Shown here piece after piece: positions 1-64,000 of a stretch of DNA of 64,000 nucleotides (position 1 is its first letter; each line of letters opens with the position of its first letter). The notes below the pieces were generated by a model. It did not search any database. It had not been told where the DNA came from and saw only the letters and a list, made by a program, of their open reading frames with translations. The DNA is from Tannerella serpentiformis. GTDB taxonomy: Bacteria > Bacteroidota > Bacteroidia > Bacteroidales > Tannerellaceae. The translations under genes were made by a program, and so were the position numbers. The DNA lies in the NCBI RefSeq assembly GCF_003033925.1, contig NZ_CP028365.1:2294001-2358000 (forward strand). The letters are read 5' to 3'.

Positions 1-908
1 AGCGTCGTGAACGGCGTGCCCGTGGGCATGGTGCGAACCTGAATCCGGCCGCCGGCGATCTTCGCCGCGTCAAAGGCGTGCAACGGCTGACCAAGCTCGT
101 GCAGGACGTAATTCGTCACGTCCACCACATTGTTGATCGGTCTGAGGCCAATGGCCGTCAATCGACGGCGCAGCCACTCGGGACTCTCGCGGACGGTCAC
201 GCCGCGGATCGTCAGGCCGGAGTAACGTGGGCAGCCCTCGGAGTCGACGGACTCGATGACGATGGCCGGCGACGGGTCGTCCATGCCGAAGCCCTCGGTG
301 GATGGGCGTTGGAGCGCAACGGGTGTGCCCCGTTGCTGGAGGTAGGCGGCTAAGTCGCGGGCCACGCCGTAGTGCGACGTTGCATCGACGCGGTTCGGCG
401 TGATGTCGACCTCCAGCACGTGGTCCGTCTCGACCTTATAGTATTCCGCCGCGGGCAGGCCCACGGGCGTGTCAGCGGGCAGGACAATGATGCCGTCGTG
501 GCTCACACCGACGCCGATCTCATCTTCGGCGCAGATCATGCCGAACGACTCCTCACCGCGTATCTTGCTTTTCTTGATTACAAACTCCTTGTCGCCGTCA
601 TAGAGCTTTGCGCCGATCACGGCCACGACGACCATTTGTCCGGCCGCCACATTGGGCGCGCCACAGACGATCTTCAGCGGCTCGTCGCTGCCCACATCGA
701 CCGTAGTCAGGTGCAGATGGTCCGAATTGGGGTGCGCCGTGCAGGTCAGCACGCGACCCGTCACGAGTCCAGCTAATCCACCACGGACGGACTGCACCGT
801 CTCTACGCTGCCCGTTTCGAGTCCGATGGACGTCAGCGCCGCCGCCACCTCGTCAGGCGTCAGGTCGAACGGCAGATAATCTCTTAGCCAGTTGTACGAT
901 ATATTCAT
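1..908 (-). CDS. pheT: Phenylalanine--tRNA ligase beta subunit, N-terminal part (runs off the window)
   Basis: The minus strand reads from an ATG at 908 through 302 codons to the window edge without a stop. The protein opens MNISYNWLRDYLPFDLTPDEVA, typical of bacterial PheT. It continues through the EMAP/OB-fold tRNA-binding domain (roughly residues 40-155, with VTGRVLTCTAHPNSDHL and IVCGAPNVAAGQ) into the B3/B4 editing region (VDITPNRVDATSHYGVARD, then NNVVDVTNYVLHELGQPLHAFDA). The enzyme is the beta half of the alpha2-beta2 synthetase that charges tRNA-Phe and hydrolyses mischarged Tyr-tRNA-Phe. Only about the first third to 40 percent is present. The identification is firm; the 3' end lies outside the window. 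Confidence 0.96.
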   Translation of the reverse strand, partial: MNISYNWLRDYLPFDLTPDEVAAALTSIGLETGSVETVQSVRGGLAGLVTGRVLTCTAHPNSDHLHLTTVDVGSDEPLKIVCGAPNVAAGQMVVVAVIGAKLYDGDKEFVIKKSKIRGEESFGMICAEDEIGVGVSHDGIIVLPADTPVGLPAAEYYKVETDHVLEVDITPNRVDATSHYGVARDLAAYLQQRGTPVALQRPSTEGFGMDDPSPAIVIESVDSEGCPRYSGLTIRGVTVRESPEWLRRRLTAIGLRPINNVVDVTNYVLHELGQPLHAFDAAKIAGGRIQVRTMPTGTPFTT

Positions 909-1035
909 TGCTTATAAATAAGTAGGTAGTAAAAATGCAGCCTCTGGGGGAGTGCCCGGCCTCCGTATCACTATATATAATAGGTATAGGGGTAACCGAC
1001 TATATAGCTAATCCCCCCCTTTGAAAATAGGCGCG

Positions 1036-1043
1036 CAAATGTA
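1036..1043 (-). promoter_or_regulatory. Probable -7 box of the pheT promoter
   Basis: On the minus strand this is TACATTTG, a match to the Bacteroidota -7 consensus TAnnTTTG, about 130 bases before the pheT ATG. No clear TTTG is seen at the -33 position, so this is a moderate call. Confidence 0.4.
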
Positions 1044-1119
1044 AACTAAAATGGACGGTGGCTCTTGTGAAGTAGCCGCCGCAGGCAGGGCAACTGCGTC
1101 AAAACCTTGTATCCCTACG

Positions 1120-1351
1120 GAGATTAAAACCACACGTGATTCCGATCTCCGTAGGGGTACAGAGATTAGAACCACACGTGGTTCTGCTTTCCGTAGGGGT
1201 ACATACATTAGAACCACACGTGGTTTTGATCTCCGTAGGGGTACAGACATTAAAACCACGCGTGGTTTTGCTTTCCGTAGGGGTACAGAGATTAGAACCA
1301 CGCGTGGTTTTGATCTCCGTAGAGGTACAGACATTAAAACCACGCGCTGGG
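1120..1351. repeat. Palindromic tandem array A, 42-bp period, six units (no DUF6261 gene beside it)
   Basis: The near-perfect palindrome AACCACRCGTGGTT starts at 1128, 1170, 1212, 1254, 1296 and 1338, exactly 42 bp apart. The first and last copies are damaged on one side. The spacer always carries CCGTAGGGGTAC, also found in array B at 47.7 kb. Spacers alternate between a form with GATCTCC and one with GCTTTCC before that core, so the array is a higher-order dimer repeat. It lies between the divergent pheT and vor/kor promoters. Because 42 is a multiple of three, several frames on both strands are open, but nothing suggests translation. From 1352 to 1506 I see nothing recognisable. Confidence 0.93.
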
Positions 1352-1506
1352 AGTGGCTCCCTATTCCTTGATATCGGAGATACGCAAGAGGGATCGGCGC
1401 ACGGATCCACCTTCGGATGGCCTTCGTTAGAGGTTTTCACTCTGTTCCGTCTGCTCCTATATAGATGTAAGCAAAGGCCTGCGTGGTAAAGAAAATTTGA
1501 AAGTTA

Positions 1507-1537
1507 TTTGCTGCTGTGATAAGCTTTTCTATTTTTG
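1507..1537 (+). promoter_or_regulatory. Promoter of the vor/kor operon
   Basis: TTTG at 1507-1510 and TATTTTTG at 1530-1537 are separated by 19 bases, matching the Bacteroidota -33/-7 promoter. Transcription would start near 1544, leaving a leader of about 20 bases before the first ATG at 1565. Confidence 0.75.
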
Positions 1538-1564
1538 CGACGGATACCTAAAAAACAATAGCTT

Positions 1565-1795
1565 ATGGCAAGAGTAAAAGGAATGGTAGTCGTAAACACC
1601 GAAAGGTGTAAAGGCTGCGACTTATGTGTAGTAGCGTGTCCCAGTGACGTCTTGGAGTTGCATCCGCGAGAGGTCAACAACAAGGGATACCATTATGTGT
1701 ACATGAAGACGCCTAAGGCGTGCACTGGCTGCTGTAGCTGCGGCTGGGTGTGCCCAGACGCCTGTCTGACGATTTACAGGGCTAAAGTAGGATGA
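1565..1795 (+). CDS. korD: 2-oxoacid:ferredoxin oxidoreductase delta subunit (two-[4Fe-4S] ferredoxin)
   Basis: This 76-residue protein has two ferredoxin motifs CxxCxxCxxxCP. The first is at C15, C18, C21 and C25; the second at C53, C56, C59 and C63. Two 4Fe-4S clusters are therefore expected. In the vor/kor family the delta subunit passes electrons from the thiamine-diphosphate site to soluble ferredoxin. The gene is first in the operon and is followed after 7 bases by the alpha subunit. Family and context agree; the exact keto-acid used cannot be read from this subunit. Confidence 0.9.
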   Translation: MARVKGMVVVNTERCKGCDLCVVACPSDVLELHPREVNNKGYHYVYMKTPKACTGCCSCGWVCPDACLTIYRAKVG

Positions 1796-1802
1796 ACGAG
1801 CC

Positions 1803-2879
1803 ATGGAAGATGTCAGATTAATGAAGGGAAACGAAGCGATCGCACATGCTGCGATACGCTCCGGTGCGGACGGCTATTTCGGTTATCCGATCACGCCACA
1901 GTCCGAGGTAATGGAGACATTGATGGCTGAGAAGCCTTGGGAAACGACCGGTATGGTTGTCCTGCAGGCTGAGAGCGAGGTCTCCTCGATCAACATGGTG
2001 TATGGTGCTGCGGGGTCGGGCAAACGAGTGATGACCTCTTCGTCCAGCCCGGGCATGAGCTTGATGCAGGAGGGCGTCTCTTACATCGCGGGTGCCGAGC
2101 TGCCCTGTTTGCTGGTGAATGTTATGCGTGGCGGCCCGGGTCTGGGAACGATCCAGCCGAGTCAGGCAGACTATTTCCAAACCGTCAAAGGCGGCGGGCA
2201 TGGCGATTACCGCCTCATCACACTGGCGCCCTCGTCGGTGCAGGAGATGGCCGACTTCGTGGCGCTGGGCTTTGACCTGGCGTTCAAGTATCGGACGCCG
2301 GCCATGGTGCTTTCTGACGGTATGATCGGGCAGCTGATGGAGAAGGTGGTGCTGCCGCCTTTCCGCCCACGCAAGACGGACGAAGAAATCGAGAAAGAAT
2401 CGCCTTGGGCCACGACGGGTCGCAAGGGCGGGCGCGAGCCGAACATCATCACGTCGCTCGAGCTCGATCCGTCCATCATGGAGAAGCGCAACCTGCACCT
2501 GTTAGAGAAGTATCGCCAGATCGAAGAGAACGAGGTGCGCTACGAAGAAATCGGCTGTGAGGATGCCGACTATCTGTTGGTTGCCTTCGGTTCGTCGGCT
2601 CGCATTTGCCAGAAGGCCATGGAAGTGGCGCGTGGCGAGGGACTGAAGCTGGGCCTGCTTAGGCCCATCACCCTGTGGCCGTTTCCCACGAAGGCCATCT
2701 CAGACCGTGCGGACAAAGTCAAGGGCATCCTCTCCGTCGAGCTCAACGCGGGCCAGATGGTAGAAGACGTTCGGCTGGCCGTCAACGGACGCGTGAAAGT
2801 GGAACACTTCGGCCGCTTGGGCGGAATTGTCTTCACACCGGACGAGATCATCGCCGCGGTGAAGGAGAAACTGATGTGA
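1803..2879 (+). CDS. vorB: 2-oxoacid:ferredoxin oxidoreductase alpha subunit (VorB/KorA type)
   Basis: This 358-residue protein has the pyrimidine-binding fold of 2-oxoacid:acceptor oxidoreductases. Recognisable segments are the GYPITPQSE motif near residues 27-35, the AESEVSSINMVYGAAGSG region, TSSSSPGMSLMQEG, and MRGGPGLGTIQPSQ. Residues 240-358 form the C-terminal transketolase-like domain, with LLVAFGSSARI and LLRPITLWPFP. With the beta subunit it forms the thiamine-diphosphate site that decarboxylates a branched-chain 2-oxoacid or 2-oxoglutarate to an acyl-CoA and reduces ferredoxin. The VorB-type sequence favours 3-methyl-2-oxobutanoate, as often annotated in Bacteroidales, but the substrate is not proven. 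Confidence 0.9.
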   Translation: MEDVRLMKGNEAIAHAAIRSGADGYFGYPITPQSEVMETLMAEKPWETTGMVVLQAESEVSSINMVYGAAGSGKRVMTSSSSPGMSLMQEGVSYIAGAELPCLLVNVMRGGPGLGTIQPSQADYFQTVKGGGHGDYRLITLAPSSVQEMADFVALGFDLAFKYRTPAMVLSDGMIGQLMEKVVLPPFRPRKTDEEIEKESPWATTGRKGGREPNIITSLELDPSIMEKRNLHLLEKYRQIEENEVRYEEIGCEDADYLLVAFGSSARICQKAMEVARGEGLKLGLLRPITLWPFPTKAISDRADKVKGILSVELNAGQMVEDVRLAVNGRVKVEHFGRLGGIVFTPDEIIAAVKEKLM

Positions 2880-2916
2880 CGCTTATACCGTAAACATTGA
2901 AAGGAGACCAGACAAG

Positions 2917-3093
2917 ATGAGACGCGGAGACCGATGGGACGAACTATTCACGTTACTATTCATGCTGCTCGCCATCGCGGCCGGCATCCTCTATTTTACG
3001 GTAAAAGGAAATCGCCTGCCCTTCATGCTGTGCGGTGGTGCGGCTATCCTGCTGCGACTGGTGCAGTATTTCCTACGAATGGGCGGGCGATAA
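2917..3093 (+). CDS. Small membrane protein inside the vor/kor operon
   Basis: This 58-codon frame starts MRRGDRWDELFTLLFMLL and ends LVQYFLRMGGR. It has two hydrophobic stretches (about residues 10-26 and 34-48) separated by a short basic turn, which suggests two membrane helices with positively charged ends. An AAGGAGA sequence lies about a dozen bases before the ATG. It sits 37 bases after the alpha gene and 30 before the beta gene in the same orientation. I do not recognise a named family. It is supported by position, start context and clean hydrophobic pattern; a membrane-tethering role for the enzyme is only a guess. Confidence 0.68.
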   Translation: MRRGDRWDELFTLLFMLLAIAAGILYFTVKGNRLPFMLCGGAAILLRLVQYFLRMGGR

Positions 3094-3123
3094 GTCGATA
3101 ATCATAAAAGACACCTGCATAAA

Positions 3124-3948
3124 ATGGAAACATTAGAATTGATCGAAACCGAAACTGAGTTGGTGGAAACGCTGACCGAACCCAATGAGATAGACTTTGA
3201 TATCATCAAACCGGAAAACCTCGTCTACACGAAGCCGGCACTGATGAACGATACCCCCATGCACTACTGCCCCGGCTGTAGCCACGGCGTGATCCATAAA
3301 CTGGTTGCGGAAGTGATCGGCGAGATGGGCATGGAGGATAAGACGGTGGCCGTGTCACCTGTGGGCTGCGCCGTCTTTGCATACAACTATATTGATGTGG
3401 ACTGGGTGGAAGCGGCCCACGGACGTGCGCCTGCCGTAGCCACGGCCCTCAAACGCGTGAACCCGGGCAAGCTGGTCTTCACCTATCAGGGCGACGGCGA
3501 CTTGGCCGCCATCGGTACCGCTGAGACCATCCACGCCGCCAATCGCGGGGAAAACATCGTCATCATCTTCGTCAACAACGCCATCTACGGCATGACGGGC
3601 GGACAGATGGCCCCCACCACGCTGATCGGTATGCCTACCGCCACCTGCCCCTACGGCCGCGACGTGGCCCTGAATGGCTACCCGCTCAAGATTGGTAACA
3701 TCCTGGCTCAACTCGACGGCACCTGCCTCGTGACTCGCCAGAGCGTCCAGACACCCGCCGCTGTAAGGAAGACGAAGAAGATGCTCCGACTGGCTTTCGA
3801 GAACTCGATGGCCGGCAAAGGCACCTCCGTTGTGGAAGTCGTTTCGACTTGCTCCTCAGGCTGGAAGAAGTCGCCCACGGCGTCCAACCGCTGGATGGAA
3901 GAGAACATGTTCCCCGCCTATCCGCTGGGCGACCTGAAGAATATCTGA
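3124..3948 (+). CDS. korB: 2-oxoacid:ferredoxin oxidoreductase beta subunit (thiamine-diphosphate binding)
   Basis: This 274-residue protein begins with an acidic leader of about 35 residues. The KorB/VorA core follows: HYCPGCSHG near residue 48, VGCAVFAY, AHGRAPAVATALKR, and the thiamine-diphosphate/Mg motif QGDGDLAAIG followed by FVNNAIYGMTGGQ. GDGD with the downstream NN is the family signature for cofactor binding. The subunit pairs with the alpha subunit encoded at 1803. The long Glu/Thr-rich N-terminal extension (ETLELIETETELVETLTE) is somewhat unusual but is in frame with the only sensible ATG. Confidence 0.93.
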   Translation: METLELIETETELVETLTEPNEIDFDIIKPENLVYTKPALMNDTPMHYCPGCSHGVIHKLVAEVIGEMGMEDKTVAVSPVGCAVFAYNYIDVDWVEAAHGRAPAVATALKRVNPGKLVFTYQGDGDLAAIGTAETIHAANRGENIVIIFVNNAIYGMTGGQMAPTTLIGMPTATCPYGRDVALNGYPLKIGNILAQLDGTCLVTRQSVQTPAAVRKTKKMLRLAFENSMAGKGTSVVEVVSTCSSGWKKSPTASNRWMEENMFPAYPLGDLKNI

Positions 3949-3983
3949 TCCCGATCCGTTTAACCGATAAAGAAGATACAACC

Positions 3984-4529
3984 ATGCAACATGAGATTAT
4001 CATCGCCGGATTCGGCGGACAGGGAGTGCTCTCGATGGGTAAGATTTTGGCTTACTCGGGGCTGATGGAAGACAAGGAGGTCACCTGGATGCCCTCCTAC
4101 GGCCCGGAGCAGCGCGGCGGTACGGCCAACGTGACCGTGATTCTGAATGACGAGCGGATCAGCTCGCCGATCTTGAACTCGTACGACATAGCCATCGTGC
4201 TCAATCAGCCCTCGTTGGACAAGTTTGAGCCGAAGGTGAAGCCGGGCGGCGTCCTGATCTACGACGGCTACGGCATACAGCGCCCCGCCACACGCACCGA
4301 TATCAACGTCTATCGTATCGACGCGATGGACGCGGCTACGGAGCTGAACATGCAGAAGACGTTCAACATGATCGTCCTCGGCGGCCTCCTCAAGGTGGTG
4401 CCGATGGTACAGATGGAGAGCGTCCTGCGTGGGCTGAAGAAGACGCTCCCCGAGCGGCATCACAAGCTGATCCCCGTCAATGAGGAGGCTATCCGCAAGG
4501 GCATGGAGCTGATTCGTAAGGTCGGCTAA
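3984..4529 (+). CDS. korC: 2-oxoacid:ferredoxin oxidoreductase gamma subunit
   Basis: The ATG at 3984 gives a 181-residue protein opening MQHEIIIAGFGGQGVLSMGKILA. That is the glycine-rich start of the pyruvate/ketoisovalerate oxidoreductase gamma domain. It continues with WMPSYGPEQRGGTANVTVILND and ends in a helical tail. The frame is open further upstream, overlapping the beta gene, but family alignment and spacing support 3984. It is the last gene of the operon: 35 bases separate it from the beta gene and a strong terminator follows. Together delta, alpha, beta and gamma make the complete ferredoxin-linked enzyme. Confidence 0.93.
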   Translation: MQHEIIIAGFGGQGVLSMGKILAYSGLMEDKEVTWMPSYGPEQRGGTANVTVILNDERISSPILNSYDIAIVLNQPSLDKFEPKVKPGGVLIYDGYGIQRPATRTDINVYRIDAMDAATELNMQKTFNMIVLGGLLKVVPMVQMESVLRGLKKTLPERHHKLIPVNEEAIRKGMELIRKVG

Positions 4530-4584
4530 GGCCGGCCGCACTTGATGCGATTTTTCTTTTTCATAAGTCATCAACATTAGACGT

Positions 4585-4632
4585 GAGCCGTCGCCTTCAG
4601 AGTGCTTAACTCGGGCGGCGGCTCTTTTTTTG
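4585..4632 (+). terminator. Rho-independent terminator of the vor/kor operon
   Basis: GAGCCGTCGCC at 4585-4595 pairs with GGCGGCGGCTC at 4614-4624 and is followed by a run of T to 4632. It lies 55 bases after the gamma-subunit stop. Confidence 0.88.
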
Positions 4633-4691
4633 TCCGGACCGGATGCAGATCGGGAAGCGCATCTTTTGAAAAGACGTCGGTGATCTCCGAA

Positions 4692-5036
4692 GCCGCGTCA
4701 TGTCGCATGAAATGGCATTTCCGACCGTCGAAGCCGTTTCATGTCGCATAAAATGACATTTCCGACCGTCGAAGCCGTTTCATGTCGCATGAAATGGCAT
4801 TTCCGGCCGTCGAAGCCGTTTCATGTGACATGAAATGACATTTCCGACCGTCGAAGCCGTTTCATGTGACATGAAATGACATTTCCGACCGTCGAAGCCG
4901 TTTCATGTCGCATGAAATGACCTTTCCAGCCCTCGAAACCGTTAACTGGTGACCCGAAATGGCCGCAAACTACTTTTTGGTCGCTTCTGGTCACCCGAAA
5001 TGGCTGCAAACTACTTTTTAGCCGTTTCGGGCGAAA
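4692..5036. repeat. Palindromic tandem array C, 41-bp period, about nine units (orphan)
   Basis: The word TTTCATGTSRCATGAAA, introduced by GAAGCCG, is anchored at 4692, 4733, 4774, 4815, 4856 and 4897, exactly 41 bp apart. Three diverged units continue the same phase at 4938, 4979 and 5020, where the palindrome has changed toward TGGTGACCCGAAATGG. The spacer carries GACATTTCCGACCGTC. The array lies between two convergent transcription units, past the terminator of one and before that of the other, so no promoter role is obvious here. Confidence 0.92.
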
Positions 5037-5079
5037 AGATGCGCTTTCGAGGGGGGCGATACGTCTGCCCAAAAAGCAG

Positions 5080-5116
5080 AAAGGCCGTTCGACACTTCGT
5101 CAAACGGCCTTTTTTC
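5080..5116. terminator. Bidirectional terminator
   Basis: AAAGGCCGTT at 5080-5089 pairs with AACGGCCTTT at 5103-5112. The hairpin is flanked by A-rich and T-rich tracts, so it can end transcription both ways. It lies 30 bases past the stop of the minus-strand TPR gene. Confidence 0.82.
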
Positions 5117-5146
5117 GTGGGTATGAGGGGGGCACCGAACGGGTGG

Positions 5147-7249
5147 CTACTCGTTGCTCTTGCTTTCCTCCGTCATGCGACGGATGATGCTGTAGGCGCT
5201 CGGCAGACCCAACTCGCCGGCCTTGCTCAGGTCGACGATGCCGCGCGTGGCGTTGCCCATCGAGAGTTCGGCCAGCCCACGATTGAAGTAGGCCTCGGCC
5301 AGCTCGGGGTCGCGGCGGATGGCCTCGTCATAGTCGGCGATGGCGGCGCGGAAGTCTCGGCCCGTGCAGCGCAGGTTGCCGCGGTTGAAGTAGGCAAAGG
5401 CGAAGTCCGGAGCGAGGCGGATGACCTGGTCATAGTCGCGCAAGATCAGCTCGTGCTCATGCCGTCGGGCCTCGTCGGCGGGGGAGGGGTCGCGGGCGTC
5501 GGCCGAGGTGGACGGTCGCGTGGCGGCGCCGAATCGGAAGGGCGAGGCGGCGGCAGATGTGACGTCAGGCTGTTGCGAACGCGCGGACTCAAGCTGCTTG
5601 TAACGCACCACGGCGCGGGCGAAGTAGGCGAGGGGGGCAGCGTCCGGGGCCAGCTCAATCGTGCGGTCGAGGTCGCGCAAGGCCTCGGTGAAATCCTGCA
5701 CGAGCAGGTAGTCCAGGGCGCGCCCGAAGTGCAGATCGGCGTTGCCGGGCGTGCGTTCGATGCGCTTGGAGTAGCTGTCGATGGAAGCGAAGTGGGCCGC
5801 GATCTGTTCTTCGGTCAGGGCCGCCTCGCGGTTGGTTAGGAGCAGTCGCCAGGCCAGCACCCGACGGTCGTTGAAGCGCTCCACAAGCCGGTCGTAGAAA
5901 ACGCGCTCGCGGACGTCGGCCTGCCGCTCGTAGTACGTAAGGACGAACATCGGCTCCAGCTCCACCTGCACGTTGCGGTCCTGCACGCGACCGCGGATCT
6001 CGCTTTGATATTTGCTTTTCTGCTCCTCCTTGCGGTCGTAGACGACGAGGCGGCTGAACTTTTCGATGTTGCGGTCCGACTCCTCGCGCGTGCGATCGTT
6101 GGCGCCCGACCGGGTGCTGTCCTTCGCCGCCGTGGAGGTGACGCTGCGGCGCCCGCGCCGGCAATCGTCCTCGATCTTCATTGCTGCGATATAGTCGCGA
6201 TCGGCACCCTTGAGGTCGTTCAGTCGTCGCTTCACGTCGGCGCGGTAATAGTAGCCCTGCACGAAGTCGGGGTAGCGACGAAGCACGGCGTCGAGGTCGC
6301 GGATCGTGGCCCGATAGTCGCCCGTTTTGAAGAGCAACGTGGCGCGGTTGAAGCGGGCGATGTCGTTGTCAGGCTCCAGTCGGAGCACGACGTCGAAGTC
6401 CTCGATGGCACGGTTGTCGTCGCCCACCTGCGCCCGGAGCAGTCCACGATTGAAGCGGGCGATGCGGTTGTCGGCGTCCATTTCGATCACCTGATCATAG
6501 TCGGCCATCGCGCCGCGCAGGTCGTTCAGCTCGTAGCGTACCAGTCCGCGGTTGATGTAATAACCGGGCTCCCGCGTGTTGAGTCGGATGGCTTGGTCGA
6601 GATCCTTGAGCGCCTCGGTGTAGCGGCCGGACTGGTAAAGCGTCAGGGCGCGGTTGGCGTAGCACGGTGCATAGAACGAATCGAGGGCGATGGCCCGATC
6701 GTAGTCTGAAAGCGCCTTCGCCGTGTCGCCCTTTTCGAGATACATGGCGGCGCGCGTGAGGTAGCCCAGCGACTGCTTCGGGTGCGCGCGGATCAGTTCC
6801 TCGAAGACTTGCTCGGCATCCGTGAAATCCTTCTTCTGTACATATGCGATGGCTTTGTTCGACATCATCGCCCGGTCGCCCGGCTTGAACTCCAGCCCCT
6901 TCGTGTAATCCTCGATCGCTCCGGCATACTTCTCGAGGCTCTGCCGGGCGATGCCGCGCGCATAGTAGGCCTGCGCCAGGAAAGGGTTGCGCTCGAGGCT
7001 GAGCGTACAGTCTTCCTCGGCGCCCTGGAAATCATCCAAGTTCAGCTTCGCCACAGCGCGGTAGAAGTACGGCTCAGCCATCCATGGCTTGGCCTTGATC
7101 ACCTGGTTGAAGTACTGGATGGACAGGACATAATCCTCGAAATAGAGCGCATTACGGCCGATGGCCATCACCCGGTCGGTGTTGACCTGCGCCTGCATGT
7201 GCACCGCGATCGCGAGCAGGAAGAAGAGGTATGTCAGTGCCCGTCTCAT
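5147..7249 (-). CDS. Periplasmic tetratricopeptide-repeat protein
   Basis: This 700-residue protein starts with a Sec signal peptide (MRRALTYLFFLLAIAVHMQAQ). It has about twelve to fourteen 34-residue TPR units with the usual A/Y/G/A pattern (for example FYRAVAKLNLDDFQGAEEDCTLSL and FNRGLLRAQVGDDNRAIEDFDVVL). The array is interrupted by a charged segment at about residues 355-470 rich in Arg, Asp and Glu, then resumes. A low-complexity linker near residue 570 precedes the last two repeats. TPR arrays are scaffolds for protein contacts; no enzyme motif is visible. Its ATG lies 6 bases after the def stop, so the two are probably co-transcribed. Confidence 0.85.
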   Translation of the reverse strand: MRRALTYLFFLLAIAVHMQAQVNTDRVMAIGRNALYFEDYVLSIQYFNQVIKAKPWMAEPYFYRAVAKLNLDDFQGAEEDCTLSLERNPFLAQAYYARGIARQSLEKYAGAIEDYTKGLEFKPGDRAMMSNKAIAYVQKKDFTDAEQVFEELIRAHPKQSLGYLTRAAMYLEKGDTAKALSDYDRAIALDSFYAPCYANRALTLYQSGRYTEALKDLDQAIRLNTREPGYYINRGLVRYELNDLRGAMADYDQVIEMDADNRIARFNRGLLRAQVGDDNRAIEDFDVVLRLEPDNDIARFNRATLLFKTGDYRATIRDLDAVLRRYPDFVQGYYYRADVKRRLNDLKGADRDYIAAMKIEDDCRRGRRSVTSTAAKDSTRSGANDRTREESDRNIEKFSRLVVYDRKEEQKSKYQSEIRGRVQDRNVQVELEPMFVLTYYERQADVRERVFYDRLVERFNDRRVLAWRLLLTNREAALTEEQIAAHFASIDSYSKRIERTPGNADLHFGRALDYLLVQDFTEALRDLDRTIELAPDAAPLAYFARAVVRYKQLESARSQQPDVTSAAASPFRFGAATRPSTSADARDPSPADEARRHEHELILRDYDQVIRLAPDFAFAYFNRGNLRCTGRDFRAAIADYDEAIRRDPELAEAYFNRGLAELSMGNATRGIVDLSKAGELGLPSAYSIIRRMTEESKSNE

Positions 7250-7255
7250 GGCGAC

Positions 7256-7816
7256 TTACTTTTTGTTGGCCGGCTTGATGCGGTAGCGGCACGACGCTTT
7301 GCCCTTGATGATGTTGTTCAGCTTGGCCTTGTTCAGCTGCCGGCGGATGGGCGAGATGTTGTCGATGAAGAGCTCTCCAGCCAGGTGTTCACACTCGTGC
7401 TCCACGATGCGCGCGGCGAATCCGCCCAGCGCCTCCTCGACCGGCTCGAAGCGTTCGTTCAGGTACTTCACGCGGATGCGCTCGGCCCGCGTTACGCGCT
7501 CATGCACGCCGGGGAAGCTGAGGCAGCCCTCCTCATAGGTCACGCGTTCCGGACTCTCCTCCACGATCTCGGGGTTGATCAGCACGCGTTTGAAGTCTTT
7601 GCAGTCCAGATGATCGTTAGCCAGCGGTGTGCCGTCAATCACAAGCAGCTTGATGGAGCGCCCTATCTGCGGTGCGGCCAGCCCGATGCCGTCAGCATTA
7701 TACATCGTCTCAAACATGTCGGCGATCAGCTGTTGCAGCTCAGGATAGCTGCTGTCGATGGGCTTCGTTTCTTCTCTTAGTACGGCTTGGCCGTAGGTAT
7801 AAATCGGTAGTATCAT
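7256..7816 (-). CDS. def: Peptide deformylase
   Basis: This 186-residue protein has the three peptide deformylase motifs in order: GIGLAAPQ at residues 43-50, EGCLS around C98 (metal ligand), and HECEH at 140-144 (two His ligands and the catalytic Glu141). It removes the formyl group from nascent protein N-termini in the cytosol. Length is normal for the family. It lies between ruvX and the TPR gene in a minus-strand run. Confidence 0.97.
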   Translation of the reverse strand: MILPIYTYGQAVLREETKPIDSSYPELQQLIADMFETMYNADGIGLAAPQIGRSIKLLVIDGTPLANDHLDCKDFKRVLINPEIVEESPERVTYEEGCLSFPGVHERVTRAERIRVKYLNERFEPVEEALGGFAARIVEHECEHLAGELFIDNISPIRRQLNKAKLNNIIKGKASCRYRIKPANKK

Positions 7817-7879
7817 TAGTAGTAATAAGTAGTTATGTGGGCCTGATGCCCACAGTCGTTATAGGGTTGTTATAAGTAG

Positions 7880-8329
7880 TCAAAGTAGGTGTGGATGACC
7901 GGTAGCGCCGGGACTTTTCATCCATTCCATATAGCCCTGCAGGATGAGCACGGCGCTGATCTCGTCGACCAGGGCTTTGTCTTGCCGACGTTTCCGACCG
8001 AGTCCTCCGTCGATCATCGCCCGATGTGCCATGACAGACGTGAAGCGTTCGTCGTAAAACGTGACCTCCACACCTGCCGGCAGTGCGGCCTCCAACCGAC
8101 GGGCGAAGGCCTCCACCCGAGCCATATTTTCCGACGGCCGATTGTCCATCTGCTTGGGCAGCCCCACGACGACCCGTTCTAATGGTTCGCGTGCGGCATA
8201 GGCCACGATATAGTTTACGGCCTCCGCACTGGCCACCGTCGTCAGCCCGCCGGCTGCGATTTGCAGCGTGTCGGTGACGGCCAGCCCCGTACGCTTTGCG
8301 CCGTAGTCCACGGCTAGGATTCGTCCCAT
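7880..8329 (-). CDS. ruvX: Putative pre-16S rRNA nuclease / Holliday junction resolvase-like protein (YqgF)
   Basis: The ATG at 8329 gives MGRILAVDYGAKRTGLAVTD, the RNase H-like opening of YqgF with the first catalytic Asp (D8). It continues VVVGLPKQMDN, then FYDERFTSVMAHRAM and the late Asp-containing segment QDKALVDEISAVLILQGYM. At 149 residues it is a typical length. A longer frame extends upstream but would overlap the sugar transferase; 8329 leaves just 2 bases between the genes. YqgF family members act in 16S rRNA 5' maturation. Confidence 0.93.
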   Translation of the reverse strand: MGRILAVDYGAKRTGLAVTDTLQIAAGGLTTVASAEAVNYIVAYAAREPLERVVVGLPKQMDNRPSENMARVEAFARRLEAALPAGVEVTFYDERFTSVMAHRAMIDGGLGRKRRQDKALVDEISAVLILQGYMEWMKSPGATGHPHLL

Positions 8330-8331
8330 CG

Positions 8332-9729
8332 TCAGTACGCGTTTTTTTCGCCTTGAAACATGTTGATCACCGTCACGTAGATGATCTTCAGATCGAGGAA
8401 GAAGGACCAGTTTTCGATGTACCACACGTCGCGCTTGACGCGCCCCTCCATCTGCTCCAGCGTCTTCGTCTCGCCGCGATAGCCCGTGATCTGCGCCCAA
8501 CCCGTGATGCCGGGTTTGACCAGATGGCGCACCATGTATTTGTCGATCAGCTTCGAGTATTGCTCGGTGTGCTTGAGCATGTGCGGCCGCGGCCCGACGA
8601 CGGACATGTCGCCCTTCAGCACGTTCACAAACTGCGGGATCTCGTCCAGATTCGTGTGTCGGAGGAAGGCCCCGATCGGCGTCGTGCGTGGGTCGTCGCG
8701 CGTGGCCTGTTTCTCGTCGGCCTCCTTGTTGACGCGCATGGTGCGGAACTTATAGCAGTCAAATTCCTTGCCGTAGAGCCCCGTGCGCTTCTGCTTGAAC
8801 AGGATCGGCCCGGGCGAGCTAAGCTTGATCAGCAGCCCGATCACGAGATAGAGCATGGGGTAAAGGAGCAGCATCACCAGCGATGAAAAGAGGATGTCAA
8901 ACGCCCGCTTCACGGCCCGGTTCGAGGCCGACTGCAGCGGCTCGTTGCGGATCGACAGCAGGGGCACGTACTCCATGATTTCCATCACCATACTTTTCTT
9001 GATGTCGCGATAAAAATCAGGCAGAATGTAGAAGCGGATCATGTGCTTCTCGGCAAACGAAAGCAGCCCCGAGATCTTCTCGCTATTGGCCCCCGGGATG
9101 GTGCAATAAATCTCGTCCACGGGGTGCGTTTCGATGAAGGCTTCCGTCTCCTTCAGCCGCCCGAGGTAGTTCGGCAGTTCGCCTCGAAGCGCCTCGTTAT
9201 CATCGAAAAAGCCGTACACATTGAAGCCGTACGCCATGTCGTTTTTGAGCACTTTATACAGCTCCAGCCCGTTCTTTCCGGCCCCCACAATGATCACGTT
9301 TTTCACGCTGTACCCCTTCCGCCGATAGATCTTTACAATCACCCGCATCACCACGCGCCACAGCGAAAAAGCGACCAACAGCGTGCCATAAAGAATGATC
9401 AGAAAGCGCGCCGATCCGTGCCCGATACGCATGAAAATGAGGCATGTGGTGAACATGATCATCTGAAACGTAATCAGCATGAACGACCGTTTGACGATGT
9501 TGTCCAAGAAGACCACCGAGAGGTGCACCCGGACGGGAACGAAGTAGAGGGCGAAGAAGTAACAGAAGTTCAGCAACAGGATGATTTCCTTGAGGCTGTG
9601 ACCGATAAGTCGCGTGTAATCAGCGCTGAGCGCACGATATAAAACGAGAAACAGGGCATTGATGAGCACCAAGTCACCCACCCCGATCAACCATTGAAGA
9701 AAATATCCCTGTCTCGAGTTTTTTTCCAT
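8332..9729 (-). CDS. Undecaprenyl-phosphate sugar phosphotransferase (polyprenyl glycosylphosphotransferase)
   Basis: The protein has about 465 residues. The N-terminal half has four or five hydrophobic helices followed by a CoA-binding-like domain (VKNVIIVGAGKNGLELYKVL). The C-terminal half is the bacterial sugar transferase domain, with one membrane helix, PGPILFKQKRTGLYGKEFDCYKFRTMR and HTNLDEIPQFVNVLKGDMSVVGPRPHM. It moves a hexose-1-phosphate onto undecaprenyl phosphate, the first step of exopolysaccharide or glycan assembly. I place the start at the ATG at 9729 rather than an upstream GTG, because the promoter at 9748 puts the transcript start near 9741. Confidence 0.93.
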   Translation of the reverse strand: MEKNSRQGYFLQWLIGVGDLVLINALFLVLYRALSADYTRLIGHSLKEIILLLNFCYFFALYFVPVRVHLSVVFLDNIVKRSFMLITFQMIMFTTCLIFMRIGHGSARFLIILYGTLLVAFSLWRVVMRVIVKIYRRKGYSVKNVIIVGAGKNGLELYKVLKNDMAYGFNVYGFFDDNEALRGELPNYLGRLKETEAFIETHPVDEIYCTIPGANSEKISGLLSFAEKHMIRFYILPDFYRDIKKSMVMEIMEYVPLLSIRNEPLQSASNRAVKRAFDILFSSLVMLLLYPMLYLVIGLLIKLSSPGPILFKQKRTGLYGKEFDCYKFRTMRVNKEADEKQATRDDPRTTPIGAFLRHTNLDEIPQFVNVLKGDMSVVGPRPHMLKHTEQYSKLIDKYMVRHLVKPGITGWAQITGYRGETKTLEQMEGRVKRDVWYIENWSFFLDLKIIYVTVINMFQGEKNAY

Positions 9730-9747
9730 TTCCACTTGAAGTTAAGG

Positions 9748-9779
9748 CAAAGGTACGGACGATTATCCCAGCGCACAAA
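9748..9779 (-). promoter_or_regulatory. Promoter of the sugar transferase - ruvX - def - TPR run
   Basis: On the minus strand TTTG (9776-9779) and TACCTTTG (9748-9755) are separated by 20 bases, matching the Bacteroidota consensus. The predicted start is only about 12 bases before the ATG at 9729. Nothing further is recognised between 9780 and 9986. Confidence 0.72.
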
Positions 9780-9986
9780 ATGGCACGAATCAGCGGATCT
9801 ACGTCGTACGGACCGGCCACACCGCCGCTTGGAAGCGCTTTTTGGGCCATCAAACGGCCCGTCATGCCGCATTCCGACCCCTTGTTTTGCGTCCGATCGC
9901 CCCCTTGTCTTATTCCCGTGCTTGGTCTCTCGTCTGTCTCTCCAAGCAGTCCTATAATCTCATTATTTCATCTGAATGTATATCTC

Positions 9987-10325
9987 CATAGCCTATGAAA
10001 GATGATATTAGTGTATTGGTTTAGTATTATTGACTATGATATTAAGTATATAGTTCGTTATTTATTTTCATAGGATATGAGGGAGTATATGCGTATAAAG
10101 AAGATATATCATAGTCTATAATTCTTTCTATTGATATGTGTAGAGGTATTCATAGCGTATAATGAGAGGTATAATCCATCTAAGGACTATTCATAGGCTA
10201 TGATTTTTATGTTTCATGCGTATAAGAACTTTCATAGCCTATGACAGATGGTATCCATTACATAAAGTATTGTCATAGACTATGATGCATACTTTTCATA
10301 TGTAGAAGGATTGTCATAGCCTATG
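9987..10325. repeat. Palindromic array E, 41-bp period, nine units, upstream of DUF6261 gene 1
   Basis: The 11-base palindrome CATAGNCTATG, usually extended to TCATAGNCTATGA, begins at 9987, 10028, 10069, 10110, 10151, 10192, 10233, 10274 and 10315, exactly 41 bp each time. Some copies are degenerate, such as TATTGACTATG and CATAGGATATG. The 30-base spacers are AT-rich and show no common sequence, unlike the other arrays. Invariant spacing without spacer conservation indicates that the distance and the word matter, not recent copying. The last copy abuts the promoter at 10348. Confidence 0.94.
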
Positions 10326-10347
10326 ACGATCGTCTCTCTTTTAGAAA

Positions 10348-10355
10348 TACCTTTG
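10348..10355 (+). promoter_or_regulatory. -7 box upstream of DUF6261 gene 1
   Basis: TACCTTTG matches TAnnTTTG. The -33 position falls on the end of the ninth palindrome of array E (TATGA, 10322-10326) instead of a TTTG. This suggests that a factor bound to the array could replace or block the -33 contact. Confidence 0.6.
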
Positions 10356-10466
10356 CGCAAGGAGGAGTTGGGTCTTTGTTCGCTGTCGAAGTGACAAAAT
10401 GGCATGCGGTCAGGCCTCGACAACTCGAAAAAGTACACATATATATAATGTAAGGAGAACGACAAA

Positions 10467-11252
10467 ATGAAAGTAGATGGATTGAGCATAGGACTGCTCC
10501 TTTCGATGGAAGATTTTGGCTATCAATCCCTGATACAGGAGATGCTTCCGGATCTGCCGCTCGAAACCGCGGATGAAGGCTATTCCGACAAACTCAAATC
10601 GGCCGTCGAGGACTATCGGGCGGTGTATCGCGCGTTCGACGACGCTGTCGAAACCTCTGGAACCACCTCTCCAGCCGTCATCGCCGCCCGCCACGACAAG
10701 GCGCGCGACAATGCCTGGCGTACCCTTCGCGCTTACGTTAAGGTCTGCACCCGCCATCCTGATCCGGACGTGGCCGCCACTTCAACCCGCGCCCTTCAAC
10801 TGATCCGTAACATCGGCGACCTCTCCATACGGAACCGTACCGACGAAACCGGGCGCCTCAATACCCTCATTCAGAGCCTCCGCGAGATTGGCGCCGCCCC
10901 ACTCGCACAGGCTGGTATTACGCCTTTCATCGACGATTTGGAGCGTAAGGATCACGCCTATCGAGAGGCTTATCAACACTGGATAGACGTTAAGGGCGAC
11001 CGTACGATTGGCCTCGTCCAACTCAAACGCCGCGCTGCCGACGCCGCCTATCGCAACCTTATTACGACTGTCAACGCCCTCATCCACCTCAATGGCGACG
11101 CACCCTACGCCGCCTTCGTGCGCTCCGTTAACGCCCTCATCAAGCGCAACAAGACGACCCTTATCACCCGCCAGACCCTCCGTGCCAAGCGTCACCACTC
11201 ACTCATAGCGCCCCCTCCCGCAACCGAAAACCAGCAGCACTCCGAATCATGA
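10467..11252 (+). CDS. DUF6261-like protein 1
   Basis: This 261-residue helical protein has no signal peptide and no enzyme motif. The core pattern is a charged N-terminal region, then ARHDKARDNAWRTLRAYVKVC, a Leu/Ile-rich middle with LNTLIQSLREIGAAPLAQAGI, then FIDDLERKDHAYREAYQHW, then DAAYRNLITTVNALIHLNGDAPYAAFVRSVNALIKR. This matches what I know of the Bacteroidota family DUF6261. An AAGGAGA ribosome-binding site precedes the ATG. The stop overlaps the rlmH start by 4 bases (ATGA), so the genes are translationally coupled. It is one of four paralogues in the window, each behind a palindromic array. The function is unknown. Confidence 0.75.
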   Translation: MKVDGLSIGLLLSMEDFGYQSLIQEMLPDLPLETADEGYSDKLKSAVEDYRAVYRAFDDAVETSGTTSPAVIAARHDKARDNAWRTLRAYVKVCTRHPDPDVAATSTRALQLIRNIGDLSIRNRTDETGRLNTLIQSLREIGAAPLAQAGITPFIDDLERKDHAYREAYQHWIDVKGDRTIGLVQLKRRAADAAYRNLITTVNALIHLNGDAPYAAFVRSVNALIKRNKTTLITRQTLRAKRHHSLIAPPPATENQQHSES

Positions 11253-11722
11253 ACGTCGAACTTTGGATGATCGGCAAAACCGACCACTCCTATTGGCGCG
11301 AAGCACAAGACGAGTATGTCCGCCGCCTGATCCACTATCTACCCTTCTCCTTACGCATCATTCCCGACGTCAAAAACGCCGCCCGCCTCACCGAATCGCA
11401 GCAAAAAGCCCAAGAAGGCCAACAGATCCTGAAAGCACTACAACCAAGCGATCAATGCATCTTACTCGACGAAAAGGGTACCGAACACACCTCCGTCGGC
11501 TTCTCTGTCTACCTCTCGAAGCGACTGCAACAGCCCTCCAGACGGCTTATTTTCGTCATTGGCGGCCCTTACGGGTTCAGTGACGCCGTCTACACCCGTG
11601 CAACAGATCGTTTATCCGTTAGCCGAATGACCTTCTCCCATCAAATGGTTCGAGTGATCTTCTTAGAACAGCTATACCGCTCAATGACGATCATAAAAGG
11701 GGAACCCTACCACCATGAATAG
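11249..11722 (+). CDS. rlmH: 23S rRNA (pseudouridine-1915-N3)-methyltransferase
   Basis: This 157-residue SPOUT methyltransferase shows the RlmH landmarks. These are the N-terminal KTDHSYWREAQDEYVRRL, the DEKGTEHTSVGFS segment, the glycine-rich cofactor knot FVIGGPYGF, and the C-terminal SRMTFSHQMVRVIFLEQLYRSMTIIKGEPYHHE. The C-terminal Tyr-His-His is diagnostic. It methylates pseudouridine 1915 in helix 69 of 23S rRNA. Its start overlaps the DUF6261 stop. Confidence 0.97.
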   Translation: MNVELWMIGKTDHSYWREAQDEYVRRLIHYLPFSLRIIPDVKNAARLTESQQKAQEGQQILKALQPSDQCILLDEKGTEHTSVGFSVYLSKRLQQPSRRLIFVIGGPYGFSDAVYTRATDRLSVSRMTFSHQMVRVIFLEQLYRSMTIIKGEPYHHE

Positions 11723-11838
11723 AGATTTTGCCTCTTGGATTGGCTGTCTTGATAAAAAAAACAGCGGTCCTCGTTTTCGTGTAGAGACTGTAAATCAGCA
11801 ATCAAGCATAATTTAACACAGCAGATGTAGTGGTAAGA

Positions 11839-11869
11839 TTTGGAAGAGAAGAAAGTCCATGTACTTTTG
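11839..11869 (+). promoter_or_regulatory. rrn promoter P1
   Basis: TTTG at 11839-11842 and TACTTTTG at 11862-11869 are 19 bases apart. Transcription would begin near 11876, roughly 480 bases before 16S. Confidence 0.72.
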
Positions 11870-12111
11870 CACCCGCTTTCGAGAGAGGGAGCGACGATAA
11901 AGATGAAATGCTGGAAGAGCGAACGGTAAGAGTCGTTAAAGAAAAAGAACTTGGAAAGCAGTCTTCTTCTTAGTTAATAGGAAGAAGTCGATATATTTAA
12001 GTGTAAGATTCAGCGACGGGAAGCTTGATAAGAGTTATCCACTCAAATGTGAGTAAAGAAGCAAGCACCGTTCAACAAGAGAGTCCACTCGAAAATTTTT
12101 TTCTCGAAAAA

Positions 12112-12144
12112 TTTGGTGGAATGAAATAAAGGGTTTTATCTTTG
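12112..12144 (+). promoter_or_regulatory. rrn promoter P2
   Basis: TTTG at 12112-12115 and TATCTTTG at 12137-12144 are 21 bases apart. The box is preceded by an AT-rich tract (TTTTTTTCTCGAAAAATTT) resembling an UP-like element. Two stacked promoters are usual for rRNA operons. Confidence 0.72.
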
Positions 12145-12355
12145 CGCCCCGAAACCTGCAAGAGAGAGCAGGTCGGAAGAAAGAAAAAATGCTAGAATGA
12201 GGAAAGTCAATAATAGATTCCTCTATCAGCGAAAGAGCGATCTTTGTAAGATTTACATGTATACAAGATGTAGTACAGAAAGAATAGAAAGTACCGTCAA
12301 TGATACAATAAGAAAAGGGCATCTATGAGCGAAGCAAAGGATATAAACAATATCA

Positions 12356-13884
<1,529 letters not shown>

Positions 13885-14081
13885 TGGAGCAAGCTCAGAA
13901 GATGTCCGATTTTCTGTATTATAGTCAAGTACTTCGTTTTAGTATGTACTACTTTCTTGTTTACATGTTATAAATAGAAGAATAAAAGAAGCTGGGTAGT
14001 TGATTCTTAGATGTTCGTAAACAATCATCATGATGAGGCTAAAGAAGAAGTTTTCCATATTCCCGGCGGAAGTTGAAAGAG

Positions 14082-14155
14082 AGTCCTATAGCTCAGTTGG
14101 TTAGAGCGCTACACTGATAATGTAGAGGTCGGCAGTTCAACTCTGCCTGGGACTA
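14082..14155 (+). tRNA. tRNA-Ile (GAT)
   Basis: The acceptor stem pairs AGTCCTA (14082) with TGGGACT (14148-14154). The anticodon GAT is at 14116-14118 and the T arm is GGCAG-TTCAACT-CTGCC. CCA is not encoded. It sits in the 16S-23S spacer as expected. Confidence 0.97.
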
Positions 14156-14170
14156 CTTAAGAGACAATAT

Positions 14171-14244
14171 GGGGGATTAGCTCAGCTGGCTAGAGCACCT
14201 GCTTTGCAAGCAGGGGGTCAACGGTTCGAATCCGTTATTCTCCA
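14171..14244 (+). tRNA. tRNA-Ala (TGC)
   Basis: The acceptor stem pairs GGGGGAT (14171) with ATTCTCC (14237-14243). The anticodon TGC is at 14205-14207 and the T arm is AACGG-TTCGAAT-CCGTT. CCA is not encoded. It lies 15 bases after tRNA-Ile. Confidence 0.97.
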
Positions 14245-14484
14245 CATAATTATCAGAACCTAGATTTGGGGATTGATAAGAATAAGATCTTTGACATTGA
14301 TGGACAAAACAAAGTAAAGACTTCGTGTTGAAGCAATATGAGAAGAAGTATCCTCAAGAGGGAATTTTACTCGGAATTGGTTCGATACAAAGGAGACTAA
14401 GAGAAATTAAGGTAAAAATCGAAAAGAAGAGCCTATAGATAAAACGGATTGTGCGTCCAGTGATGAACGATCAATTAAAGATAA

Positions 14485-17375
<2,891 letters not shown>

Positions 17376-17503
17376 AAAGAGTTTACAAGACGTTTTATCG
17401 CTACGGCCAGATGATCCCTTAAAGAAGAGTAGTAGATATCCGATGTAAAGCGGAGTCTTAACTCTTTGTTTTGTCCTGAAGATGTCAGAAGAAGAAAGAT
17501 ATT

Positions 17504-17615
<112 letters not shown>

Positions 17616-17630
17616 TTTTTGAAAGGGAAG

Positions 17631-17675
17631 TCCCTCTGTTGATCGATTAAGATCGGCGGAGGGATTCTTTTTTTT
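17631..17675 (+). terminator. Terminator of the rrn operon
   Basis: TCCCTCTG (17631-17638) pairs with CGGAGGGA (17657-17664), followed by TTCTTTTTTTT. It lies just after 5S. Confidence 0.85.
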
Positions 17676-18041
17676 GCTGTTATCCCATGTGCTTTCCCTT
17701 GAAGGAAGAAAGAGAAGAGGGCGAAGAGGAATCAAGATCTCCTCTGGGAGCGGAATAGGAGGCTTTTAGGGACGAATTCGGATTGAGGTGGGCCAAGAGA
17801 AGACAGCTACCTCTGTCGGTGGGAGAGGGACGTATTGCATACACCTCATGTGTACCCGGATTCTGATCATGCCTCTTCATAGGCCCCATAAGAGGTGAAT
17901 GTGATACGCACTCTTGCCCTAGTGCTCTCTCTTATGACCGATTTGGGATGAATAAGAACGCCCCACCGCCTACGATGGCAGTGGGGCGTTGTTTTTAGGG
18001 GAGGAGAAACGGACACCAACGGTCTCCCCCCGCTTCACGGT
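17676..18041. other. Intergenic stretch with a dispersed palindrome and a hairpin
   Basis: No gene is supported here. Near 17829 is GGGACGTATTGCATACACC, a degenerate copy of the dispersed palindrome seen elsewhere as GGGCGTATGCGATACGCCC, followed by GTGTACCCGGATT. At 17957-17996 AACGCCCCAC pairs with GTGGGGCGTT and is followed by GTTTTT. This can terminate plus-strand transcription and, less well, the minus-strand pseudogene that ends at 18042. Confidence 0.7.
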
Positions 18042-18950
18042 TTACTCCTCCGGCAGATGGATGTCGGGATTGCCGTCGCCGCCTTCTTTAGGCGATTGGG
18101 GCTGCTCCGGCTTGTCCGGCTTCTTGGGATCCTTCGGCTGATCGGGCTTCTTGGGGTCCTTCGGATCCTTGGGCTGCTTCGGCTCTTTCGGATCCTTCGG
18201 TTTACGCTGCGCATGCATTTGTCGCTGGGTGGCTCGTGTCTCGCGCGAGATTTTGTTCATGCGGTCGACGAGTTGGTCGAAGAGGGCCTTGTCATCATCG
18301 GTGGTGGCGTTGAGATAGGCCGAAAGGATGTATTGACAGACGATGTTGAAGGCCGCGTCTGTGAGCGGGCGGACCGTACTGGCTAAAGGCAGTTGGGAGT
18401 CTGCCCCGGCGAGGCTGCGTGTCTTTTGCAGCTCGATATACTCGTCGTTGATGGTGTAAGGCTGCGTGAAGGAAGCGGTCAGGCCCAGTGTGGCAATGTC
18501 GGCAGAGAAGCCGGCCATGTCTTTTTTGATACCTAAGATCAGGCTGCTCTCCTTGTCGTAAGGGGCTTTACGGGTGTCGGAATAATAGGCGCGAAGCTTT
18601 TCGTCGATGCGTTTGGCGGCTTCACGATTGGCGGAGACGGAGGAGAGTTTGTTACCGCGAACAATAAAGAAGATGCTCTCCAGCTGCTCGTCGCGTTCCT
18701 CGTCTTTCTTCAGTAGCTCGGCCGTATGGCGAGAGAAGGTTGATTCTCGGCTGAGGTCGCCTTCGGCCTCAATCCCTTTATACTAGTTGGGCATGAGGTT
18801 GGCGGGCAATTTCAGCTTGGTGTTGTCGATGGCCTTGACCAAGTCGTACTGTTTACGATGAAACATCTCATGGATCGGCAGGGTTAATCGATCCGTACTT
18901 ATTGGCTCAATGCGCAACACTCTCGGTAAATCCATTGTAAATGGTTCCAT
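18042..18950 (-). pseudogene. DUF6261-like gene 2, interrupted by an in-frame TAG
   Basis: From the ATG at 18950 the frame reads MEPFTMDLPRVLRIEPISTD and runs to LKLPANLMPN, then hits TAG at 18783-18785 (codon 56). Past it the same frame continues YKGIEAEGDLSRESTFSRH to a normal stop at 18042, so about 302 codons are otherwise intact. Gene 4 has FPAGLMEIWNGRLSREVKV at the matching place, so the TAG probably replaced a Trp or Glu codon. The C-terminus is a Pro/Lys/Asp linker ending NPDIHLPEE, almost the same ending as gene 3. Array D lies directly upstream. A downstream restart could make a shortened protein. Confidence 0.82.
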
Positions 18951-19013
18951 GTGATTTGTTTTTGGAGTTATTATAATGTGATAAATAGGCTTGCTCTATA
19001 GGGATAGCGAGAT

Positions 19014-19320
19014 CTACACTGTAGTTTCTACCAATCCCTATGCGCAAGGCCCGAACTACACTGTAGTTTTCGGGTAATAAGTCAGAAAAACGCCGTTGAC
19101 AGTGTAGATCGGCGTTTTTCAAGTCTGAAAAGCCGAATCGACAGTGTAGATCGGCGTTTTTCAAGTCTGAAAAGCCCGAATGACAGTGTAGATCGGCGTT
19201 TTTCAAGTCCGAAAAGCCGAATCGACAGTGTAGATCGGCGTTTTTCAAGTCTGAAAAGCCGAATCGACAGTGTAGATCGGCGTTTTTCAAGTCCGAAAAG
19301 CTCAATTGACAGTGTAGTTC
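19014..19320. repeat. Palindromic tandem array D, 42-bp period, eight units, upstream of DUF6261 gene 2
   Basis: Read toward the minus-strand gene, the unit anchor (CTACACTGTAG or ACAGTGTAG) occurs at 19014, 19056, 19099, 19141, 19183, 19225, 19267 and 19309, a 42-bp period. The two gene-proximal units hold a true palindrome (AACTACACTGTAGTT). The six distal units hold a second inverted repeat, TCGGCGTTTTTC...GAAAAGCCGA. The array fills the gap between pepD (ends 19332) and the DUF6261 gene, with the last palindrome centred 69 bases before its ATG. Confidence 0.92.
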
Positions 19321-19331
19321 GGGGTGATCCC

Positions 19332-20804
19332 TTACTTCTCCGGCACGGCCTCGAGGGTGGCTACGAGCAGGCGCCACGACTTCTCGACCGAGGCGATGCC
19401 CACGGCCTCGTCGGGCGAGTGCGGGTGCGTGATGTCGGGGCCGAACGAGATCATGTCCATGTCCGGATAGGCCTCCTGAATGATGCCACACTCCAGGCCG
19501 GCGTGCATGACGGTCACGTCCGGCTTACGGCCGAAGAGCGACTCGTAGGCCTTCTCCATCGTGCGCAGGATGGGCGAGTCGATGTTGGGCTGCCAGCCGC
19601 CGTAGGGGTTGGACAGCTCCACCTTGGCGCCGGCCAGCGAGAAGACGCTTTCGATCGACGAGCAGAGCGCATCCTTGCGACTCTCGGACGAGCTGCGGAC
19701 GAGGATCTTGACGTCGATCCGGCCGGCAGCGTCGTCAGACTTGACGATGGCCAGGTTCGACGACGATTCGACCGTCCCCGGGAAGTCGTGCAGCATGCTG
19801 ATCGGGCCGTTCGGGCAACCCTCGACGGCGTTGATCAGGTCGTCCTGAATCTCTTCGGGGATGAGCGTGGCGGGCAGCTCGGCCGTGCGCTCAGCCGTGA
19901 AGCGGATGTCGCCCTCCACGCCCTTGTACTCCGCGCGGTAGAGCGCCTCGTGCTCGCGGACGAGCTGCTCGACGTCGGCCACGCGGTCAGCCGGCACCGT
20001 GACGACAGCCGAGACCTCGCGCGGGATGGCGTTGCGGAGCGAGCCGCCCTCGACCGTGGCCAGGCGCACATCGTAGTGGCTGACGGCCTTCTTGAGGAAG
20101 CGGAAGAAGAGCTTGTTGGCGTTGGCGCGGCCGAGGTGGATGTCGACGCCCGAGTGGCCGCCCTTGAGTCCGGCCAGGGTCAGTCGCAGCGCCACGTCGC
20201 CCTCGGGCGTCGGCTCGCCGTCGCGATAGTGGAAGCTGATGTTCATGTCCACCCCGCCGGCGCAGCCTACGAAAAGGCGCCCCTCCTCTTCGGAGTCACC
20301 ATTGATCATGATCGTGCCCTTCAGGAAGCCGGGCTTGAGGCCCACGGCGCCGTCCATGCCCACCTCCTCGTCGATCGTGAAGAGGCCCTCCAGGGGGCCG
20401 TGCTTGATCGTCTTGTCGGTCAGGGCGGCCATAGCCAGCGAGACGCCCATGCCGTTGTCAGCGCCGAGGGTCGTGTCGCGCGCCGTGACCCACTCGCCGT
20501 CGATGTAGGCGTCGATCGGGTCGCGGAGGAAGTCGTGCGCTACGCCGGCGTTCTTCTGCGGCACCATGTCGACGTGCGCTTGCAGCACGACCGTCTGCCG
20601 CCCCTCGTAGCCCGGCGTGGCGGGTTTGCGGATGAGCACATTGCCCACCTCGTCCTGGTGCGTCTCCAGGCCATGCTTCTCTCCGAAGGCCTTGAGGTAA
20701 TCCGTTACTTGTTTCGTGTGACCCGTCGGACGCGGGATCTGTGTGAGGTCATAGAAATAACCCCAGACGGCCTCAGGGGCCAGTCTCTTGATTTCTTCTG
20801 CCAT
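19332..20804 (-). CDS. pepD: Aminoacyl-histidine dipeptidase (peptidase D, M20C)
   Basis: This 490-residue protein has the M20 metal-site motifs. LQAHVDMVPQ gives the first His, DNTTLGADNGMG the bridging Asp, FTIDEEVGMDGA the catalytic Glu-Glu, and MHAGLECGII and ITHPHSPDEAV sit near the C-terminus. The GHSGVDIH region marks the lid domain. It is a cytosolic zinc dipeptidase acting on Xaa-His and other dipeptides. Its promoter and first 30 codons are duplicated in front of the next gene upstream. Confidence 0.95.
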   Translation of the reverse strand: MAEEIKRLAPEAVWGYFYDLTQIPRPTGHTKQVTDYLKAFGEKHGLETHQDEVGNVLIRKPATPGYEGRQTVVLQAHVDMVPQKNAGVAHDFLRDPIDAYIDGEWVTARDTTLGADNGMGVSLAMAALTDKTIKHGPLEGLFTIDEEVGMDGAVGLKPGFLKGTIMINGDSEEEGRLFVGCAGGVDMNISFHYRDGEPTPEGDVALRLTLAGLKGGHSGVDIHLGRANANKLFFRFLKKAVSHYDVRLATVEGGSLRNAIPREVSAVVTVPADRVADVEQLVREHEALYRAEYKGVEGDIRFTAERTAELPATLIPEEIQDDLINAVEGCPNGPISMLHDFPGTVESSSNLAIVKSDDAAGRIDVKILVRSSSESRKDALCSSIESVFSLAGAKVELSNPYGGWQPNIDSPILRTMEKAYESLFGRKPDVTVMHAGLECGIIQEAYPDMDMISFGPDITHPHSPDEAVGIASVEKSWRLLVATLEAVPEK

Positions 20805-20871
20805 GATTTTGAATTGGGTGATAAGTGATATGGTTATTATGAGTTACATGAAAAATTCACGGGCAAATGTA
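20704..20871 (-). repeat. pepD promoter, leader and first codons (duplicated segment, original copy)
   Basis: This segment matches 21916-22083 at a constant offset of 1212 bases with only scattered changes. It includes the -7 box TACATTTG (minus strand, 20864-20871), the leader, and about 30 codons of pepD. Similarity stops sharply just past the -7 box. Confidence 0.88.
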
Positions 20872-20942
20872 GAGACGTTTGCATAGCGACGTCTCTGCGG
20901 GGTTGCTGCGGTTCTTCTCTCTCTCTGTCCTGAGGGGCTCAG

Positions 20943-22016
20943 CTATTTCGTTTTACAATGGCGCGTGAGAGCCTCGATAAAAGCGTGACGGCGGTCGATG
21001 AAAACGTTGTGCGAACAGGAGTCGAGCGTGATCATGTGGTCGGGGCCGAGCAGGTTGCGGAGGGCATCGAGCTGCGCGGCGGAATAGAGGCCGTCGTCCG
21101 CGCCGTAGAGGCCATAGACGGGCGTGCCACGACGTAAGATGCGGCGCAGGGTGTCGGTCAGGTCGAGCGTCGTATAGTGTTCGTTGCGGTGGAAGCCCTG
21201 CGGGGCCTGCCACTCCGAGAGTTTTGAAAGAGGAAACAACGCACTGTCCGTCTCAAACGCCGCGTAGACGGATTGCCCCTCCTTCGTGCGTGCTTTCGGA
21301 ACATAGAATCCGTTCCCGGCCGCGTGCATGAAGCAATAAGAGGCATACTCCATCGAACCCTTGTCCATGGCGTCGAGCATGTTCATGTAGCGCAGGTTGA
21401 CGCTGTCGGCACGCGAGGCGTAAATGGCGCGACAACGGTTGCGGATATGGTCGAACGAGGCTTGCAGGGCCAGCGGCGCGCTCATCAGCACGACCGAACG
21501 GACCTGTTCGGGGTGTTTGTCGGCGTAAAGCAGCGCCAGTATGCCGCCGAAGCTATGGCCGAGGAGCACGGGGCGATGGAGGTCGTACGTGCGGCACAGA
21601 CTGTCGATGTCGTGCAATGCCTCGTCGAAGGTGTAGCGCGCTGCCGTGTGCAGACTGCGTCCCTCGCCGCGTCGATCGTAGACAAGCACGCGAAAACCGT
21701 TATCGGCCAGCGCTTGCGCGGCGACGGATTCAAAAGCGGCGGCGTTATAGCCGGGTCCGCCATGCAGGAAGATGAGCGGCACACCGTCGGTCTTTCCGAA
21801 AGTCTTCACATAGAGGGATTGCGCATGCCCTTCGATCGTAACGCCGAGAATCAGCAGGGCTAAAAGCAGGCATCTTGTTATCACGGTGCAGAGGCTAGAG
21901 GTTTTGGGGTGATCGGTTATGTGTTTCATGTGACCCGTCGGACGCGGGATTTGTGTGAGGTTATAGAAATAACCCCAGACGGCTTCAGGAGCCAGTCTCT
22001 TGATTTCTTCTGCCAT
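20943..22016 (-). CDS. Alpha/beta hydrolase (proline iminopeptidase-like) with a pepD-derived N-terminus
   Basis: From the ATG at 22016 the first 29 residues (MAEEIKRLAPEAVWGYFYNL...) copy PepD. The frame then continues into a signal peptide (LLLALLILGVTIEGHAQ) and an alpha/beta-hydrolase domain. The domain has the oxyanion motif HGGPGYNAAAF, the nucleophile elbow GHSFGG, and a late Asp and His (YGADDGLYS, DSCSHNVF). This resembles the S33 prolyl aminopeptidase family. An ATG at 21929 (MKHITDHPKTSS) would put the signal peptide at the N-terminus and may be the functional start. The chimeric start results from insertion of the duplicated pepD segment. Export to the periplasm is expected only from the shorter form. 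Confidence 0.85.
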   Translation of the reverse strand: MAEEIKRLAPEAVWGYFYNLTQIPRPTGHMKHITDHPKTSSLCTVITRCLLLALLILGVTIEGHAQSLYVKTFGKTDGVPLIFLHGGPGYNAAAFESVAAQALADNGFRVLVYDRRGEGRSLHTAARYTFDEALHDIDSLCRTYDLHRPVLLGHSFGGILALLYADKHPEQVRSVVLMSAPLALQASFDHIRNRCRAIYASRADSVNLRYMNMLDAMDKGSMEYASYCFMHAAGNGFYVPKARTKEGQSVYAAFETDSALFPLSKLSEWQAPQGFHRNEHYTTLDLTDTLRRILRRGTPVYGLYGADDGLYSAAQLDALRNLLGPDHMITLDSCSHNVFIDRRHAFIEALTRHCKTK

Positions 22017-22083
22017 GATTTTGAATTGAGTGATAAGTGATATGGTTATTATGAGTTACATGAAAAATTCACGGGCAAATGTA
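21916..22083 (-). repeat. Second copy of the pepD promoter, leader and head
   Basis: This is the partner of 20704-20871. It supplies a TACATTTG -7 box at 22076-22083 (minus), a leader and an in-frame ATG to the hydrolase. Similarity ends between codons 29 and 34. Confidence 0.88.
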
Positions 22084-22179
22084 ACAAAGGCCTCCGGGGC
22101 TCCTGCGGCCGTCAGCGATTTACTGCCGCCCGTCCTCATCTCCGCGGCGAGGAATGTGGGGAGAGGGGGCAAAGGCCCG

Positions 22180-22187
22180 TACTTTTG
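22180..22187 (+). promoter_or_regulatory. -7 box of the D,D-carboxypeptidase promoter
   Basis: TACTTTTG followed by CGG predicts a transcript start near 22194. An in-frame ATG at 22154 lies upstream of it and so cannot be used. This fixes the start at 22211. Confidence 0.62.
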
Positions 22188-22210
22188 CGGCCACGAAACA
22201 TATAATAGGA

Positions 22211-23698
22211 ATGAAAAGACAAAGACGATGCTCCCCGACGCTGGGGATAATGGCCTGCGCCCTGCTGATGATCACAGCCGCGCCCGCCGCTATGGCCGGG
22301 CGTACCGCCGAAATCCCGGAACCCATACGACGCTTCATCGAACGCCCCATCCTGCGCGGCGCCTCGGTCTCGTTCGTCGTCAAACGCGTCAAGGACGGCA
22401 AGACGCTCTATAACTACGAGGGCGACCGTCAGCTCACGCCGGCCTCGGTCATGAAGACCGTCACCTCGGCCACGGCCCTCGAGCTGCTCGGCGAGGATTA
22501 CCGCTTCGAAACGACCGTGGAGTACGACGGCGAACTGCGTCCGGACGGTGTCTTGGACGGCAACCTCTACATCCGCGGCAGTGGCGATCCGACGCTCAAC
22601 TCGTCCGAGTCGCGCACCCCCAAAGACAGCGTCGTCAACGCCTGGGTCGACGCCGTGCGCGCCGCCGGCATCCGCGAGATCACCGGTGCCGTGGTGGCCG
22701 ACGAACGTATCTTCGACAACGAGGGCGTATCCATGAAGTGGCTCCTCGAAGACCTCGGCAGCTCCTACGGTCAGGGCTGCTACGGCCTGAACATCTTCGA
22801 TAATCGCATCGGCATCTCGCTCTCCAGCGGCGCCAAGGGCACCACGCCGCAAGTCACCGCCGTCACCCCGCGCGTCGAGGGACTCACCTTTCACAACTAC
22901 CTCCGCGCCGCAACGAAAGACAGCGCCTACGTCGTCGGCTTCCCCTTCGCCAACGAGCGCTCCCTCTTCGGCACACTCCCCGCGCGACGTTCGGGGCTTT
23001 ACCTCGGCGCCGACCTGCCCGATCCGCCGCTCTTCGTGGCCCGTTACGTCAGCGAACGCCTCCGCGACCGCGGCATACGCATCCGCAAGCGCCCCTCCTC
23101 CATGCGCATCGAGGCCGAGGCCGGACGTGAGACGTCGCGCCCGCGTCGCCCGATCATCACCACCCACTCCCGCCCCCTCCGTGAGATCGTCCGCTCCCTC
23201 TGCGTCGTCAGCCACAACCTCTACGCCGACGCCCTGCTCAAGACGCTCGGCCGACGCCTCACCGAGAGCGAACAGTCGTCCTTCGGGCGCGGCGCACAAG
23301 TGGCCCGTGGATACTGGCAGGATCGCGGTCTGGACGCCTCCTCGCTGTGGATGTACGACGGCAGCGGCCTGGCGGTGACGGGCAAGGTGACGGCCTCCTT
23401 CCTCTGTGACATGCTGACCTACATGGCCACGCAGTCGCGCGCCTCGGAAGCGTTCTATCAGGCCCTGCCGCTGGTCGGTCGTGAGGGCACAGTGCGCCGC
23501 ATGCTGCGCGACACCGATCTGGACGGCCGCGCACGCCTGAAAGGCGGCAGCATGAGCCGTGTGCTCTGCTACGCCGGCTATGTCGACGACGAGGACGGCG
23601 TGCGTTATGCCGTGGCCGTGATGGCCAACAACTACACCGGCGGCGTCCTCTCCATGCGCCAAGCCATCGAGTACCTGCTGGTGGATGTGTTTGAGTGA
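22211..23698 (+). CDS. dacB: D-alanyl-D-alanine carboxypeptidase / endopeptidase (PBP4 family)
   Basis: The protein has 495 residues with a signal peptide ending AAPAAMAG. The three penicillin-binding motifs are SVMK at S79-K82 (active-site serine in TPASVMKT), SHN in VVSHNLYADALLKTLG, and KGG in ARLKGGSMSRV. The inserted domains between the first two motifs are typical of class C PBP4. It trims or cleaves D-Ala-containing peptides of peptidoglycan in the periplasm. The upstream ATG at 22154 is rejected because it precedes the promoter. Confidence 0.94.
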   Translation: MKRQRRCSPTLGIMACALLMITAAPAAMAGRTAEIPEPIRRFIERPILRGASVSFVVKRVKDGKTLYNYEGDRQLTPASVMKTVTSATALELLGEDYRFETTVEYDGELRPDGVLDGNLYIRGSGDPTLNSSESRTPKDSVVNAWVDAVRAAGIREITGAVVADERIFDNEGVSMKWLLEDLGSSYGQGCYGLNIFDNRIGISLSSGAKGTTPQVTAVTPRVEGLTFHNYLRAATKDSAYVVGFPFANERSLFGTLPARRSGLYLGADLPDPPLFVARYVSERLRDRGIRIRKRPSSMRIEAEAGRETSRPRRPIITTHSRPLREIVRSLCVVSHNLYADALLKTLGRRLTESEQSSFGRGAQVARGYWQDRGLDASSLWMYDGSGLAVTGKVTASFLCDMLTYMATQSRASEAFYQALPLVGREGTVRRMLRDTDLDGRARLKGGSMSRVLCYAGYVDDEDGVRYAVAVMANNYTGGVLSMRQAIEYLLVDVFE

Positions 23699-23724
23699 GC
23701 ATTAGGCAAGCCCGTCCGCGCGCT

Positions 23725-23762
23725 TATTTTTGCCGCCCTTTTTCGCTGATAGGACTATCAGC
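23725..23762 (+). promoter_or_regulatory. metH promoter -7 box with an adjacent perfect palindrome
   Basis: TATTTTTG at 23725-23732 is a good -7 box, with a start expected near 23739. Just downstream GCTGATAG-GA-CTATCAGC (23745-23762) is a perfect inverted repeat with 8-base arms. It could be an operator or a hairpin at the extreme 5' end of the metH mRNA. I see no cobalamin or SAM riboswitch in the 65-base leader. Confidence 0.55.
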
Positions 23763-23803
23763 AATCTGATTTGACTACACGTATATATCACCACCCACTT
23801 ATT

Positions 23804-27526
<3,723 letters not shown>

Positions 27527-27544
27527 GGCAACTAAAAACTAAAA

Positions 27545-27666
27545 GCCGGGGCGTCAGGGACGCCTGCCAAGAAAGCCGGAGGCGTCAGGGATGCCTGCCA
27601 AGAAAGCCGGGGCGTCAGGGACGCCTGCCAAGAAAGCCGGGGGCATCAGGGATGCCAGCCAAGAAA
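27545..27666. repeat. Tandem 30-bp repeat, four units
   Basis: Units starting GCCGG at 27545, 27575, 27606 and 27636 each carry the inverted repeat GGCGTCAGGGACGCC (or its GGCATCAGGGATGCC variant) and end in GCCAAGAAA. Arm changes are compensated (C to T with G to A), which suggests the pairing is kept. The array runs into the terminator at 27667. Confidence 0.88.
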
Positions 27667-27711
27667 GCCGGGTACATGTGGAGGAATTCTCTGCATGTAT
27701 CCGGCTTTTTT
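27667..27711 (+). terminator. Terminator after metH built from a GCCGGGTACATG element
   Basis: GCCGGGTACATG (27667-27678) pairs with CATGTATCCGGC (27694-27705), followed by six T. The same arms recur at 63649-63698 and as half-copies near 17852, 37068 and 59146. Confidence 0.8.
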
Positions 27712-28502
27712 ATGTTCACGGAAGCCGCCGGCCGGCAGGGTAGGGGCGTATCGCATACGCCCTCCCACACGCCCCGGTATAAGGGGCGAATGCGTGTTCC
27801 TCGTGTTCAAACACCGTTTCATCGTCATTCAAACACGATTCAAACGTCATTCAAATTCGTCCCTGCGGGCCGTCGGTGAGGGCGTATGCGATACGCCCTA
27901 CTCCGGTACGCGCATCATGTACCCGGCTTTCTTGGCTGGCGTCCCTGACGCCTCCGGCCTCTGCCGAGGCAGGAAAGCTGGCCGGGTATCTCAAAAGCCC
28001 GTACCAAGCAAACTTCGCCGGCGTCCGGCCTCTGCCGAGGCTGGGAAGTTGGCCGGGTACCTCAAAAGCCCGTACCAAGCAAACTTCGCCGGCGTCCGTA
28101 GACGCCCCGAGGGGTCGGAAATGATGAAACAGGTTGTTTGAAGGTTTTCGAGGGCTCGGAAATGATGAAACAGGTTGTTTGAAGCTTTCCGAGGGCTCGG
28201 AAATGATGAAACAGGTTGTTTGAAGCTTTCCGAGGGGTCGGAAGGGATACCAGCCAAGAAAGCCGGTTACATCAAACGCGTACCCTGATAGATTCGCCGG
28301 CGTCCGCAGACGCCCCGAGGGGTCGGAAGGGATACCAGCCAAGAAAGCCGGTTACATCAAACGCATACCCGGCTTTCTTCGCCGGCGTCCGGCCTCTGCC
28401 GAGGCTGGGAAGCTGGCCGGGTACCTCAAAAGCCCGTACCAAGCAAACTTCGTCGGCGTCCGTAGACGCCCGCCGGCTTCCGCAGATGCCCCGAGGGGGG
28501 AG
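27712..28502. repeat. Composite intergenic repeat region
   Basis: No gene is supported. The stretch is a mosaic of dispersed elements. It holds palindromes GGCGTATCGCATACGCC and GGGCGTATGCGATACGCCC near 27746 and 27881. Copies of a longer block run from GCCGAGGCTGGGAAGCTGG through GCCGGGTACCTCAAAAGCCC to GGCGTCCGTAGACGCC. A short 41-bp array lies at 28117-28246, and two copies read GGGATACCAGCCAAGAAAGCC. The same long block recurs between the TPM genes. Confidence 0.85.
28117..28246. repeat. Short palindromic array J, 41-bp period, three full units (orphan)
   Basis: GGAAATGATGAAACAGGTTG starts at 28117, 28158 and 28199, and a partial unit starts at 28240. All are 41 bp apart. Each holds AAACA-GGT-TGTTT. 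It has the same period as the other arrays, inside the composite repeat region. Confidence 0.82.
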
Positions 28503-29710
28503 TCAGAAGCTCGAGCTGGCGCCACCGCCACCGCTCGAGCCGCCGCCCCACGATCCACCGCTATCGCTGTCGCCGTCGCTGCTGCCCCCCAAATAGTAAC
28601 CGCTGTCCGATGAGGCGTGCTTTTCCTTCACTCTGGCCGGCAGTTTCTCCTCCACGATATGTCCACAGTTGCGGCACGCGAAGTGGTAGACGTCCAGCGT
28701 GATCAGCTGCATCTCTTTCACGGTGTCGAGGTCAAGAGTCCCGATGGACCGGCACTCAGGGCAGAGGGCCGGCTTCTGCCTCCGACGTATATCCAAGACG
28801 GCCGTATGGTGACAGTTGCGACACCAGACGGAGTAGACCTTGACCAGCGTCTCCTCCCGCACCTGATCTTTTTGACCCTTTTGAAACGCCCCATGGCGCC
28901 GCATTCCGGACAGTAACACTCAGCAACAAACTGCCGCCGGAAGATCCATTTGACGAGGAAGTAGATCAACATGGCCGGGATCTGGAAGAAGAAGATCCCC
29001 ATACCGAGCGCCATGGAGTTGGCCTTCCGATTCGCCCGATCCATCGTGGCGATGTGTATGGAGTATTGCGCCTTCTTCCGCTCTTCGTAGAGGTAAAAGC
29101 CGTAATAAAACAGCCCTACGAGCCACCAAATCAGTATCCGGTTCCTTGTTTTTCGCTTTTTCTCGGCCTCGAGCGTCGAGTCTTTAGTCAGCACCTTGCG
29201 CACCTCCTCGACTCCGGCCAAGAGTCCTTCGCCGTATCGGCCCTCCTTCATAAGGGGGGTCATGCGGCGGTTTATGATCAGTTTGCAGAGCCCGTCGGTC
29301 AGTTCGCCCTCCAGTCCGTAGCCCGTCTCGAAGGCGATCTCTCGTTTGTCCGTGCCGGTCGTGAGGAGGATCAGCAGTCCGCGGTTCGTCTCCCTGTTAC
29401 CGATGCCCCACGTGTTGAAGAGTTCGTTGGCAAACGCGCGCACGGAGTTGTACGCGCTCCCGTCGTAGGCGGGGATCACGACGATGGCGATCTGCACCCC
29501 GAACGAGTCGCGCAGCGCGGCGATACGTCGGTTCAGGGCCTCCTCGTCGGCGGGACGGATGGCGTCGGCTGGGTCGGAGACGAAGCGGGTGCGGTCAGTG
29601 AGCTGCACGTTGGGCACGTCCTTCACGCGGTACGCCTCTGGCGCTGCCGCAGCGCTCAGGGTGCTGAGGCCGAGCAAGAGGGCGATGAGTAAGAGGGGTA
29701 ATCGGTTCGT
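28503..29710 (-). pseudogene. TPM-domain protein copy 1, start codon lost and frameshifted
   Basis: Alignment with the two neighbours shows where translation should begin. The paralogues read ATG-AAC-CGA-TTA; here the codon at 29710 is ACG. Signal peptide, TPM domain (YRVKDVPNVQLTDRTRFVSDPADAI, LFNTWGIGNRETNRGLLILL, GYGLEGELTDG) and the first zinc-ribbon Cys pair (CYCPECGAMGRFK) are readable. Near 28880, at AAAAGGGTCAAAAAG, the frame breaks. The rest (CRNCHHTAVLDI, CRNCGHIVEE, then a Gly/Ser tail) continues one frame over to 28503. One lost A explains it. Two independent lesions argue for real decay. Confidence 0.82.
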
Positions 29711-29721
29711 GAACTTGGGGA

Positions 29722-29886
29722 ATGAATGAGTGATGAGTGATTCGAGAACATAGGTAGGGGCGTCCGCAGACGGCCTCTGCCGAGGCTGGGAAGCTGGCCG
29801 GGTACCTCAAAAGCCCGTACCAAGCAAACTTCGCCGGCGTCCGTAGACGCCCGCCGGCTTCCGCAGACGCCCCGCGGATCGGTGCA
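29722..29886. repeat. Intergenic repeat block between TPM copies 1 and 2
   Basis: This block is almost identical to 30994-31157. It contains the GCCGAGGCTGGGAAGCTGG to GGCGTCCGTAGACGCC element and GGGGCGTCCGCAGACG. Its position in both gaps shows the TPM gene and its spacer were duplicated together. Confidence 0.88.
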
Positions 29887-30981
29887 TCAGAAACGCGAGC
29901 TGGCGCCGCCGCCACCGCTCGAGCCGCCGCCCCAAGAGCCGCCACTCGAGCTGCCGCCGCCGCTGCTCCATGAAGAACCGCTGTCGTTATCGGATGAAGA
30001 TCTTCTACTTGCGGGGCCTTCCCACCAGTAATATTTGAAGATCTTCTCCTCCTTCACGTGGCCACACTCGGTGCAGACGTAGTGATAAGTCCACAGCTTG
30101 CCCCACGGTCGCTTCTCTTTGGTCGGGTAGCCCTTCTCTTGTGTGAAGCGATCCACGGCACCGCACTGCTCGCACTTGACTTGGGGGCGCAGCCACTTCC
30201 GGAAGAAGAGTCTGAAGAGGAAGTAGAACAGCACCACGGGGAACTGGCAGACGAGCAGTCCGGTGCCGATGACGGAGATGTTATGCTCCCGTCTGAGCTC
30301 CTTTACCTCGGAGTACGACGTGGCGGTTTTGGCCAGCTTCCGCTCTTTAGAAAACAGGGCAGCAAAGGCGCCGCCGCCGAGCAGCCACCAGATGGAGCAG
30401 ACCATGATGACGAAGGCGTTCGTATCGTCCCCCTCTTCAGCCTCGAGGGTGGATTCGCCGGTGAGGACTTTGCGCACCTCTTCGACTCCGGCTAAGAGTC
30501 CTTCGCCGTATCGGCCCTCTTTCATAGGGGGGATCATGCGGCGCTTTTGGATCAGTTTGCAGAGCCCGTCGGTCAGTTCGCCCTCGAGTCCGTAGCCGAC
30601 TTCGAAGGTGATCTCGCGGTTGTCTTCGTTCGTGATCAGCAGGATCAGCAGGCCGCGGTTGGTCTCCTTCTTACCGATGCCCCAGGTGTTGAAGAGTTCG
30701 TTGGCGAACTCGCGTGCGGAGCCGTACTTGTCGCCGTCGATAGCGGGCAGGACGACGACGGCGATCTCCACGTCGAGCGAGTCGCGGAGATGGCCGATGC
30801 GTTGATTCAGCGCGGCCTCATCGGCCTCGTCAATGGCGTCGGCCGGGTCGGAGACGAAGTGCGTGTAGTCGATGAGTTGCACGTTGGGCACGTCTTCCAC
30901 GCGGTAGGCGGTCTGTGCCGTGGCGCTCCATGTGGTCAGGGCGACCAAGAGCGCGATGAGTGAGTGATGTAATCGGTTCAT
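29887..30981 (-). CDS. TPM-domain (DUF477) membrane protein with zinc ribbon, copy 2
   Basis: The ATG at 30981 gives MNRLHHSLIALLVALTTWSATAQ, a signal peptide, then a TPM domain to about residue 165 (DPADAIDEADEAALNQRIGHLRDSL, FANELFNTWGIGKKETNRGLLILL, GYGLEGELTDGLC). Two membrane helices follow, around 195-215 and 245-265. A zinc ribbon comes next (CEQCGAVDRF ... CTECGHVKEE), then a Gly/Ser tail ending GGGGASSRF. TPM domains are found in membrane or periplasmic proteins, including photosystem II repair phosphatase; the bacterial role is unknown. The C-terminal tail resembles YgcG. Confidence 0.88.
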   Translation of the reverse strand: MNRLHHSLIALLVALTTWSATAQTAYRVEDVPNVQLIDYTHFVSDPADAIDEADEAALNQRIGHLRDSLDVEIAVVVLPAIDGDKYGSAREFANELFNTWGIGKKETNRGLLILLITNEDNREITFEVGYGLEGELTDGLCKLIQKRRMIPPMKEGRYGEGLLAGVEEVRKVLTGESTLEAEEGDDTNAFVIMVCSIWWLLGGGAFAALFSKERKLAKTATSYSEVKELRREHNISVIGTGLLVCQFPVVLFYFLFRLFFRKWLRPQVKCEQCGAVDRFTQEKGYPTKEKRPWGKLWTYHYVCTECGHVKEEKIFKYYWWEGPASRRSSSDNDSGSSWSSGGGSSSGGSWGGGSSGGGGASSRF

Positions 30982-30993
30982 GAGCTTGAGCAA

Positions 30994-31157
30994 TGAATGA
31001 GTGATGAGTGATTCGAGAACATAGGTAGGGGCGTCCGCAGACGGCCTCTGCCGAGGCTGGGAAGCTGGCCGGGTACCTCAAAAGCCCGTACCAAGCAAAC
31101 TTCGCCGGCGTCCGTAGACGCCCGCCGGCTTCCGCAGACGCCCCGCGGGTCGGTGCA
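30994..31157. repeat. Intergenic repeat block between TPM copies 2 and 3
   Basis: This is a near-identical copy of 29722-29886 with the same order of elements. Confidence 0.88.
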
Positions 31158-32258
31158 TCAGAACTTTGAGCTGGCGCCGCCTCCACCGCTGCGTCCGCCG
31201 CCCCAGGAGCCACCTCTCGAGCTGCTACTGCTGCCGCTGCTCCACGAACGGCTTTTGCGGTCGTCGTCGCGATCGCGAATGGTTGACGAGCTGCTTTCTT
31301 TTTCGAAGGTCTCCTCCTCCTTCTCATAGCCGCAGTTGCGACAGACATAATAGTAGGTCCTGCGTGTGCCGTTCTTCTCCTTGTGCTTCAGCGGGGAGCC
31401 ATCTAACTTGAAGCGCCCCACGGCGCCGCACTGTTTGCACTTGACGCGGGACCGCAGCAACGGCCAGAGGAGGAGCTTGAGGAGGAAGTAGATCGGTATT
31501 AACGGGAACTGGCAGAAGATCAGCCCACCGCCGATCACAGCCAAATTGCAGTTGTGTTTCGTCTCCTTTATCTCGGCATCTGACTTAGACGTCTGGGCTT
31601 CCATTAGCTGTATAAGCAGCAGGAGAATGACCACGACTGCGCCGATCCCCCACCAGATTTTGCAGGCCTTGATGACAAATTCCTTGGTTTCCTTTTCATC
31701 CTCGGCCTTCGCGTCGGCCTCGAGGGTGGATTCGCCGGTGAGGATCTTACGCACCTCCTCGAGGCCGGCTAAGAGTCCTTCGCCGTAGCGGCCCTCCTTC
31801 ATAGGGGGGATCATGCGGCGCTTTTGGATCAGTTTGCAGAGGCCGTCGGTCAGTTCGCCCTCGAGTCCGTAGCCGACTTCGAAGGTGATCTCGCGGTTGT
31901 CTTCGTTCGTGATCAGCAGGATCAGGAGGCCGCGGTCAGTCTCCTTCTTGCCGATGCCCCAGGTGTTGAAGAGTTCGTTGGCGAACTCGCGTGCGGAGCC
32001 GTACTTGTCGCCGTCGATAGCGGGCAGGACGACGACGGCGATCTCCACATCGAGCGAGTCGCGGAGATAGCCAATGCGTTGGTTCAGCGCGGCCTCGTCG
32101 GCGGCGTCGATGGAGTCGGCCGGGTCGGAGACGAAGCGTGTGTAGTCGATGAGTTGCATGTTGGGCACGTCTTCCACGCGGTAGGTGGTCTGTGCCGCGG
32201 CGCTCCATGTGGTCAGGGCTACCAGGAGCGCGATGAGTGAGTGATGTAATCTGTTCAT
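31158..32258 (-). CDS. TPM-domain (DUF477) membrane protein with zinc ribbon, copy 3
   Basis: This 366-residue paralogue of copy 2 is nearly identical over the signal peptide and TPM domain (to about residue 165). It is diverged in the membrane and zinc-ribbon part (IWWGIGAVVVILLLLIQL, CKQCGAVGRF, CRNCGYEKEEE). The tail ends GGGRSGGGGASSKF. Strong identity in the first half and divergence in the second suggest gene conversion between copies. It is first in the tandem set in the direction of transcription. Confidence 0.88.
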   Translation of the reverse strand: MNRLHHSLIALLVALTTWSAAAQTTYRVEDVPNMQLIDYTRFVSDPADSIDAADEAALNQRIGYLRDSLDVEIAVVVLPAIDGDKYGSAREFANELFNTWGIGKKETDRGLLILLITNEDNREITFEVGYGLEGELTDGLCKLIQKRRMIPPMKEGRYGEGLLAGLEEVRKILTGESTLEADAKAEDEKETKEFVIKACKIWWGIGAVVVILLLLIQLMEAQTSKSDAEIKETKHNCNLAVIGGGLIFCQFPLIPIYFLLKLLLWPLLRSRVKCKQCGAVGRFKLDGSPLKHKEKNGTRRTYYYVCRNCGYEKEEETFEKESSSSTIRDRDDDRKSRSWSSGSSSSSRGGSWGGGRSGGGGASSKF

Positions 32259-32344
32259 GAGCTTTGAAAAATGAATGAGTTAAGAATATTCGAGTTCATA
32301 GGTAGGGGCGTCCGCAGACGCCCCCCGGCTGGGCCAAAGGCCCG

Positions 32345-32383
32345 AATGCGCGTACCCGGGAGTAGCCGACGGGTACGCGCATT
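32345..32383. terminator. Hairpin after the S41 protease gene
   Basis: TGCGCGTACCCG (32347-32358) pairs with CGGGTACGCGCA (32370-32381) just past the protease stop on the minus strand. There is no long T run, so terminator function is likely but not certain. GGGGCGTCCGCAGACGCCCC lies next to it at 32304-32323. Confidence 0.6.
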
Positions 32384-32387
32384 TGGG

Positions 32388-34010
32388 TCACTTGTCGCTC
32401 TTCACGCCGCGGAGGATCTTCTCGTAGGCCTCGGCATTGTTGATGATGCGCAGGGCCTCGCGAAGACTCTCGTTGTCTTCGTTGATGATGCGGTAGTAGG
32501 CCGTCTCGTCGAAGAGGTCGCGGGCGATGAGCGCCTTGAGTTGGAGGGCGATCAGGGGGCGCGACTTGGCGTACTGCGCGGAGTCGAAGGCCACGGAGTC
32601 GGCCGTGGCGCGCGCGCAGAGGTCGGAGAGCAGCTCGTCGCCGACGGTGAACTGTTGGCTGAAGGACTTGAAGTCCGGGTAACGCTTGCGGAGCGCCTTG
32701 CGGTGCCCGTCGACGTAGCTGAGAACCGTGCGGTAAATATAGCCCAGGCCGACGAGCCGGCGGTGATAATCCGTGTAGCGCGAGGTGTCGAGCGGAATGA
32801 AACGGTCGGGCATGATGCCTCCGCCGCCGTAGACCGTCCGGTGGTTGACGAGCGTACGCGAGCGGAGCGAGTCGGGGAAGTGGATGCTGTCTGCGTTCAT
32901 CAGTTCGCCGTGGTTGTAACGGTCGATGAGGTCGCGATTGTAGGCCGCTGCGTCGCCACCGGTGTAAGGCTTTTGGATGTTGCGTCCGCCGGGGGTGTAG
33001 TAGCGGGCGATGGTGAGGCGGATCATGGAGTTATCCGGCAGGGGGATGGGACGCTGCACGAGGCCCTTGCCGAAGGTGCGCCGACCGACGATCACGCCGC
33101 GATCCCAGTCCTGCACGGCGCCGGAGACGATCTCACTGGCCGAGGCCGACGATTCGTCGACGAGGATGACGAGGCGGCCGTCCTCGAAGTTGCCCGTGGC
33201 CGTGGCCGTGGCCTCCTCGCGCGGCGAGTTGCGGCCCTCGGTGTAGACGATCAGGCGACCGTTGCTGAGGAACTCGTCGGCCAGGTTGCAGGCCACATGC
33301 AGGTAGCCGCCGCCGTTACCCTGAAGGTCGAGCACGAGGTGCTTCATGCCCTCCTTACGAAGCCGGGTGAGGGCTTCGAGGAACTCCTCGTGCGAGGTGT
33401 TGGCGAAGCGGTTCAGGCGGATGTAGCCCGTGGTGGAGTCGGCCATGTAGGCGGCGTCGAGGCTGTGCACGGGGATCTTGCCGCGGATGATCTTGAACTC
33501 GATCAGCTTCGGGCTGCCTCCGCGTTGCACCTTGACGCGCACCTCGGTGCCCTTGGGCCCACGCAGACGACGCATGACGTCGGTCGTCTTCATCTTAACG
33601 CCCGCGATGACCGTGTCGTCGACCATGATAATCCGGTCGCCAGCCGCCAGCCCGACGCGCTCGGAGGGCCCGCCGGAGATGACCTGAACGACGTAGAGCG
33701 TATCCGTAAGCATATTGAACTGGATGCCGATGCCGTCAAACCCGCCTTGGAGCGGCTCGTTGAGGTCTTTCGTTTCCTCGGCGTCGGAGTAGGCCGAGTG
33801 GGGGTCGAGCTTGTCGAGCATGCCGCGGATGGCGTCCTCGACGAGTTTCTTCTTGTTGGGCTCGTCCACATAAAGATTCTCGATCGCATAGAGCGCGATG
33901 GAGAGTTTGCGTGCGTTCTCGTCCGGCCACTGTGGCTGCTGGGCGCGGACACGGCCCGTCATCAGCAGGCTGCCGATGAGGAGCAGGGGATATACGATTG
34001 TCTTTCTCAT
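32388..34010 (-). CDS. Carboxyl-terminal processing protease (S41 family)
   Basis: The ATG at 34010 gives 540 residues with a signal peptide (MRKTIVYPLLLIGSLLMTGRVRAQ). A PDZ domain follows (GGFDGIGIQFNMLTDTLYVVQVISGGPSERVGLAAGDRI). The catalytic core has GYIRLNRF, LVLDLQGNGGGYL, the nucleophile in DESSASASEIVSGAVQDW, and the lysine in GRRTFGKGLVQ. The frame stays open upstream through array G, but the signal peptide fixes the start. It degrades or matures periplasmic proteins from their C-termini, as in the Prc/CtpA family. Confidence 0.94.
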   Translation of the reverse strand: MRKTIVYPLLLIGSLLMTGRVRAQQPQWPDENARKLSIALYAIENLYVDEPNKKKLVEDAIRGMLDKLDPHSAYSDAEETKDLNEPLQGGFDGIGIQFNMLTDTLYVVQVISGGPSERVGLAAGDRIIMVDDTVIAGVKMKTTDVMRRLRGPKGTEVRVKVQRGGSPKLIEFKIIRGKIPVHSLDAAYMADSTTGYIRLNRFANTSHEEFLEALTRLRKEGMKHLVLDLQGNGGGYLHVACNLADEFLSNGRLIVYTEGRNSPREEATATATGNFEDGRLVILVDESSASASEIVSGAVQDWDRGVIVGRRTFGKGLVQRPIPLPDNSMIRLTIARYYTPGGRNIQKPYTGGDAAAYNRDLIDRYNHGELMNADSIHFPDSLRSRTLVNHRTVYGGGGIMPDRFIPLDTSRYTDYHRRLVGLGYIYRTVLSYVDGHRKALRKRYPDFKSFSQQFTVGDELLSDLCARATADSVAFDSAQYAKSRPLIALQLKALIARDLFDETAYYRIINEDNESLREALRIINNAEAYEKILRGVKSDK

Positions 34011-34073
34011 AATCTGTTTTGTTGAGGGGAGAGCACCTCTGGGTGTCTGCCCTTTCGATGTATTGTCAATAAT

Positions 34074-34504
34074 CAAACCACCTGGTTTGATCCTTTCCGG
34101 GGGTCGGTTTGGGTTCAAACCACCTGGTTTGACCCTTTTCAGGGGTCGGTTTGGGTTCAAACCACCTGGTTTGACCCTTTTCAGGGGCCGGTTTGGGTTC
34201 AAACCACCTGGTTTGACCCTTTCCGGGGGTCGGTTTGGGTTCAAACCACCTGGTTTGGCCCTTTTCGGGGGTCGGTTTGGGTTCAAACCACCTGGTTTGG
34301 CCCGAATCAGGGGCGGGTTTTGCTTCAAACCAATGGTTTGGCCCGAATCGGGGGTCGGTTTTGCTTCAAACCAATGGTTTGGCCCAAATCGGGGGTCGGT
34401 TTTGCTTCAAACCAATGGTTTGGCCCGAATCAGGGGCCGGTTTTGCTTCAAACCAATGGTTTGGCCCAAATCAGGGGCCGGTTTTGCTTCAAACCAATGG
34501 TTGG
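34074..34504. repeat. Palindromic tandem array G, 42- then 41-bp period, eleven units (orphan)
   Basis: CAAACCA starts at 34074, 34116, 34158, 34200, 34242, 34284 and 34326 (42 bp apart), then 34367, 34408, 34449 and 34490 (41 bp apart). The first six palindromes are 16 bases (CAAACCACCTGGTTTG). From 34326 on they are 15 bases (CAAACCAATGGTTTG). The spacer stays at 26 bases, with CCGGTTT-like and CAGGGG-like parts. The step from 42 to 41 comes only from the palindrome losing one base. It lies between coaD and the S41 protease. Confidence 0.93.
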
Positions 34505-34525
34505 ACCCGAATCAGGAGGCGGGTT

Positions 34526-34993
34526 TTACGTCTGCGCCATGTCGCGGATCTCGGGGGGGATAAAGTCGGAGATGTCCTTGCCGAAGTGCAGCAGCTCGCG
34601 CACGATGGAGGAGCTGATGTGCGTGTGCTCCGGCTCGGTAAAGAGGATGAACGTCTCGATGCCGGCGAGCTTACGGTTGACGTCGGCGATGTTCTTTTCA
34701 TACTCAAAGTCGTTGACCGTGCGGATGCCGCGCAGGATAAAGCGGGCGCCGACGGTGTGGGCAAAGTCGACGGTGAGCGTGTCGTAGGCGGCCACACGGA
34801 CGCGTGGCTCGTCACGATAGAGGGTACGGATGAACTCCAACCGTTTCTCGATTGGGAAGTAGGTCCGTTTGTTCTCGTTCGTACCGATGGCCACGATGAT
34901 CTCGTCTACCAACCCCAGGCCGCGGTCGACAAGCGAGCGGTGGCCGATGGTGAAGGGGTCGAAGGTGCCGGGGAAGATGGCGATGCGATGCAT
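34526..34993 (-). CDS. coaD: Pantetheine-phosphate adenylyltransferase
   Basis: The 155-residue protein has the nucleotidyltransferase signature [10 protein letters not shown] (T15-x-G-H18 in place of HxGH), [12 protein letters not shown] and the ISSSIVRE motif at the C-terminal site. It makes dephospho-CoA from 4'-phosphopantetheine and ATP. Length and motifs are standard. Confidence 0.97.
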
Positions 34994-35062
34994 AGAACTA
35001 AAATCTAAAGACTAAAAACTAAAAACGGCCGGCAGGACTTTTCGTTTTTCACTTTTCGTTAT

Positions 35063-36919
<1,857 letters not shown>

Positions 36920-36922
36920 AAT

Positions 36923-37134
36923 TAGAGGGTGGAGGGTAGAGAGTAGAGGGTAGAGGGTAGAGGGTGGAGGGTAGAGGGTAGAGGGTAGAGGGTAGAGGGT
37001 AGAGAGTAGAGGGTAGAGAGAGGAGAACAGGGGGGAGGAGAGTGGGCAGTAGAGAGTAGGACTGGCATGTACCCGGCTCTACCCTCTACCCTCTACCCTC
37101 TACCCTCTACCCTCTACCCTCTACCCTCTATCCT
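36923..37134. repeat. Heptamer satellite forming a long inverted repeat
   Basis: The left arm (36923-37020) is about thirteen imperfect copies of TAGAGGG. The right arm (37076-37134) is about eight copies of the complement, CCTCTAC. A spacer of 55 bases contains GGCATGTACCCGGCTC. The block fills the entire gap between parE and the next gene, whose TAG stop lies at the repeat edge. Slippage or hairpin formation is likely. Confidence 0.9.
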
Positions 37135-38262
37135 CTATAAATGCTTGATAAACGCGCGGCGCGACTTGTGATGCTCACGCTTGAAGTAGTCCCACTGAGC
37201 TTGCACGGCGGTGTTGTTTTCTAGCTCGATGTTGCTCTCGGCATACTCGGCGCCCATCTTGATATACTGCGGGATGAGGTCGGTGAAGAGCAACGCGTTC
37301 ACGCCCTTGTTCTGATACTCCGGCAGGACGCCCGTGAGGTAGAGATCGATCACGCGTGCCTTCGACTTGAGCGCCTTCATCAGCGGGAAGAAGCCGAAGG
37401 GCAGCAGACTGCCTCGGGCCTGTTGCAGGGCGTGTGAGAGGTTGGGTAGGGAGACGCCGAAGCCCACCACGGCGTCGTCCTCCTCGCGGACGATGACGGT
37501 CACGAGGTCGAGTCGCAGCAGGGGGATATAGATGTCGACGTAGTAATCAATCTGCCGCTTGGTCAGCGGAGCGAAGCCGTAGAGGGGCGTGTAGGCGGCG
37601 TTCAGCGTCTCGAACACCTTGTGGGCATAGGGCATGATGTCTTTGCGGCGACGGAACTTGAGCACCTTCAGCCCGTATTTCTTCTTGACGATCTCGGCGA
37701 TGCGTAGGTGCTTCTCGGGGATGGCGTCGGGGATGTAGATCTTGAACTCGTGCCAGTCCTGATCCTTGGTGTAGCCCATGCGCTCCATGTGCTGCGGGTA
37801 GTAGGGATGATTGTAGATGGTGGCCATTGTGCCGATCTGGTCGAAGCCCATGATGAGCATGCCCTCGTGATCCAAGTCGGTAAAGCCCATAGGCCCGTGT
37901 AGGGCGTCCATGCCCTTCTTACGCGCCCACTTTTCGACGGCGGCGAAGAGGGCGTCGACCACCTCCTGGTCGTCGATAAAGTCCACGAAGCCGAAGCGAG
38001 CGCGGTGTTGATTCCAGACGCGGTTAGCGGCGTGCGCAATGATGCCCGCGATGCGCCCGACGATGCGTTCGCCTCGATAGGCCAGATAGTAGATGGCTTC
38101 GCAATTCTCGAAGGCCGGGTTTTTATCTCGCGACAGGGTGATCATCTCTTCGTCGATCAGCCCCGGCACATAGTAGGGGTTGCCCTTGTACAGGTCGATG
38201 GGGAACTTCACGAAGCGCCTGAGCTCGCTCTTAGTCGTGACCTCCCTGATGGTTACGCTCAT
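37135..38262 (-). CDS. GNAT-fold N-acetyltransferase-like protein
   Basis: The ATG at 38262 gives 375 residues opening MSVTIREVTTKSELRRFVKFPIDLYKG. A YLAYRGERIVGRIAGIIAHAAN segment matches the first GNAT strands. ARKKGMDALHGPMGFTDLDHEGML and GVLPEYQNKGVNALLFTDLI resemble the acetyl-CoA site in diverged form. This large GNAT-like family is common in Bacteroidota and has no firm substrate. A -7 box (TACTTTTG, 38306-38313 minus) lies 44 bases upstream. Confidence 0.78.
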   Translation of the reverse strand: MSVTIREVTTKSELRRFVKFPIDLYKGNPYYVPGLIDEEMITLSRDKNPAFENCEAIYYLAYRGERIVGRIAGIIAHAANRVWNQHRARFGFVDFIDDQEVVDALFAAVEKWARKKGMDALHGPMGFTDLDHEGMLIMGFDQIGTMATIYNHPYYPQHMERMGYTKDQDWHEFKIYIPDAIPEKHLRIAEIVKKKYGLKVLKFRRRKDIMPYAHKVFETLNAAYTPLYGFAPLTKRQIDYYVDIYIPLLRLDLVTVIVREEDDAVVGFGVSLPNLSHALQQARGSLLPFGFFPLMKALKSKARVIDLYLTGVLPEYQNKGVNALLFTDLIPQYIKMGAEYAESNIELENNTAVQAQWDYFKREHHKSRRAFIKHL

Positions 38263-38834
38263 AAGGATATATATATGTGTATGATGAAATCTGTATGGTG
38301 GGCGGCAAAAGTAGGCCAATTCGTAGGAGTGCCTTGGGGGGAGGCATCGAGGCGTGGGCTTTTGTCGATGCTGATTCGTCTTTCTCCGACCCCGGCCTAG
38401 GGCATCCGTTGCGACACCACACCGTCGGGTTAGATGTGCCGATGTGCAGGCGGATGGTCAAGGGAGGGGGACTGTTGGCTTCATGTTGGATCCATTCTAA
38501 CTTCTGGAATGGATTTGGAGTTTTCGTTGAAGGTTGGAAGGGTATTATTTCAAGCCATAAATCCGTGCCTTTGGGGCTATTCGACGCTTCGGGACAGATG
38601 GATCAGTGGGGTGTCCATAATGGCGTATTATCCGCATTCCAAGCGCGTTTTGCCTCGCTAAATGCCAGCAAACGAAACGAATACTCCTAAGTGTTTGGCA
38701 CTGAACGGGCGCGACCTGTGCAAGCCCTCGTTCACGAGCCGAGGCCGCTTTTGGACTTTGATTTATTGCCAGACCTTTACGCCGCAAAACAATCATCCCA
38801 CGCTGTCTAACCCCCCACACTTACATATGCTACA
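38263..38834. other. Intergenic region between the GNAT-like gene and dnaA
   Basis: The minus-strand -7 box TACTTTTG for the GNAT-like gene is at 38306-38313. An inverted repeat ATCCATTC (38490-38497) / GAATGGAT (38507-38514) is present. I looked for DnaA boxes (TTATCCACA and close variants) and AT-rich 13-mers and saw none, so an origin here is not supported. A plus-strand frame of about 137 codons through this area has no protein-like features. Confidence 0.6.
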
Positions 38835-40220
38835 ATGAAGTCTGAATGTCAACTTTTATGGGATAAATGCCTGTCGATAATCAGGGATAACGTGCCGGAG
38901 GCCGTGTTCAAGACGTGGTTCCAGCCCATCACGCCCCTGTCTTTCGACGAGCAGAAAGTAACGATACGGGTGCCCAGCCCGTTTTTTTACGAGTATCTGG
39001 AGGCCAACTTCGTCAACGTGCTTCGCATGGCCGTGCCGAAGGTGTTTGGCCAAGGCGTCTCGCTGAACTACCGCGTGATGGGCGAAGAGGGTGCCGACGA
39101 CGCCTCATCGGCCGCTACGACACGTGCCGCTGCGCCACGTCCGGGCGTGAGTCGCATGATCCAGACGCCCTTCACGCAGGTGGCGCCCGAGGAGCTGGAC
39201 TCGCAGCTCAACCGCCGCTATACGTTCGATAACTTCTTCGAGGGCGTGACCAACAAGCTGGCTCGTACGGCCGGCGTGGCCGTGTCGAACGATCCGGGCA
39301 AGACGACCTTTAACCCGCTTTTCATCTATGGCCCGTCGGGCGTCGGTAAGACGCACCTCTGCCACGCCATCGGCCTGCGCATCCGTCAAATGCACCCCGA
39401 GAAGCGTGTCCTCTACGTCTCCGCCCACCGCTTCCGCATCCAGTACACCGACGCAGTGATCAAAAACACGTCGAACGACTTCCTGAACTTCTACCAGAGT
39501 CTCGACGTGCTCATCCTCGACGACATCCACGAGCTGGTCGGCCTGAACAAGACGCAGATGGCCTTTTTCCACATCTTCAACAACCTGCACCAGCTCGGCA
39601 AGCAGCTCGTGCTGACGGCCGACAAGGCGCCCGTTGATATGCAGGGATTGGAGGAGCGACTCATTACGCGCCTCAAATGGGGTCTCACGGCCGAGCTCGG
39701 GCGACCCGATGCAGAGCTGCGTCGCACCATCCTGCGCAATAAGATCGAGGCCGAGGGGCTCGTGCTCAGCGACGAGGTCTTCAACTACATCGTCGATCAC
39801 GTGACGGAGAATATCCGCGACTTGGAGGGCGTGCTGGTCTCGCTCATGGCCAATTCGCTGATCAATAACAGCCCCGTCGACATGGCGATGGCGCAGCGCG
39901 TCGTAGGCCAGACGGTTCGCGTGGAAAACAAGGAGCTTTCCATCGAAAAGATTCAGGAGAAAGTCTGCCGCTTCTTTAACCTCGAAGAGTCACTCGTGCA
40001 GACGCCTTCGCGCAAACGCGAGATCGTGCAGGCACGCCAGATCACCATGTTCCTGGCCAAGAAGTACACCTCGGCCTCGTTCTCACGCATCGGTAAGGTG
40101 GTCGGCGGTAAGGATCACGCCACCGTGCTGCATGCTTGCAAGACGGTCAAGGATCAGATGGACATCAATAAGAACTTCCGCTCCACCGTCGAAGCGATCG
40201 AGGAAACGCTCAGGAGCTGA
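38835..40220 (+). CDS. dnaA: Chromosomal replication initiator protein DnaA
   Basis: The 461-residue protein has domain I (LWDKCLSIIRDNVPEAVFKTWFQPITPLSF) and a short Ala/Thr-rich linker around residues 90-105. The AAA+ domain has Walker A GPSGVGKTHL and Walker B DVLILDDIHEL. The C-terminal DNA-binding domain carries the signature GGKDHATVLHACK. It melts the replication origin when bound to ATP. An unusual detail is ILDDIHEL where many orthologues have DDIQF. Confidence 0.97.
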   Translation: MKSECQLLWDKCLSIIRDNVPEAVFKTWFQPITPLSFDEQKVTIRVPSPFFYEYLEANFVNVLRMAVPKVFGQGVSLNYRVMGEEGADDASSAATTRAAAPRPGVSRMIQTPFTQVAPEELDSQLNRRYTFDNFFEGVTNKLARTAGVAVSNDPGKTTFNPLFIYGPSGVGKTHLCHAIGLRIRQMHPEKRVLYVSAHRFRIQYTDAVIKNTSNDFLNFYQSLDVLILDDIHELVGLNKTQMAFFHIFNNLHQLGKQLVLTADKAPVDMQGLEERLITRLKWGLTAELGRPDAELRRTILRNKIEAEGLVLSDEVFNYIVDHVTENIRDLEGVLVSLMANSLINNSPVDMAMAQRVVGQTVRVENKELSIEKIQEKVCRFFNLEESLVQTPSRKREIVQARQITMFLAKKYTSASFSRIGKVVGGKDHATVLHACKTVKDQMDINKNFRSTVEAIEETLRS

Positions 40221-40379
40221 CCCTCCCTCCTCCCGGCCGGAATCGTTCCGGCACCGATGACCCGATGATCGGATCATTTGAGCCCGCTCAAGGCCTCAAG
40301 TGATTCGATCATTTGCGTTTGGGCCCACCTGTCGTTCGCTCATTTGGGGTTAATGCTTTTTCGAAACGCCAAAATGAAA

Positions 40380-40686
40380 CGCGAAACCGATCGCTGACCT
40401 TCAAAAACGCCTTCCCGCCGCGGGAAACCGATCAAAACTTTCTGAAAACGCCTTCCCGCGGCGGGAAATGGGGTAAATTCTCAGAAAAACGCTTTCCCGC
40501 GGCGGGAAATGGAAAAAAATCTCAGAAAAACGGTTTTCTGCGGCGGGAAATGGAAAAAAATCTCAGAAAAACGGTTTTCTGCGGCGGGAAGGCGATAAAA
40601 TCGCTCGAAAAACGCCTTCGTGCGGCGGGAAGGCGGTAAAATTTGCTGGAGATCGGTTTCGTGCGGCGGGAAAAGGGGGCGTACGG
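40380..40686. repeat. Palindromic tandem array H, 41-bp period, eight units (orphan)
   Basis: CGGGAA (first copy CGCGAA) starts at 40380, 40421, 40462, 40503, 40544, 40585, 40626 and 40667, all 41 bp apart. It is the right half of TTTCCCGCGGCGGGAAA. The left arm is best kept in the 40462 and 40503 units and drifts in others (TTTTCTGCGGCGGGAAA, TTCGTGCGGCGGGAA). Spacers are A-rich. The same word is used by array I at 56.1 kb. Confidence 0.92.
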
Positions 40687-40823
40687 CATACGCCCTCAGG
40701 ACGTTTCCAACGGAAACGATTTCGTGCATCCTTATAATAAATAGAATCGGAACAGGCTGACTCAAATGTCCGCCCCACCTCTCGCCTCTTCGATGTATTT
40801 AGGGGCGTAAGCATTACGCCCCT
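40674..40823. repeat. Two dispersed palindromes of the GGGCGTANNGCATACGCCC type
   Basis: GGGGGCGTACGGCATACGCCC lies at about 40675-40695 and GGGGCGTAAGCATTACGCCCC at 40802-40822. They share arms with copies near 17829, 27746, 27881 and 55961. These look like REP-type elements. No REP-associated transposase is in the window. The stretch 40824-41000 contains nothing else I can name. Confidence 0.7.
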
Positions 40824-41002
40824 ACCGCTTCAGGTGCATTCGTTCTGAACGGAATAGAACAGTTTCCCCAGAAAGAGGTTCGTCGTATTCCTGTGGCACC
40901 TATCCTCCAGACGCATGCAGAAACAAAAACGGCCCTTTGCGAGGGCCGACGGCTGTATATGAGATGAAGCGGATAGATGTGCGATGAAACTACGGGTGGG
41001 TA

Positions 41003-41088
41003 TAAAAAAGAAATGGTTGTCTCACGACAACCACAATCTTCATTGTTAACCTTAAATCTAATACCATGAAAAACACGATGCAAAAGTA
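41003..41088 (-). ncRNA. Candidate small RNA with its own promoter and terminator
   Basis: On the minus strand TACTTTTG (41081-41088) is preceded by ATTG at the right -33 distance (19 bases). Transcription would start near 41074. About 42 bases later comes GGTTGTC-GTGA-GACAACC (41015-41032), followed by ATTTCTTTTTT. The result would be a transcript of about 70 bases. It contains a short frame starting MVLDLRLTMK, so it could instead be a leader peptide. No gene follows on this strand before dnaA's opposite end, so it appears free-standing. It starts 56 bases past the nadK stop. Confidence 0.5.
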
Positions 41089-41143
41089 GGCCTGTTCCCG
41101 ATTCTGGCAATACCCGCCGACGAAAAAGGGCCTACACTTACGC

Positions 41144-42067
41144 TTATTTAACTCTTATATCTGCGCCCCACATCAGCTTATCACGCAGTGTCTGATAGAA
41201 ATTTCGGTTGTTACGATGAATCATCTGCGTGGAGAAATCCGCCTTACAAACAGAGAGTTCGACATCCGTAGAGAGACTCCGTGACCGTCCGTCAAGGGCT
41301 ACGAGATAGGAGTCATTCCGACTTTCGGTCTTTAAGATTATTTCGTACGAGGCTGGAATGACCAACGGACGCACATTCAGACTATGCGGCGCCACAGGGC
41401 TGAGCACGATGTTATCACTTCCGGGCAAGAGGATCGGCCCATTGACACTCATGGAGTAGGCTGTCGATCCGGTGGGCGAGGCGATCACGAGTCCATCGGC
41501 CTGATAAGACGTGAGGTACTCCTTATTTAAATAGGTATGGATGGTGATCATGGACGAGGTTTCGCGCTTAAGTAGAACGACCTCGTTCAAGGCATAGTTC
41601 GAGGACGGGGCCTCGGAGTCGGACGGTGTCTCGGAATAGATCTCCGAGCGCGTCAAGCCGTCGGAACCGCGCGTCTGTAAGCGCAGCATCATCCGCCGCT
41701 CGATCCGATAATCGCCACGAAAAAGCTCATCGAGCGTCTCCTCGATCTGTTCCGGTCCGGCTTCGGCTAAAAATCCGAGGCGCCCGGTGTTAATGCCCAA
41801 GATGGGGATGTCTTGCCGTCCGATCTGTTCAGCGGCACGCAGGAAGGTGCCATCGCCCCCTACGCTCAGGGCAACGTCCAAATCAAACGGCGCCACGGTC
41901 AGCACGCCAGAGATGGGCGGGCAGAAGTGGGGCGTTGTGGTGAGAAAGGCGTGGAAGTCTTTGGAGACGAAGATTTCCGCCTCCAAGCGGTTCAGTTTCT
42001 CAAACAGTCGCTGCAACAAGGGCAGCTTATCCGGCCTATATCCACAGCCGAATATTCCGATCTTCAT
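41144..42067 (-). CDS. nadK: NAD kinase
   Basis: The ATG at 42067 gives 307 residues. The ATP/polyphosphate motif GGDGT is at residues 70-74. The NAD-site segment NYALNEVVLLKR and the conserved YQADGLVIASPTGSTAYSMSVNGPIL and VAPHSLNVRPLV follow. It phosphorylates NAD to NADP in the cytosol. It diverges from pdxJ, with both promoters in the 116-base gap. Confidence 0.96.
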   Translation of the reverse strand: MKIGIFGCGYRPDKLPLLQRLFEKLNRLEAEIFVSKDFHAFLTTTPHFCPPISGVLTVAPFDLDVALSVGGDGTFLRAAEQIGRQDIPILGINTGRLGFLAEAGPEQIEETLDELFRGDYRIERRMMLRLQTRGSDGLTRSEIYSETPSDSEAPSSNYALNEVVLLKRETSSMITIHTYLNKEYLTSYQADGLVIASPTGSTAYSMSVNGPILLPGSDNIVLSPVAPHSLNVRPLVIPASYEIILKTESRNDSYLVALDGRSRSLSTDVELSVCKADFSTQMIHRNNRNFYQTLRDKLMWGADIRVK

Positions 42068-42117
42068 ATTCTGATTTTTAATTGTATGACTTTGTTTCGT
42101 TCCCTCCCGAATCGTCC

Positions 42118-42125
42118 TACTTTTG
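42118..42125 (+). promoter_or_regulatory. -7 box of the pdxJ promoter
   Basis: TACTTTTG followed by CGC predicts a transcript start near 42132, giving a 52-base leader to pdxJ. The -33 match is poorly spaced. Confidence 0.55.
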
Positions 42126-42183
42126 CGCTGCATTTTTTAGACGTACAAATGTAAGGAACATAGCAGAACCAGATTTTTTTCAC

Positions 42184-42909
42184 ATGATTAAGTTAAGTGT
42201 CAATATCAACAAAGCAGCGACTCTTCGCAATGCACGTGGCGGAAACGTGCCCGATGTGGTGCAGATCGCTAAAGATTGCGAAGCCTACGGGGCACAGGGC
42301 ATTACCGTGCACCCGCGCCCGGACGAGCGACACATCCGATATAACGATGTCTATGCGCTCAAGCCGATCATCAAAACAGAACTGAACATTGAAGGTTATC
42401 CCATCCAGTCGTTCGTCGATCTGGTGCTCACCGTAAAGCCGACGCAGGTGACGCTGGTGCCCGACGCGCCAGACGTGCTGACGTCCAACGCGGGTTGGAA
42501 CGTAAAGGAGCACTTTAACCAACTGAGCGAACTGGTGGACACATTCACAGGCCACGGCATTCGGACGTCGCTCTTTGTGGAGACGGATCTGGAGAATATC
42601 GAATGGGCAGCCAAAACGGGGACGGATCGCATCGAACTCTACACCGAACCCTATGCCAACGGATATAACAGCAATCGAGACCACGCCATAGCACCCTTTG
42701 TGGAAGCGGCAAAGCGGGCGAAAAGCCTCGGCCTCGGTGTCAATGCAGGGCACGATCTGAGCCTGCAAAACTTAGCCTTCTTTGCTTCGCACCTGCCGTG
42801 GATTGAGGAAGTCTCGATCGGCCATGCCTTGATCTGCGACGCACTCTATTACGGACTGGAGCGAACCATTGGCCTCTACAAGGCCTGCTTGAAAGGAGAA
42901 CCGAAATAG
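42184..42909 (+). CDS. pdxJ: Pyridoxine 5'-phosphate synthase
   Basis: The 241-residue protein opens [25 protein letters not shown] and carries the PdxJ active-site segments [43 protein letters not shown] and [15 protein letters not shown]. It condenses 1-deoxyxylulose-5-phosphate with 3-amino-2-oxopropyl phosphate in vitamin B6 synthesis. An upstream in-frame ATG is ignored because it precedes the promoter. Confidence 0.97.
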
Positions 42910-43009
42910 TTATTCGGGGGGGGAGTGTAGGGCAAGTCCCCCGCTCTGTCCTTCCCGTCTTGAAGCCGCATTTAACAGTAACCCCATACAACACAGAATT
43001 AGAAACGAT

Positions 43010-43723
43010 ATGAACATCTTATTCCTCTTCGCGCAAGTGGCTACGGAAGAAGCCGCCGATGCAGCAACTGAAATCGCGGCCGACGCCGCACAAGCACAGG
43101 CTCAAATCAATATCATCGATCTCGCCATGAAGGGCGGATGGATTATGGGCGTCCTACTGGTGCTCTCATTGGTGGCCATCTACTTCTTTATTCAGCGACT
43201 GCTCGTGATCCGCCAGGCGGGACGAAACGACGAAACGTTTATGAACCGTATCCGCGACTACATTTATGAAGGCAAGATCGATCAGGCGCTCAACCTCTGT
43301 CGGACGACGCCAACCCCTGCCGCTCGCATGATTGAGAAAGGCATCCTCCGCCTGGGTCGGCCTACCGCTGATGTGCTGGCTGCCATCGAAAACGCGGGCA
43401 ACATTGAGATTTCGAAACTCGAACGTGGCTTCCCTGTCATCGCAACTACCGCAGCGGGTGCACCTATGCTGGGATTCCTTGGGACGGTTACGGGTATGGT
43501 GCGCGCCTTCTACGACATGGCTAACGCGGGAACCAATGTGGACGTGACGCTGCTCTCAGGCGGTATCTACGAGGCACTTGTGACTACGGTCGGCGGACTT
43601 GTGGTCGGTATCATCGCTCTGTTTGCATACAACTATTTAGTGGCTCGCGTGGAGAACGTGGTCAATAAACTTGAGGCAAGCACGATGGAGTTCATGGATC
43701 TGTTGAACGAACCTGCACACTAA
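43010..43723 (+). CDS. exbB: MotA/TolQ/ExbB proton channel family protein
   Basis: The 237-residue protein has an Ala-rich N-terminal stretch and a first membrane helix (GGWIMGVLLVLSLVAIYFFIQRLL). A cytoplasmic loop with the ARMIEKGILRLG motif follows. Two further helices make up the conserved TolQ/ExbB block, with FPVIATTAAGAPMLGFLGTVTGMVRAF and LVTTVGGLVVGIIALFAYNYL. With ExbD and TonB it couples proton flow to outer-membrane transport. It is followed by exbD after 7 bases. Confidence 0.94.
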   Translation: MNILFLFAQVATEEAADAATEIAADAAQAQAQINIIDLAMKGGWIMGVLLVLSLVAIYFFIQRLLVIRQAGRNDETFMNRIRDYIYEGKIDQALNLCRTTPTPAARMIEKGILRLGRPTADVLAAIENAGNIEISKLERGFPVIATTAAGAPMLGFLGTVTGMVRAFYDMANAGTNVDVTLLSGGIYEALVTTVGGLVVGIIALFAYNYLVARVENVVNKLEASTMEFMDLLNEPAH

Positions 43724-43730
43724 CGACGTC

Positions 43731-44150
43731 ATGGCACTGAAACGAAAAACGAAAGTGAATGAAGCCTTCAGCATGGCCTCGATGACGGACGTCATCTTCC
43801 TGCTGCTGATCTTCTTCATGGTGACCTCTACGGTAGTGGTGCCGAACGCGATCAAGCTGACCTTGCCGCAGGCGCAGAAACAGACGGCAGCCAAACCCAT
43901 CACACGCGTGACAATCGACGCGGAAGGGAATTTCTACGTCGCGGCAGGCAACCAACGCGAGCAGCAGGTGGCCTTTGAAGACATCGCCCCCTTCCTGCAA
44001 GAGCAATACGAGGCCGACCCGGAGATGTTCGTCGCCCTCTATGCCGACGAGACCGTCCCTTACGGTCAGATCGTGAGCGTGCTGAACCTGGCCAACGAGA
44101 ATAAATATAAGGTGGTGCTCGCCACCCGTCCACCGGAGCGCACGCCATGA
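43731..44150 (+). CDS. exbD: ExbD/TolR family biopolymer transport protein
   Basis: The 139-residue protein has a short basic N-terminus, one membrane helix with the key acidic residue (SMASMTDVIFLLLIFFMVTSTVV; Asp in MTDVIF), and a periplasmic domain. The stop overlaps the tonB start by 4 bases (ATGA), so the two are translationally coupled. Confidence 0.94.
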   Translation: MALKRKTKVNEAFSMASMTDVIFLLLIFFMVTSTVVVPNAIKLTLPQAQKQTAAKPITRVTIDAEGNFYVAAGNQREQQVAFEDIAPFLQEQYEADPEMFVALYADETVPYGQIVSVLNLANENKYKVVLATRPPERTP

Positions 44151-45097
44151 AGCTGAAGAAAAACAACCTGCTGGCTATTGTCGGATCGATCCTTTTCCAC
44201 GCCGTCATCCTGCTGATCCTCTATTTCACGGTGCTGAAAGCCGTGGAGCCGGAGGAAGATGGCGGTGTGATGGTGAACTTCGGCACGATAGACGAGGCCA
44301 CCGGAACGTTTGAGCCGGAGGGCGAGCCTGCGCAGGACGAACCGACGGAAGAGGTGCAAGAGGAGACCGTCGTCCCTCCGCCTCCTACGCCCCCCGCTCC
44401 ACCTACGCCTCCTACTCCTCCCACACCCAAGCAACCGGAAAAGCTCATCACACAAGACCAAGAAGAGTCCGTGGCCTTGGCCCAACAGCGGAAGAAAGAG
44501 CAAGAGCGGAAGCGGAAAGAAGAAGCACGCCGACAGGAGGAACTACGCAAGCAACAAGAGGAGCGTCAGCGTCAAGACACGGAGCGCCGCCGACAAGACG
44601 AGGCCCGACGCAAAGAGGCTGAACGGAAAGCCGAAGCAGAACGCAAAGCCGAGGCCGAGCGTCGCCGTCAAGCCGAGGAGCAACGCAAGAAAGAGCAGGC
44701 TATTCGTGACCGTGTGGCGGGTGCTTTCGGTAAGAACAATTCAAGTCAAGGCACGGGCAAGACGACCACTGGCAACCAGGGCAGTCCCCTCGGCAACGCT
44801 GATCGGGGTGCCAACAAAGGCGTTGGCACGGGGTTCAGCTTAAGTGGCCGATCTATCGGAGCGGGAGGCCTGCCGCATCCGGCCTACACGGTGCAAGAGG
44901 AAGGTCGCATCGTGGTCAACATCGTGGTCGATCCGGCGGGTAACGTCATCGCTGCCGACATCGGCAAGGGCACGAACATCGACAACGCTTCCATGCGCCG
45001 CAGCGCCGTCGAAGCTGCCCGTCGCGCCAAGTTCAACAGCATCGAGGGCACGAACAATCAGAGCGGAACAATCACTTACATGTTCAGACTGAAGTAA
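44147..45097 (+). CDS. tonB: TonB/TolA-like energy transducer
   Basis: The 316-residue protein has an N-terminal membrane helix (NNLLAIVGSILFHAVILLILYFTVL, with the conserved His), an acidic segment, and a Pro/Thr run near residues 72-96. A long Glu/Lys/Arg/Gln-rich helical rod covers about 100-190. A Gly-rich linker leads to the C-terminal TonB domain (GLPHPAYTVQEEGRIVVNIVVDPAGNVI ... AARRAKFNSIEG). The rod resembles TolA and the end resembles TonB, as in many Bacteroidota proteins. Confidence 0.92.
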   Translation: MKLKKNNLLAIVGSILFHAVILLILYFTVLKAVEPEEDGGVMVNFGTIDEATGTFEPEGEPAQDEPTEEVQEETVVPPPPTPPAPPTPPTPPTPKQPEKLITQDQEESVALAQQRKKEQERKRKEEARRQEELRKQQEERQRQDTERRRQDEARRKEAERKAEAERKAEAERRRQAEEQRKKEQAIRDRVAGAFGKNNSSQGTGKTTTGNQGSPLGNADRGANKGVGTGFSLSGRSIGAGGLPHPAYTVQEEGRIVVNIVVDPAGNVIAADIGKGTNIDNASMRRSAVEAARRAKFNSIEGTNNQSGTITYMFRLK

Positions 45098-45141
45098 GCC
45101 CTTCAGCTATTCATTTACATCCATCATAATATCTACCAACA

Positions 45142-45687
45142 ATGAGAAAGAAGGCATATGTGTTTTTTGCGACGGGCTTCGAAGAGACCGAAGCCATCGG
45201 CACGACGGACGTGCTGCGTCGCGGGAATGTAGAGACGGTCACGGTTTCAATGACCGGCGATCGAACGGTTACGGGTGGGCATGGCATCCCTGTCGTGACA
45301 GACGCACTCTTTGAGGACATCGACCTGACCGACGCGGACGCACTCGTGCTGCCCGGTGGTGGGCCCATGCTCAACGATTATGAAGACTTGAAGAAGGCTA
45401 TCGTCCGCCATTACGAGAAGGGCCGATTAGTGGCCGCTATCTGCGCCGCGCCACTCGTGCTCGGCGGACTGGGGCTGCTCCGCGGACGTCGCGCCACGTG
45501 TTACCCCGGCTTCGAGCAATACCTCACGGGCGCAACCGTGGTGGAGGCTGACACGGTCAAAGAGGAAAACATCATCACCGGACGCGGGCCGGGCATGGTC
45601 TATGCTTTCGGCGTGGCCGTGGTGGACTATCTGATGGGCTCGGAAACGGCCGATGAGGTGGCTCGCGGACTGTTGCTGAAGAAGTAA
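45142..45687 (+). CDS. DJ-1/PfpI family protein
   Basis: The 181-residue protein has the DJ-1 landmarks. These are Glu15 in ATGFEETEA, the strand ALVLPGGGP, and the reactive cysteine C101 in the nucleophile elbow VAAICAAPLVLGGLG. The C-terminal ITGRGPGMVYAFGVAVVDYLMG is typical of the YajL/ThiJ group. Function in this group ranges from glyoxalase to chaperone; none is proven here. Its last 31 codons and its terminator are duplicated at 46143-46364. Confidence 0.93.
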   Translation: MRKKAYVFFATGFEETEAIGTTDVLRRGNVETVTVSMTGDRTVTGGHGIPVVTDALFEDIDLTDADALVLPGGGPMLNDYEDLKKAIVRHYEKGRLVAAICAAPLVLGGLGLLRGRRATCYPGFEQYLTGATVVEADTVKEENIITGRGPGMVYAFGVAVVDYLMGSETADEVARGLLLKK

Positions 45688-45742
45688 GCACCGATAAAAA
45701 GGAACGCCCTCTCCCCTCGAGGGCACCGCTTCCTGACCCATG

Positions 45743-45807
45743 ATCCTGCCGGAGTGGACGGCTCGCAAAGAAGCGGGCGTTACTCCCCCCTCCGGCAGGA
45801 TTTTTTT
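45743..45807 (+). terminator. Terminator after the DJ-1 family gene
   Basis: ATCCTGCCGGAG (45743-45754) pairs with CTCCGGCAGGAT (45790-45801), followed by seven T. The loop of 35 bases itself contains CCGC/GCGG arms. The same structure is duplicated at 46294-46357. Confidence 0.85.
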
Positions 45808-45833
45808 GTGGTAACATAGATGTCTTCAAAAGA

Positions 45834-45864
45834 AGAGGCTCACTTTTTTAGTGAGCCTCTTTAT
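45834..45864. terminator. Second, bidirectional terminator hairpin
   Basis: AGAGGCTCAC (45834-45843) pairs with GTGAGCCTCT (45851-45860), with a T-rich loop and TTTA after the stem. Confidence 0.75.
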
Positions 45865-45908
45865 TGGTGGCAGCGTTGGGGAACTCTCATATATTGTAGC
45901 CTTACGAA

Positions 45909-46115
45909 CTATGCAGATAAAATCCGACGGAATCGTGCTGCCAGGTTCCCCATCACGCCCAATTTATAATTTGCCTTATCCATATAGACCTCCTTTTTAA
46001 ATACAAATTGAACCATCGACGATACACTCGTAACAAATTCAATAGCAGGGATCAGTATCGGAAAAGCATCTGCAATTAATACGACAAGACTCACTAATAT
46101 GCGAGTTTGGCACAA
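45909..46115 (-). CDS. Possible small membrane protein or gene remnant
   Basis: A minus-strand frame of about 68 codons from a GTG at 46115 has one hydrophobic segment (ILVSLVVLIADAFPILIPAIEF). Inside it, an ATG preceded by a strong AAGGAGG site would make a 24-residue peptide opening MDKANYKLGVMGN. Neither form is recognised. The base composition is AT-richer than its neighbours and it lies between two copies of a duplication, so it may be a fragment of an inserted gene. Confidence 0.28.
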   Translation of the reverse strand: MCQTRILVSLVVLIADAFPILIPAIEFVTSVSSMVQFVFKKEVYMDKANYKLGVMGNLAARFRRILSA

Positions 46116-46142
46116 AAGAAACTATTGTCAAACAAATAGCCA

Positions 46143-46364
46143 GGCATGGTCTATGCTTTCGGCATGGCCGTGGTGGACTATCTGATGGGCTCGGAAACGG
46201 CCGATGAGGTGGCTCGCGGACTGTTGCTGAAGAAGTAAGCACCGATAAAAAGGAACGCTCCCTCCCCTCGAGGGCACCGCTTCCTGACCCATGATCCTGC
46301 CGGAGTGGACGGCTCGCAAAGAAGCGGGCGTTACCCCCCCTCCGGCAGGATCTTTTTTTGTGCC
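46143..46364 (+). pseudogene. Duplicated 3' end of the DJ-1 family gene with its terminator
   Basis: This segment matches 45592-45811 at an offset of 551 bases with few differences (for example GGCATGGCC for GGCGTGGCC). It covers the last 31 codons, the stop and the whole terminator hairpin plus T run. There is no start or domain, so it is a non-functional fragment. Confidence 0.88.
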
Positions 46365-46563
46365 CTTTCGAAGAGAGGAACGATTGCATATGCCTCCAGA
46401 CAACCTTTTCAAGCGACGACAAACAGACGCATTCATAGAGAGACATGGACCGTAGCGCTATCCCTCCCGCCACGGGAAGCTATTGTGATATGACCCCCGT
46501 TTTTGTTTCTACATGCGTCCGGATGGTATCTTTTACAGAGATAGAGGCCCCAAAGAATAGCAC

Positions 46564-46571
46564 TATCTTTG
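46564..46571 (+). promoter_or_regulatory. -7 box of the higBA promoter
   Basis: TATCTTTG lies 25 bases before the toxin ATG, with a start expected near 46578. Confidence 0.55.
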
Positions 46572-46595
46572 TACTACCAATGAAAATAGACGACT

Positions 46596-46922
46596 ATGAA
46601 TGTTGTGATTTTAGACCAGGACTTGGAGGAGCTTATTCATACAAAGAAGAATAGACACTATAGAAAGATAGAACGATCGAAAGACCTCTACCGTGGGTTG
46701 ATAAAGGCTATCAATGCCCTAAAGACAGCCAGTCATGTGAGCCTGTTGCCTGAGATCTCTTTTCTGCATTATGAAAAGCTGAAGCATGGCGACTATAAAG
46801 GCAAAAGCTCGGTCAGAATCGCAAACGGCGCTGTAGAGCGATTGATCTTTACGGAGAATGAGAATGGGATTGAGATATACATAATAGAATTAGACGACAC
46901 GCATTATGGAAACAAGAGATGA
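46596..46922 (+). CDS. higB: HigB-like toxin (RelE/ParE superfamily)
   Basis: The 108-residue protein has an N-terminal helix-rich half (LEELIHTKKNRHYRKIERSKDLYRGLIKAINALKTA) and a strand-rich C-terminal half (SSVRIANGAVERLIFTENENGIEIYIIELDDTHYG) typical of plasmid-maintenance killer proteins. Such toxins are ribosome-associated mRNA nucleases. It precedes and overlaps the antitoxin gene by 17 bases, the order usual for higBA. Confidence 0.82.
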   Translation: MNVVILDQDLEELIHTKKNRHYRKIERSKDLYRGLIKAINALKTASHVSLLPEISFLHYEKLKHGDYKGKSSVRIANGAVERLIFTENENGIEIYIIELDDTHYGNKR

Positions 46923-47253
46923 TTACAAGGGGGTCAATTACGACGACATCATACCCGCTATCGCTATCCATCCGGGCGAGATCCTTTGGGAGGAGTTGAA
47001 GGCTCGTCGGATCAGTCGGAAGGCATTTGCAGGGCAACTGGGCATCGAGCGCTCCGTACTGACTTCTTTATTGAAGGGGCGACGAGACTTTACGCCTGAC
47101 CTTGCTCAGAGGCTGGAGCAGGCGCTACATATCGATGCGACGCTCTGGACTAACCTGCAAGCCGCCTACGAAAACGATTTGCGGCGCATTGCGGAGCGCG
47201 AAAGGCAGGAAGCTGCCCCCGCTGCACCTATCGCGATGCAGTATGCGGTATAG
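46906..47253 (+). CDS. higA: HigA-like antitoxin (XRE-type helix-turn-helix)
   Basis: The 115-residue protein has IHPGEILWEELKARRISRKAFAGQLGIERSVLTSLLKGRRDFTPDLAQRLEQALHI, the HigA/VapI helix-turn-helix (about residues 22-75). It would bind the promoter and neutralise HigB. It is followed after 21 bases by a strong terminator. Confidence 0.9.
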   Translation: METRDDYKGVNYDDIIPAIAIHPGEILWEELKARRISRKAFAGQLGIERSVLTSLLKGRRDFTPDLAQRLEQALHIDATLWTNLQAAYENDLRRIAERERQEAAPAAPIAMQYAV

Positions 47254-47274
47254 CCCGCAGAAACCTGTGGAAAA

Positions 47275-47310
47275 AGAGGCGGACACCCACCGAGGTGTCC
47301 GCCTCTCTTG
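47275..47310 (+). terminator. Terminator after higBA
   Basis: AGAGGCGGACACC (47275-47287) pairs with GGTGTCCGCCTCT (47294-47306), followed by CTTGATTCTT. From here to 47511 I see no gene. Confidence 0.8.
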
Positions 47311-47511
47311 ATTCTTACCCTTTCGCTCCCTTTCTATGCCTCGCCTCCCGCAGGAATAGCCCGACGCGATGTTCAGAAAATACCTCCTTTGGTTCATAAA
47401 GCCAGAACCGTAGCCAGACCTTTATATTCCAAATTCAGTTCGTAACGTACTGATTCTGCGAGGATACAATCCTCCTCAGGGTTACATAATCTTTATTCGT
47501 CGCAAAATCCT

Positions 47512-47544
47512 TTTGGTTTTGTTGTTATTATGCACTTAACTTTG
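47512..47544 (+). promoter_or_regulatory. Promoter upstream of array B
   Basis: TTTG at 47512-47515 and TAACTTTG at 47537-47544 are 21 bases apart. A transcript from near 47551 would cross the whole of array B before reaching DUF6261 gene 3, giving a leader of about 510 bases that contains every palindrome. Confidence 0.6.
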
Positions 47545-47719
47545 CCCCGTCACTTCTCGAAGGAATAGACAAGATGGGCTTCCTAACAAACATAGCAACC
47601 ACATGCATCCGGACATCCGATGGTCGACGAGAGCAAACTACACCCTGTCGTCGGCGGTCACATTTTTGCCTTGTCCCGATTAACAAATGTCTTTTTAGCC
47701 CGGCTCCGAGCGACCAGCG

Positions 47720-48015
47720 TAGGGGTACGGACGTCTCCAGCAAGTTGCAGGAGATCACTGTAGGGCTACAAACATCTCCCGCAAGTTGCAGGAGATACTC
47801 CGTAGGGGTACAAACATCTCCCGCAAGTTGCAGGAGATACTCCGTAGGGGTACAAACATCTCCCGCAAGTTGCAGGAGATACTCCGTAGGGGTACAAACA
47901 TCTCCCACAAGTTGCAGGAGATACTCCGTAGGGGTACAAACATCTCCCGCAAGTTGCAGGAGGCTTTCGGAGGCTTACGAAGGTTTCCAGTAGATTGCGG
48001 GAGGTTGCCGTAGGA
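47720..48015. repeat. Palindromic tandem array B, 42-bp period, seven units, upstream of DUF6261 gene 3
   Basis: GCAAGTTGC, flanked by ATCTCC and GGAGAT arms, starts at 47740, 47781, 47823, 47865, 47907, 47949 and, diverged, 47990. Spacing is 41-42-42-42-42-41. The spacer carries CCGTAGGGGTAC, the same as in array A. The last palindrome is centred about 69 bases before the DUF6261 ATG, the same distance as at array D. Confidence 0.93.
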
Positions 48016-48062
48016 GTATGGAAGGGTAATGCAGAGCAGAATTTTATTTTATGATATAGACG

Positions 48063-48995
48063 ATGAATATAGCATTAACAAGACTATCAACCAGAGCTTT
48101 AGGCGGTTTGGCACAGCGCGTAGTCAAATCGTCCAAGAACGGAAAATTCAAGATTGTTGAGGAGCACGAACTGCTCAAGTCGCTTGAAAAGGAGTCGAAA
48201 GAGTTCGAAGACCTTTACGGCAAACTGACCTACAGCGGGAAGGGCAACGAAATCGTGGCCGCAGACGTGGCGCGCGACAAGACGTTCACCGCCCTCCGCA
48301 CCTTACTCAAGGGCTACAAAGAGCTACCCCTGCCTAACGCCGCCGATGCGGCAGCCCTCTACAAGGTGTTCGAACAGTATGGCGCCAACGTAGAGCGCAT
48401 GAATTATGTGGCTGAGACGGCGCAGATGGTCGTCATCTTCAAGGAGTTGGACAAGCCTGAAAACGAGGCTCGCTTCGAGGCCCTCAAGTTCAAACCCGCT
48501 TACGAGGAGCTGAAAAAACGTCAGAACGCCTTCGAAGACCTCTACGCCGTGCAGGCCGAAGCCAACGCAGAACTGCGCAAACTGCCCCCAGCCACAGCTG
48601 CTCGGGCGCGTCTCCAGAAGGCCCTCACGGCTTACCTCAACCTGCTCGAGGCCATGAAGGATCTCCCCACTTGGGACACGCTCTACCTCGACATCAACGA
48701 GATGGTCAAGTCCGCCGCAGCCACCTATCGCAACGACCGCAGCGACAAGGCCCCCGACGATCCCAACGCACCCAAGGAGCCGAAAGAGCCCAAAAAGCCG
48801 CGCAAACCCAAAGACAACGATCCGGACATTCGTCTGCCTGAGGACGGCAAGCCCAAGCAACCCGAGGCCGGTGGCGGCGGCACGCCGGAGAAGCCCAAGC
48901 AGCCCGAAACGGGCGGCGGTGGCACTCCCGAGCCTCCGAAAAAGCCCGAAGCGGGTGGCGGCGGAACGCCGGAGATTCATTTGCCCGAAGAGTAA
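48063..48995 (+). CDS. DUF6261-like protein 3 with Pro/Gly-rich tail
   Basis: The 310-residue protein is helical to about residue 225, with the family pattern ADVARDKTFTALRTLLKGYKEL, AALYKVFEQYGANVERMNY, FEALKFKPAYEELKKRQNAFEDLYAVQAEANAELR and RARLQKALTAYLNLLEAM. A low-complexity tail of Pro, Lys, Glu and Gly follows (three copies of GGGGTPE). It ends PEIHLPEE, like pseudogene 2 (PDIHLPEE). There is no signal peptide. It lies directly behind array B. Confidence 0.75.
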   Translation: MNIALTRLSTRALGGLAQRVVKSSKNGKFKIVEEHELLKSLEKESKEFEDLYGKLTYSGKGNEIVAADVARDKTFTALRTLLKGYKELPLPNAADAAALYKVFEQYGANVERMNYVAETAQMVVIFKELDKPENEARFEALKFKPAYEELKKRQNAFEDLYAVQAEANAELRKLPPATAARARLQKALTAYLNLLEAMKDLPTWDTLYLDINEMVKSAAATYRNDRSDKAPDDPNAPKEPKEPKKPRKPKDNDPDIRLPEDGKPKQPEAGGGGTPEKPKQPETGGGGTPEPPKKPEAGGGGTPEIHLPEE

Positions 48996-49239
48996 ACGTA
49001 CACACACGATTAGATGGTTAGGAGCAATGGCGCCCCCCTCCCCCGGACGCGACATTCGTCAGAGGCGAGGGGCGGCCCACTCCGAAGAACTGTCGGTCTT
49101 TCCCCCTTACGCATTCCTAATTGATAACTCAAGTAATTTCATAACGGGTCACCTCCGCACGCCTCTCTTCGCCCCGCAAGGGGAATGTAGAGAGGCCGCG
49201 GGGGAACCTCATTTTCAAACTTCAAAAACAGATACAGGT

Positions 49240-52200
49240 ATGGAAAAGAAACAACTTATTTCAGTAGTCAAACCCCTCATCGCCGCAGCGCTCCTCTTCG
49301 GCAGCAGCGGCGGAGTCGCGTGGGGGCAAACTATGCATGGGCACGATACCGGAGGTCCATATAACAGTTCATCATGTAGCGCTCATTATACGATTGGTTC
49401 AGGCGGCTGGAGCAATCCGGATAATAACTTTGGCCCGGGAGAGACTGGTACAATTACCCCTCGTGGTGCAAATGCCGGATGGTGGGGTGGAACGGTGGCC
49501 TGGGCAAACCCTGGAAATGGACGTGTCACAGTCGGGAATACGAACAATATCGTCGTAAATGCTGCGAATGTGGCTTCCGTGGGAGGGTCATGGACCTCTC
49601 CTCATTGTAATGCTGGAGGTAGTACTTCCCTCATTGCCCCTACAAGTGGTCCATCAGTTCCTGATGGTACTGGTGTCCGACATATAGGATCATCCGTTCC
49701 TGCTTCTGTATATAGTGCCGCAACGCATATCACAGTCGATGCAGGCTCATCAAGCGGATCCCCTTGGCAGTTGGAAGGCTTTCAATTCTTGGACAACCCT
49801 TGGTACTATTATTTCTACACACTTTCCACACCAGGGACTTGTCCAGCTTCATGTTGGTATTGGTCTGGCACTTCTCATCTACAGAGTTCTGGTTCTTGGC
49901 CATCCGTTCAATACACTTCTACGGCATCTACACAAGGTGGCTACGTCCCTGGTATAATCACATTATTAGCTGGAGGCCATGTTCGATTGACAGGTATCGG
50001 TACCTATAGTGTGGGTGCAGGAGGTCATACTAATTCACATGCCACACTGAACTTGCCGGCGGCCTATTATACCTTGATGAACGATAAGAACTTTGATGCA
50101 GCGAGCATTGTAAGTAATGGTACGATCAATTGGGGTACAGCCGGTGGTGCAGAATTAGGTACAGACGCTGTGTTGGGTATTCAGGGCGATTTCGTTCCCG
50201 GAGCAAGTGCTATCATAACCAGTGCAACGGGTGGTACGATTCTGATGGGCGCAGCCACTCAGGGTCAAAACAAGATGACGGTCAAAGCGCCTACAGGTGG
50301 TACCAATACTTACCCTTACGGATTTTCCGGAAGAGGGGCGAACGTGTATACCGGTGTATGTATTCCTGCTACTGGAACGGCTAACGTAGGTAACTACGGC
50401 ACCAATAACATCACGGTAGAAACCACGATGACCCTCCCAACTGCGATGTCTGCAGGCAAGTTGCAAATCTTTAATACGATGGGCAACGTGGACTTCAAAA
50501 ACAAGATTCCAGCAACGGGTGCAGGTGGTAATATCTTGCTGATGGCCAAAGGTACCTTTACGATGAATACCGGCTCTGCGCACGTGATCACAATGGCCGC
50601 TGGGAACACTTCATTGATGGGTGGCGTAGTTGAGCTGAAGGTGAAAGAGGATGTCAAAGTAAACGGATCCGGTAACTATAATGTATTCGGCTTTGATGGT
50701 GCTGGAAGTACGCCCACTTTAGCCGCCTTAACATGGCCAACGCTTTGCCCACAGCCCACCTATTCTTGGTGTAGAACGGAAAAGTATGAGCGCATTCCGC
50801 ACTTAGGGCCGGACATTAGATATGGCTTACAGGGCGCTATTACCGGACAGCCTTATGCTGGCGACTGTACGCCTCTTAATTTTATGGGTGGCGGACACAT
50901 CAAGAGTTTAGATGATAGTGAGGTAAAGGTGAATAGCTCAGGTTATGCACGCTGGCAAGCGATGGGCAACATCACTACCGGAAACGGCAAAACGCTTAAG
51001 TGGGAGGTTGGTGCTTCCGCCACCGGTACGGCTACGGCTTCATGGCTGGCCAATGGAAACATTACGCTGGGCACAGGCAACACAACAAACTGGAAGAGCG
51101 CCACATCGACCGCAGGCGATCGCATTTTCTGGAATGCTGGAGGCAATATCACCACAAACGATGTCACGGCTAAGTGGGAAACCTCAGATGGCAATATGTA
51201 TTGGCGTGCAATAGGTACGATACAGGCTGGTAGCTCAGGACATGAGTTGAACACCGTAGAGTGGAAGTCCACCGGAAAAGGCAATATGCTCTGGGAGGCC
51301 ACTACGCTCAATGTTGTAAATGGCAGTAACGCTTTGAAGTTTGAACAGACTGGAACGGGTCGCACAAACTGGCATGCTAAGGGTAACATCGATGCAAAAG
51401 CTGGAAGTGGCGGTATCACATTTACCAATAGTTCGACAGAAGCTAACGGTGCGGGTACGATGACTTGGCTGGCCGCTGGCAATATCATTACAAGTGCAGG
51501 TAACGAACTGATCAAGTTTGAGCAGACAACTGCCACTGCAGGTAGAAATGCATGGAAGGCAGGAAACGACATTCTCACAAAGAGCAAGATCGAGTTCCAC
51601 AATCAAGCGAGCAAGTACAACATGGAATGGCATGCTTGCAACGACATTCTGACGAACAACGGTGGTACTGGTGCGGATGGCTCCGACCATTTCTTGGTTA
51701 CATTCAAGAACGAAAAGGAAGGCGACGTAATCTGGCATGCGAACCACGACATCATTACCCGCAGCAAGACGGACTTTGAAAGCACAAACACTGCGTCGGG
51801 AAACATTACGTGGTATGCAGGGAATGATATCCATACTTATCTTGGAAAGAATCATCCATCTACGCTCACGAATGGTGTGAACTTCAAACAGGAAGGTGCA
51901 GGACGCACGATCTGGCAAGCCGGACGGGACATTACGACGCACAATGCCGTACATTTCCAGTTTACGAGCAATGCGAAAGACTGGGCCAGCCTTGGTCTGT
52001 TAGCTGTCCGAAATATCACGTTGGGCGGTGTGACTGGAGAGTATGAAAACAATCATCCGTCTCTGAGAAATGAATTCAAGGTCGAGACTGAAGTGAATGA
52101 CACGGTCGTGCTGCATGCACGGAATGGCTATATCCTGACCAACTCATTGGTGAACCTCGAGCGCAGCAATACCGGTGCAGCGCTTACGAAGCTCTGGGCA

Positions 52201-55200
52201 GGTTGTGGTACGTTTAATACGAATAATAACATCGATGTGGAGCACACCTTTAATTATACCGAGCCTACGGGTAAAGGTCAGGATGCTGGATCGTTGATCT
52301 ACCTCTATGCGGAGAATGACATCCTCTCCAATCAGGACGCAGCCAACGGAACCTGCGACTCACGCCAGGCTCCGATCACGTTCTCCGTTCCACAATCATC
52401 GAAGACCATCACCTTATGGGAGGCTGAACGTAACATCAATACGGTGGGACGTGTAGACTTTGCCTATGGAGCTGCCACTTCGGCAGGTCCGTTGACATGG
52501 CTCTCCCGCGGTGGGTATATCCAGACGGAGCGCCCCGTAACGATTGCCTACAAGAGTGATAGCACAATCTCCTTCCTCGCTGAGGATTGGCGCCATGATG
52601 CGACACATGCATCTCCAGGGAACTTTACTACTACCGGTCGTCGTGGTAATATCCACTTCTTCGACTCTGTTCGAATCAATCGTAACAACACGGCAGCTGG
52701 CATGACGCAGCTGAAAGCCGAAAACCATATTTGGACAGCCATGCTGGACTACGTGGATGAGGCCTCTACGGGTGATACGATGGAGATCATCTCGCACAAG
52801 GGCGATATCTATCTTGGATATAACGACAATACCCCGACGCAGAATCCCTATCAATACGTAGCCACAATGAACAATGGCTATATCATGCAGCAGAGACCGT
52901 CTGCGTCGTGTATTCACCCATTGGCAAACAATGTGTCATATGATAAGAACCGGTTTATCTACACGATTCCAAGTACCAATACGAAGGGTCACTTGTGGAT
53001 CAAGGCTGGTTGGGAAGAGAAAACGGATCGCAATTCCGTACCGGATGATGGATCGAGACTGGCTGGTGGTAATATCTACTTCTCACACATTGCCGTTAAT
53101 CAACCGACGGGTAGTGATCACCCGACCGTGATCTCAATACCATTCTCCGGTCTTTGGCGTTGCGGTAATGAAGGCGATAGCATACTCCACAATCGCTCCG
53201 GGCGTGCTTTGCAGTACTACGAGAATGCAGGTATTATCTCCGGTGTAAACCACTGTAATCGTCCCTATCCCGGAGCCAATACTATAGCGACGAATAATCA
53301 TGACTGGGGGTTGTTCTATCGTGGTGGTAAGGGCGATCTGACGGTAGATGCCGGTAACCGTGGTAACATCATCTTCAACAAGGGTGCTTACCTGAGCTTC
53401 GAGGATCCGAGTTCTACGGGCAATGTAGTCTTCCGCACACGCTTTGGCGACATTGATATGCGTAATCCGTTCAACGTAGATACGATGACGGGTAGCTTGC
53501 TCTTCTTGGCGCAGATCGAAAATATTGCCGATTTGGAGCACAGTGACTTCTGTGGTTGTAAAGAAGAACGTAACAACGTCTATCTGCAAGATTTTGAATT
53601 CAAAGCACACGGTGCAAGCGGTAGCGTATTTGTCGGTGCAGACAATAACATCAAGTTGAACTATGGAGGTCTGCAAAACATTGGTACGCGTCATGATCCG
53701 TTCCTGAGCAAGGATTATGAAAAGTGCAATGATGGCAGTCTGAAGAAGGTAGGCGAAGGATATATTGGCGGAGCACTTGGTGGATGCGGTGATGATCTTC
53801 ATTGCGATGCAATCTCAAGCGAAAACAAGGCTCGTAAGTTCTTGATGAAGTTTGATAAGGATGCCAACGGAACGGCTATCACCAAGGGTGGTTTTGCAGC
53901 TGTGGCTTCGGACTACATCGACGTCTACAAGAGGTTTGAGTATCTCGGTGGTAGCGGTGACGGTATGGGTAGCGTACCGGGTACAGGCACCCTGCACGGT
54001 GAGACAGTCACGGGCTACGGTCTCTTCATGAAGACCCAAGCCAACAAGGGTAACTGGAACGTGAACATTTTCGAGAATACGCCGACTTGCCCCACACCGT
54101 GCGACGGAACGAACTGCGGACACGATTACCTGCATATGGTTTCGCGTATGACTTTCCACGACGATGCTTATATCGAAGCGCACAACCAAGAGGTTATGCT
54201 TTGGTCACCGGTAATAGAGACGTTTGGTGATATGACTCTTGATTCGGAAAAAGATAAGGGCTCTAAGACTGAAATTACGCTGAAGGCCGATAGTTTGATC
54301 TTCCATAGCGACTTCATCAAGAAAGGTAAGAACATAAAGCTCTCCACTTGGAGTGGTCTCCACAAAGATCTGCCGATTATGAAGTTCGGTCACATGCGTA
54401 AGACGCCTCCGTTCGTTGAAGCGAAAAAGGACGATTGCGACGCCATCACCGAGTGCGTACCCTGCTATCGTTACATCCGCTTCAGCAAGGATCCGCTGCA
54501 TATGTTGGATACAATCACGATCAAGTTTGGCGACGACGCATATATGGAGCGCCTCAATACGGTTATCTTCGATCATACCGTCCTCACCTGCCTCACTGAC
54601 TCGTTCGACCACGTGAAGGGTGGTGCGGTACAGAACGCACAGATTCGTACCGATACGTTTAAGATCCGCAACCAAGTAGACCTCTTCGCCGACGAGAAGC
54701 ACGAGCGTGACGCTCACCTCGAGCTGATCTCTGAGGAGCAGATGGGTTCGAAGGATTATGCCGGTATTTATACCAAGCACCTGCACATGGAGCCGATTGG
54801 CGCGTGCGGTACCCCGTATAGTGAGCTTTGGACTTCGGACGACTTGGCACTCGACGTGATCACGACGTCCATCTTCGGTGGTTTCGGTTTCATCCACTCT
54901 GATGTGCACGTAGAGAATGGCGGACACCTGAACGCGGGCTTCACCTCGCTGCGTCTCAAAGGCATGTGCTATGAGCAGATGTGTGGTACGCAACGTATGA
55001 AGGATCTTCGTCTCGACGTCGGTGCACAGCTGCACTTCTCCGTGGGTACGTCGAAGGGTCTGAACGGTGAATACAGCGACGCCATCGAGGTAGATCGTCT
55101 GACGACCTACGGTTCGGTAGACGTGAACATCGAGATTCGTCCTTGCGAGAAGATCGAAAAGCGCTGCTATCCGATCATCTATTACAAGTCGGTTACGCCG

Positions 55201-55806
55201 AACAGCTTGAACCAACTCAAGCTCAATCCACGTAAGGTGAAAATCGATGGCGAGGAGTATCCGCTGCACCTGAACCTTGGAACGGATGGTGTTGTCTACG
55301 TCTGCGTTGGTGATGCTCAACCGGTAGATATCAATCGCACGGTGACGCTCCCATCCGTATCAGGCGTGAAGACAGATCCAGGCGCAGGTATTTGGGATGT
55401 GAAGAGCCGTGGCAACTTCAAGTTCAAGGCCACCTATTCAGGTTCCAAGCCGCTGGCCGTACGCACGAACCGTACAGTAAACGGTGTACCGGAAATGCTG
55501 ACGGGCACAAAGAATGCCAACGGTGAATACGAGTATGTCGTTCCGAACGTACAGCAGGATATCACGCTGTCGATCGGCCCGGACTACGTCTCCAACCAAC
55601 TGTTGGCAGGCACGGCCGTTTGGTCGCACGGCGAGATGATCTACATCCGCGTTGATCGTGCTGACATCGCCAGCATCTACTCCGTAGCTGGACAGCTTGT
55701 TCGTAAGGTAGACTTGCCCGAAGGCGACACGTCGATCCCGATGAGTCGCGGTGCATACGTGATCACCCTCAAGGACGGCTCCGTTCATAAGGTGATTGTG
55801 AAGTAA
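49240..55806 (+). CDS. Giant type IX secretion cargo / surface protein
   Basis: The ATG at 49240 gives 2188 residues with a signal peptide (LISVVKPLIAAALLFGSSGGVAWGQ). An upstream open frame is not used. The body is Gly/Ser/Thr/Asn-rich, with dozens of short recurring motifs such as WLAAGNI, WKAGNDILT, WHACNDILT, WHANHDIIT and WYAGNDIHT at about 20-40 residue spacing. These suggest a long beta-solenoid like filamentous adhesins. The last 75 residues have the type IX sorting pattern, with IYSVAGQLVRKVDLPEG, PMSRGAYVITLKDG and a VIVK end. Composition is AT-richer than its neighbours. It is probably exported and anchored at the cell surface; adhesion or S-layer-like function is inference. Confidence 0.88.
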   Translation: MEKKQLISVVKPLIAAALLFGSSGGVAWGQTMHGHDTGGPYNSSSCSAHYTIGSGGWSNPDNNFGPGETGTITPRGANAGWWGGTVAWANPGNGRVTVGNTNNIVVNAANVASVGGSWTSPHCNAGGSTSLIAPTSGPSVPDGTGVRHIGSSVPASVYSAATHITVDAGSSSGSPWQLEGFQFLDNPWYYYFYTLSTPGTCPASCWYWSGTSHLQSSGSWPSVQYTSTASTQGGYVPGIITLLAGGHVRLTGIGTYSVGAGGHTNSHATLNLPAAYYTLMNDKNFDAASIVSNGTINWGTAGGAELGTDAVLGIQGDFVPGASAIITSATGGTILMGAATQGQNKMTVKAPTGGTNTYPYGFSGRGANVYTGVCIPATGTANVGNYGTNNITVETTMTLPTAMSAGKLQIFNTMGNVDFKNKIPATGAGGNILLMAKGTFTMNTGSAHVITMAAGNTSLMGGVVELKVKEDVKVNGSGNYNVFGFDGAGSTPTLAALTWPTLCPQPTYSWCRTEKYERIPHLGPDIRYGLQGAITGQPYAGDCTPLNFMGGGHIKSLDDSEVKVNSSGYARWQAMGNITTGNGKTLKWEVGASATGTATASWLANGNITLGTGNTTNWKSATSTAGDRIFWNAGGNITTNDVTAKWETSDGNMYWRAIGTIQAGSSGHELNTVEWKSTGKGNMLWEATTLNVVNGSNALKFEQTGTGRTNWHAKGNIDAKAGSGGITFTNSSTEANGAGTMTWLAAGNIITSAGNELIKFEQTTATAGRNAWKAGNDILTKSKIEFHNQASKYNMEWHACNDILTNNGGTGADGSDHFLVTFKNEKEGDVIWHANHDIITRSKTDFESTNTASGNITWYAGNDIHTYLGKNHPSTLTNGVNFKQEGAGRTIWQAGRDITTHNAVHFQFTSNAKDWASLGLLAVRNITLGGVTGEYENNHPSLRNEFKVETEVNDTVVLHARNGYILTNSLVNLERSNTGAALTKLWAGCGTFNTNNNIDVEHTFNYTEPTGKGQDAGSLIYLYAENDILSNQDAANGTCDSRQAPITFSVPQSSKTITLWEAERNINTVGRVDFAYGAATSAGPLTWLSRGGYIQTERPVTIAYKSDSTISFLAEDWRHDATHASPGNFTTTGRRGNIHFFDSVRINRNNTAAGMTQLKAENHIWTAMLDYVDEASTGDTMEIISHKGDIYLGYNDNTPTQNPYQYVATMNNGYIMQQRPSASCIHPLANNVSYDKNRFIYTIPSTNTKGHLWIKAGWEEKTDRNSVPDDGSRLAGGNIYFSHIAVNQPTGSDHPTVISIPFSGLWRCGNEGDSILHNRSGRALQYYENAGIISGVNHCNRPYPGANTIATNNHDWGLFYRGGKGDLTVDAGNRGNIIFNKGAYLSFEDPSSTGNVVFRTRFGDIDMRNPFNVDTMTGSLLFLAQIENIADLEHSDFCGCKEERNNVYLQDFEFKAHGASGSVFVGADNNIKLNYGGLQNIGTRHDPFLSKDYEKCNDGSLKKVGEGYIGGALGGCGDDLHCDAISSENKARKFLMKFDKDANGTAITKGGFAAVASDYIDVYKRFEYLGGSGDGMGSVPGTGTLHGETVTGYGLFMKTQANKGNWNVNIFENTPTCPTPCDGTNCGHDYLHMVSRMTFHDDAYIEAHNQEVMLWSPVIETFGDMTLDSEKDKGSKTEITLKADSLIFHSDFIKKGKNIKLSTWSGLHKDLPIMKFGHMRKTPPFVEAKKDDCDAITECVPCYRYIRFSKDPLHMLDTITIKFGDDAYMERLNTVIFDHTVLTCLTDSFDHVKGGAVQNAQIRTDTFKIRNQVDLFADEKHERDAHLELISEEQMGSKDYAGIYTKHLHMEPIGACGTPYSELWTSDDLALDVITTSIFGGFGFIHSDVHVENGGHLNAGFTSLRLKGMCYEQMCGTQRMKDLRLDVGAQLHFSVGTSKGLNGEYSDAIEVDRLTTYGSVDVNIEIRPCEKIEKRCYPIIYYKSVTPNSLNQLKLNPRKVKIDGEEYPLHLNLGTDGVVYVCVGDAQPVDINRTVTLPSVSGVKTDPGAGIWDVKSRGNFKFKATYSGSKPLAVRTNRTVNGVPEMLTGTKNANGEYEYVVPNVQQDITLSIGPDYVSNQLLAGTAVWSHGEMIYIRVDRADIASIYSVAGQLVRKVDLPEGDTSIPMSRGAYVITLKDGSVHKVIVK

Positions 55807-55891
55807 GCATGAGTCCATATGGGGACGCTTCTGTTAGTGTCCTCGGGTGTGGGTGGATACTGAGAGAGGGTCCGCCCCACCTTTATAAAAG

Positions 55892-55931
55892 AATCCCCGG
55901 CACAGCCTCGTAAAGGCCCGTGTCGGGGATT
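55892..55931 (+). terminator. Hairpin after the giant surface gene
   Basis: AATCCCCGGCAC (55892-55903) pairs with GTGTCGGGGATT (55920-55931). The T run is weak. A dispersed palindrome (AGGCGTATGCGATGCGTCCC) follows near 55961. Confidence 0.6.
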
Positions 55932-56137
55932 CGGTGTATTGGGGGGGCTTGCATGCTCATAGGCGTATGCGATGCGTCCCTACCCCGGATATCTCCTAAC
56001 AATTGATTGGGACGATTATTTGTGATGTCATTTCCGTTTGGCCTCTAAAAACGAAGGTCGGCACGGCTTGGCTCTTCGTTATTCTGTCTCCTGAAATGCA
56101 AAGCCGATTTCCGGTCTCTCGAAACGCCAAAATGAAA

Positions 56138-56432
56138 CGCGAGACCGATCTCGGACTTTGCGAAATGCCTTCCCGCCGCACGAAATCGATCAAAATTTTC
56201 TGGAAACGCCAAAATGAGGCGGGAAATCGATCAAATTCTCCGAAAAGTCACTTTTTGCGACGGGAAACGGGGAAAATTCTTCGAAAAGTCATTTCCCGCG
56301 GCGGGAAAGGGGAAAAATGCCTCGGAAAACGGCTTCGTGCGGCGGGAAGGCGTCTAAAAGTTTCGGAGATCGGTTTCGCGCGGCGGGAAAAGGAGGATAA
56401 TCTCGCAAAACGCCTTTCTGCCGCCGAATGAC
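56138..56432. repeat. Palindromic tandem array I, 41-bp period, eight units (orphan, same word as H)
   Basis: The CGGGAAA half-word or its variants are anchored at 56138, 56179, 56220, 56261, 56302, 56343, 56384 and 56425, 41 bp apart. The best palindrome is TTTCCCGCGGCGGGAAA, ending in the 56302 unit. The array opens with AACGCCAAAATGAAACGCGA, also found at the start of array H. Arrays H and I, 15.7 kb apart, are therefore related copies. Confidence 0.9.
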
Positions 56433-56517
56433 TCTATGGAATCTCCATAAATCTAATTCACACGGCCCCGCGATTTGCAGGCTTGTGTACCGGCCTCGCT
56501 GAAGGCCGCAGCCATCC

Positions 56518-56525
56518 TACCTTTG
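56518..56525 (+). promoter_or_regulatory. -7 box at the epimerase start codon
   Basis: TACCTTTG ends only 5 bases before the ATG at 56531. If this is the promoter, the mRNA is leaderless or nearly so. Confidence 0.5.
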
Positions 56526-56530
56526 CGGGC

Positions 56531-57535
56531 ATGAAAAAGATACTGATCACTGGAGCCAGCGGATTCATCGGCGGACACCTTGTCCGGGAGGCGCTGGAGG
56601 GCGGATATGAGGTCTGGGCGGGCGTGCGACGCAGCAGCTCCATCGGCCGGTTGCCCAAAGACCGCGTTCACCTGATCGACCTCCGTTATGCCGACGCCGA
56701 GGCGCTCGCCGCCCAAGTGCGCGAACATGCGGCCGAGCATGGGCGGTGGGACGGCGTGGTCCACAACGCGGGCGTGACGAAGACCGTCCGCCCGGCCGAC
56801 TTCTTCGAGGTCAACACCGAATACACCCGCCGCCTTCTGGCTGCCCTCAACGCCGGCGGCCAGGCCACGCGCCCCGATCGCTTTGTGCTGATGAGCAGCC
56901 TCAGCGCCTTCGGCCGCGGCGACGAACGCACCTTCCGACCCATCTCGGCCGACGATGAGCCTCGGCCCGAATCGATCTACGGCCGCAGCAAACTGGCCGC
57001 CGAGCAGTGCGTCCGCGAGCAGACGACGATCCCCTACACCATCCTCCGGCCCACGGGCGTCTACGGACCCGGCGACCGCGACTATGGAATGGAGATCGAG
57101 AGCATCCGCGCGGGCTTCGACTTCAAGATCGGCCGCACGCCCCAGCGCCTCACGTTCATCTACGCTCGTGACCTGGCGCGCGTCGTCCGGCTGGCCCTCG
57201 AGCGCCCCGAGGCCGTAGGCCGCAGCTACTTCGTGGCCGACGGCGACGTCTACACCGACGACGAGTTCGCCGGCCTCATCCAGGAGCTGCTCCACCGTCG
57301 GCACGTCCTCCACGCCCGCATCCCGCTCTGGTTGGCGCGCGTGGTCTGCACCGTCTCCGAGGCCATCGGGCGCATGACCGGCCGACCCGCCACGCTCAAC
57401 ACCGACAAGTATCACATCCTCAAGCAACGCAACTGGATCTGCGACGTCAGCCCCCTGCGCCACGAGCTGGGCTTCACGCCCGAATACAACCTCCGCCGCG
57501 GACTCGAGGAGATCATCGCCGAAACGAATCACTAA
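56531..57535 (+). CDS. NAD-dependent epimerase/dehydratase family protein
   Basis: The 334-residue extended short-chain dehydrogenase has the Rossmann motif TGASGFIGG at residues 7-15. It also has VHNAGVTK, the serine of MSSLSAFG, and YGRSKLAAE with the catalytic Tyr and Lys. Such enzymes modify nucleotide sugars or dihydroflavonol-like substrates; the substrate here is unknown. The start is fixed by the Rossmann fold. A lipoprotein gene follows after 12 bases. Confidence 0.9.
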   Translation: MKKILITGASGFIGGHLVREALEGGYEVWAGVRRSSSIGRLPKDRVHLIDLRYADAEALAAQVREHAAEHGRWDGVVHNAGVTKTVRPADFFEVNTEYTRRLLAALNAGGQATRPDRFVLMSSLSAFGRGDERTFRPISADDEPRPESIYGRSKLAAEQCVREQTTIPYTILRPTGVYGPGDRDYGMEIESIRAGFDFKIGRTPQRLTFIYARDLARVVRLALERPEAVGRSYFVADGDVYTDDEFAGLIQELLHRRHVLHARIPLWLARVVCTVSEAIGRMTGRPATLNTDKYHILKQRNWICDVSPLRHELGFTPEYNLRRGLEEIIAETNH

Positions 57536-57547
57536 TCATCTACCCTT

Positions 57548-59113
57548 ATGCGCAACAAACTACTCCTTGCCCTCGCCCTGCTCCTGAGCCTCGGCGCATG
57601 CACCACATCGCGCCTCGTGAAGCAGGAAAAACGCATCTATCCCAAACGCGAATTTCGCGGCGCGTGGTTTCAGACCATCTACCAGAACGACTACCGCGGA
57701 CTCTCGGCCGACGACTTTCGCGCGCTCATGGATCAGCGCCTCGACCGCCTGAAACGCTATGGCATCAACGCCATCTTCTTCCAAATCCGCCCCGAGGCCG
57801 ACGCCTTCTACCCCTCCCGCTACGAGCCCTGGAGCCGTTGGCTGACGGGTCGCCAGGGCGAAGCGCCCGAGGACGAGGCGTTCGATCCGCTGGCCTACCT
57901 CATCGAAGCCTGCCACCTGCGCGGGCTGGAGTTTCACGCCTGGCTCAACCCCTATCGCGCCGGCGCAACGGACTTTGAGGACTTTGCCGAAACGCACATC
58001 TACCGCCGCCATCCCGAGTGGTTCGTGCGCTATAACCGCATGACGCTCTTCGATCCCGGCATCCCCGACTGCCGCCTCTTCATCTGCGGCGTGGTGCGCG
58101 ACATCGTCACCCGTTACGACATCGACGGCATCCATATCGACGACTATTTCTACCCCTACCCCGTCGCCGGCGAGCCCTTCCCGGACGAGGAGAGCTTCTC
58201 CCGCTACGGTCCGCCCGCGGGCTTCTCCGCCAACCGCCGCGATGACTGGCGCCGCAACAACATCAACCTCCTGATCCGCGAGCTGAAGATGACCGTAGCC
58301 TCGGCCAAGCCGTGGGTCAGCTTTGGCGTCAGCCCCTTCGGCATCTACCGCAACAAGTCGTCCGACCGCCACGGCAGCGACACGCGCGGGCTGCAAGACT
58401 ACGACGACCTCTATGCCGACGTGGTGCTGTGGATGAAGAACGGCTGGATCGACTACTGCGCCCCGCAGCTCTATTGGGAGATCGGCCACAAGTCGGCCGA
58501 CTACTCGACGCTCATCCACTGGTGGAGCGGCCTCAAGACGCGCACTCCGCTCTACATCGGGCAGGACGTGGCCCGCACCATGAAGGCCGGGCAACTGGCG
58601 CAAAAGATGATCGAGGAGCGCGAGGCGAAGCGCGTCGACGGACACATCTTCTGGCCCGCCGGCGAACTGCTGCGCAACAACGGTCACGTGGCCGACAGCC
58701 TCCGCCGCATCTGGCACCGCTACCCCGCGCTCACTCCGCCGCTCTCCAAAGCCTACACCGACCGACCCGACGCCGTGCAGAACCTCCGCATCGCGCAGAC
58801 GGACGGCGCCACGCGCCTCGTGTGGGACATCGCCCCGCAGGATCCTCGCGCACCCCGTAAGACGCCCATGCGTTACGTCGTCTATCGCTTCCCCCTCGGC
58901 GAACGCCGCGACATCAGCCGTGCCTCTATGATCGTCGCCATCACCGGCGAGCCCTCTTTCCAGCTTCGCGACAGCGACCTCGAGCTCCCCTACACCTACG
59001 TCGTCACCGCCGTCGATCGCTATCACAACGAGAGCAAACCGTGCAAACCCCTCAAACTCGATGGCCGCACGCGCTACATCAATCTCAGAGGAGAACTTGG
59101 CCAGCGTCCCTGA
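57548..59113 (+). CDS. Glycosyl hydrolase-like lipoprotein (GHL10/DUF187, YngK-like)
   Basis: The 521-residue protein has a lipoprotein signal (LLLSLGAC, Cys19). A GHL10 TIM-barrel domain follows: EFRGAWFQTIYQND, GINAIFFQIRPEADAFYPS, GLEFHAWLNPYR, VRYDIDGIHIDDYFYPYP-like segments, and WVSFGVSPFGIYRNK. A fibronectin-like C-terminal domain spans about residues 415-510. The family is linked to glycan or peptidoglycan turnover but is poorly defined. It is probably co-transcribed with the epimerase. From 59114 to 59217 there is only a copy of the GGGACGC / CATGTACCCGG repeat family. Confidence 0.9.
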   Translation: MRNKLLLALALLLSLGACTTSRLVKQEKRIYPKREFRGAWFQTIYQNDYRGLSADDFRALMDQRLDRLKRYGINAIFFQIRPEADAFYPSRYEPWSRWLTGRQGEAPEDEAFDPLAYLIEACHLRGLEFHAWLNPYRAGATDFEDFAETHIYRRHPEWFVRYNRMTLFDPGIPDCRLFICGVVRDIVTRYDIDGIHIDDYFYPYPVAGEPFPDEESFSRYGPPAGFSANRRDDWRRNNINLLIRELKMTVASAKPWVSFGVSPFGIYRNKSSDRHGSDTRGLQDYDDLYADVVLWMKNGWIDYCAPQLYWEIGHKSADYSTLIHWWSGLKTRTPLYIGQDVARTMKAGQLAQKMIEEREAKRVDGHIFWPAGELLRNNGHVADSLRRIWHRYPALTPPLSKAYTDRPDAVQNLRIAQTDGATRLVWDIAPQDPRAPRKTPMRYVVYRFPLGERRDISRASMIVAITGEPSFQLRDSDLELPYTYVVTAVDRYHNESKPCKPLKLDGRTRYINLRGELGQRP

Positions 59114-59217
59114 CGGCCCCTGCCGGGGCAGGGAAATAATCTCGACCATGTACCCGGATCATTTTCGTTCCTCATTCTCCCCCATAGTCTTTCACTTTTA
59201 GTTTTTAGCTCCTTTAT

Positions 59218-60528
59218 ATGAACCCCACCAAATTAACAGCGCAGTGGCTCACTATCCTTTTTGCTACAGCCTTCATTTCCGCTACCCTCTCCGCTCAAAC
59301 GGTGAATAGGGATCGCTACATCGTCCTCACCATCACAAGCGATCCGGACGCTGAATCGGCTTTCTCCTTAGATCCCGAAGATAAAAGAGCCTACTTCTAT
59401 CTCACAGCCGACACCGACAATACGCCGGTGGAAATCGTCTATGGTAATATTTGCAGCACCATTATGGTTCACTCTCGAGAGCGCGACGCTGTAGGTACAC
59501 AGTACGTCTACCTACCGAAGACGTCCACCATGACGATCTATGGCAATGTAAACGGACTGAATTGCTACGCCGCTGGTCACGAACCGTTTGTCGACTTCGG
59601 TCCACTCGACTTCAACGGCGGCGTGCAGGGCCCTGTGAGCAACCTCAACATCAGCCACAATCAGGGATTGAAGACGCTCGACTGTACGAACAACATGATC
59701 TCACTGCTCGACGTGAGCTGGAACACCGGGCTGGAGGAGCTTAACTGTTCACACAACGGTTTGACCACATTGGATGTGAGTCGTAATACGGCGCTGAAGG
59801 TGCTCGACTGTTCGAGTAATGCATTGGGGACGATTGACGTGAGCCACAACACGGCCTTAATCTCGTTGAGCTGCTCTGAAAACGGCCTCTCACAGATCGA
59901 CGTGAGCCGAAACACCGCATTAAAGTCGCTCGATTGCTGCATCAATCAACTGACCCTGCTCGACGTCAGCCGAAACACGGCTTTGACTGATTTGAACTGC
60001 TTTGCCAATGAGTTCCGGTCGATTGATGTCAGCCGCAACACGGCCTTGACCCGTCTCATCTGTTCGGGAAACAAGCTGACCGCGTTGGATATCCGTCCCC
60101 ACACTGCACTAGAGGAACTCAATTGCCAGCAAAACAAAATCATCCAACTCGACCTCAGTCAGAACACGGCGCTGAAGTCGTTGCGCTGCTCCGAAAACCG
60201 GCTTACAACGCTCGATTTGAGCGCCAATCAATCCCTCGAGTTGCTGCAGTGTTACGGAAACCAGTTGACTGCCGCCGCTCTCGATCGCATCTATTGCGCC
60301 CTGCCCGATCGAACCGCTAAGGAGCCCGGCGAGCTATTCCCTGCGTGGACAGATGATTGGGATGACGCCCCCGATCCAGACAAGCCCAAAGTGTTGGCCG
60401 CGAACGGCCGAAACGCCACTCGTAAGAATTGGAAAATCCTTTATAAGAGTAATGGTGTAACCAGATCAGGTCTCGGCATCGAAATCACCGGCTTCACAGG
60501 GCGATACATCTGTGGCAGCGGCAAGTAG
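59218..60528 (+). CDS. Leucine-rich repeat surface protein
   Basis: The 436-residue protein has a signal peptide (WLTILFATAFISATLSAQ). A unique domain of about 115 residues is followed by ten 21-residue leucine-rich repeats of the form LxxLxCSxNxLTxLDVSxNTA (about residues 140-345), then a C-terminal domain of 80 residues. The unit is exactly 63 bases, so copy number could change by recombination. No standard type IX signal is seen at the end. Extracellular binding is likely for this repeat class in oral Bacteroidota. Confidence 0.88.
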   Translation: MNPTKLTAQWLTILFATAFISATLSAQTVNRDRYIVLTITSDPDAESAFSLDPEDKRAYFYLTADTDNTPVEIVYGNICSTIMVHSRERDAVGTQYVYLPKTSTMTIYGNVNGLNCYAAGHEPFVDFGPLDFNGGVQGPVSNLNISHNQGLKTLDCTNNMISLLDVSWNTGLEELNCSHNGLTTLDVSRNTALKVLDCSSNALGTIDVSHNTALISLSCSENGLSQIDVSRNTALKSLDCCINQLTLLDVSRNTALTDLNCFANEFRSIDVSRNTALTRLICSGNKLTALDIRPHTALEELNCQQNKIIQLDLSQNTALKSLRCSENRLTTLDLSANQSLELLQCYGNQLTAAALDRIYCALPDRTAKEPGELFPAWTDDWDDAPDPDKPKVLAANGRNATRKNWKILYKSNGVTRSGLGIEITGFTGRYICGSGK

Positions 60529-60596
60529 CACCTTTCGTTTTTCATTCCCTCATTCTCTCCCCCCCACAGTCTTTCACTTTTAGTTTTTCGCTCACT

Positions 60597-62420
60597 ATGA
60601 TTCCCCATTTCGCAGAACTAATCCACCATCAGGCCGAACGCTACGGCCAACGCGTCGCCCTGCTTCATCGCGATCCACGCACCGGCAAGTGGCTCGGCAT
60701 CTCCTGGAACGCCTTTGCCGACCGCGTCCGACTCACCTCGCAGGCACTCATCGAGTACGGCATCGGCGTGCAGGAAAACATCGGCATCTATGCCCCCAAT
60801 ATGCCCCAGTACTTCTACACCGCCTTCGGTGCCTATGGCGCTCGCGCCGTGGAAGTGCCCATGTACCCCACCGGATCGCCCGACCAGATCAAATACATCG
60901 TCCGCGACGCCAACATCCGACTGCTCTTCGTCGGCGAACAGCAGCAGTACAACAACGCCTACAAGGCGCAACAGGAGATGGGCGACACGCTCCGGAAGAT
61001 CGTCATCTTCGACCGCAGCGTCGTCCGTTATCCCACCGACGAGACGAGCGTCTTCTTCGAGGAGTTCGTCCGCCTCGGTGACAACGCCCGCGCCGAAACC
61101 GCCGCGCGCATCCGCCGCAACGAGGCCACCGACGACGACGTGGCCCTCATCATCTACACCTCCGGTACGACGGGCGAGCCCAAGGGCGTCGTCATCACTC
61201 ACGCCAACTTTCGCGAGATGATGCGCATTCACACCCTCCGTCTGCCGATGGTCACCGAGCGTGACCTCTCCATGTGCTTCCTACCACTCGTCCACATCTT
61301 CGAGAAGGGCTGGACCAACTTCTGCCTCTGCCGCGGCGTACGCATCGCCATCAACCGCGACCCGAAAATGATCCGCCAGACGCTGCTCGAAGTGCGGCCC
61401 ACGCTCATGTGCAACGTGCCGCGCTTCTGGGAGAAGGTCTACGCCGGCGCCAACGAACGCCTCACCCGCGCCGCCGGGCCTATGCAGCGCCTCCTGCGTG
61501 ACGCCCTCCGCACCGGCCGCGAGTATGTCCTCAACTATCGCCGTACGGGCGAGACGCCTCCCCGCACGCTGGCCCTCAAGTTCGCCTTCTACCAAAAGAC
61601 GGTCTACAGCGCCCTCAAACGCGCCGTCGGCATCGAGCGCGGCAACATCTTCCCCGTGGCCGGCGCGCCCCTCTCGGACGAGATCGCCGAGTTCCTCCTC
61701 TCCGTCGACATTCCCATCGTCTACGGCTACGGCCTCTCCGAAACCTCCGCCACCGTCTGCTGCTACCCCACCGTGGGCTACACCCTCGGCTCCATTGGCA
61801 CCCTCATGCCCGACATCGACGTCCGTATCGATCCGGAGAACAACGAGATCCTTGTCCGCGGCAAGACCATCATGCGCGAGTATTACCGTAAGCCCGAAGA
61901 GACCCGCCGCGCCTTCACGCCCGACGGATACTTCCGCACCGGCGACGCGGGTAGGCTCGGGGAGGACGGCTGCACGCTCTTCTTCCAAGAGCGCATTAAG
62001 GATCTCTTCAAGACCTCGAACGGCAAATACATCGCCCCGCAAGCGATCGAGATGAGCCTCGGCGGCAACCCCTACATCGAGCAGTGCGCCGTCATAGCCG
62101 ACGAGCGCAAGTTCGTCAGCGCCCTCATCGTGCCTGCCTTCGACGCCCTCGAGGCCCATGCCCGCGCCCGCGGCATAGCCTTCACCGACCGTGCCGATCT
62201 CATCGCCCGTGAGGACATCATCCGCTTCTACCGTTCGCTCATCGAGGAGGCACAGCAGCATTTCGCCTCGTTCGAGAAGATCAAGCGTTTCACCCTTCTC
62301 CAGCGCCCCTTCACCATCCAGGACGGCGAATTGACCGACACCCTCAAGCTCCGTCGTGGCGCCATCGCCCGTCGCTACGCCGCCGAGATTGAGGCCATGT
62401 ATAAGGACACGGAGAAATGA
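60597..62420 (+). CDS. fadD: Long-chain acyl-CoA synthetase (AMP-forming)
   Basis: The 607-residue protein has the adenylation motifs ALIIYTSGTTGEPKGVVITH, VYGYGLSETSATVC, the YFRTGDAGRL hinge and DLFKTSNGKYIAPQAIE. It activates fatty acids to acyl-CoA through acyl-AMP. Its lysine-containing C-terminal segment (LTDTLKLRRGAI) is the usual LTxxLKxRR form. Array F begins 15 bases past its stop. Confidence 0.94.
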   Translation: MIPHFAELIHHQAERYGQRVALLHRDPRTGKWLGISWNAFADRVRLTSQALIEYGIGVQENIGIYAPNMPQYFYTAFGAYGARAVEVPMYPTGSPDQIKYIVRDANIRLLFVGEQQQYNNAYKAQQEMGDTLRKIVIFDRSVVRYPTDETSVFFEEFVRLGDNARAETAARIRRNEATDDDVALIIYTSGTTGEPKGVVITHANFREMMRIHTLRLPMVTERDLSMCFLPLVHIFEKGWTNFCLCRGVRIAINRDPKMIRQTLLEVRPTLMCNVPRFWEKVYAGANERLTRAAGPMQRLLRDALRTGREYVLNYRRTGETPPRTLALKFAFYQKTVYSALKRAVGIERGNIFPVAGAPLSDEIAEFLLSVDIPIVYGYGLSETSATVCCYPTVGYTLGSIGTLMPDIDVRIDPENNEILVRGKTIMREYYRKPEETRRAFTPDGYFRTGDAGRLGEDGCTLFFQERIKDLFKTSNGKYIAPQAIEMSLGGNPYIEQCAVIADERKFVSALIVPAFDALEAHARARGIAFTDRADLIAREDIIRFYRSLIEEAQQHFASFEKIKRFTLLQRPFTIQDGELTDTLKLRRGAIARRYAAEIEAMYKDTEK

Positions 62421-62434
62421 CGCACTAAGAAGCC

Positions 62435-62739
62435 AAACAGGCGCCTGTTTGGGCTCCCTGCAATTTGTGTAACGGTAAACAGGGCCCCTGCGGGGGCAGC
62501 GAAGTTTGGCCGGGTACCAGGAAAAACTTCCCTACCTCGGCAGAGGCCAGCGCGAAGTCAAACAGGCGCCTGTTTGGGCTCCTGCAATTTGTGTAACGGT
62601 AAACAGGCGCCTGTTTGGGTCTACGCAATCTGCGCAATGGTAAACAGGCGCCTGTTTAGGCTCCTGCAATTTGTGTAATGGTAAACAGGCGCCTGTTTGA
62701 GCCTACGCAATCTGTGCAATGGTAAACAGGCGCCTGTTT
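62435..62739. repeat. Palindromic tandem array F, 41-bp period, seven words plus one lost, upstream of DUF6261 gene 4
   Basis: The perfect palindrome AAACAGGCGCCTGTTT starts at 62435, 62560, 62601, 62642, 62683 and 62724, with a damaged copy at 62477. Intact neighbours are 41 bp apart. Between 62490 and 62558 one unit has been replaced by sequence of another repeat family (GGCCGGGTACC and CGGCAGAGGCC), yet the flanking words keep their phase (83 bases, or two units). Spacers alternate between CTCCTGCAATTTGTGTAA and CTACGCAATCTGTGCAA forms, as in array A. Confidence 0.94.
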
Positions 62740-62766
62740 GAGTTCAAACGAATAAAATGACCTTTG
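62737..62766 (+). promoter_or_regulatory. Possible promoter whose -33 lies in the last palindrome of array F
   Basis: The last word ends in TTTG at 62737-62740. GACCTTTG, one base off TAnnTTTG, is at 62759-62766, 18 bases on. A start near 62773 would lie 20 bases before the DUF6261 ATG. Confidence 0.42.
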
Positions 62767-62792
62767 GGGATCATTAAAACGACGAGATACAT

Positions 62793-63581
62793 ATGACAAC
62801 GACAAGCAATGACCTGCCAGAGGTCGCTAAAATCGAAGAGCGCGGCGGATGGAACTTTACCATCGCGCTGCATGTAGAGTTTCAGTATGAGCAATACAAT
62901 CGAATCAAGGATTTTGATCAGGCGAAACTGAAATTTCCCGCTGGACTGATGGAAATATGGAACGGGCGGCTGAGCCGGGAGGTGAAGGTGAATAAGACGG
63001 TGAAAGAATCGGCTTTTGTCACGCAGCTGAGCGATCTCGACAAAGAGCGAGACAAGATGCTGACGAGCATTTTTGCCATCGTCCGCGGCCAAAAACTATC
63101 GCCCAAAAAGTCTACGGCCGAGGCCGCCGCACGCTTGGCACGTGTGCTGAAGCCTTACGCGAATATCCAGCGGGCCTCATTTGATGAGGAGTCGGCTGAC
63201 ATCCGAGGGTTGAAGGAAGACGTGCGCACACTGACGGACGACATCGCCACGCTGGGACTCACCGACTCCTTTACGGAACTTTTCGCCCTGAACGACTCCT
63301 TCGTTGCGCTTCGCCTCCAGCGGCAGGTGGAGTCGCCGAGGGAAGATCTGCCCAATGCGCGCGTGGCACGCGCCGAGACGAGCGAGGCTTACGACGTCGT
63401 TTGCTGCTACATCGAAGCCGCTTTCTTGCATGCCGCCAATGAGGAAGACCGCGCCGCGATCGGTGCCCTGATCAAGGATTTGAACAAGGTGACGGCCGCT
63501 TACAAGACGACGTACAACAAGAAGGTCGGGCAGCGGAAGCGGGGCGCGGCGAAGCCTGACGACGATCAGTCGGAGGAATGA
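62793..63581 (+). CDS. DUF6261-like protein 4
   Basis: The 262-residue protein is mainly helical and without a signal peptide. It is closest to pseudogene 2: FPAGLMEIWNGRLSREVKVNK, LDKERDKMLTSIFAIVRGQKLS, ADIRGLKEDVRTLTDDIATLGLTDSFTELFALNDSFVALR and YDVVCCYIEAAFLHAANEEDRAAIGALIKDLNKV. The matching parts of gene 2 include DIATLGLTASFTQPYTINDEY. It ends in a short charged tail. It lies alone behind array F, and nothing in the sequence names its function. Confidence 0.75.
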   Translation: MTTTSNDLPEVAKIEERGGWNFTIALHVEFQYEQYNRIKDFDQAKLKFPAGLMEIWNGRLSREVKVNKTVKESAFVTQLSDLDKERDKMLTSIFAIVRGQKLSPKKSTAEAAARLARVLKPYANIQRASFDEESADIRGLKEDVRTLTDDIATLGLTDSFTELFALNDSFVALRLQRQVESPREDLPNARVARAETSEAYDVVCCYIEAAFLHAANEEDRAAIGALIKDLNKVTAAYKTTYNKKVGQRKRGAAKPDDDQSEE

Positions 63582-63648
63582 CGGAGGGCGGTGACGCACC
63601 GATTGGGGCGCATCCATTGGCCCTCGTTGGGCCGGGGGCGGACAAAGA

Positions 63649-63698
63649 AATGCCGGGTACATGTGGGGAGCGTCCTCCCTCATCATGTATCCGGCATT
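63649..63698. repeat. GCCGGGTACATG inverted repeat
   Basis: AATGCCGGGTACATG (63649-63663) pairs with CATGTATCCGGCATT (63684-63698). It is the same element as the metH terminator but lacks a T run, so it may be only a dispersed repeat or a weak terminator. Confidence 0.75.
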
Positions 63699-63745
63699 AT
63701 TCGTCGGTGCCCGCAGCCGCCTCGCCGGCAGCCGCAAGGGGGGGC

Positions 63746-64000
63746 TCAACTTCGGAAGAAGAAGCGCAGCACGTCGTTGCCGTTGGCGTAGAGCAGGAGG
63801 CCGAAGAGCAGCACCATGCCCACGATCTGGGCGTACTCGAGGAACTTATCCGACGGCTTGCGACGCGTCACCACCTCGTAGAGCAAGAACATGATGTGCC
63901 CGCCGTCGAGCGCCGGGATGGGCAGGATGTTCATGAAGGCCAGGATGACGCTCAGGAAGGCCGTCAGCATCCAGAACGTGCGCGAGTCCCAAGCCGCAGG
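63746..64000 (-). CDS. rseP: RIP metalloprotease RseP, C-terminal end (runs off the window)
   Basis: The last 85 codons of a minus-strand gene are present. FMNILPIPALDGGHIMFLLYEVVTRRKPSDKF holds the conserved NxxPxPxLDGGH motif of M50 site-2 proteases, whose Asp is the third zinc ligand. A final membrane helix (IVGMVLLFGLLLYANG) and the tail RFFFRS follow. RseP cleaves anti-sigma factors and signal peptides inside the inner membrane. Confidence 0.93.
   Translation of the reverse strand, partial: PAAWDSRTFWMLTAFLSVILAFMNILPIPALDGGHIMFLLYEVVTRRKPSDKFLEYAQIVGMVLLFGLLLYANGNDVLRFFFRS

What the first reader, a model, noticed from the sequence alone, without database searches (positions are those of the whole stretch)
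9987..63581. All four DUF6261-like genes sit directly behind a 41-42-bp palindromic array
Gene 1 (10467-11252) follows array E (9987-10325). Pseudogene 2 (18950-18042, minus) follows array D (19320-19014 in its direction). Gene 3 (48063-48995) follows array B (47720-48015). Gene 4 (62793-63581) follows array F (62435-62739). In each case the array is on the 5' side and nothing else lies between. Each array has a different palindrome, and each protein is a diverged paralogue. Four of four is unlikely by chance, since arrays cover only about 5 percent of the window. I propose that array and gene form one module, in which each protein or a partner reads its own word, or the array controls the gene. 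I know of no described system of this form.
Basis: partly seen in the sequence, partly recalled or inferred. Interest (0 to 1): 0.93.

Follow-up and report, generated by a model that had tools for sequence, protein, structure and literature searches.

The report
Gene family with private DNA-word arrays
A bacterial gene family of unknown function usually sits just behind an array of a short palindromic DNA word repeated every four helical turns, and in one genome the members tested each have their own word, found almost only in that array and a few others elsewhere, so the family may be a large set of private DNA-addressing proteins.

Summary
The genome has 55 DUF6261 genes. A strict 41/42-bp array lies within 700 bp upstream of 36 of 55 and downstream of 3; other genes have one upstream in 42 of 252 (p = 2e-12). 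A looser score gives 42 of 55 here and 46 of 66 loci in other genomes, against 1 of 62 downstream there. Words and spacing persist while spacers decay; mismatches inside the palindromes show no strand bias (G/T 204, A/C 204), so these look like DNA dyad sites, not RNA hairpins. For three home words searched genome-wide, nearly all sites lie in the home array plus 4-7 satellite arrays, one inserted between rpoB and rpoC. Three same-genus genomes in which no DUF6261 was found show no array in 482 kb. Array and gene duplicated together in three copies. Best reading: each DUF6261 protein, or a partner, binds its own word as a one-face assembly at home and satellite arrays. Binding is not shown. 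The predicted helical fold has no recognised DNA-binding relative, words turn over fast between orthologues, and most orphan arrays could not be assigned to a gene. The papers searched gave no description.

The parts
9986..10326 (+). Array E, home array of gene 1: nine copies of a TCATAGSCTATGA-like word, spaced 41 bp, spacers hardly conserved
10467..11252 (+). DUF6261 gene 1 (261 aa)
   Evidence: PF19775 E=1.9e-25
19014..19322 (-). Array D, upstream of gene 2: 42-bp units with dyads TTTTCAAGTCTGAAAA and ATCTACACTGTCGAT; the part below 19078 by eye only
18042..18950 (-). DUF6261 gene 2, split by an in-frame stop; the larger open piece keeps most of the domain
47734..48015 (+). Array B, home array of gene 3: word TCTCCCGCAAGTTGCAGGAGA, 41-42 bp, degenerate towards the gene
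48063..48995 (+). DUF6261 gene 3 (310 aa), with a lysine/proline-rich tail ending PEIHLPEE
   Evidence: PF19775 E=3.7e-23; sequence
62435..62739 (+). Array F, home array of gene 4: word AAACAGGCGCCTGTTT, 41 bp
62793..63581 (+). DUF6261 gene 4 (262 aa), predicted all-helical
   Evidence: PF19775 E=1.3e-37; model mean pLDDT 87.6
1115..1346 (.). Array without DUF6261, word AAAACCACACGTGGTTTT; its unit resembles array B in the spacer, below my threshold (15 against 17); no home gene found
4688..4944 (.). Array without DUF6261, word GAAATGACATTTC, no home gene found
28107..28244 (.). Array without DUF6261 (four copies), word TTTCCGAGGGCTCGGAAA; its unit matches a DUF6261-linked array of another genome (L160)
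34071..34528 (.). Array without DUF6261, 11 copies, word CAAACCACCTGGTTTG, no home gene found
40403..40674 (.). Orphan array whose unit matches the home arrays of L055-L057, word TTTCCTGCGGCGGGAAA
56215..56391 (.). Second orphan array of the L055-L057 family

Best explanation
Each DUF6261 gene with its upstream array is one module. The array is a cluster of 13-21-bp dyad DNA sites at 41/42-bp spacing (four turns of B-DNA), so that successive sites lie on one face of the helix. A word-specific protein, most likely the DUF6261 product itself, binds the sites as dimers and assembles cooperatively along the array. At the home array, beside the gene's own start, this would set the gene's expression. 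In trans the same protein occupies satellite arrays with the same word and could bridge, mark or silence those places. Shown here: the module, its spacing, private words, satellites, DNA-level symmetry, and joint duplication of array and gene in three copies.
For: Own genome: strict array within 700 bp upstream of 36/55 DUF6261 genes, downstream of 3/55, upstream of 42/252 other genes; Fisher p=2.2e-12. Looser score: 42/55 up, 4/55 down, 1/55 in twelve control lag bands. Other genomes: 46/66 up, 2/66 in the control bands, 1/62 down. Strict arrays around 21 loci of named relatives: 14 in 13.5 kb upstream, 2 in 97.6 kb elsewhere; around 28 other relatives' loci: 17 in 16.9 kb and 1 in the remaining 67.5 kb. 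Three same-genus genomes without a DUF6261 match: 0 arrays in 482 kb unmasked; G014 with 15 copies: 2 in 83 kb; this genome: 45 in 400 kb. Private words: all 61 strand-wise hits of gene 3's word in five arrays, 39/41 sites of gene 4's in eight, 27/31 of gene 1's in five; reversed-pattern controls 0, 0 and 3 per strand. A word of G014: all 40 strand-wise hits in three arrays, control 0. Between arrays of one family, consensus word identity 0.94-0.96, spacer 0.51-0.64. Degenerate arrays keep a 41/42-bp register, with steps of 83-84 where a copy is lost. Mismatches in dyad pairs: G/T 204, A/C 204. Word and protein similarity correlate below 60% identity (r=0.19, 0/1000 permutations; within this genome r=0.26, 0/1000). 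L055-L057 are 95-97% identical from array start to gene end, flanks unrelated. The only clearly basic segment of the domain is the end of its last helix (mean +2.8, n=101).
Confidence: 0.5

Rival explanations
1. REP-like selfish arrays. The arrays are dispersing DNA and DUF6261 helps them spread or persist, like a RAYT for REPINs but with a different, non-HUH protein. Shared words then reflect descent from the home array.
For: Satellites sit in scattered intergenic places; one is an insertion between rpoB and rpoC (gap 586 bp against 25-31 bp in ten same-genus relatives). Array density rises with DUF6261 copy number over three levels, 0, 15 and 55. Spacers within a family keep some similarity (0.51-0.64).
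Against: Pfam finds no transposase domain in the window's DUF6261 proteins, and the most conserved residues include no His and no invariant Tyr. Words and exact spacing are kept while spacers diverge, which suggests selection beyond copying. The three words tested hardly occur outside arrays. No target duplication was established.
Confidence: 0.22
2. Unlinked reader. A host protein or structure-specific factor recognises palindromes at 42-bp spacing whatever their sequence, and DUF6261 is regulated cargo. Words drift and are homogenised within arrays.
For: Words turn over quickly between orthologues; the DUF6261 model does not resemble a known DNA-binding protein.
Against: Words are shared between home and distant satellites although spacers differ, including the same off-symmetry position in gene 3's word in all five arrays. 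No arrays were seen where no DUF6261 was found.
Confidence: 0.2
3. RNA hairpins. The array is transcribed as a leader of tandem hairpins that regulate the gene or are bound by its product.
For: Some arrays reach to within a few tens of bases of the start codon.
Against: G/T and A/C mismatches in pairs are equal, 204 to 204, where RNA hairpins on the gene strand would favour G/T. A TAnnTTTG promoter-like box (motif recalled) lies within 140 bp of 17 of 55 starts against 2.0 in shuffles, in several cases between array and gene. Orphans occur in all orientations.
Confidence: 0.05
4. Ordinary tandem repeats that happen to lie near the genes.
For: Arrays are common in this genome (45 in 400 kb), and 42 of 252 other genes have one upstream.
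Against: 5' bias, recurrence in other genomes, period specificity, and none seen in genomes where no DUF6261 was found.
Confidence: 0.02

Closest known systems
REPIN-RAYT / TnpA-REP systems
   Same: A gene with its own palindromic repeat, relatives of the repeat dispersed in the genome, co-evolution of gene and repeat (PMC8266576, outline and abstract seen).
   Different: TnpA-REP proteins are HUH-superfamily enzymes that process single-stranded REPs (same abstract); no such domain was found in the window's DUF6261 proteins. Words here occur as 41/42-bp periodic arrays, and many word families coexist.
Partition centromeres and other iterated operators (parC/ParR, tubC/TubR, iterons), recalled
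   Same: Regularly spaced protein-binding sites read cooperatively, often beside the gene of the binding protein.
   Different: Unit of four helical turns, many different words in one genome, many chromosomal satellites; an NTPase partner was not looked for.
Autoregulated transcription factor with a regulon, recalled
   Same: Dyad sites beside its own gene and in trans.
   Different: Orphan arrays show no promoter preference, one lies inside the rpoB-rpoC operon; no DNA-binding fold recognised.
Pfam PF19775 (DUF6261)
   Same: The genes are members.
   Different: Pfam's description says only 'family of unknown function'.

Membership tests
DUF6261 (PF19775) | Score above the Pfam gathering cut-off of 27 bits | tested here: met
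   90, 82.6, 129.5 and 39.5 bits; 55 of 55 loci in the genome over the cut-off
REPIN-RAYT (TnpA-REP) | Cognate gene is an HUH/Y1 transposase | tested here: not met
   Pfam at E<=0.1 gives only DUF6261 for the three intact window proteins, plus two sub-cut-off hits, neither Y1_Tnp, for the gene 2 piece. The genome has one Y1_Tnp match, at C1:1380004
REPIN-RAYT (TnpA-REP) | Repeats dispersed as single REPs or inverted pairs (recalled) | tested here: not met
   For three words: 61/61 strand-wise hits, 39/41 and 27/31 sites lie in periodic arrays
REPIN-RAYT (TnpA-REP) | Gene beside its own repeat, with further copies elsewhere | tested here: met
CRISPR array | Constant repeat alternating with unique spacers, with cas genes (recalled) | not tested
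   cas genes were not searched; in recent arrays the spacers are nearly identical, unlike CRISPR
Known DNA-binding protein fold | Structural match to a solved DNA-binding protein | tested here: inconclusive
Known anti-phage defence or phage protein family | PADLOC or PHROGs match | tested here: inconclusive
   No match at E<=0.01 for three window proteins
Partition system | ParA/ParM/TubZ-like NTPase beside the repeat (recalled) | not tested
   neighbours were not scanned for it

The most novel reading that the evidence does not exclude
DUF6261 is a widespread family of private-word, array-reading chromosomal proteins. In this genome some 55 near-orthogonal members each read their own dyad word at a home array and a few satellite arrays, using four-turn spacing to nucleate a one-face assembly that links or marks distant loci. 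This would be a naturally multiplexed DNA-addressing system.
Probability: 0.38. Interest if true: 0.96.

Novelty: categorically new. Interest (0 to 1): 0.9.

Why it matters
If true, a single genome carries dozens of orthogonal protein-DNA pairs that evolve quickly, each with its own long, regularly spaced target. That would give a new model for how DNA specificity evolves, a new class of bacterial chromosome organiser or repeat system, and a source of orthogonal DNA-binding parts. It also gives a first testable function for a Pfam family of unknown function. The link can be tested directly by binding assays on a few of the pairs.

Tried and rejected
RNA-hairpin reading: tested by G/T against A/C mismatch counts (204:204 over 113 of 151 arrays, those with dyad score >=1.3 and without eight duplicates) and rejected as the main reading. 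A common promoter geometry was looked for and did not emerge: TAnnTTTG within 140 bp of 17 of 55 starts (2.0 expected), while some arrays reach almost to the start codon. DUF6261 remnants near orphan arrays: a profile of my own found no match at E<=1 in the 400 kb of control stretches. DUF6261 in phages: no match; in plasmids one Parabacteroides distasonis record, which also has a 42-bp array upstream. Conservation of gene 3's word in another family: 3 of 20 loci within 4 mismatches; two of the three (L204, L209) are the genes that had suggested the idea (L181, L177), so among new loci it is 1 of 18. Structure comparison: only helical-bundle background; a family not listed is not excluded; the viral structure library was not run. 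NCBIfam gave an MvaT/MvaU match for gene 4 at E=0.0057, 16.8 bits against a cut-off of 75, not followed. Literature: 'DUF6261' gave one paper, where it stands in a table of mutations (that passage read); searches for tandem palindromic repeats in Tannerella, Porphyromonas, Bacteroidetes/Bacteroid- and Chryseobacterium gave listings without a paper that looked relevant, none of them opened.

Limits. Control stretches were chosen by hand between DUF6261 hits, not at random. Control genes were called by a crude ORF rule. Start codons were guessed. Of 23 named loci, two partial ones (L170, L171) were left out. DUF6261 genomes without a match: three of five in the genus were sampled, at contig starts, and they are drafts 83-98% complete. 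still holds one locus under two ids (L123 and L156).
Full report
OBSERVATION. The window is G000:C1:2294001-2358000 of a single-contig genome of 3,013,500 bp. One genome that the tool calls same-genus (G012) has a contig equal in length and sequence match to a record named Tannerella sp. (L126 and L150), so a Tannerella-like host is inferred. The four genes match PF19775 and each has its array on the 5' side. By the strict rule the window has ten arrays, six of them not beside DUF6261. The period is specific: 52 arrays at lag 42+-1 and 26 at 40+-1 in 464 kb (overlapping bands), 0-6 at the other lags tested, none in three base-shuffles of the window.

GENOME-WIDE TEST. The genome has 55 DUF6261 loci. 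All 55 were fetched with 4 kb on each side, together with 20 stretches of 20 kb chosen by hand between the hits. A strict array (four or more copies of a 12-mer with at most two mismatches from one to the next, 40-43 bp apart) lies within 700 bp upstream of 36 of 55 starts and downstream of 3 of 55. In the control stretches 42 of 252 other genes have one upstream and 34 of 252 downstream. Fisher p = 2.2e-12 for DUF6261 against other genes and 1.7e-11 for up against down. With a looser autocorrelation score, 42 of 55 have it within 600 bp upstream, 4 of 55 downstream, and 1 of 55 scores in any of twelve control lag bands. Of the 13 that fail, three have a strict array 643-1180 bp upstream and one at 326 bp. 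L069 and L070, copies of one larger duplication, have none upstream and one 371-388 bp downstream.

OTHER GENOMES. DUF6261 was found in 21 of 41 genomes of the first relatives search, own genome included, with 0-15 copies in the 24 same-genus relatives, and in 6 of 296 across the phylum, own included. Among 66 distinct loci of other genomes with at least 300 bp upstream, 46 score for lag 40-43, 2 for the control bands, and 1 of 62 downstream. Around 21 loci of named relatives there are 14 strict arrays in 13.5 kb upstream and 2 in 97.6 kb elsewhere; around 28 loci of the first relatives search, 17 in 16.9 kb upstream and 1 in the remaining 67.5 kb (the two sets share some loci). One of the two exceptions (L167) probably lies before a neighbouring DUF6261 gene (compare). 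A Parabacteroides distasonis plasmid copy also has a 42-bp array. Three same-genus genomes with no DUF6261 match (G017, G018, G023) have no array in 482 kb of unmasked sequence; G014 (15 copies) has 2 in 83 kb; this genome has 45 in 400 kb.

ANATOMY OF THE ARRAYS. In old arrays the spacers are hardly alike while the dyad recurs at 41 or 42 bp, with steps of 83-84 bp where a copy has decayed: nine copies at exactly 41 bp in array E, eleven in L052 (nine steps of 41, one of 42), nine in L084 (steps of 42 and 43). Several arrays show a second dyad near the middle of the unit, for example L093 by eye and others by score. Mismatches in dyad pairs are G/T 204 and A/C 204 over 113 arrays (own 90:82, other genomes 34:46, orphans 80:76), without the strand bias expected of folded RNA. 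Four helical turns at 10.5 bp make 42 bp; that successive sites face one side follows from this and is inference.

PRIVATE WORDS AND SATELLITES. Genome-wide searches were made for three of the home words. Gene 3: all 61 strand-wise hits at up to two mismatches lie in five arrays, control 0. Gene 4, up to one mismatch: 39 of 41 sites in eight arrays, two singletons, control 0; two of the eight arrays hold only two such sites each (four and three at up to three mismatches). Gene 1, up to one mismatch: 27 of 31 sites in five arrays, four singletons, control 3 per strand. So each has one home array and four to seven satellites, none of them beside another DUF6261 locus. Between arrays of one family the consensus word is 0.94-0.96 identical and the spacer 0.51-0.64 (5, 5 and 7 arrays, spacers aligned without gaps, better orientation taken for two families). 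A word of G014 has its home array and two further arrays, all 40 strand-wise hits inside them, control 0. Of 63 orphan arrays in the fetched sequence of this genome, 21 match the unit of one of its 47 linked arrays and 1 that of another genome's linked array. By dyads, 13 of 63 match with one dyad per home (null 0 in 20 trials) and 23 of 63 with up to two (null 0-3). The rest are unassigned. Density extrapolates to roughly 340 arrays in the genome; that all belong to DUF6261 families is not shown.

WHERE SATELLITES LIE. Orphans in the control stretches show about the same mix of gene orientations as intergenic gaps in general. A gene-3 satellite lies between rpoB and rpoC, where the gap is 586 bp against 25-31 bp in ten same-genus relatives and 21-101 bp in eight others (gap by a crude stop rule; L237 was read out of frame at the rpoC side), so it is best explained as an insertion in this lineage. 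No clear target duplication was seen. Flanking genes of fifteen satellites show no common theme by inspection (a few names, RpoB and RpoC among them, recognised by eye, not by search).

MOVEMENT OF THE MODULE. L055, L056 and L057 are 95-97% identical from the first array copy to the end of the gene, with unrelated flanks. L072 and L073 are 97% identical over most of array and gene, with further matching pieces downstream. Otherwise the 47 home units are unlike each other. 36 of 55 proteins end in a P(D/E)IxLP-type motif after a lysine/proline-rich tail; a tail query found 20 matches, all in DUF6261 loci, and tail DNA is shared between otherwise diverged copies.

WORD AND PROTEIN. Over 84 modules, unit similarity correlates with protein identity below 60% (r=0.19, 0 of 1000 permutations), below 35% (r=0.13, 1 of 1000) and within this genome below 60% (r=0.26, 0 of 1000). 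Against it: at 50-60% protein identity units are hardly more alike than at random (mean 5.4 against 4.4), L053 and L061 are 74% identical with unlike units, and only 3 of 20 gene-3-like loci of another family keep the word within four mismatches, 1 of 18 among loci not seen before. Fast change with retained pairing is what a rapidly evolving reader-site pair would show, but also what drift of a sequence-blind palindrome would show; the satellites that keep the exact word argue for the first.

VERDICT. The module is real and specific, and its recurrence in distant genomes suggests that it is old. The best-supported mechanism is word-specific binding at DNA level by DUF6261 or a tightly coupled partner, in cis at the home array and in trans at satellites. 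A REP-like dispersal system with a new kind of protein is the main rival, and both could be true. In the library searched (listings, one passage) nothing of this form was found; most subscription papers are not in it.

Noticed in passing
G000:C1:1380004-1380351 and L075: The genome's only Y1/HUH transposase match ends about 0.5 kb upstream of a DUF6261 gene (L075) that has no scored array.
   Followed up: partly
G000:C1:1941489-1941900 (L182, L220): A ten-copy array lies between rpoB and rpoC, a gap of 25-31 bp in ten same-genus relatives.
   Followed up: yes
L127, L128, L130, L132, L135-L139, L141, L143-L147, L149: DUF6261 proteins of same-genus relatives carry a C-terminal extension that looks like a bacterial Ig-like repeat (recognised by eye), in place of the lysine/proline tail seen here.
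   Followed up: no
window 27542-28491, 29832-29872, 31103-31143: Other GC-rich repeats (for example CGCCGGCGTCCGCAGACGCC), apparently unrelated to the 42-bp arrays.
   Followed up: no
window 36923-37018 and 37077-37137: Heptanucleotide tandem repeats TAGAGGG and CTCTACC close to each other in opposite orientation.
   Followed up: no
window 57548-59113 and 59218-60528: A GHL10 glycosyl hydrolase-like gene followed by a leucine-rich-repeat protein gene.
   Followed up: no
window 1115-1346 and 47734-47963; orphan arrays at C1:720907, 2067563, 2656472, 2834121: Arrays with different words share a spacer (CTCCGTAGGGGTAC), which is close to the dyad of other orphan arrays; words and spacers may recombine or carry two alternating sites.
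   Followed up: partly
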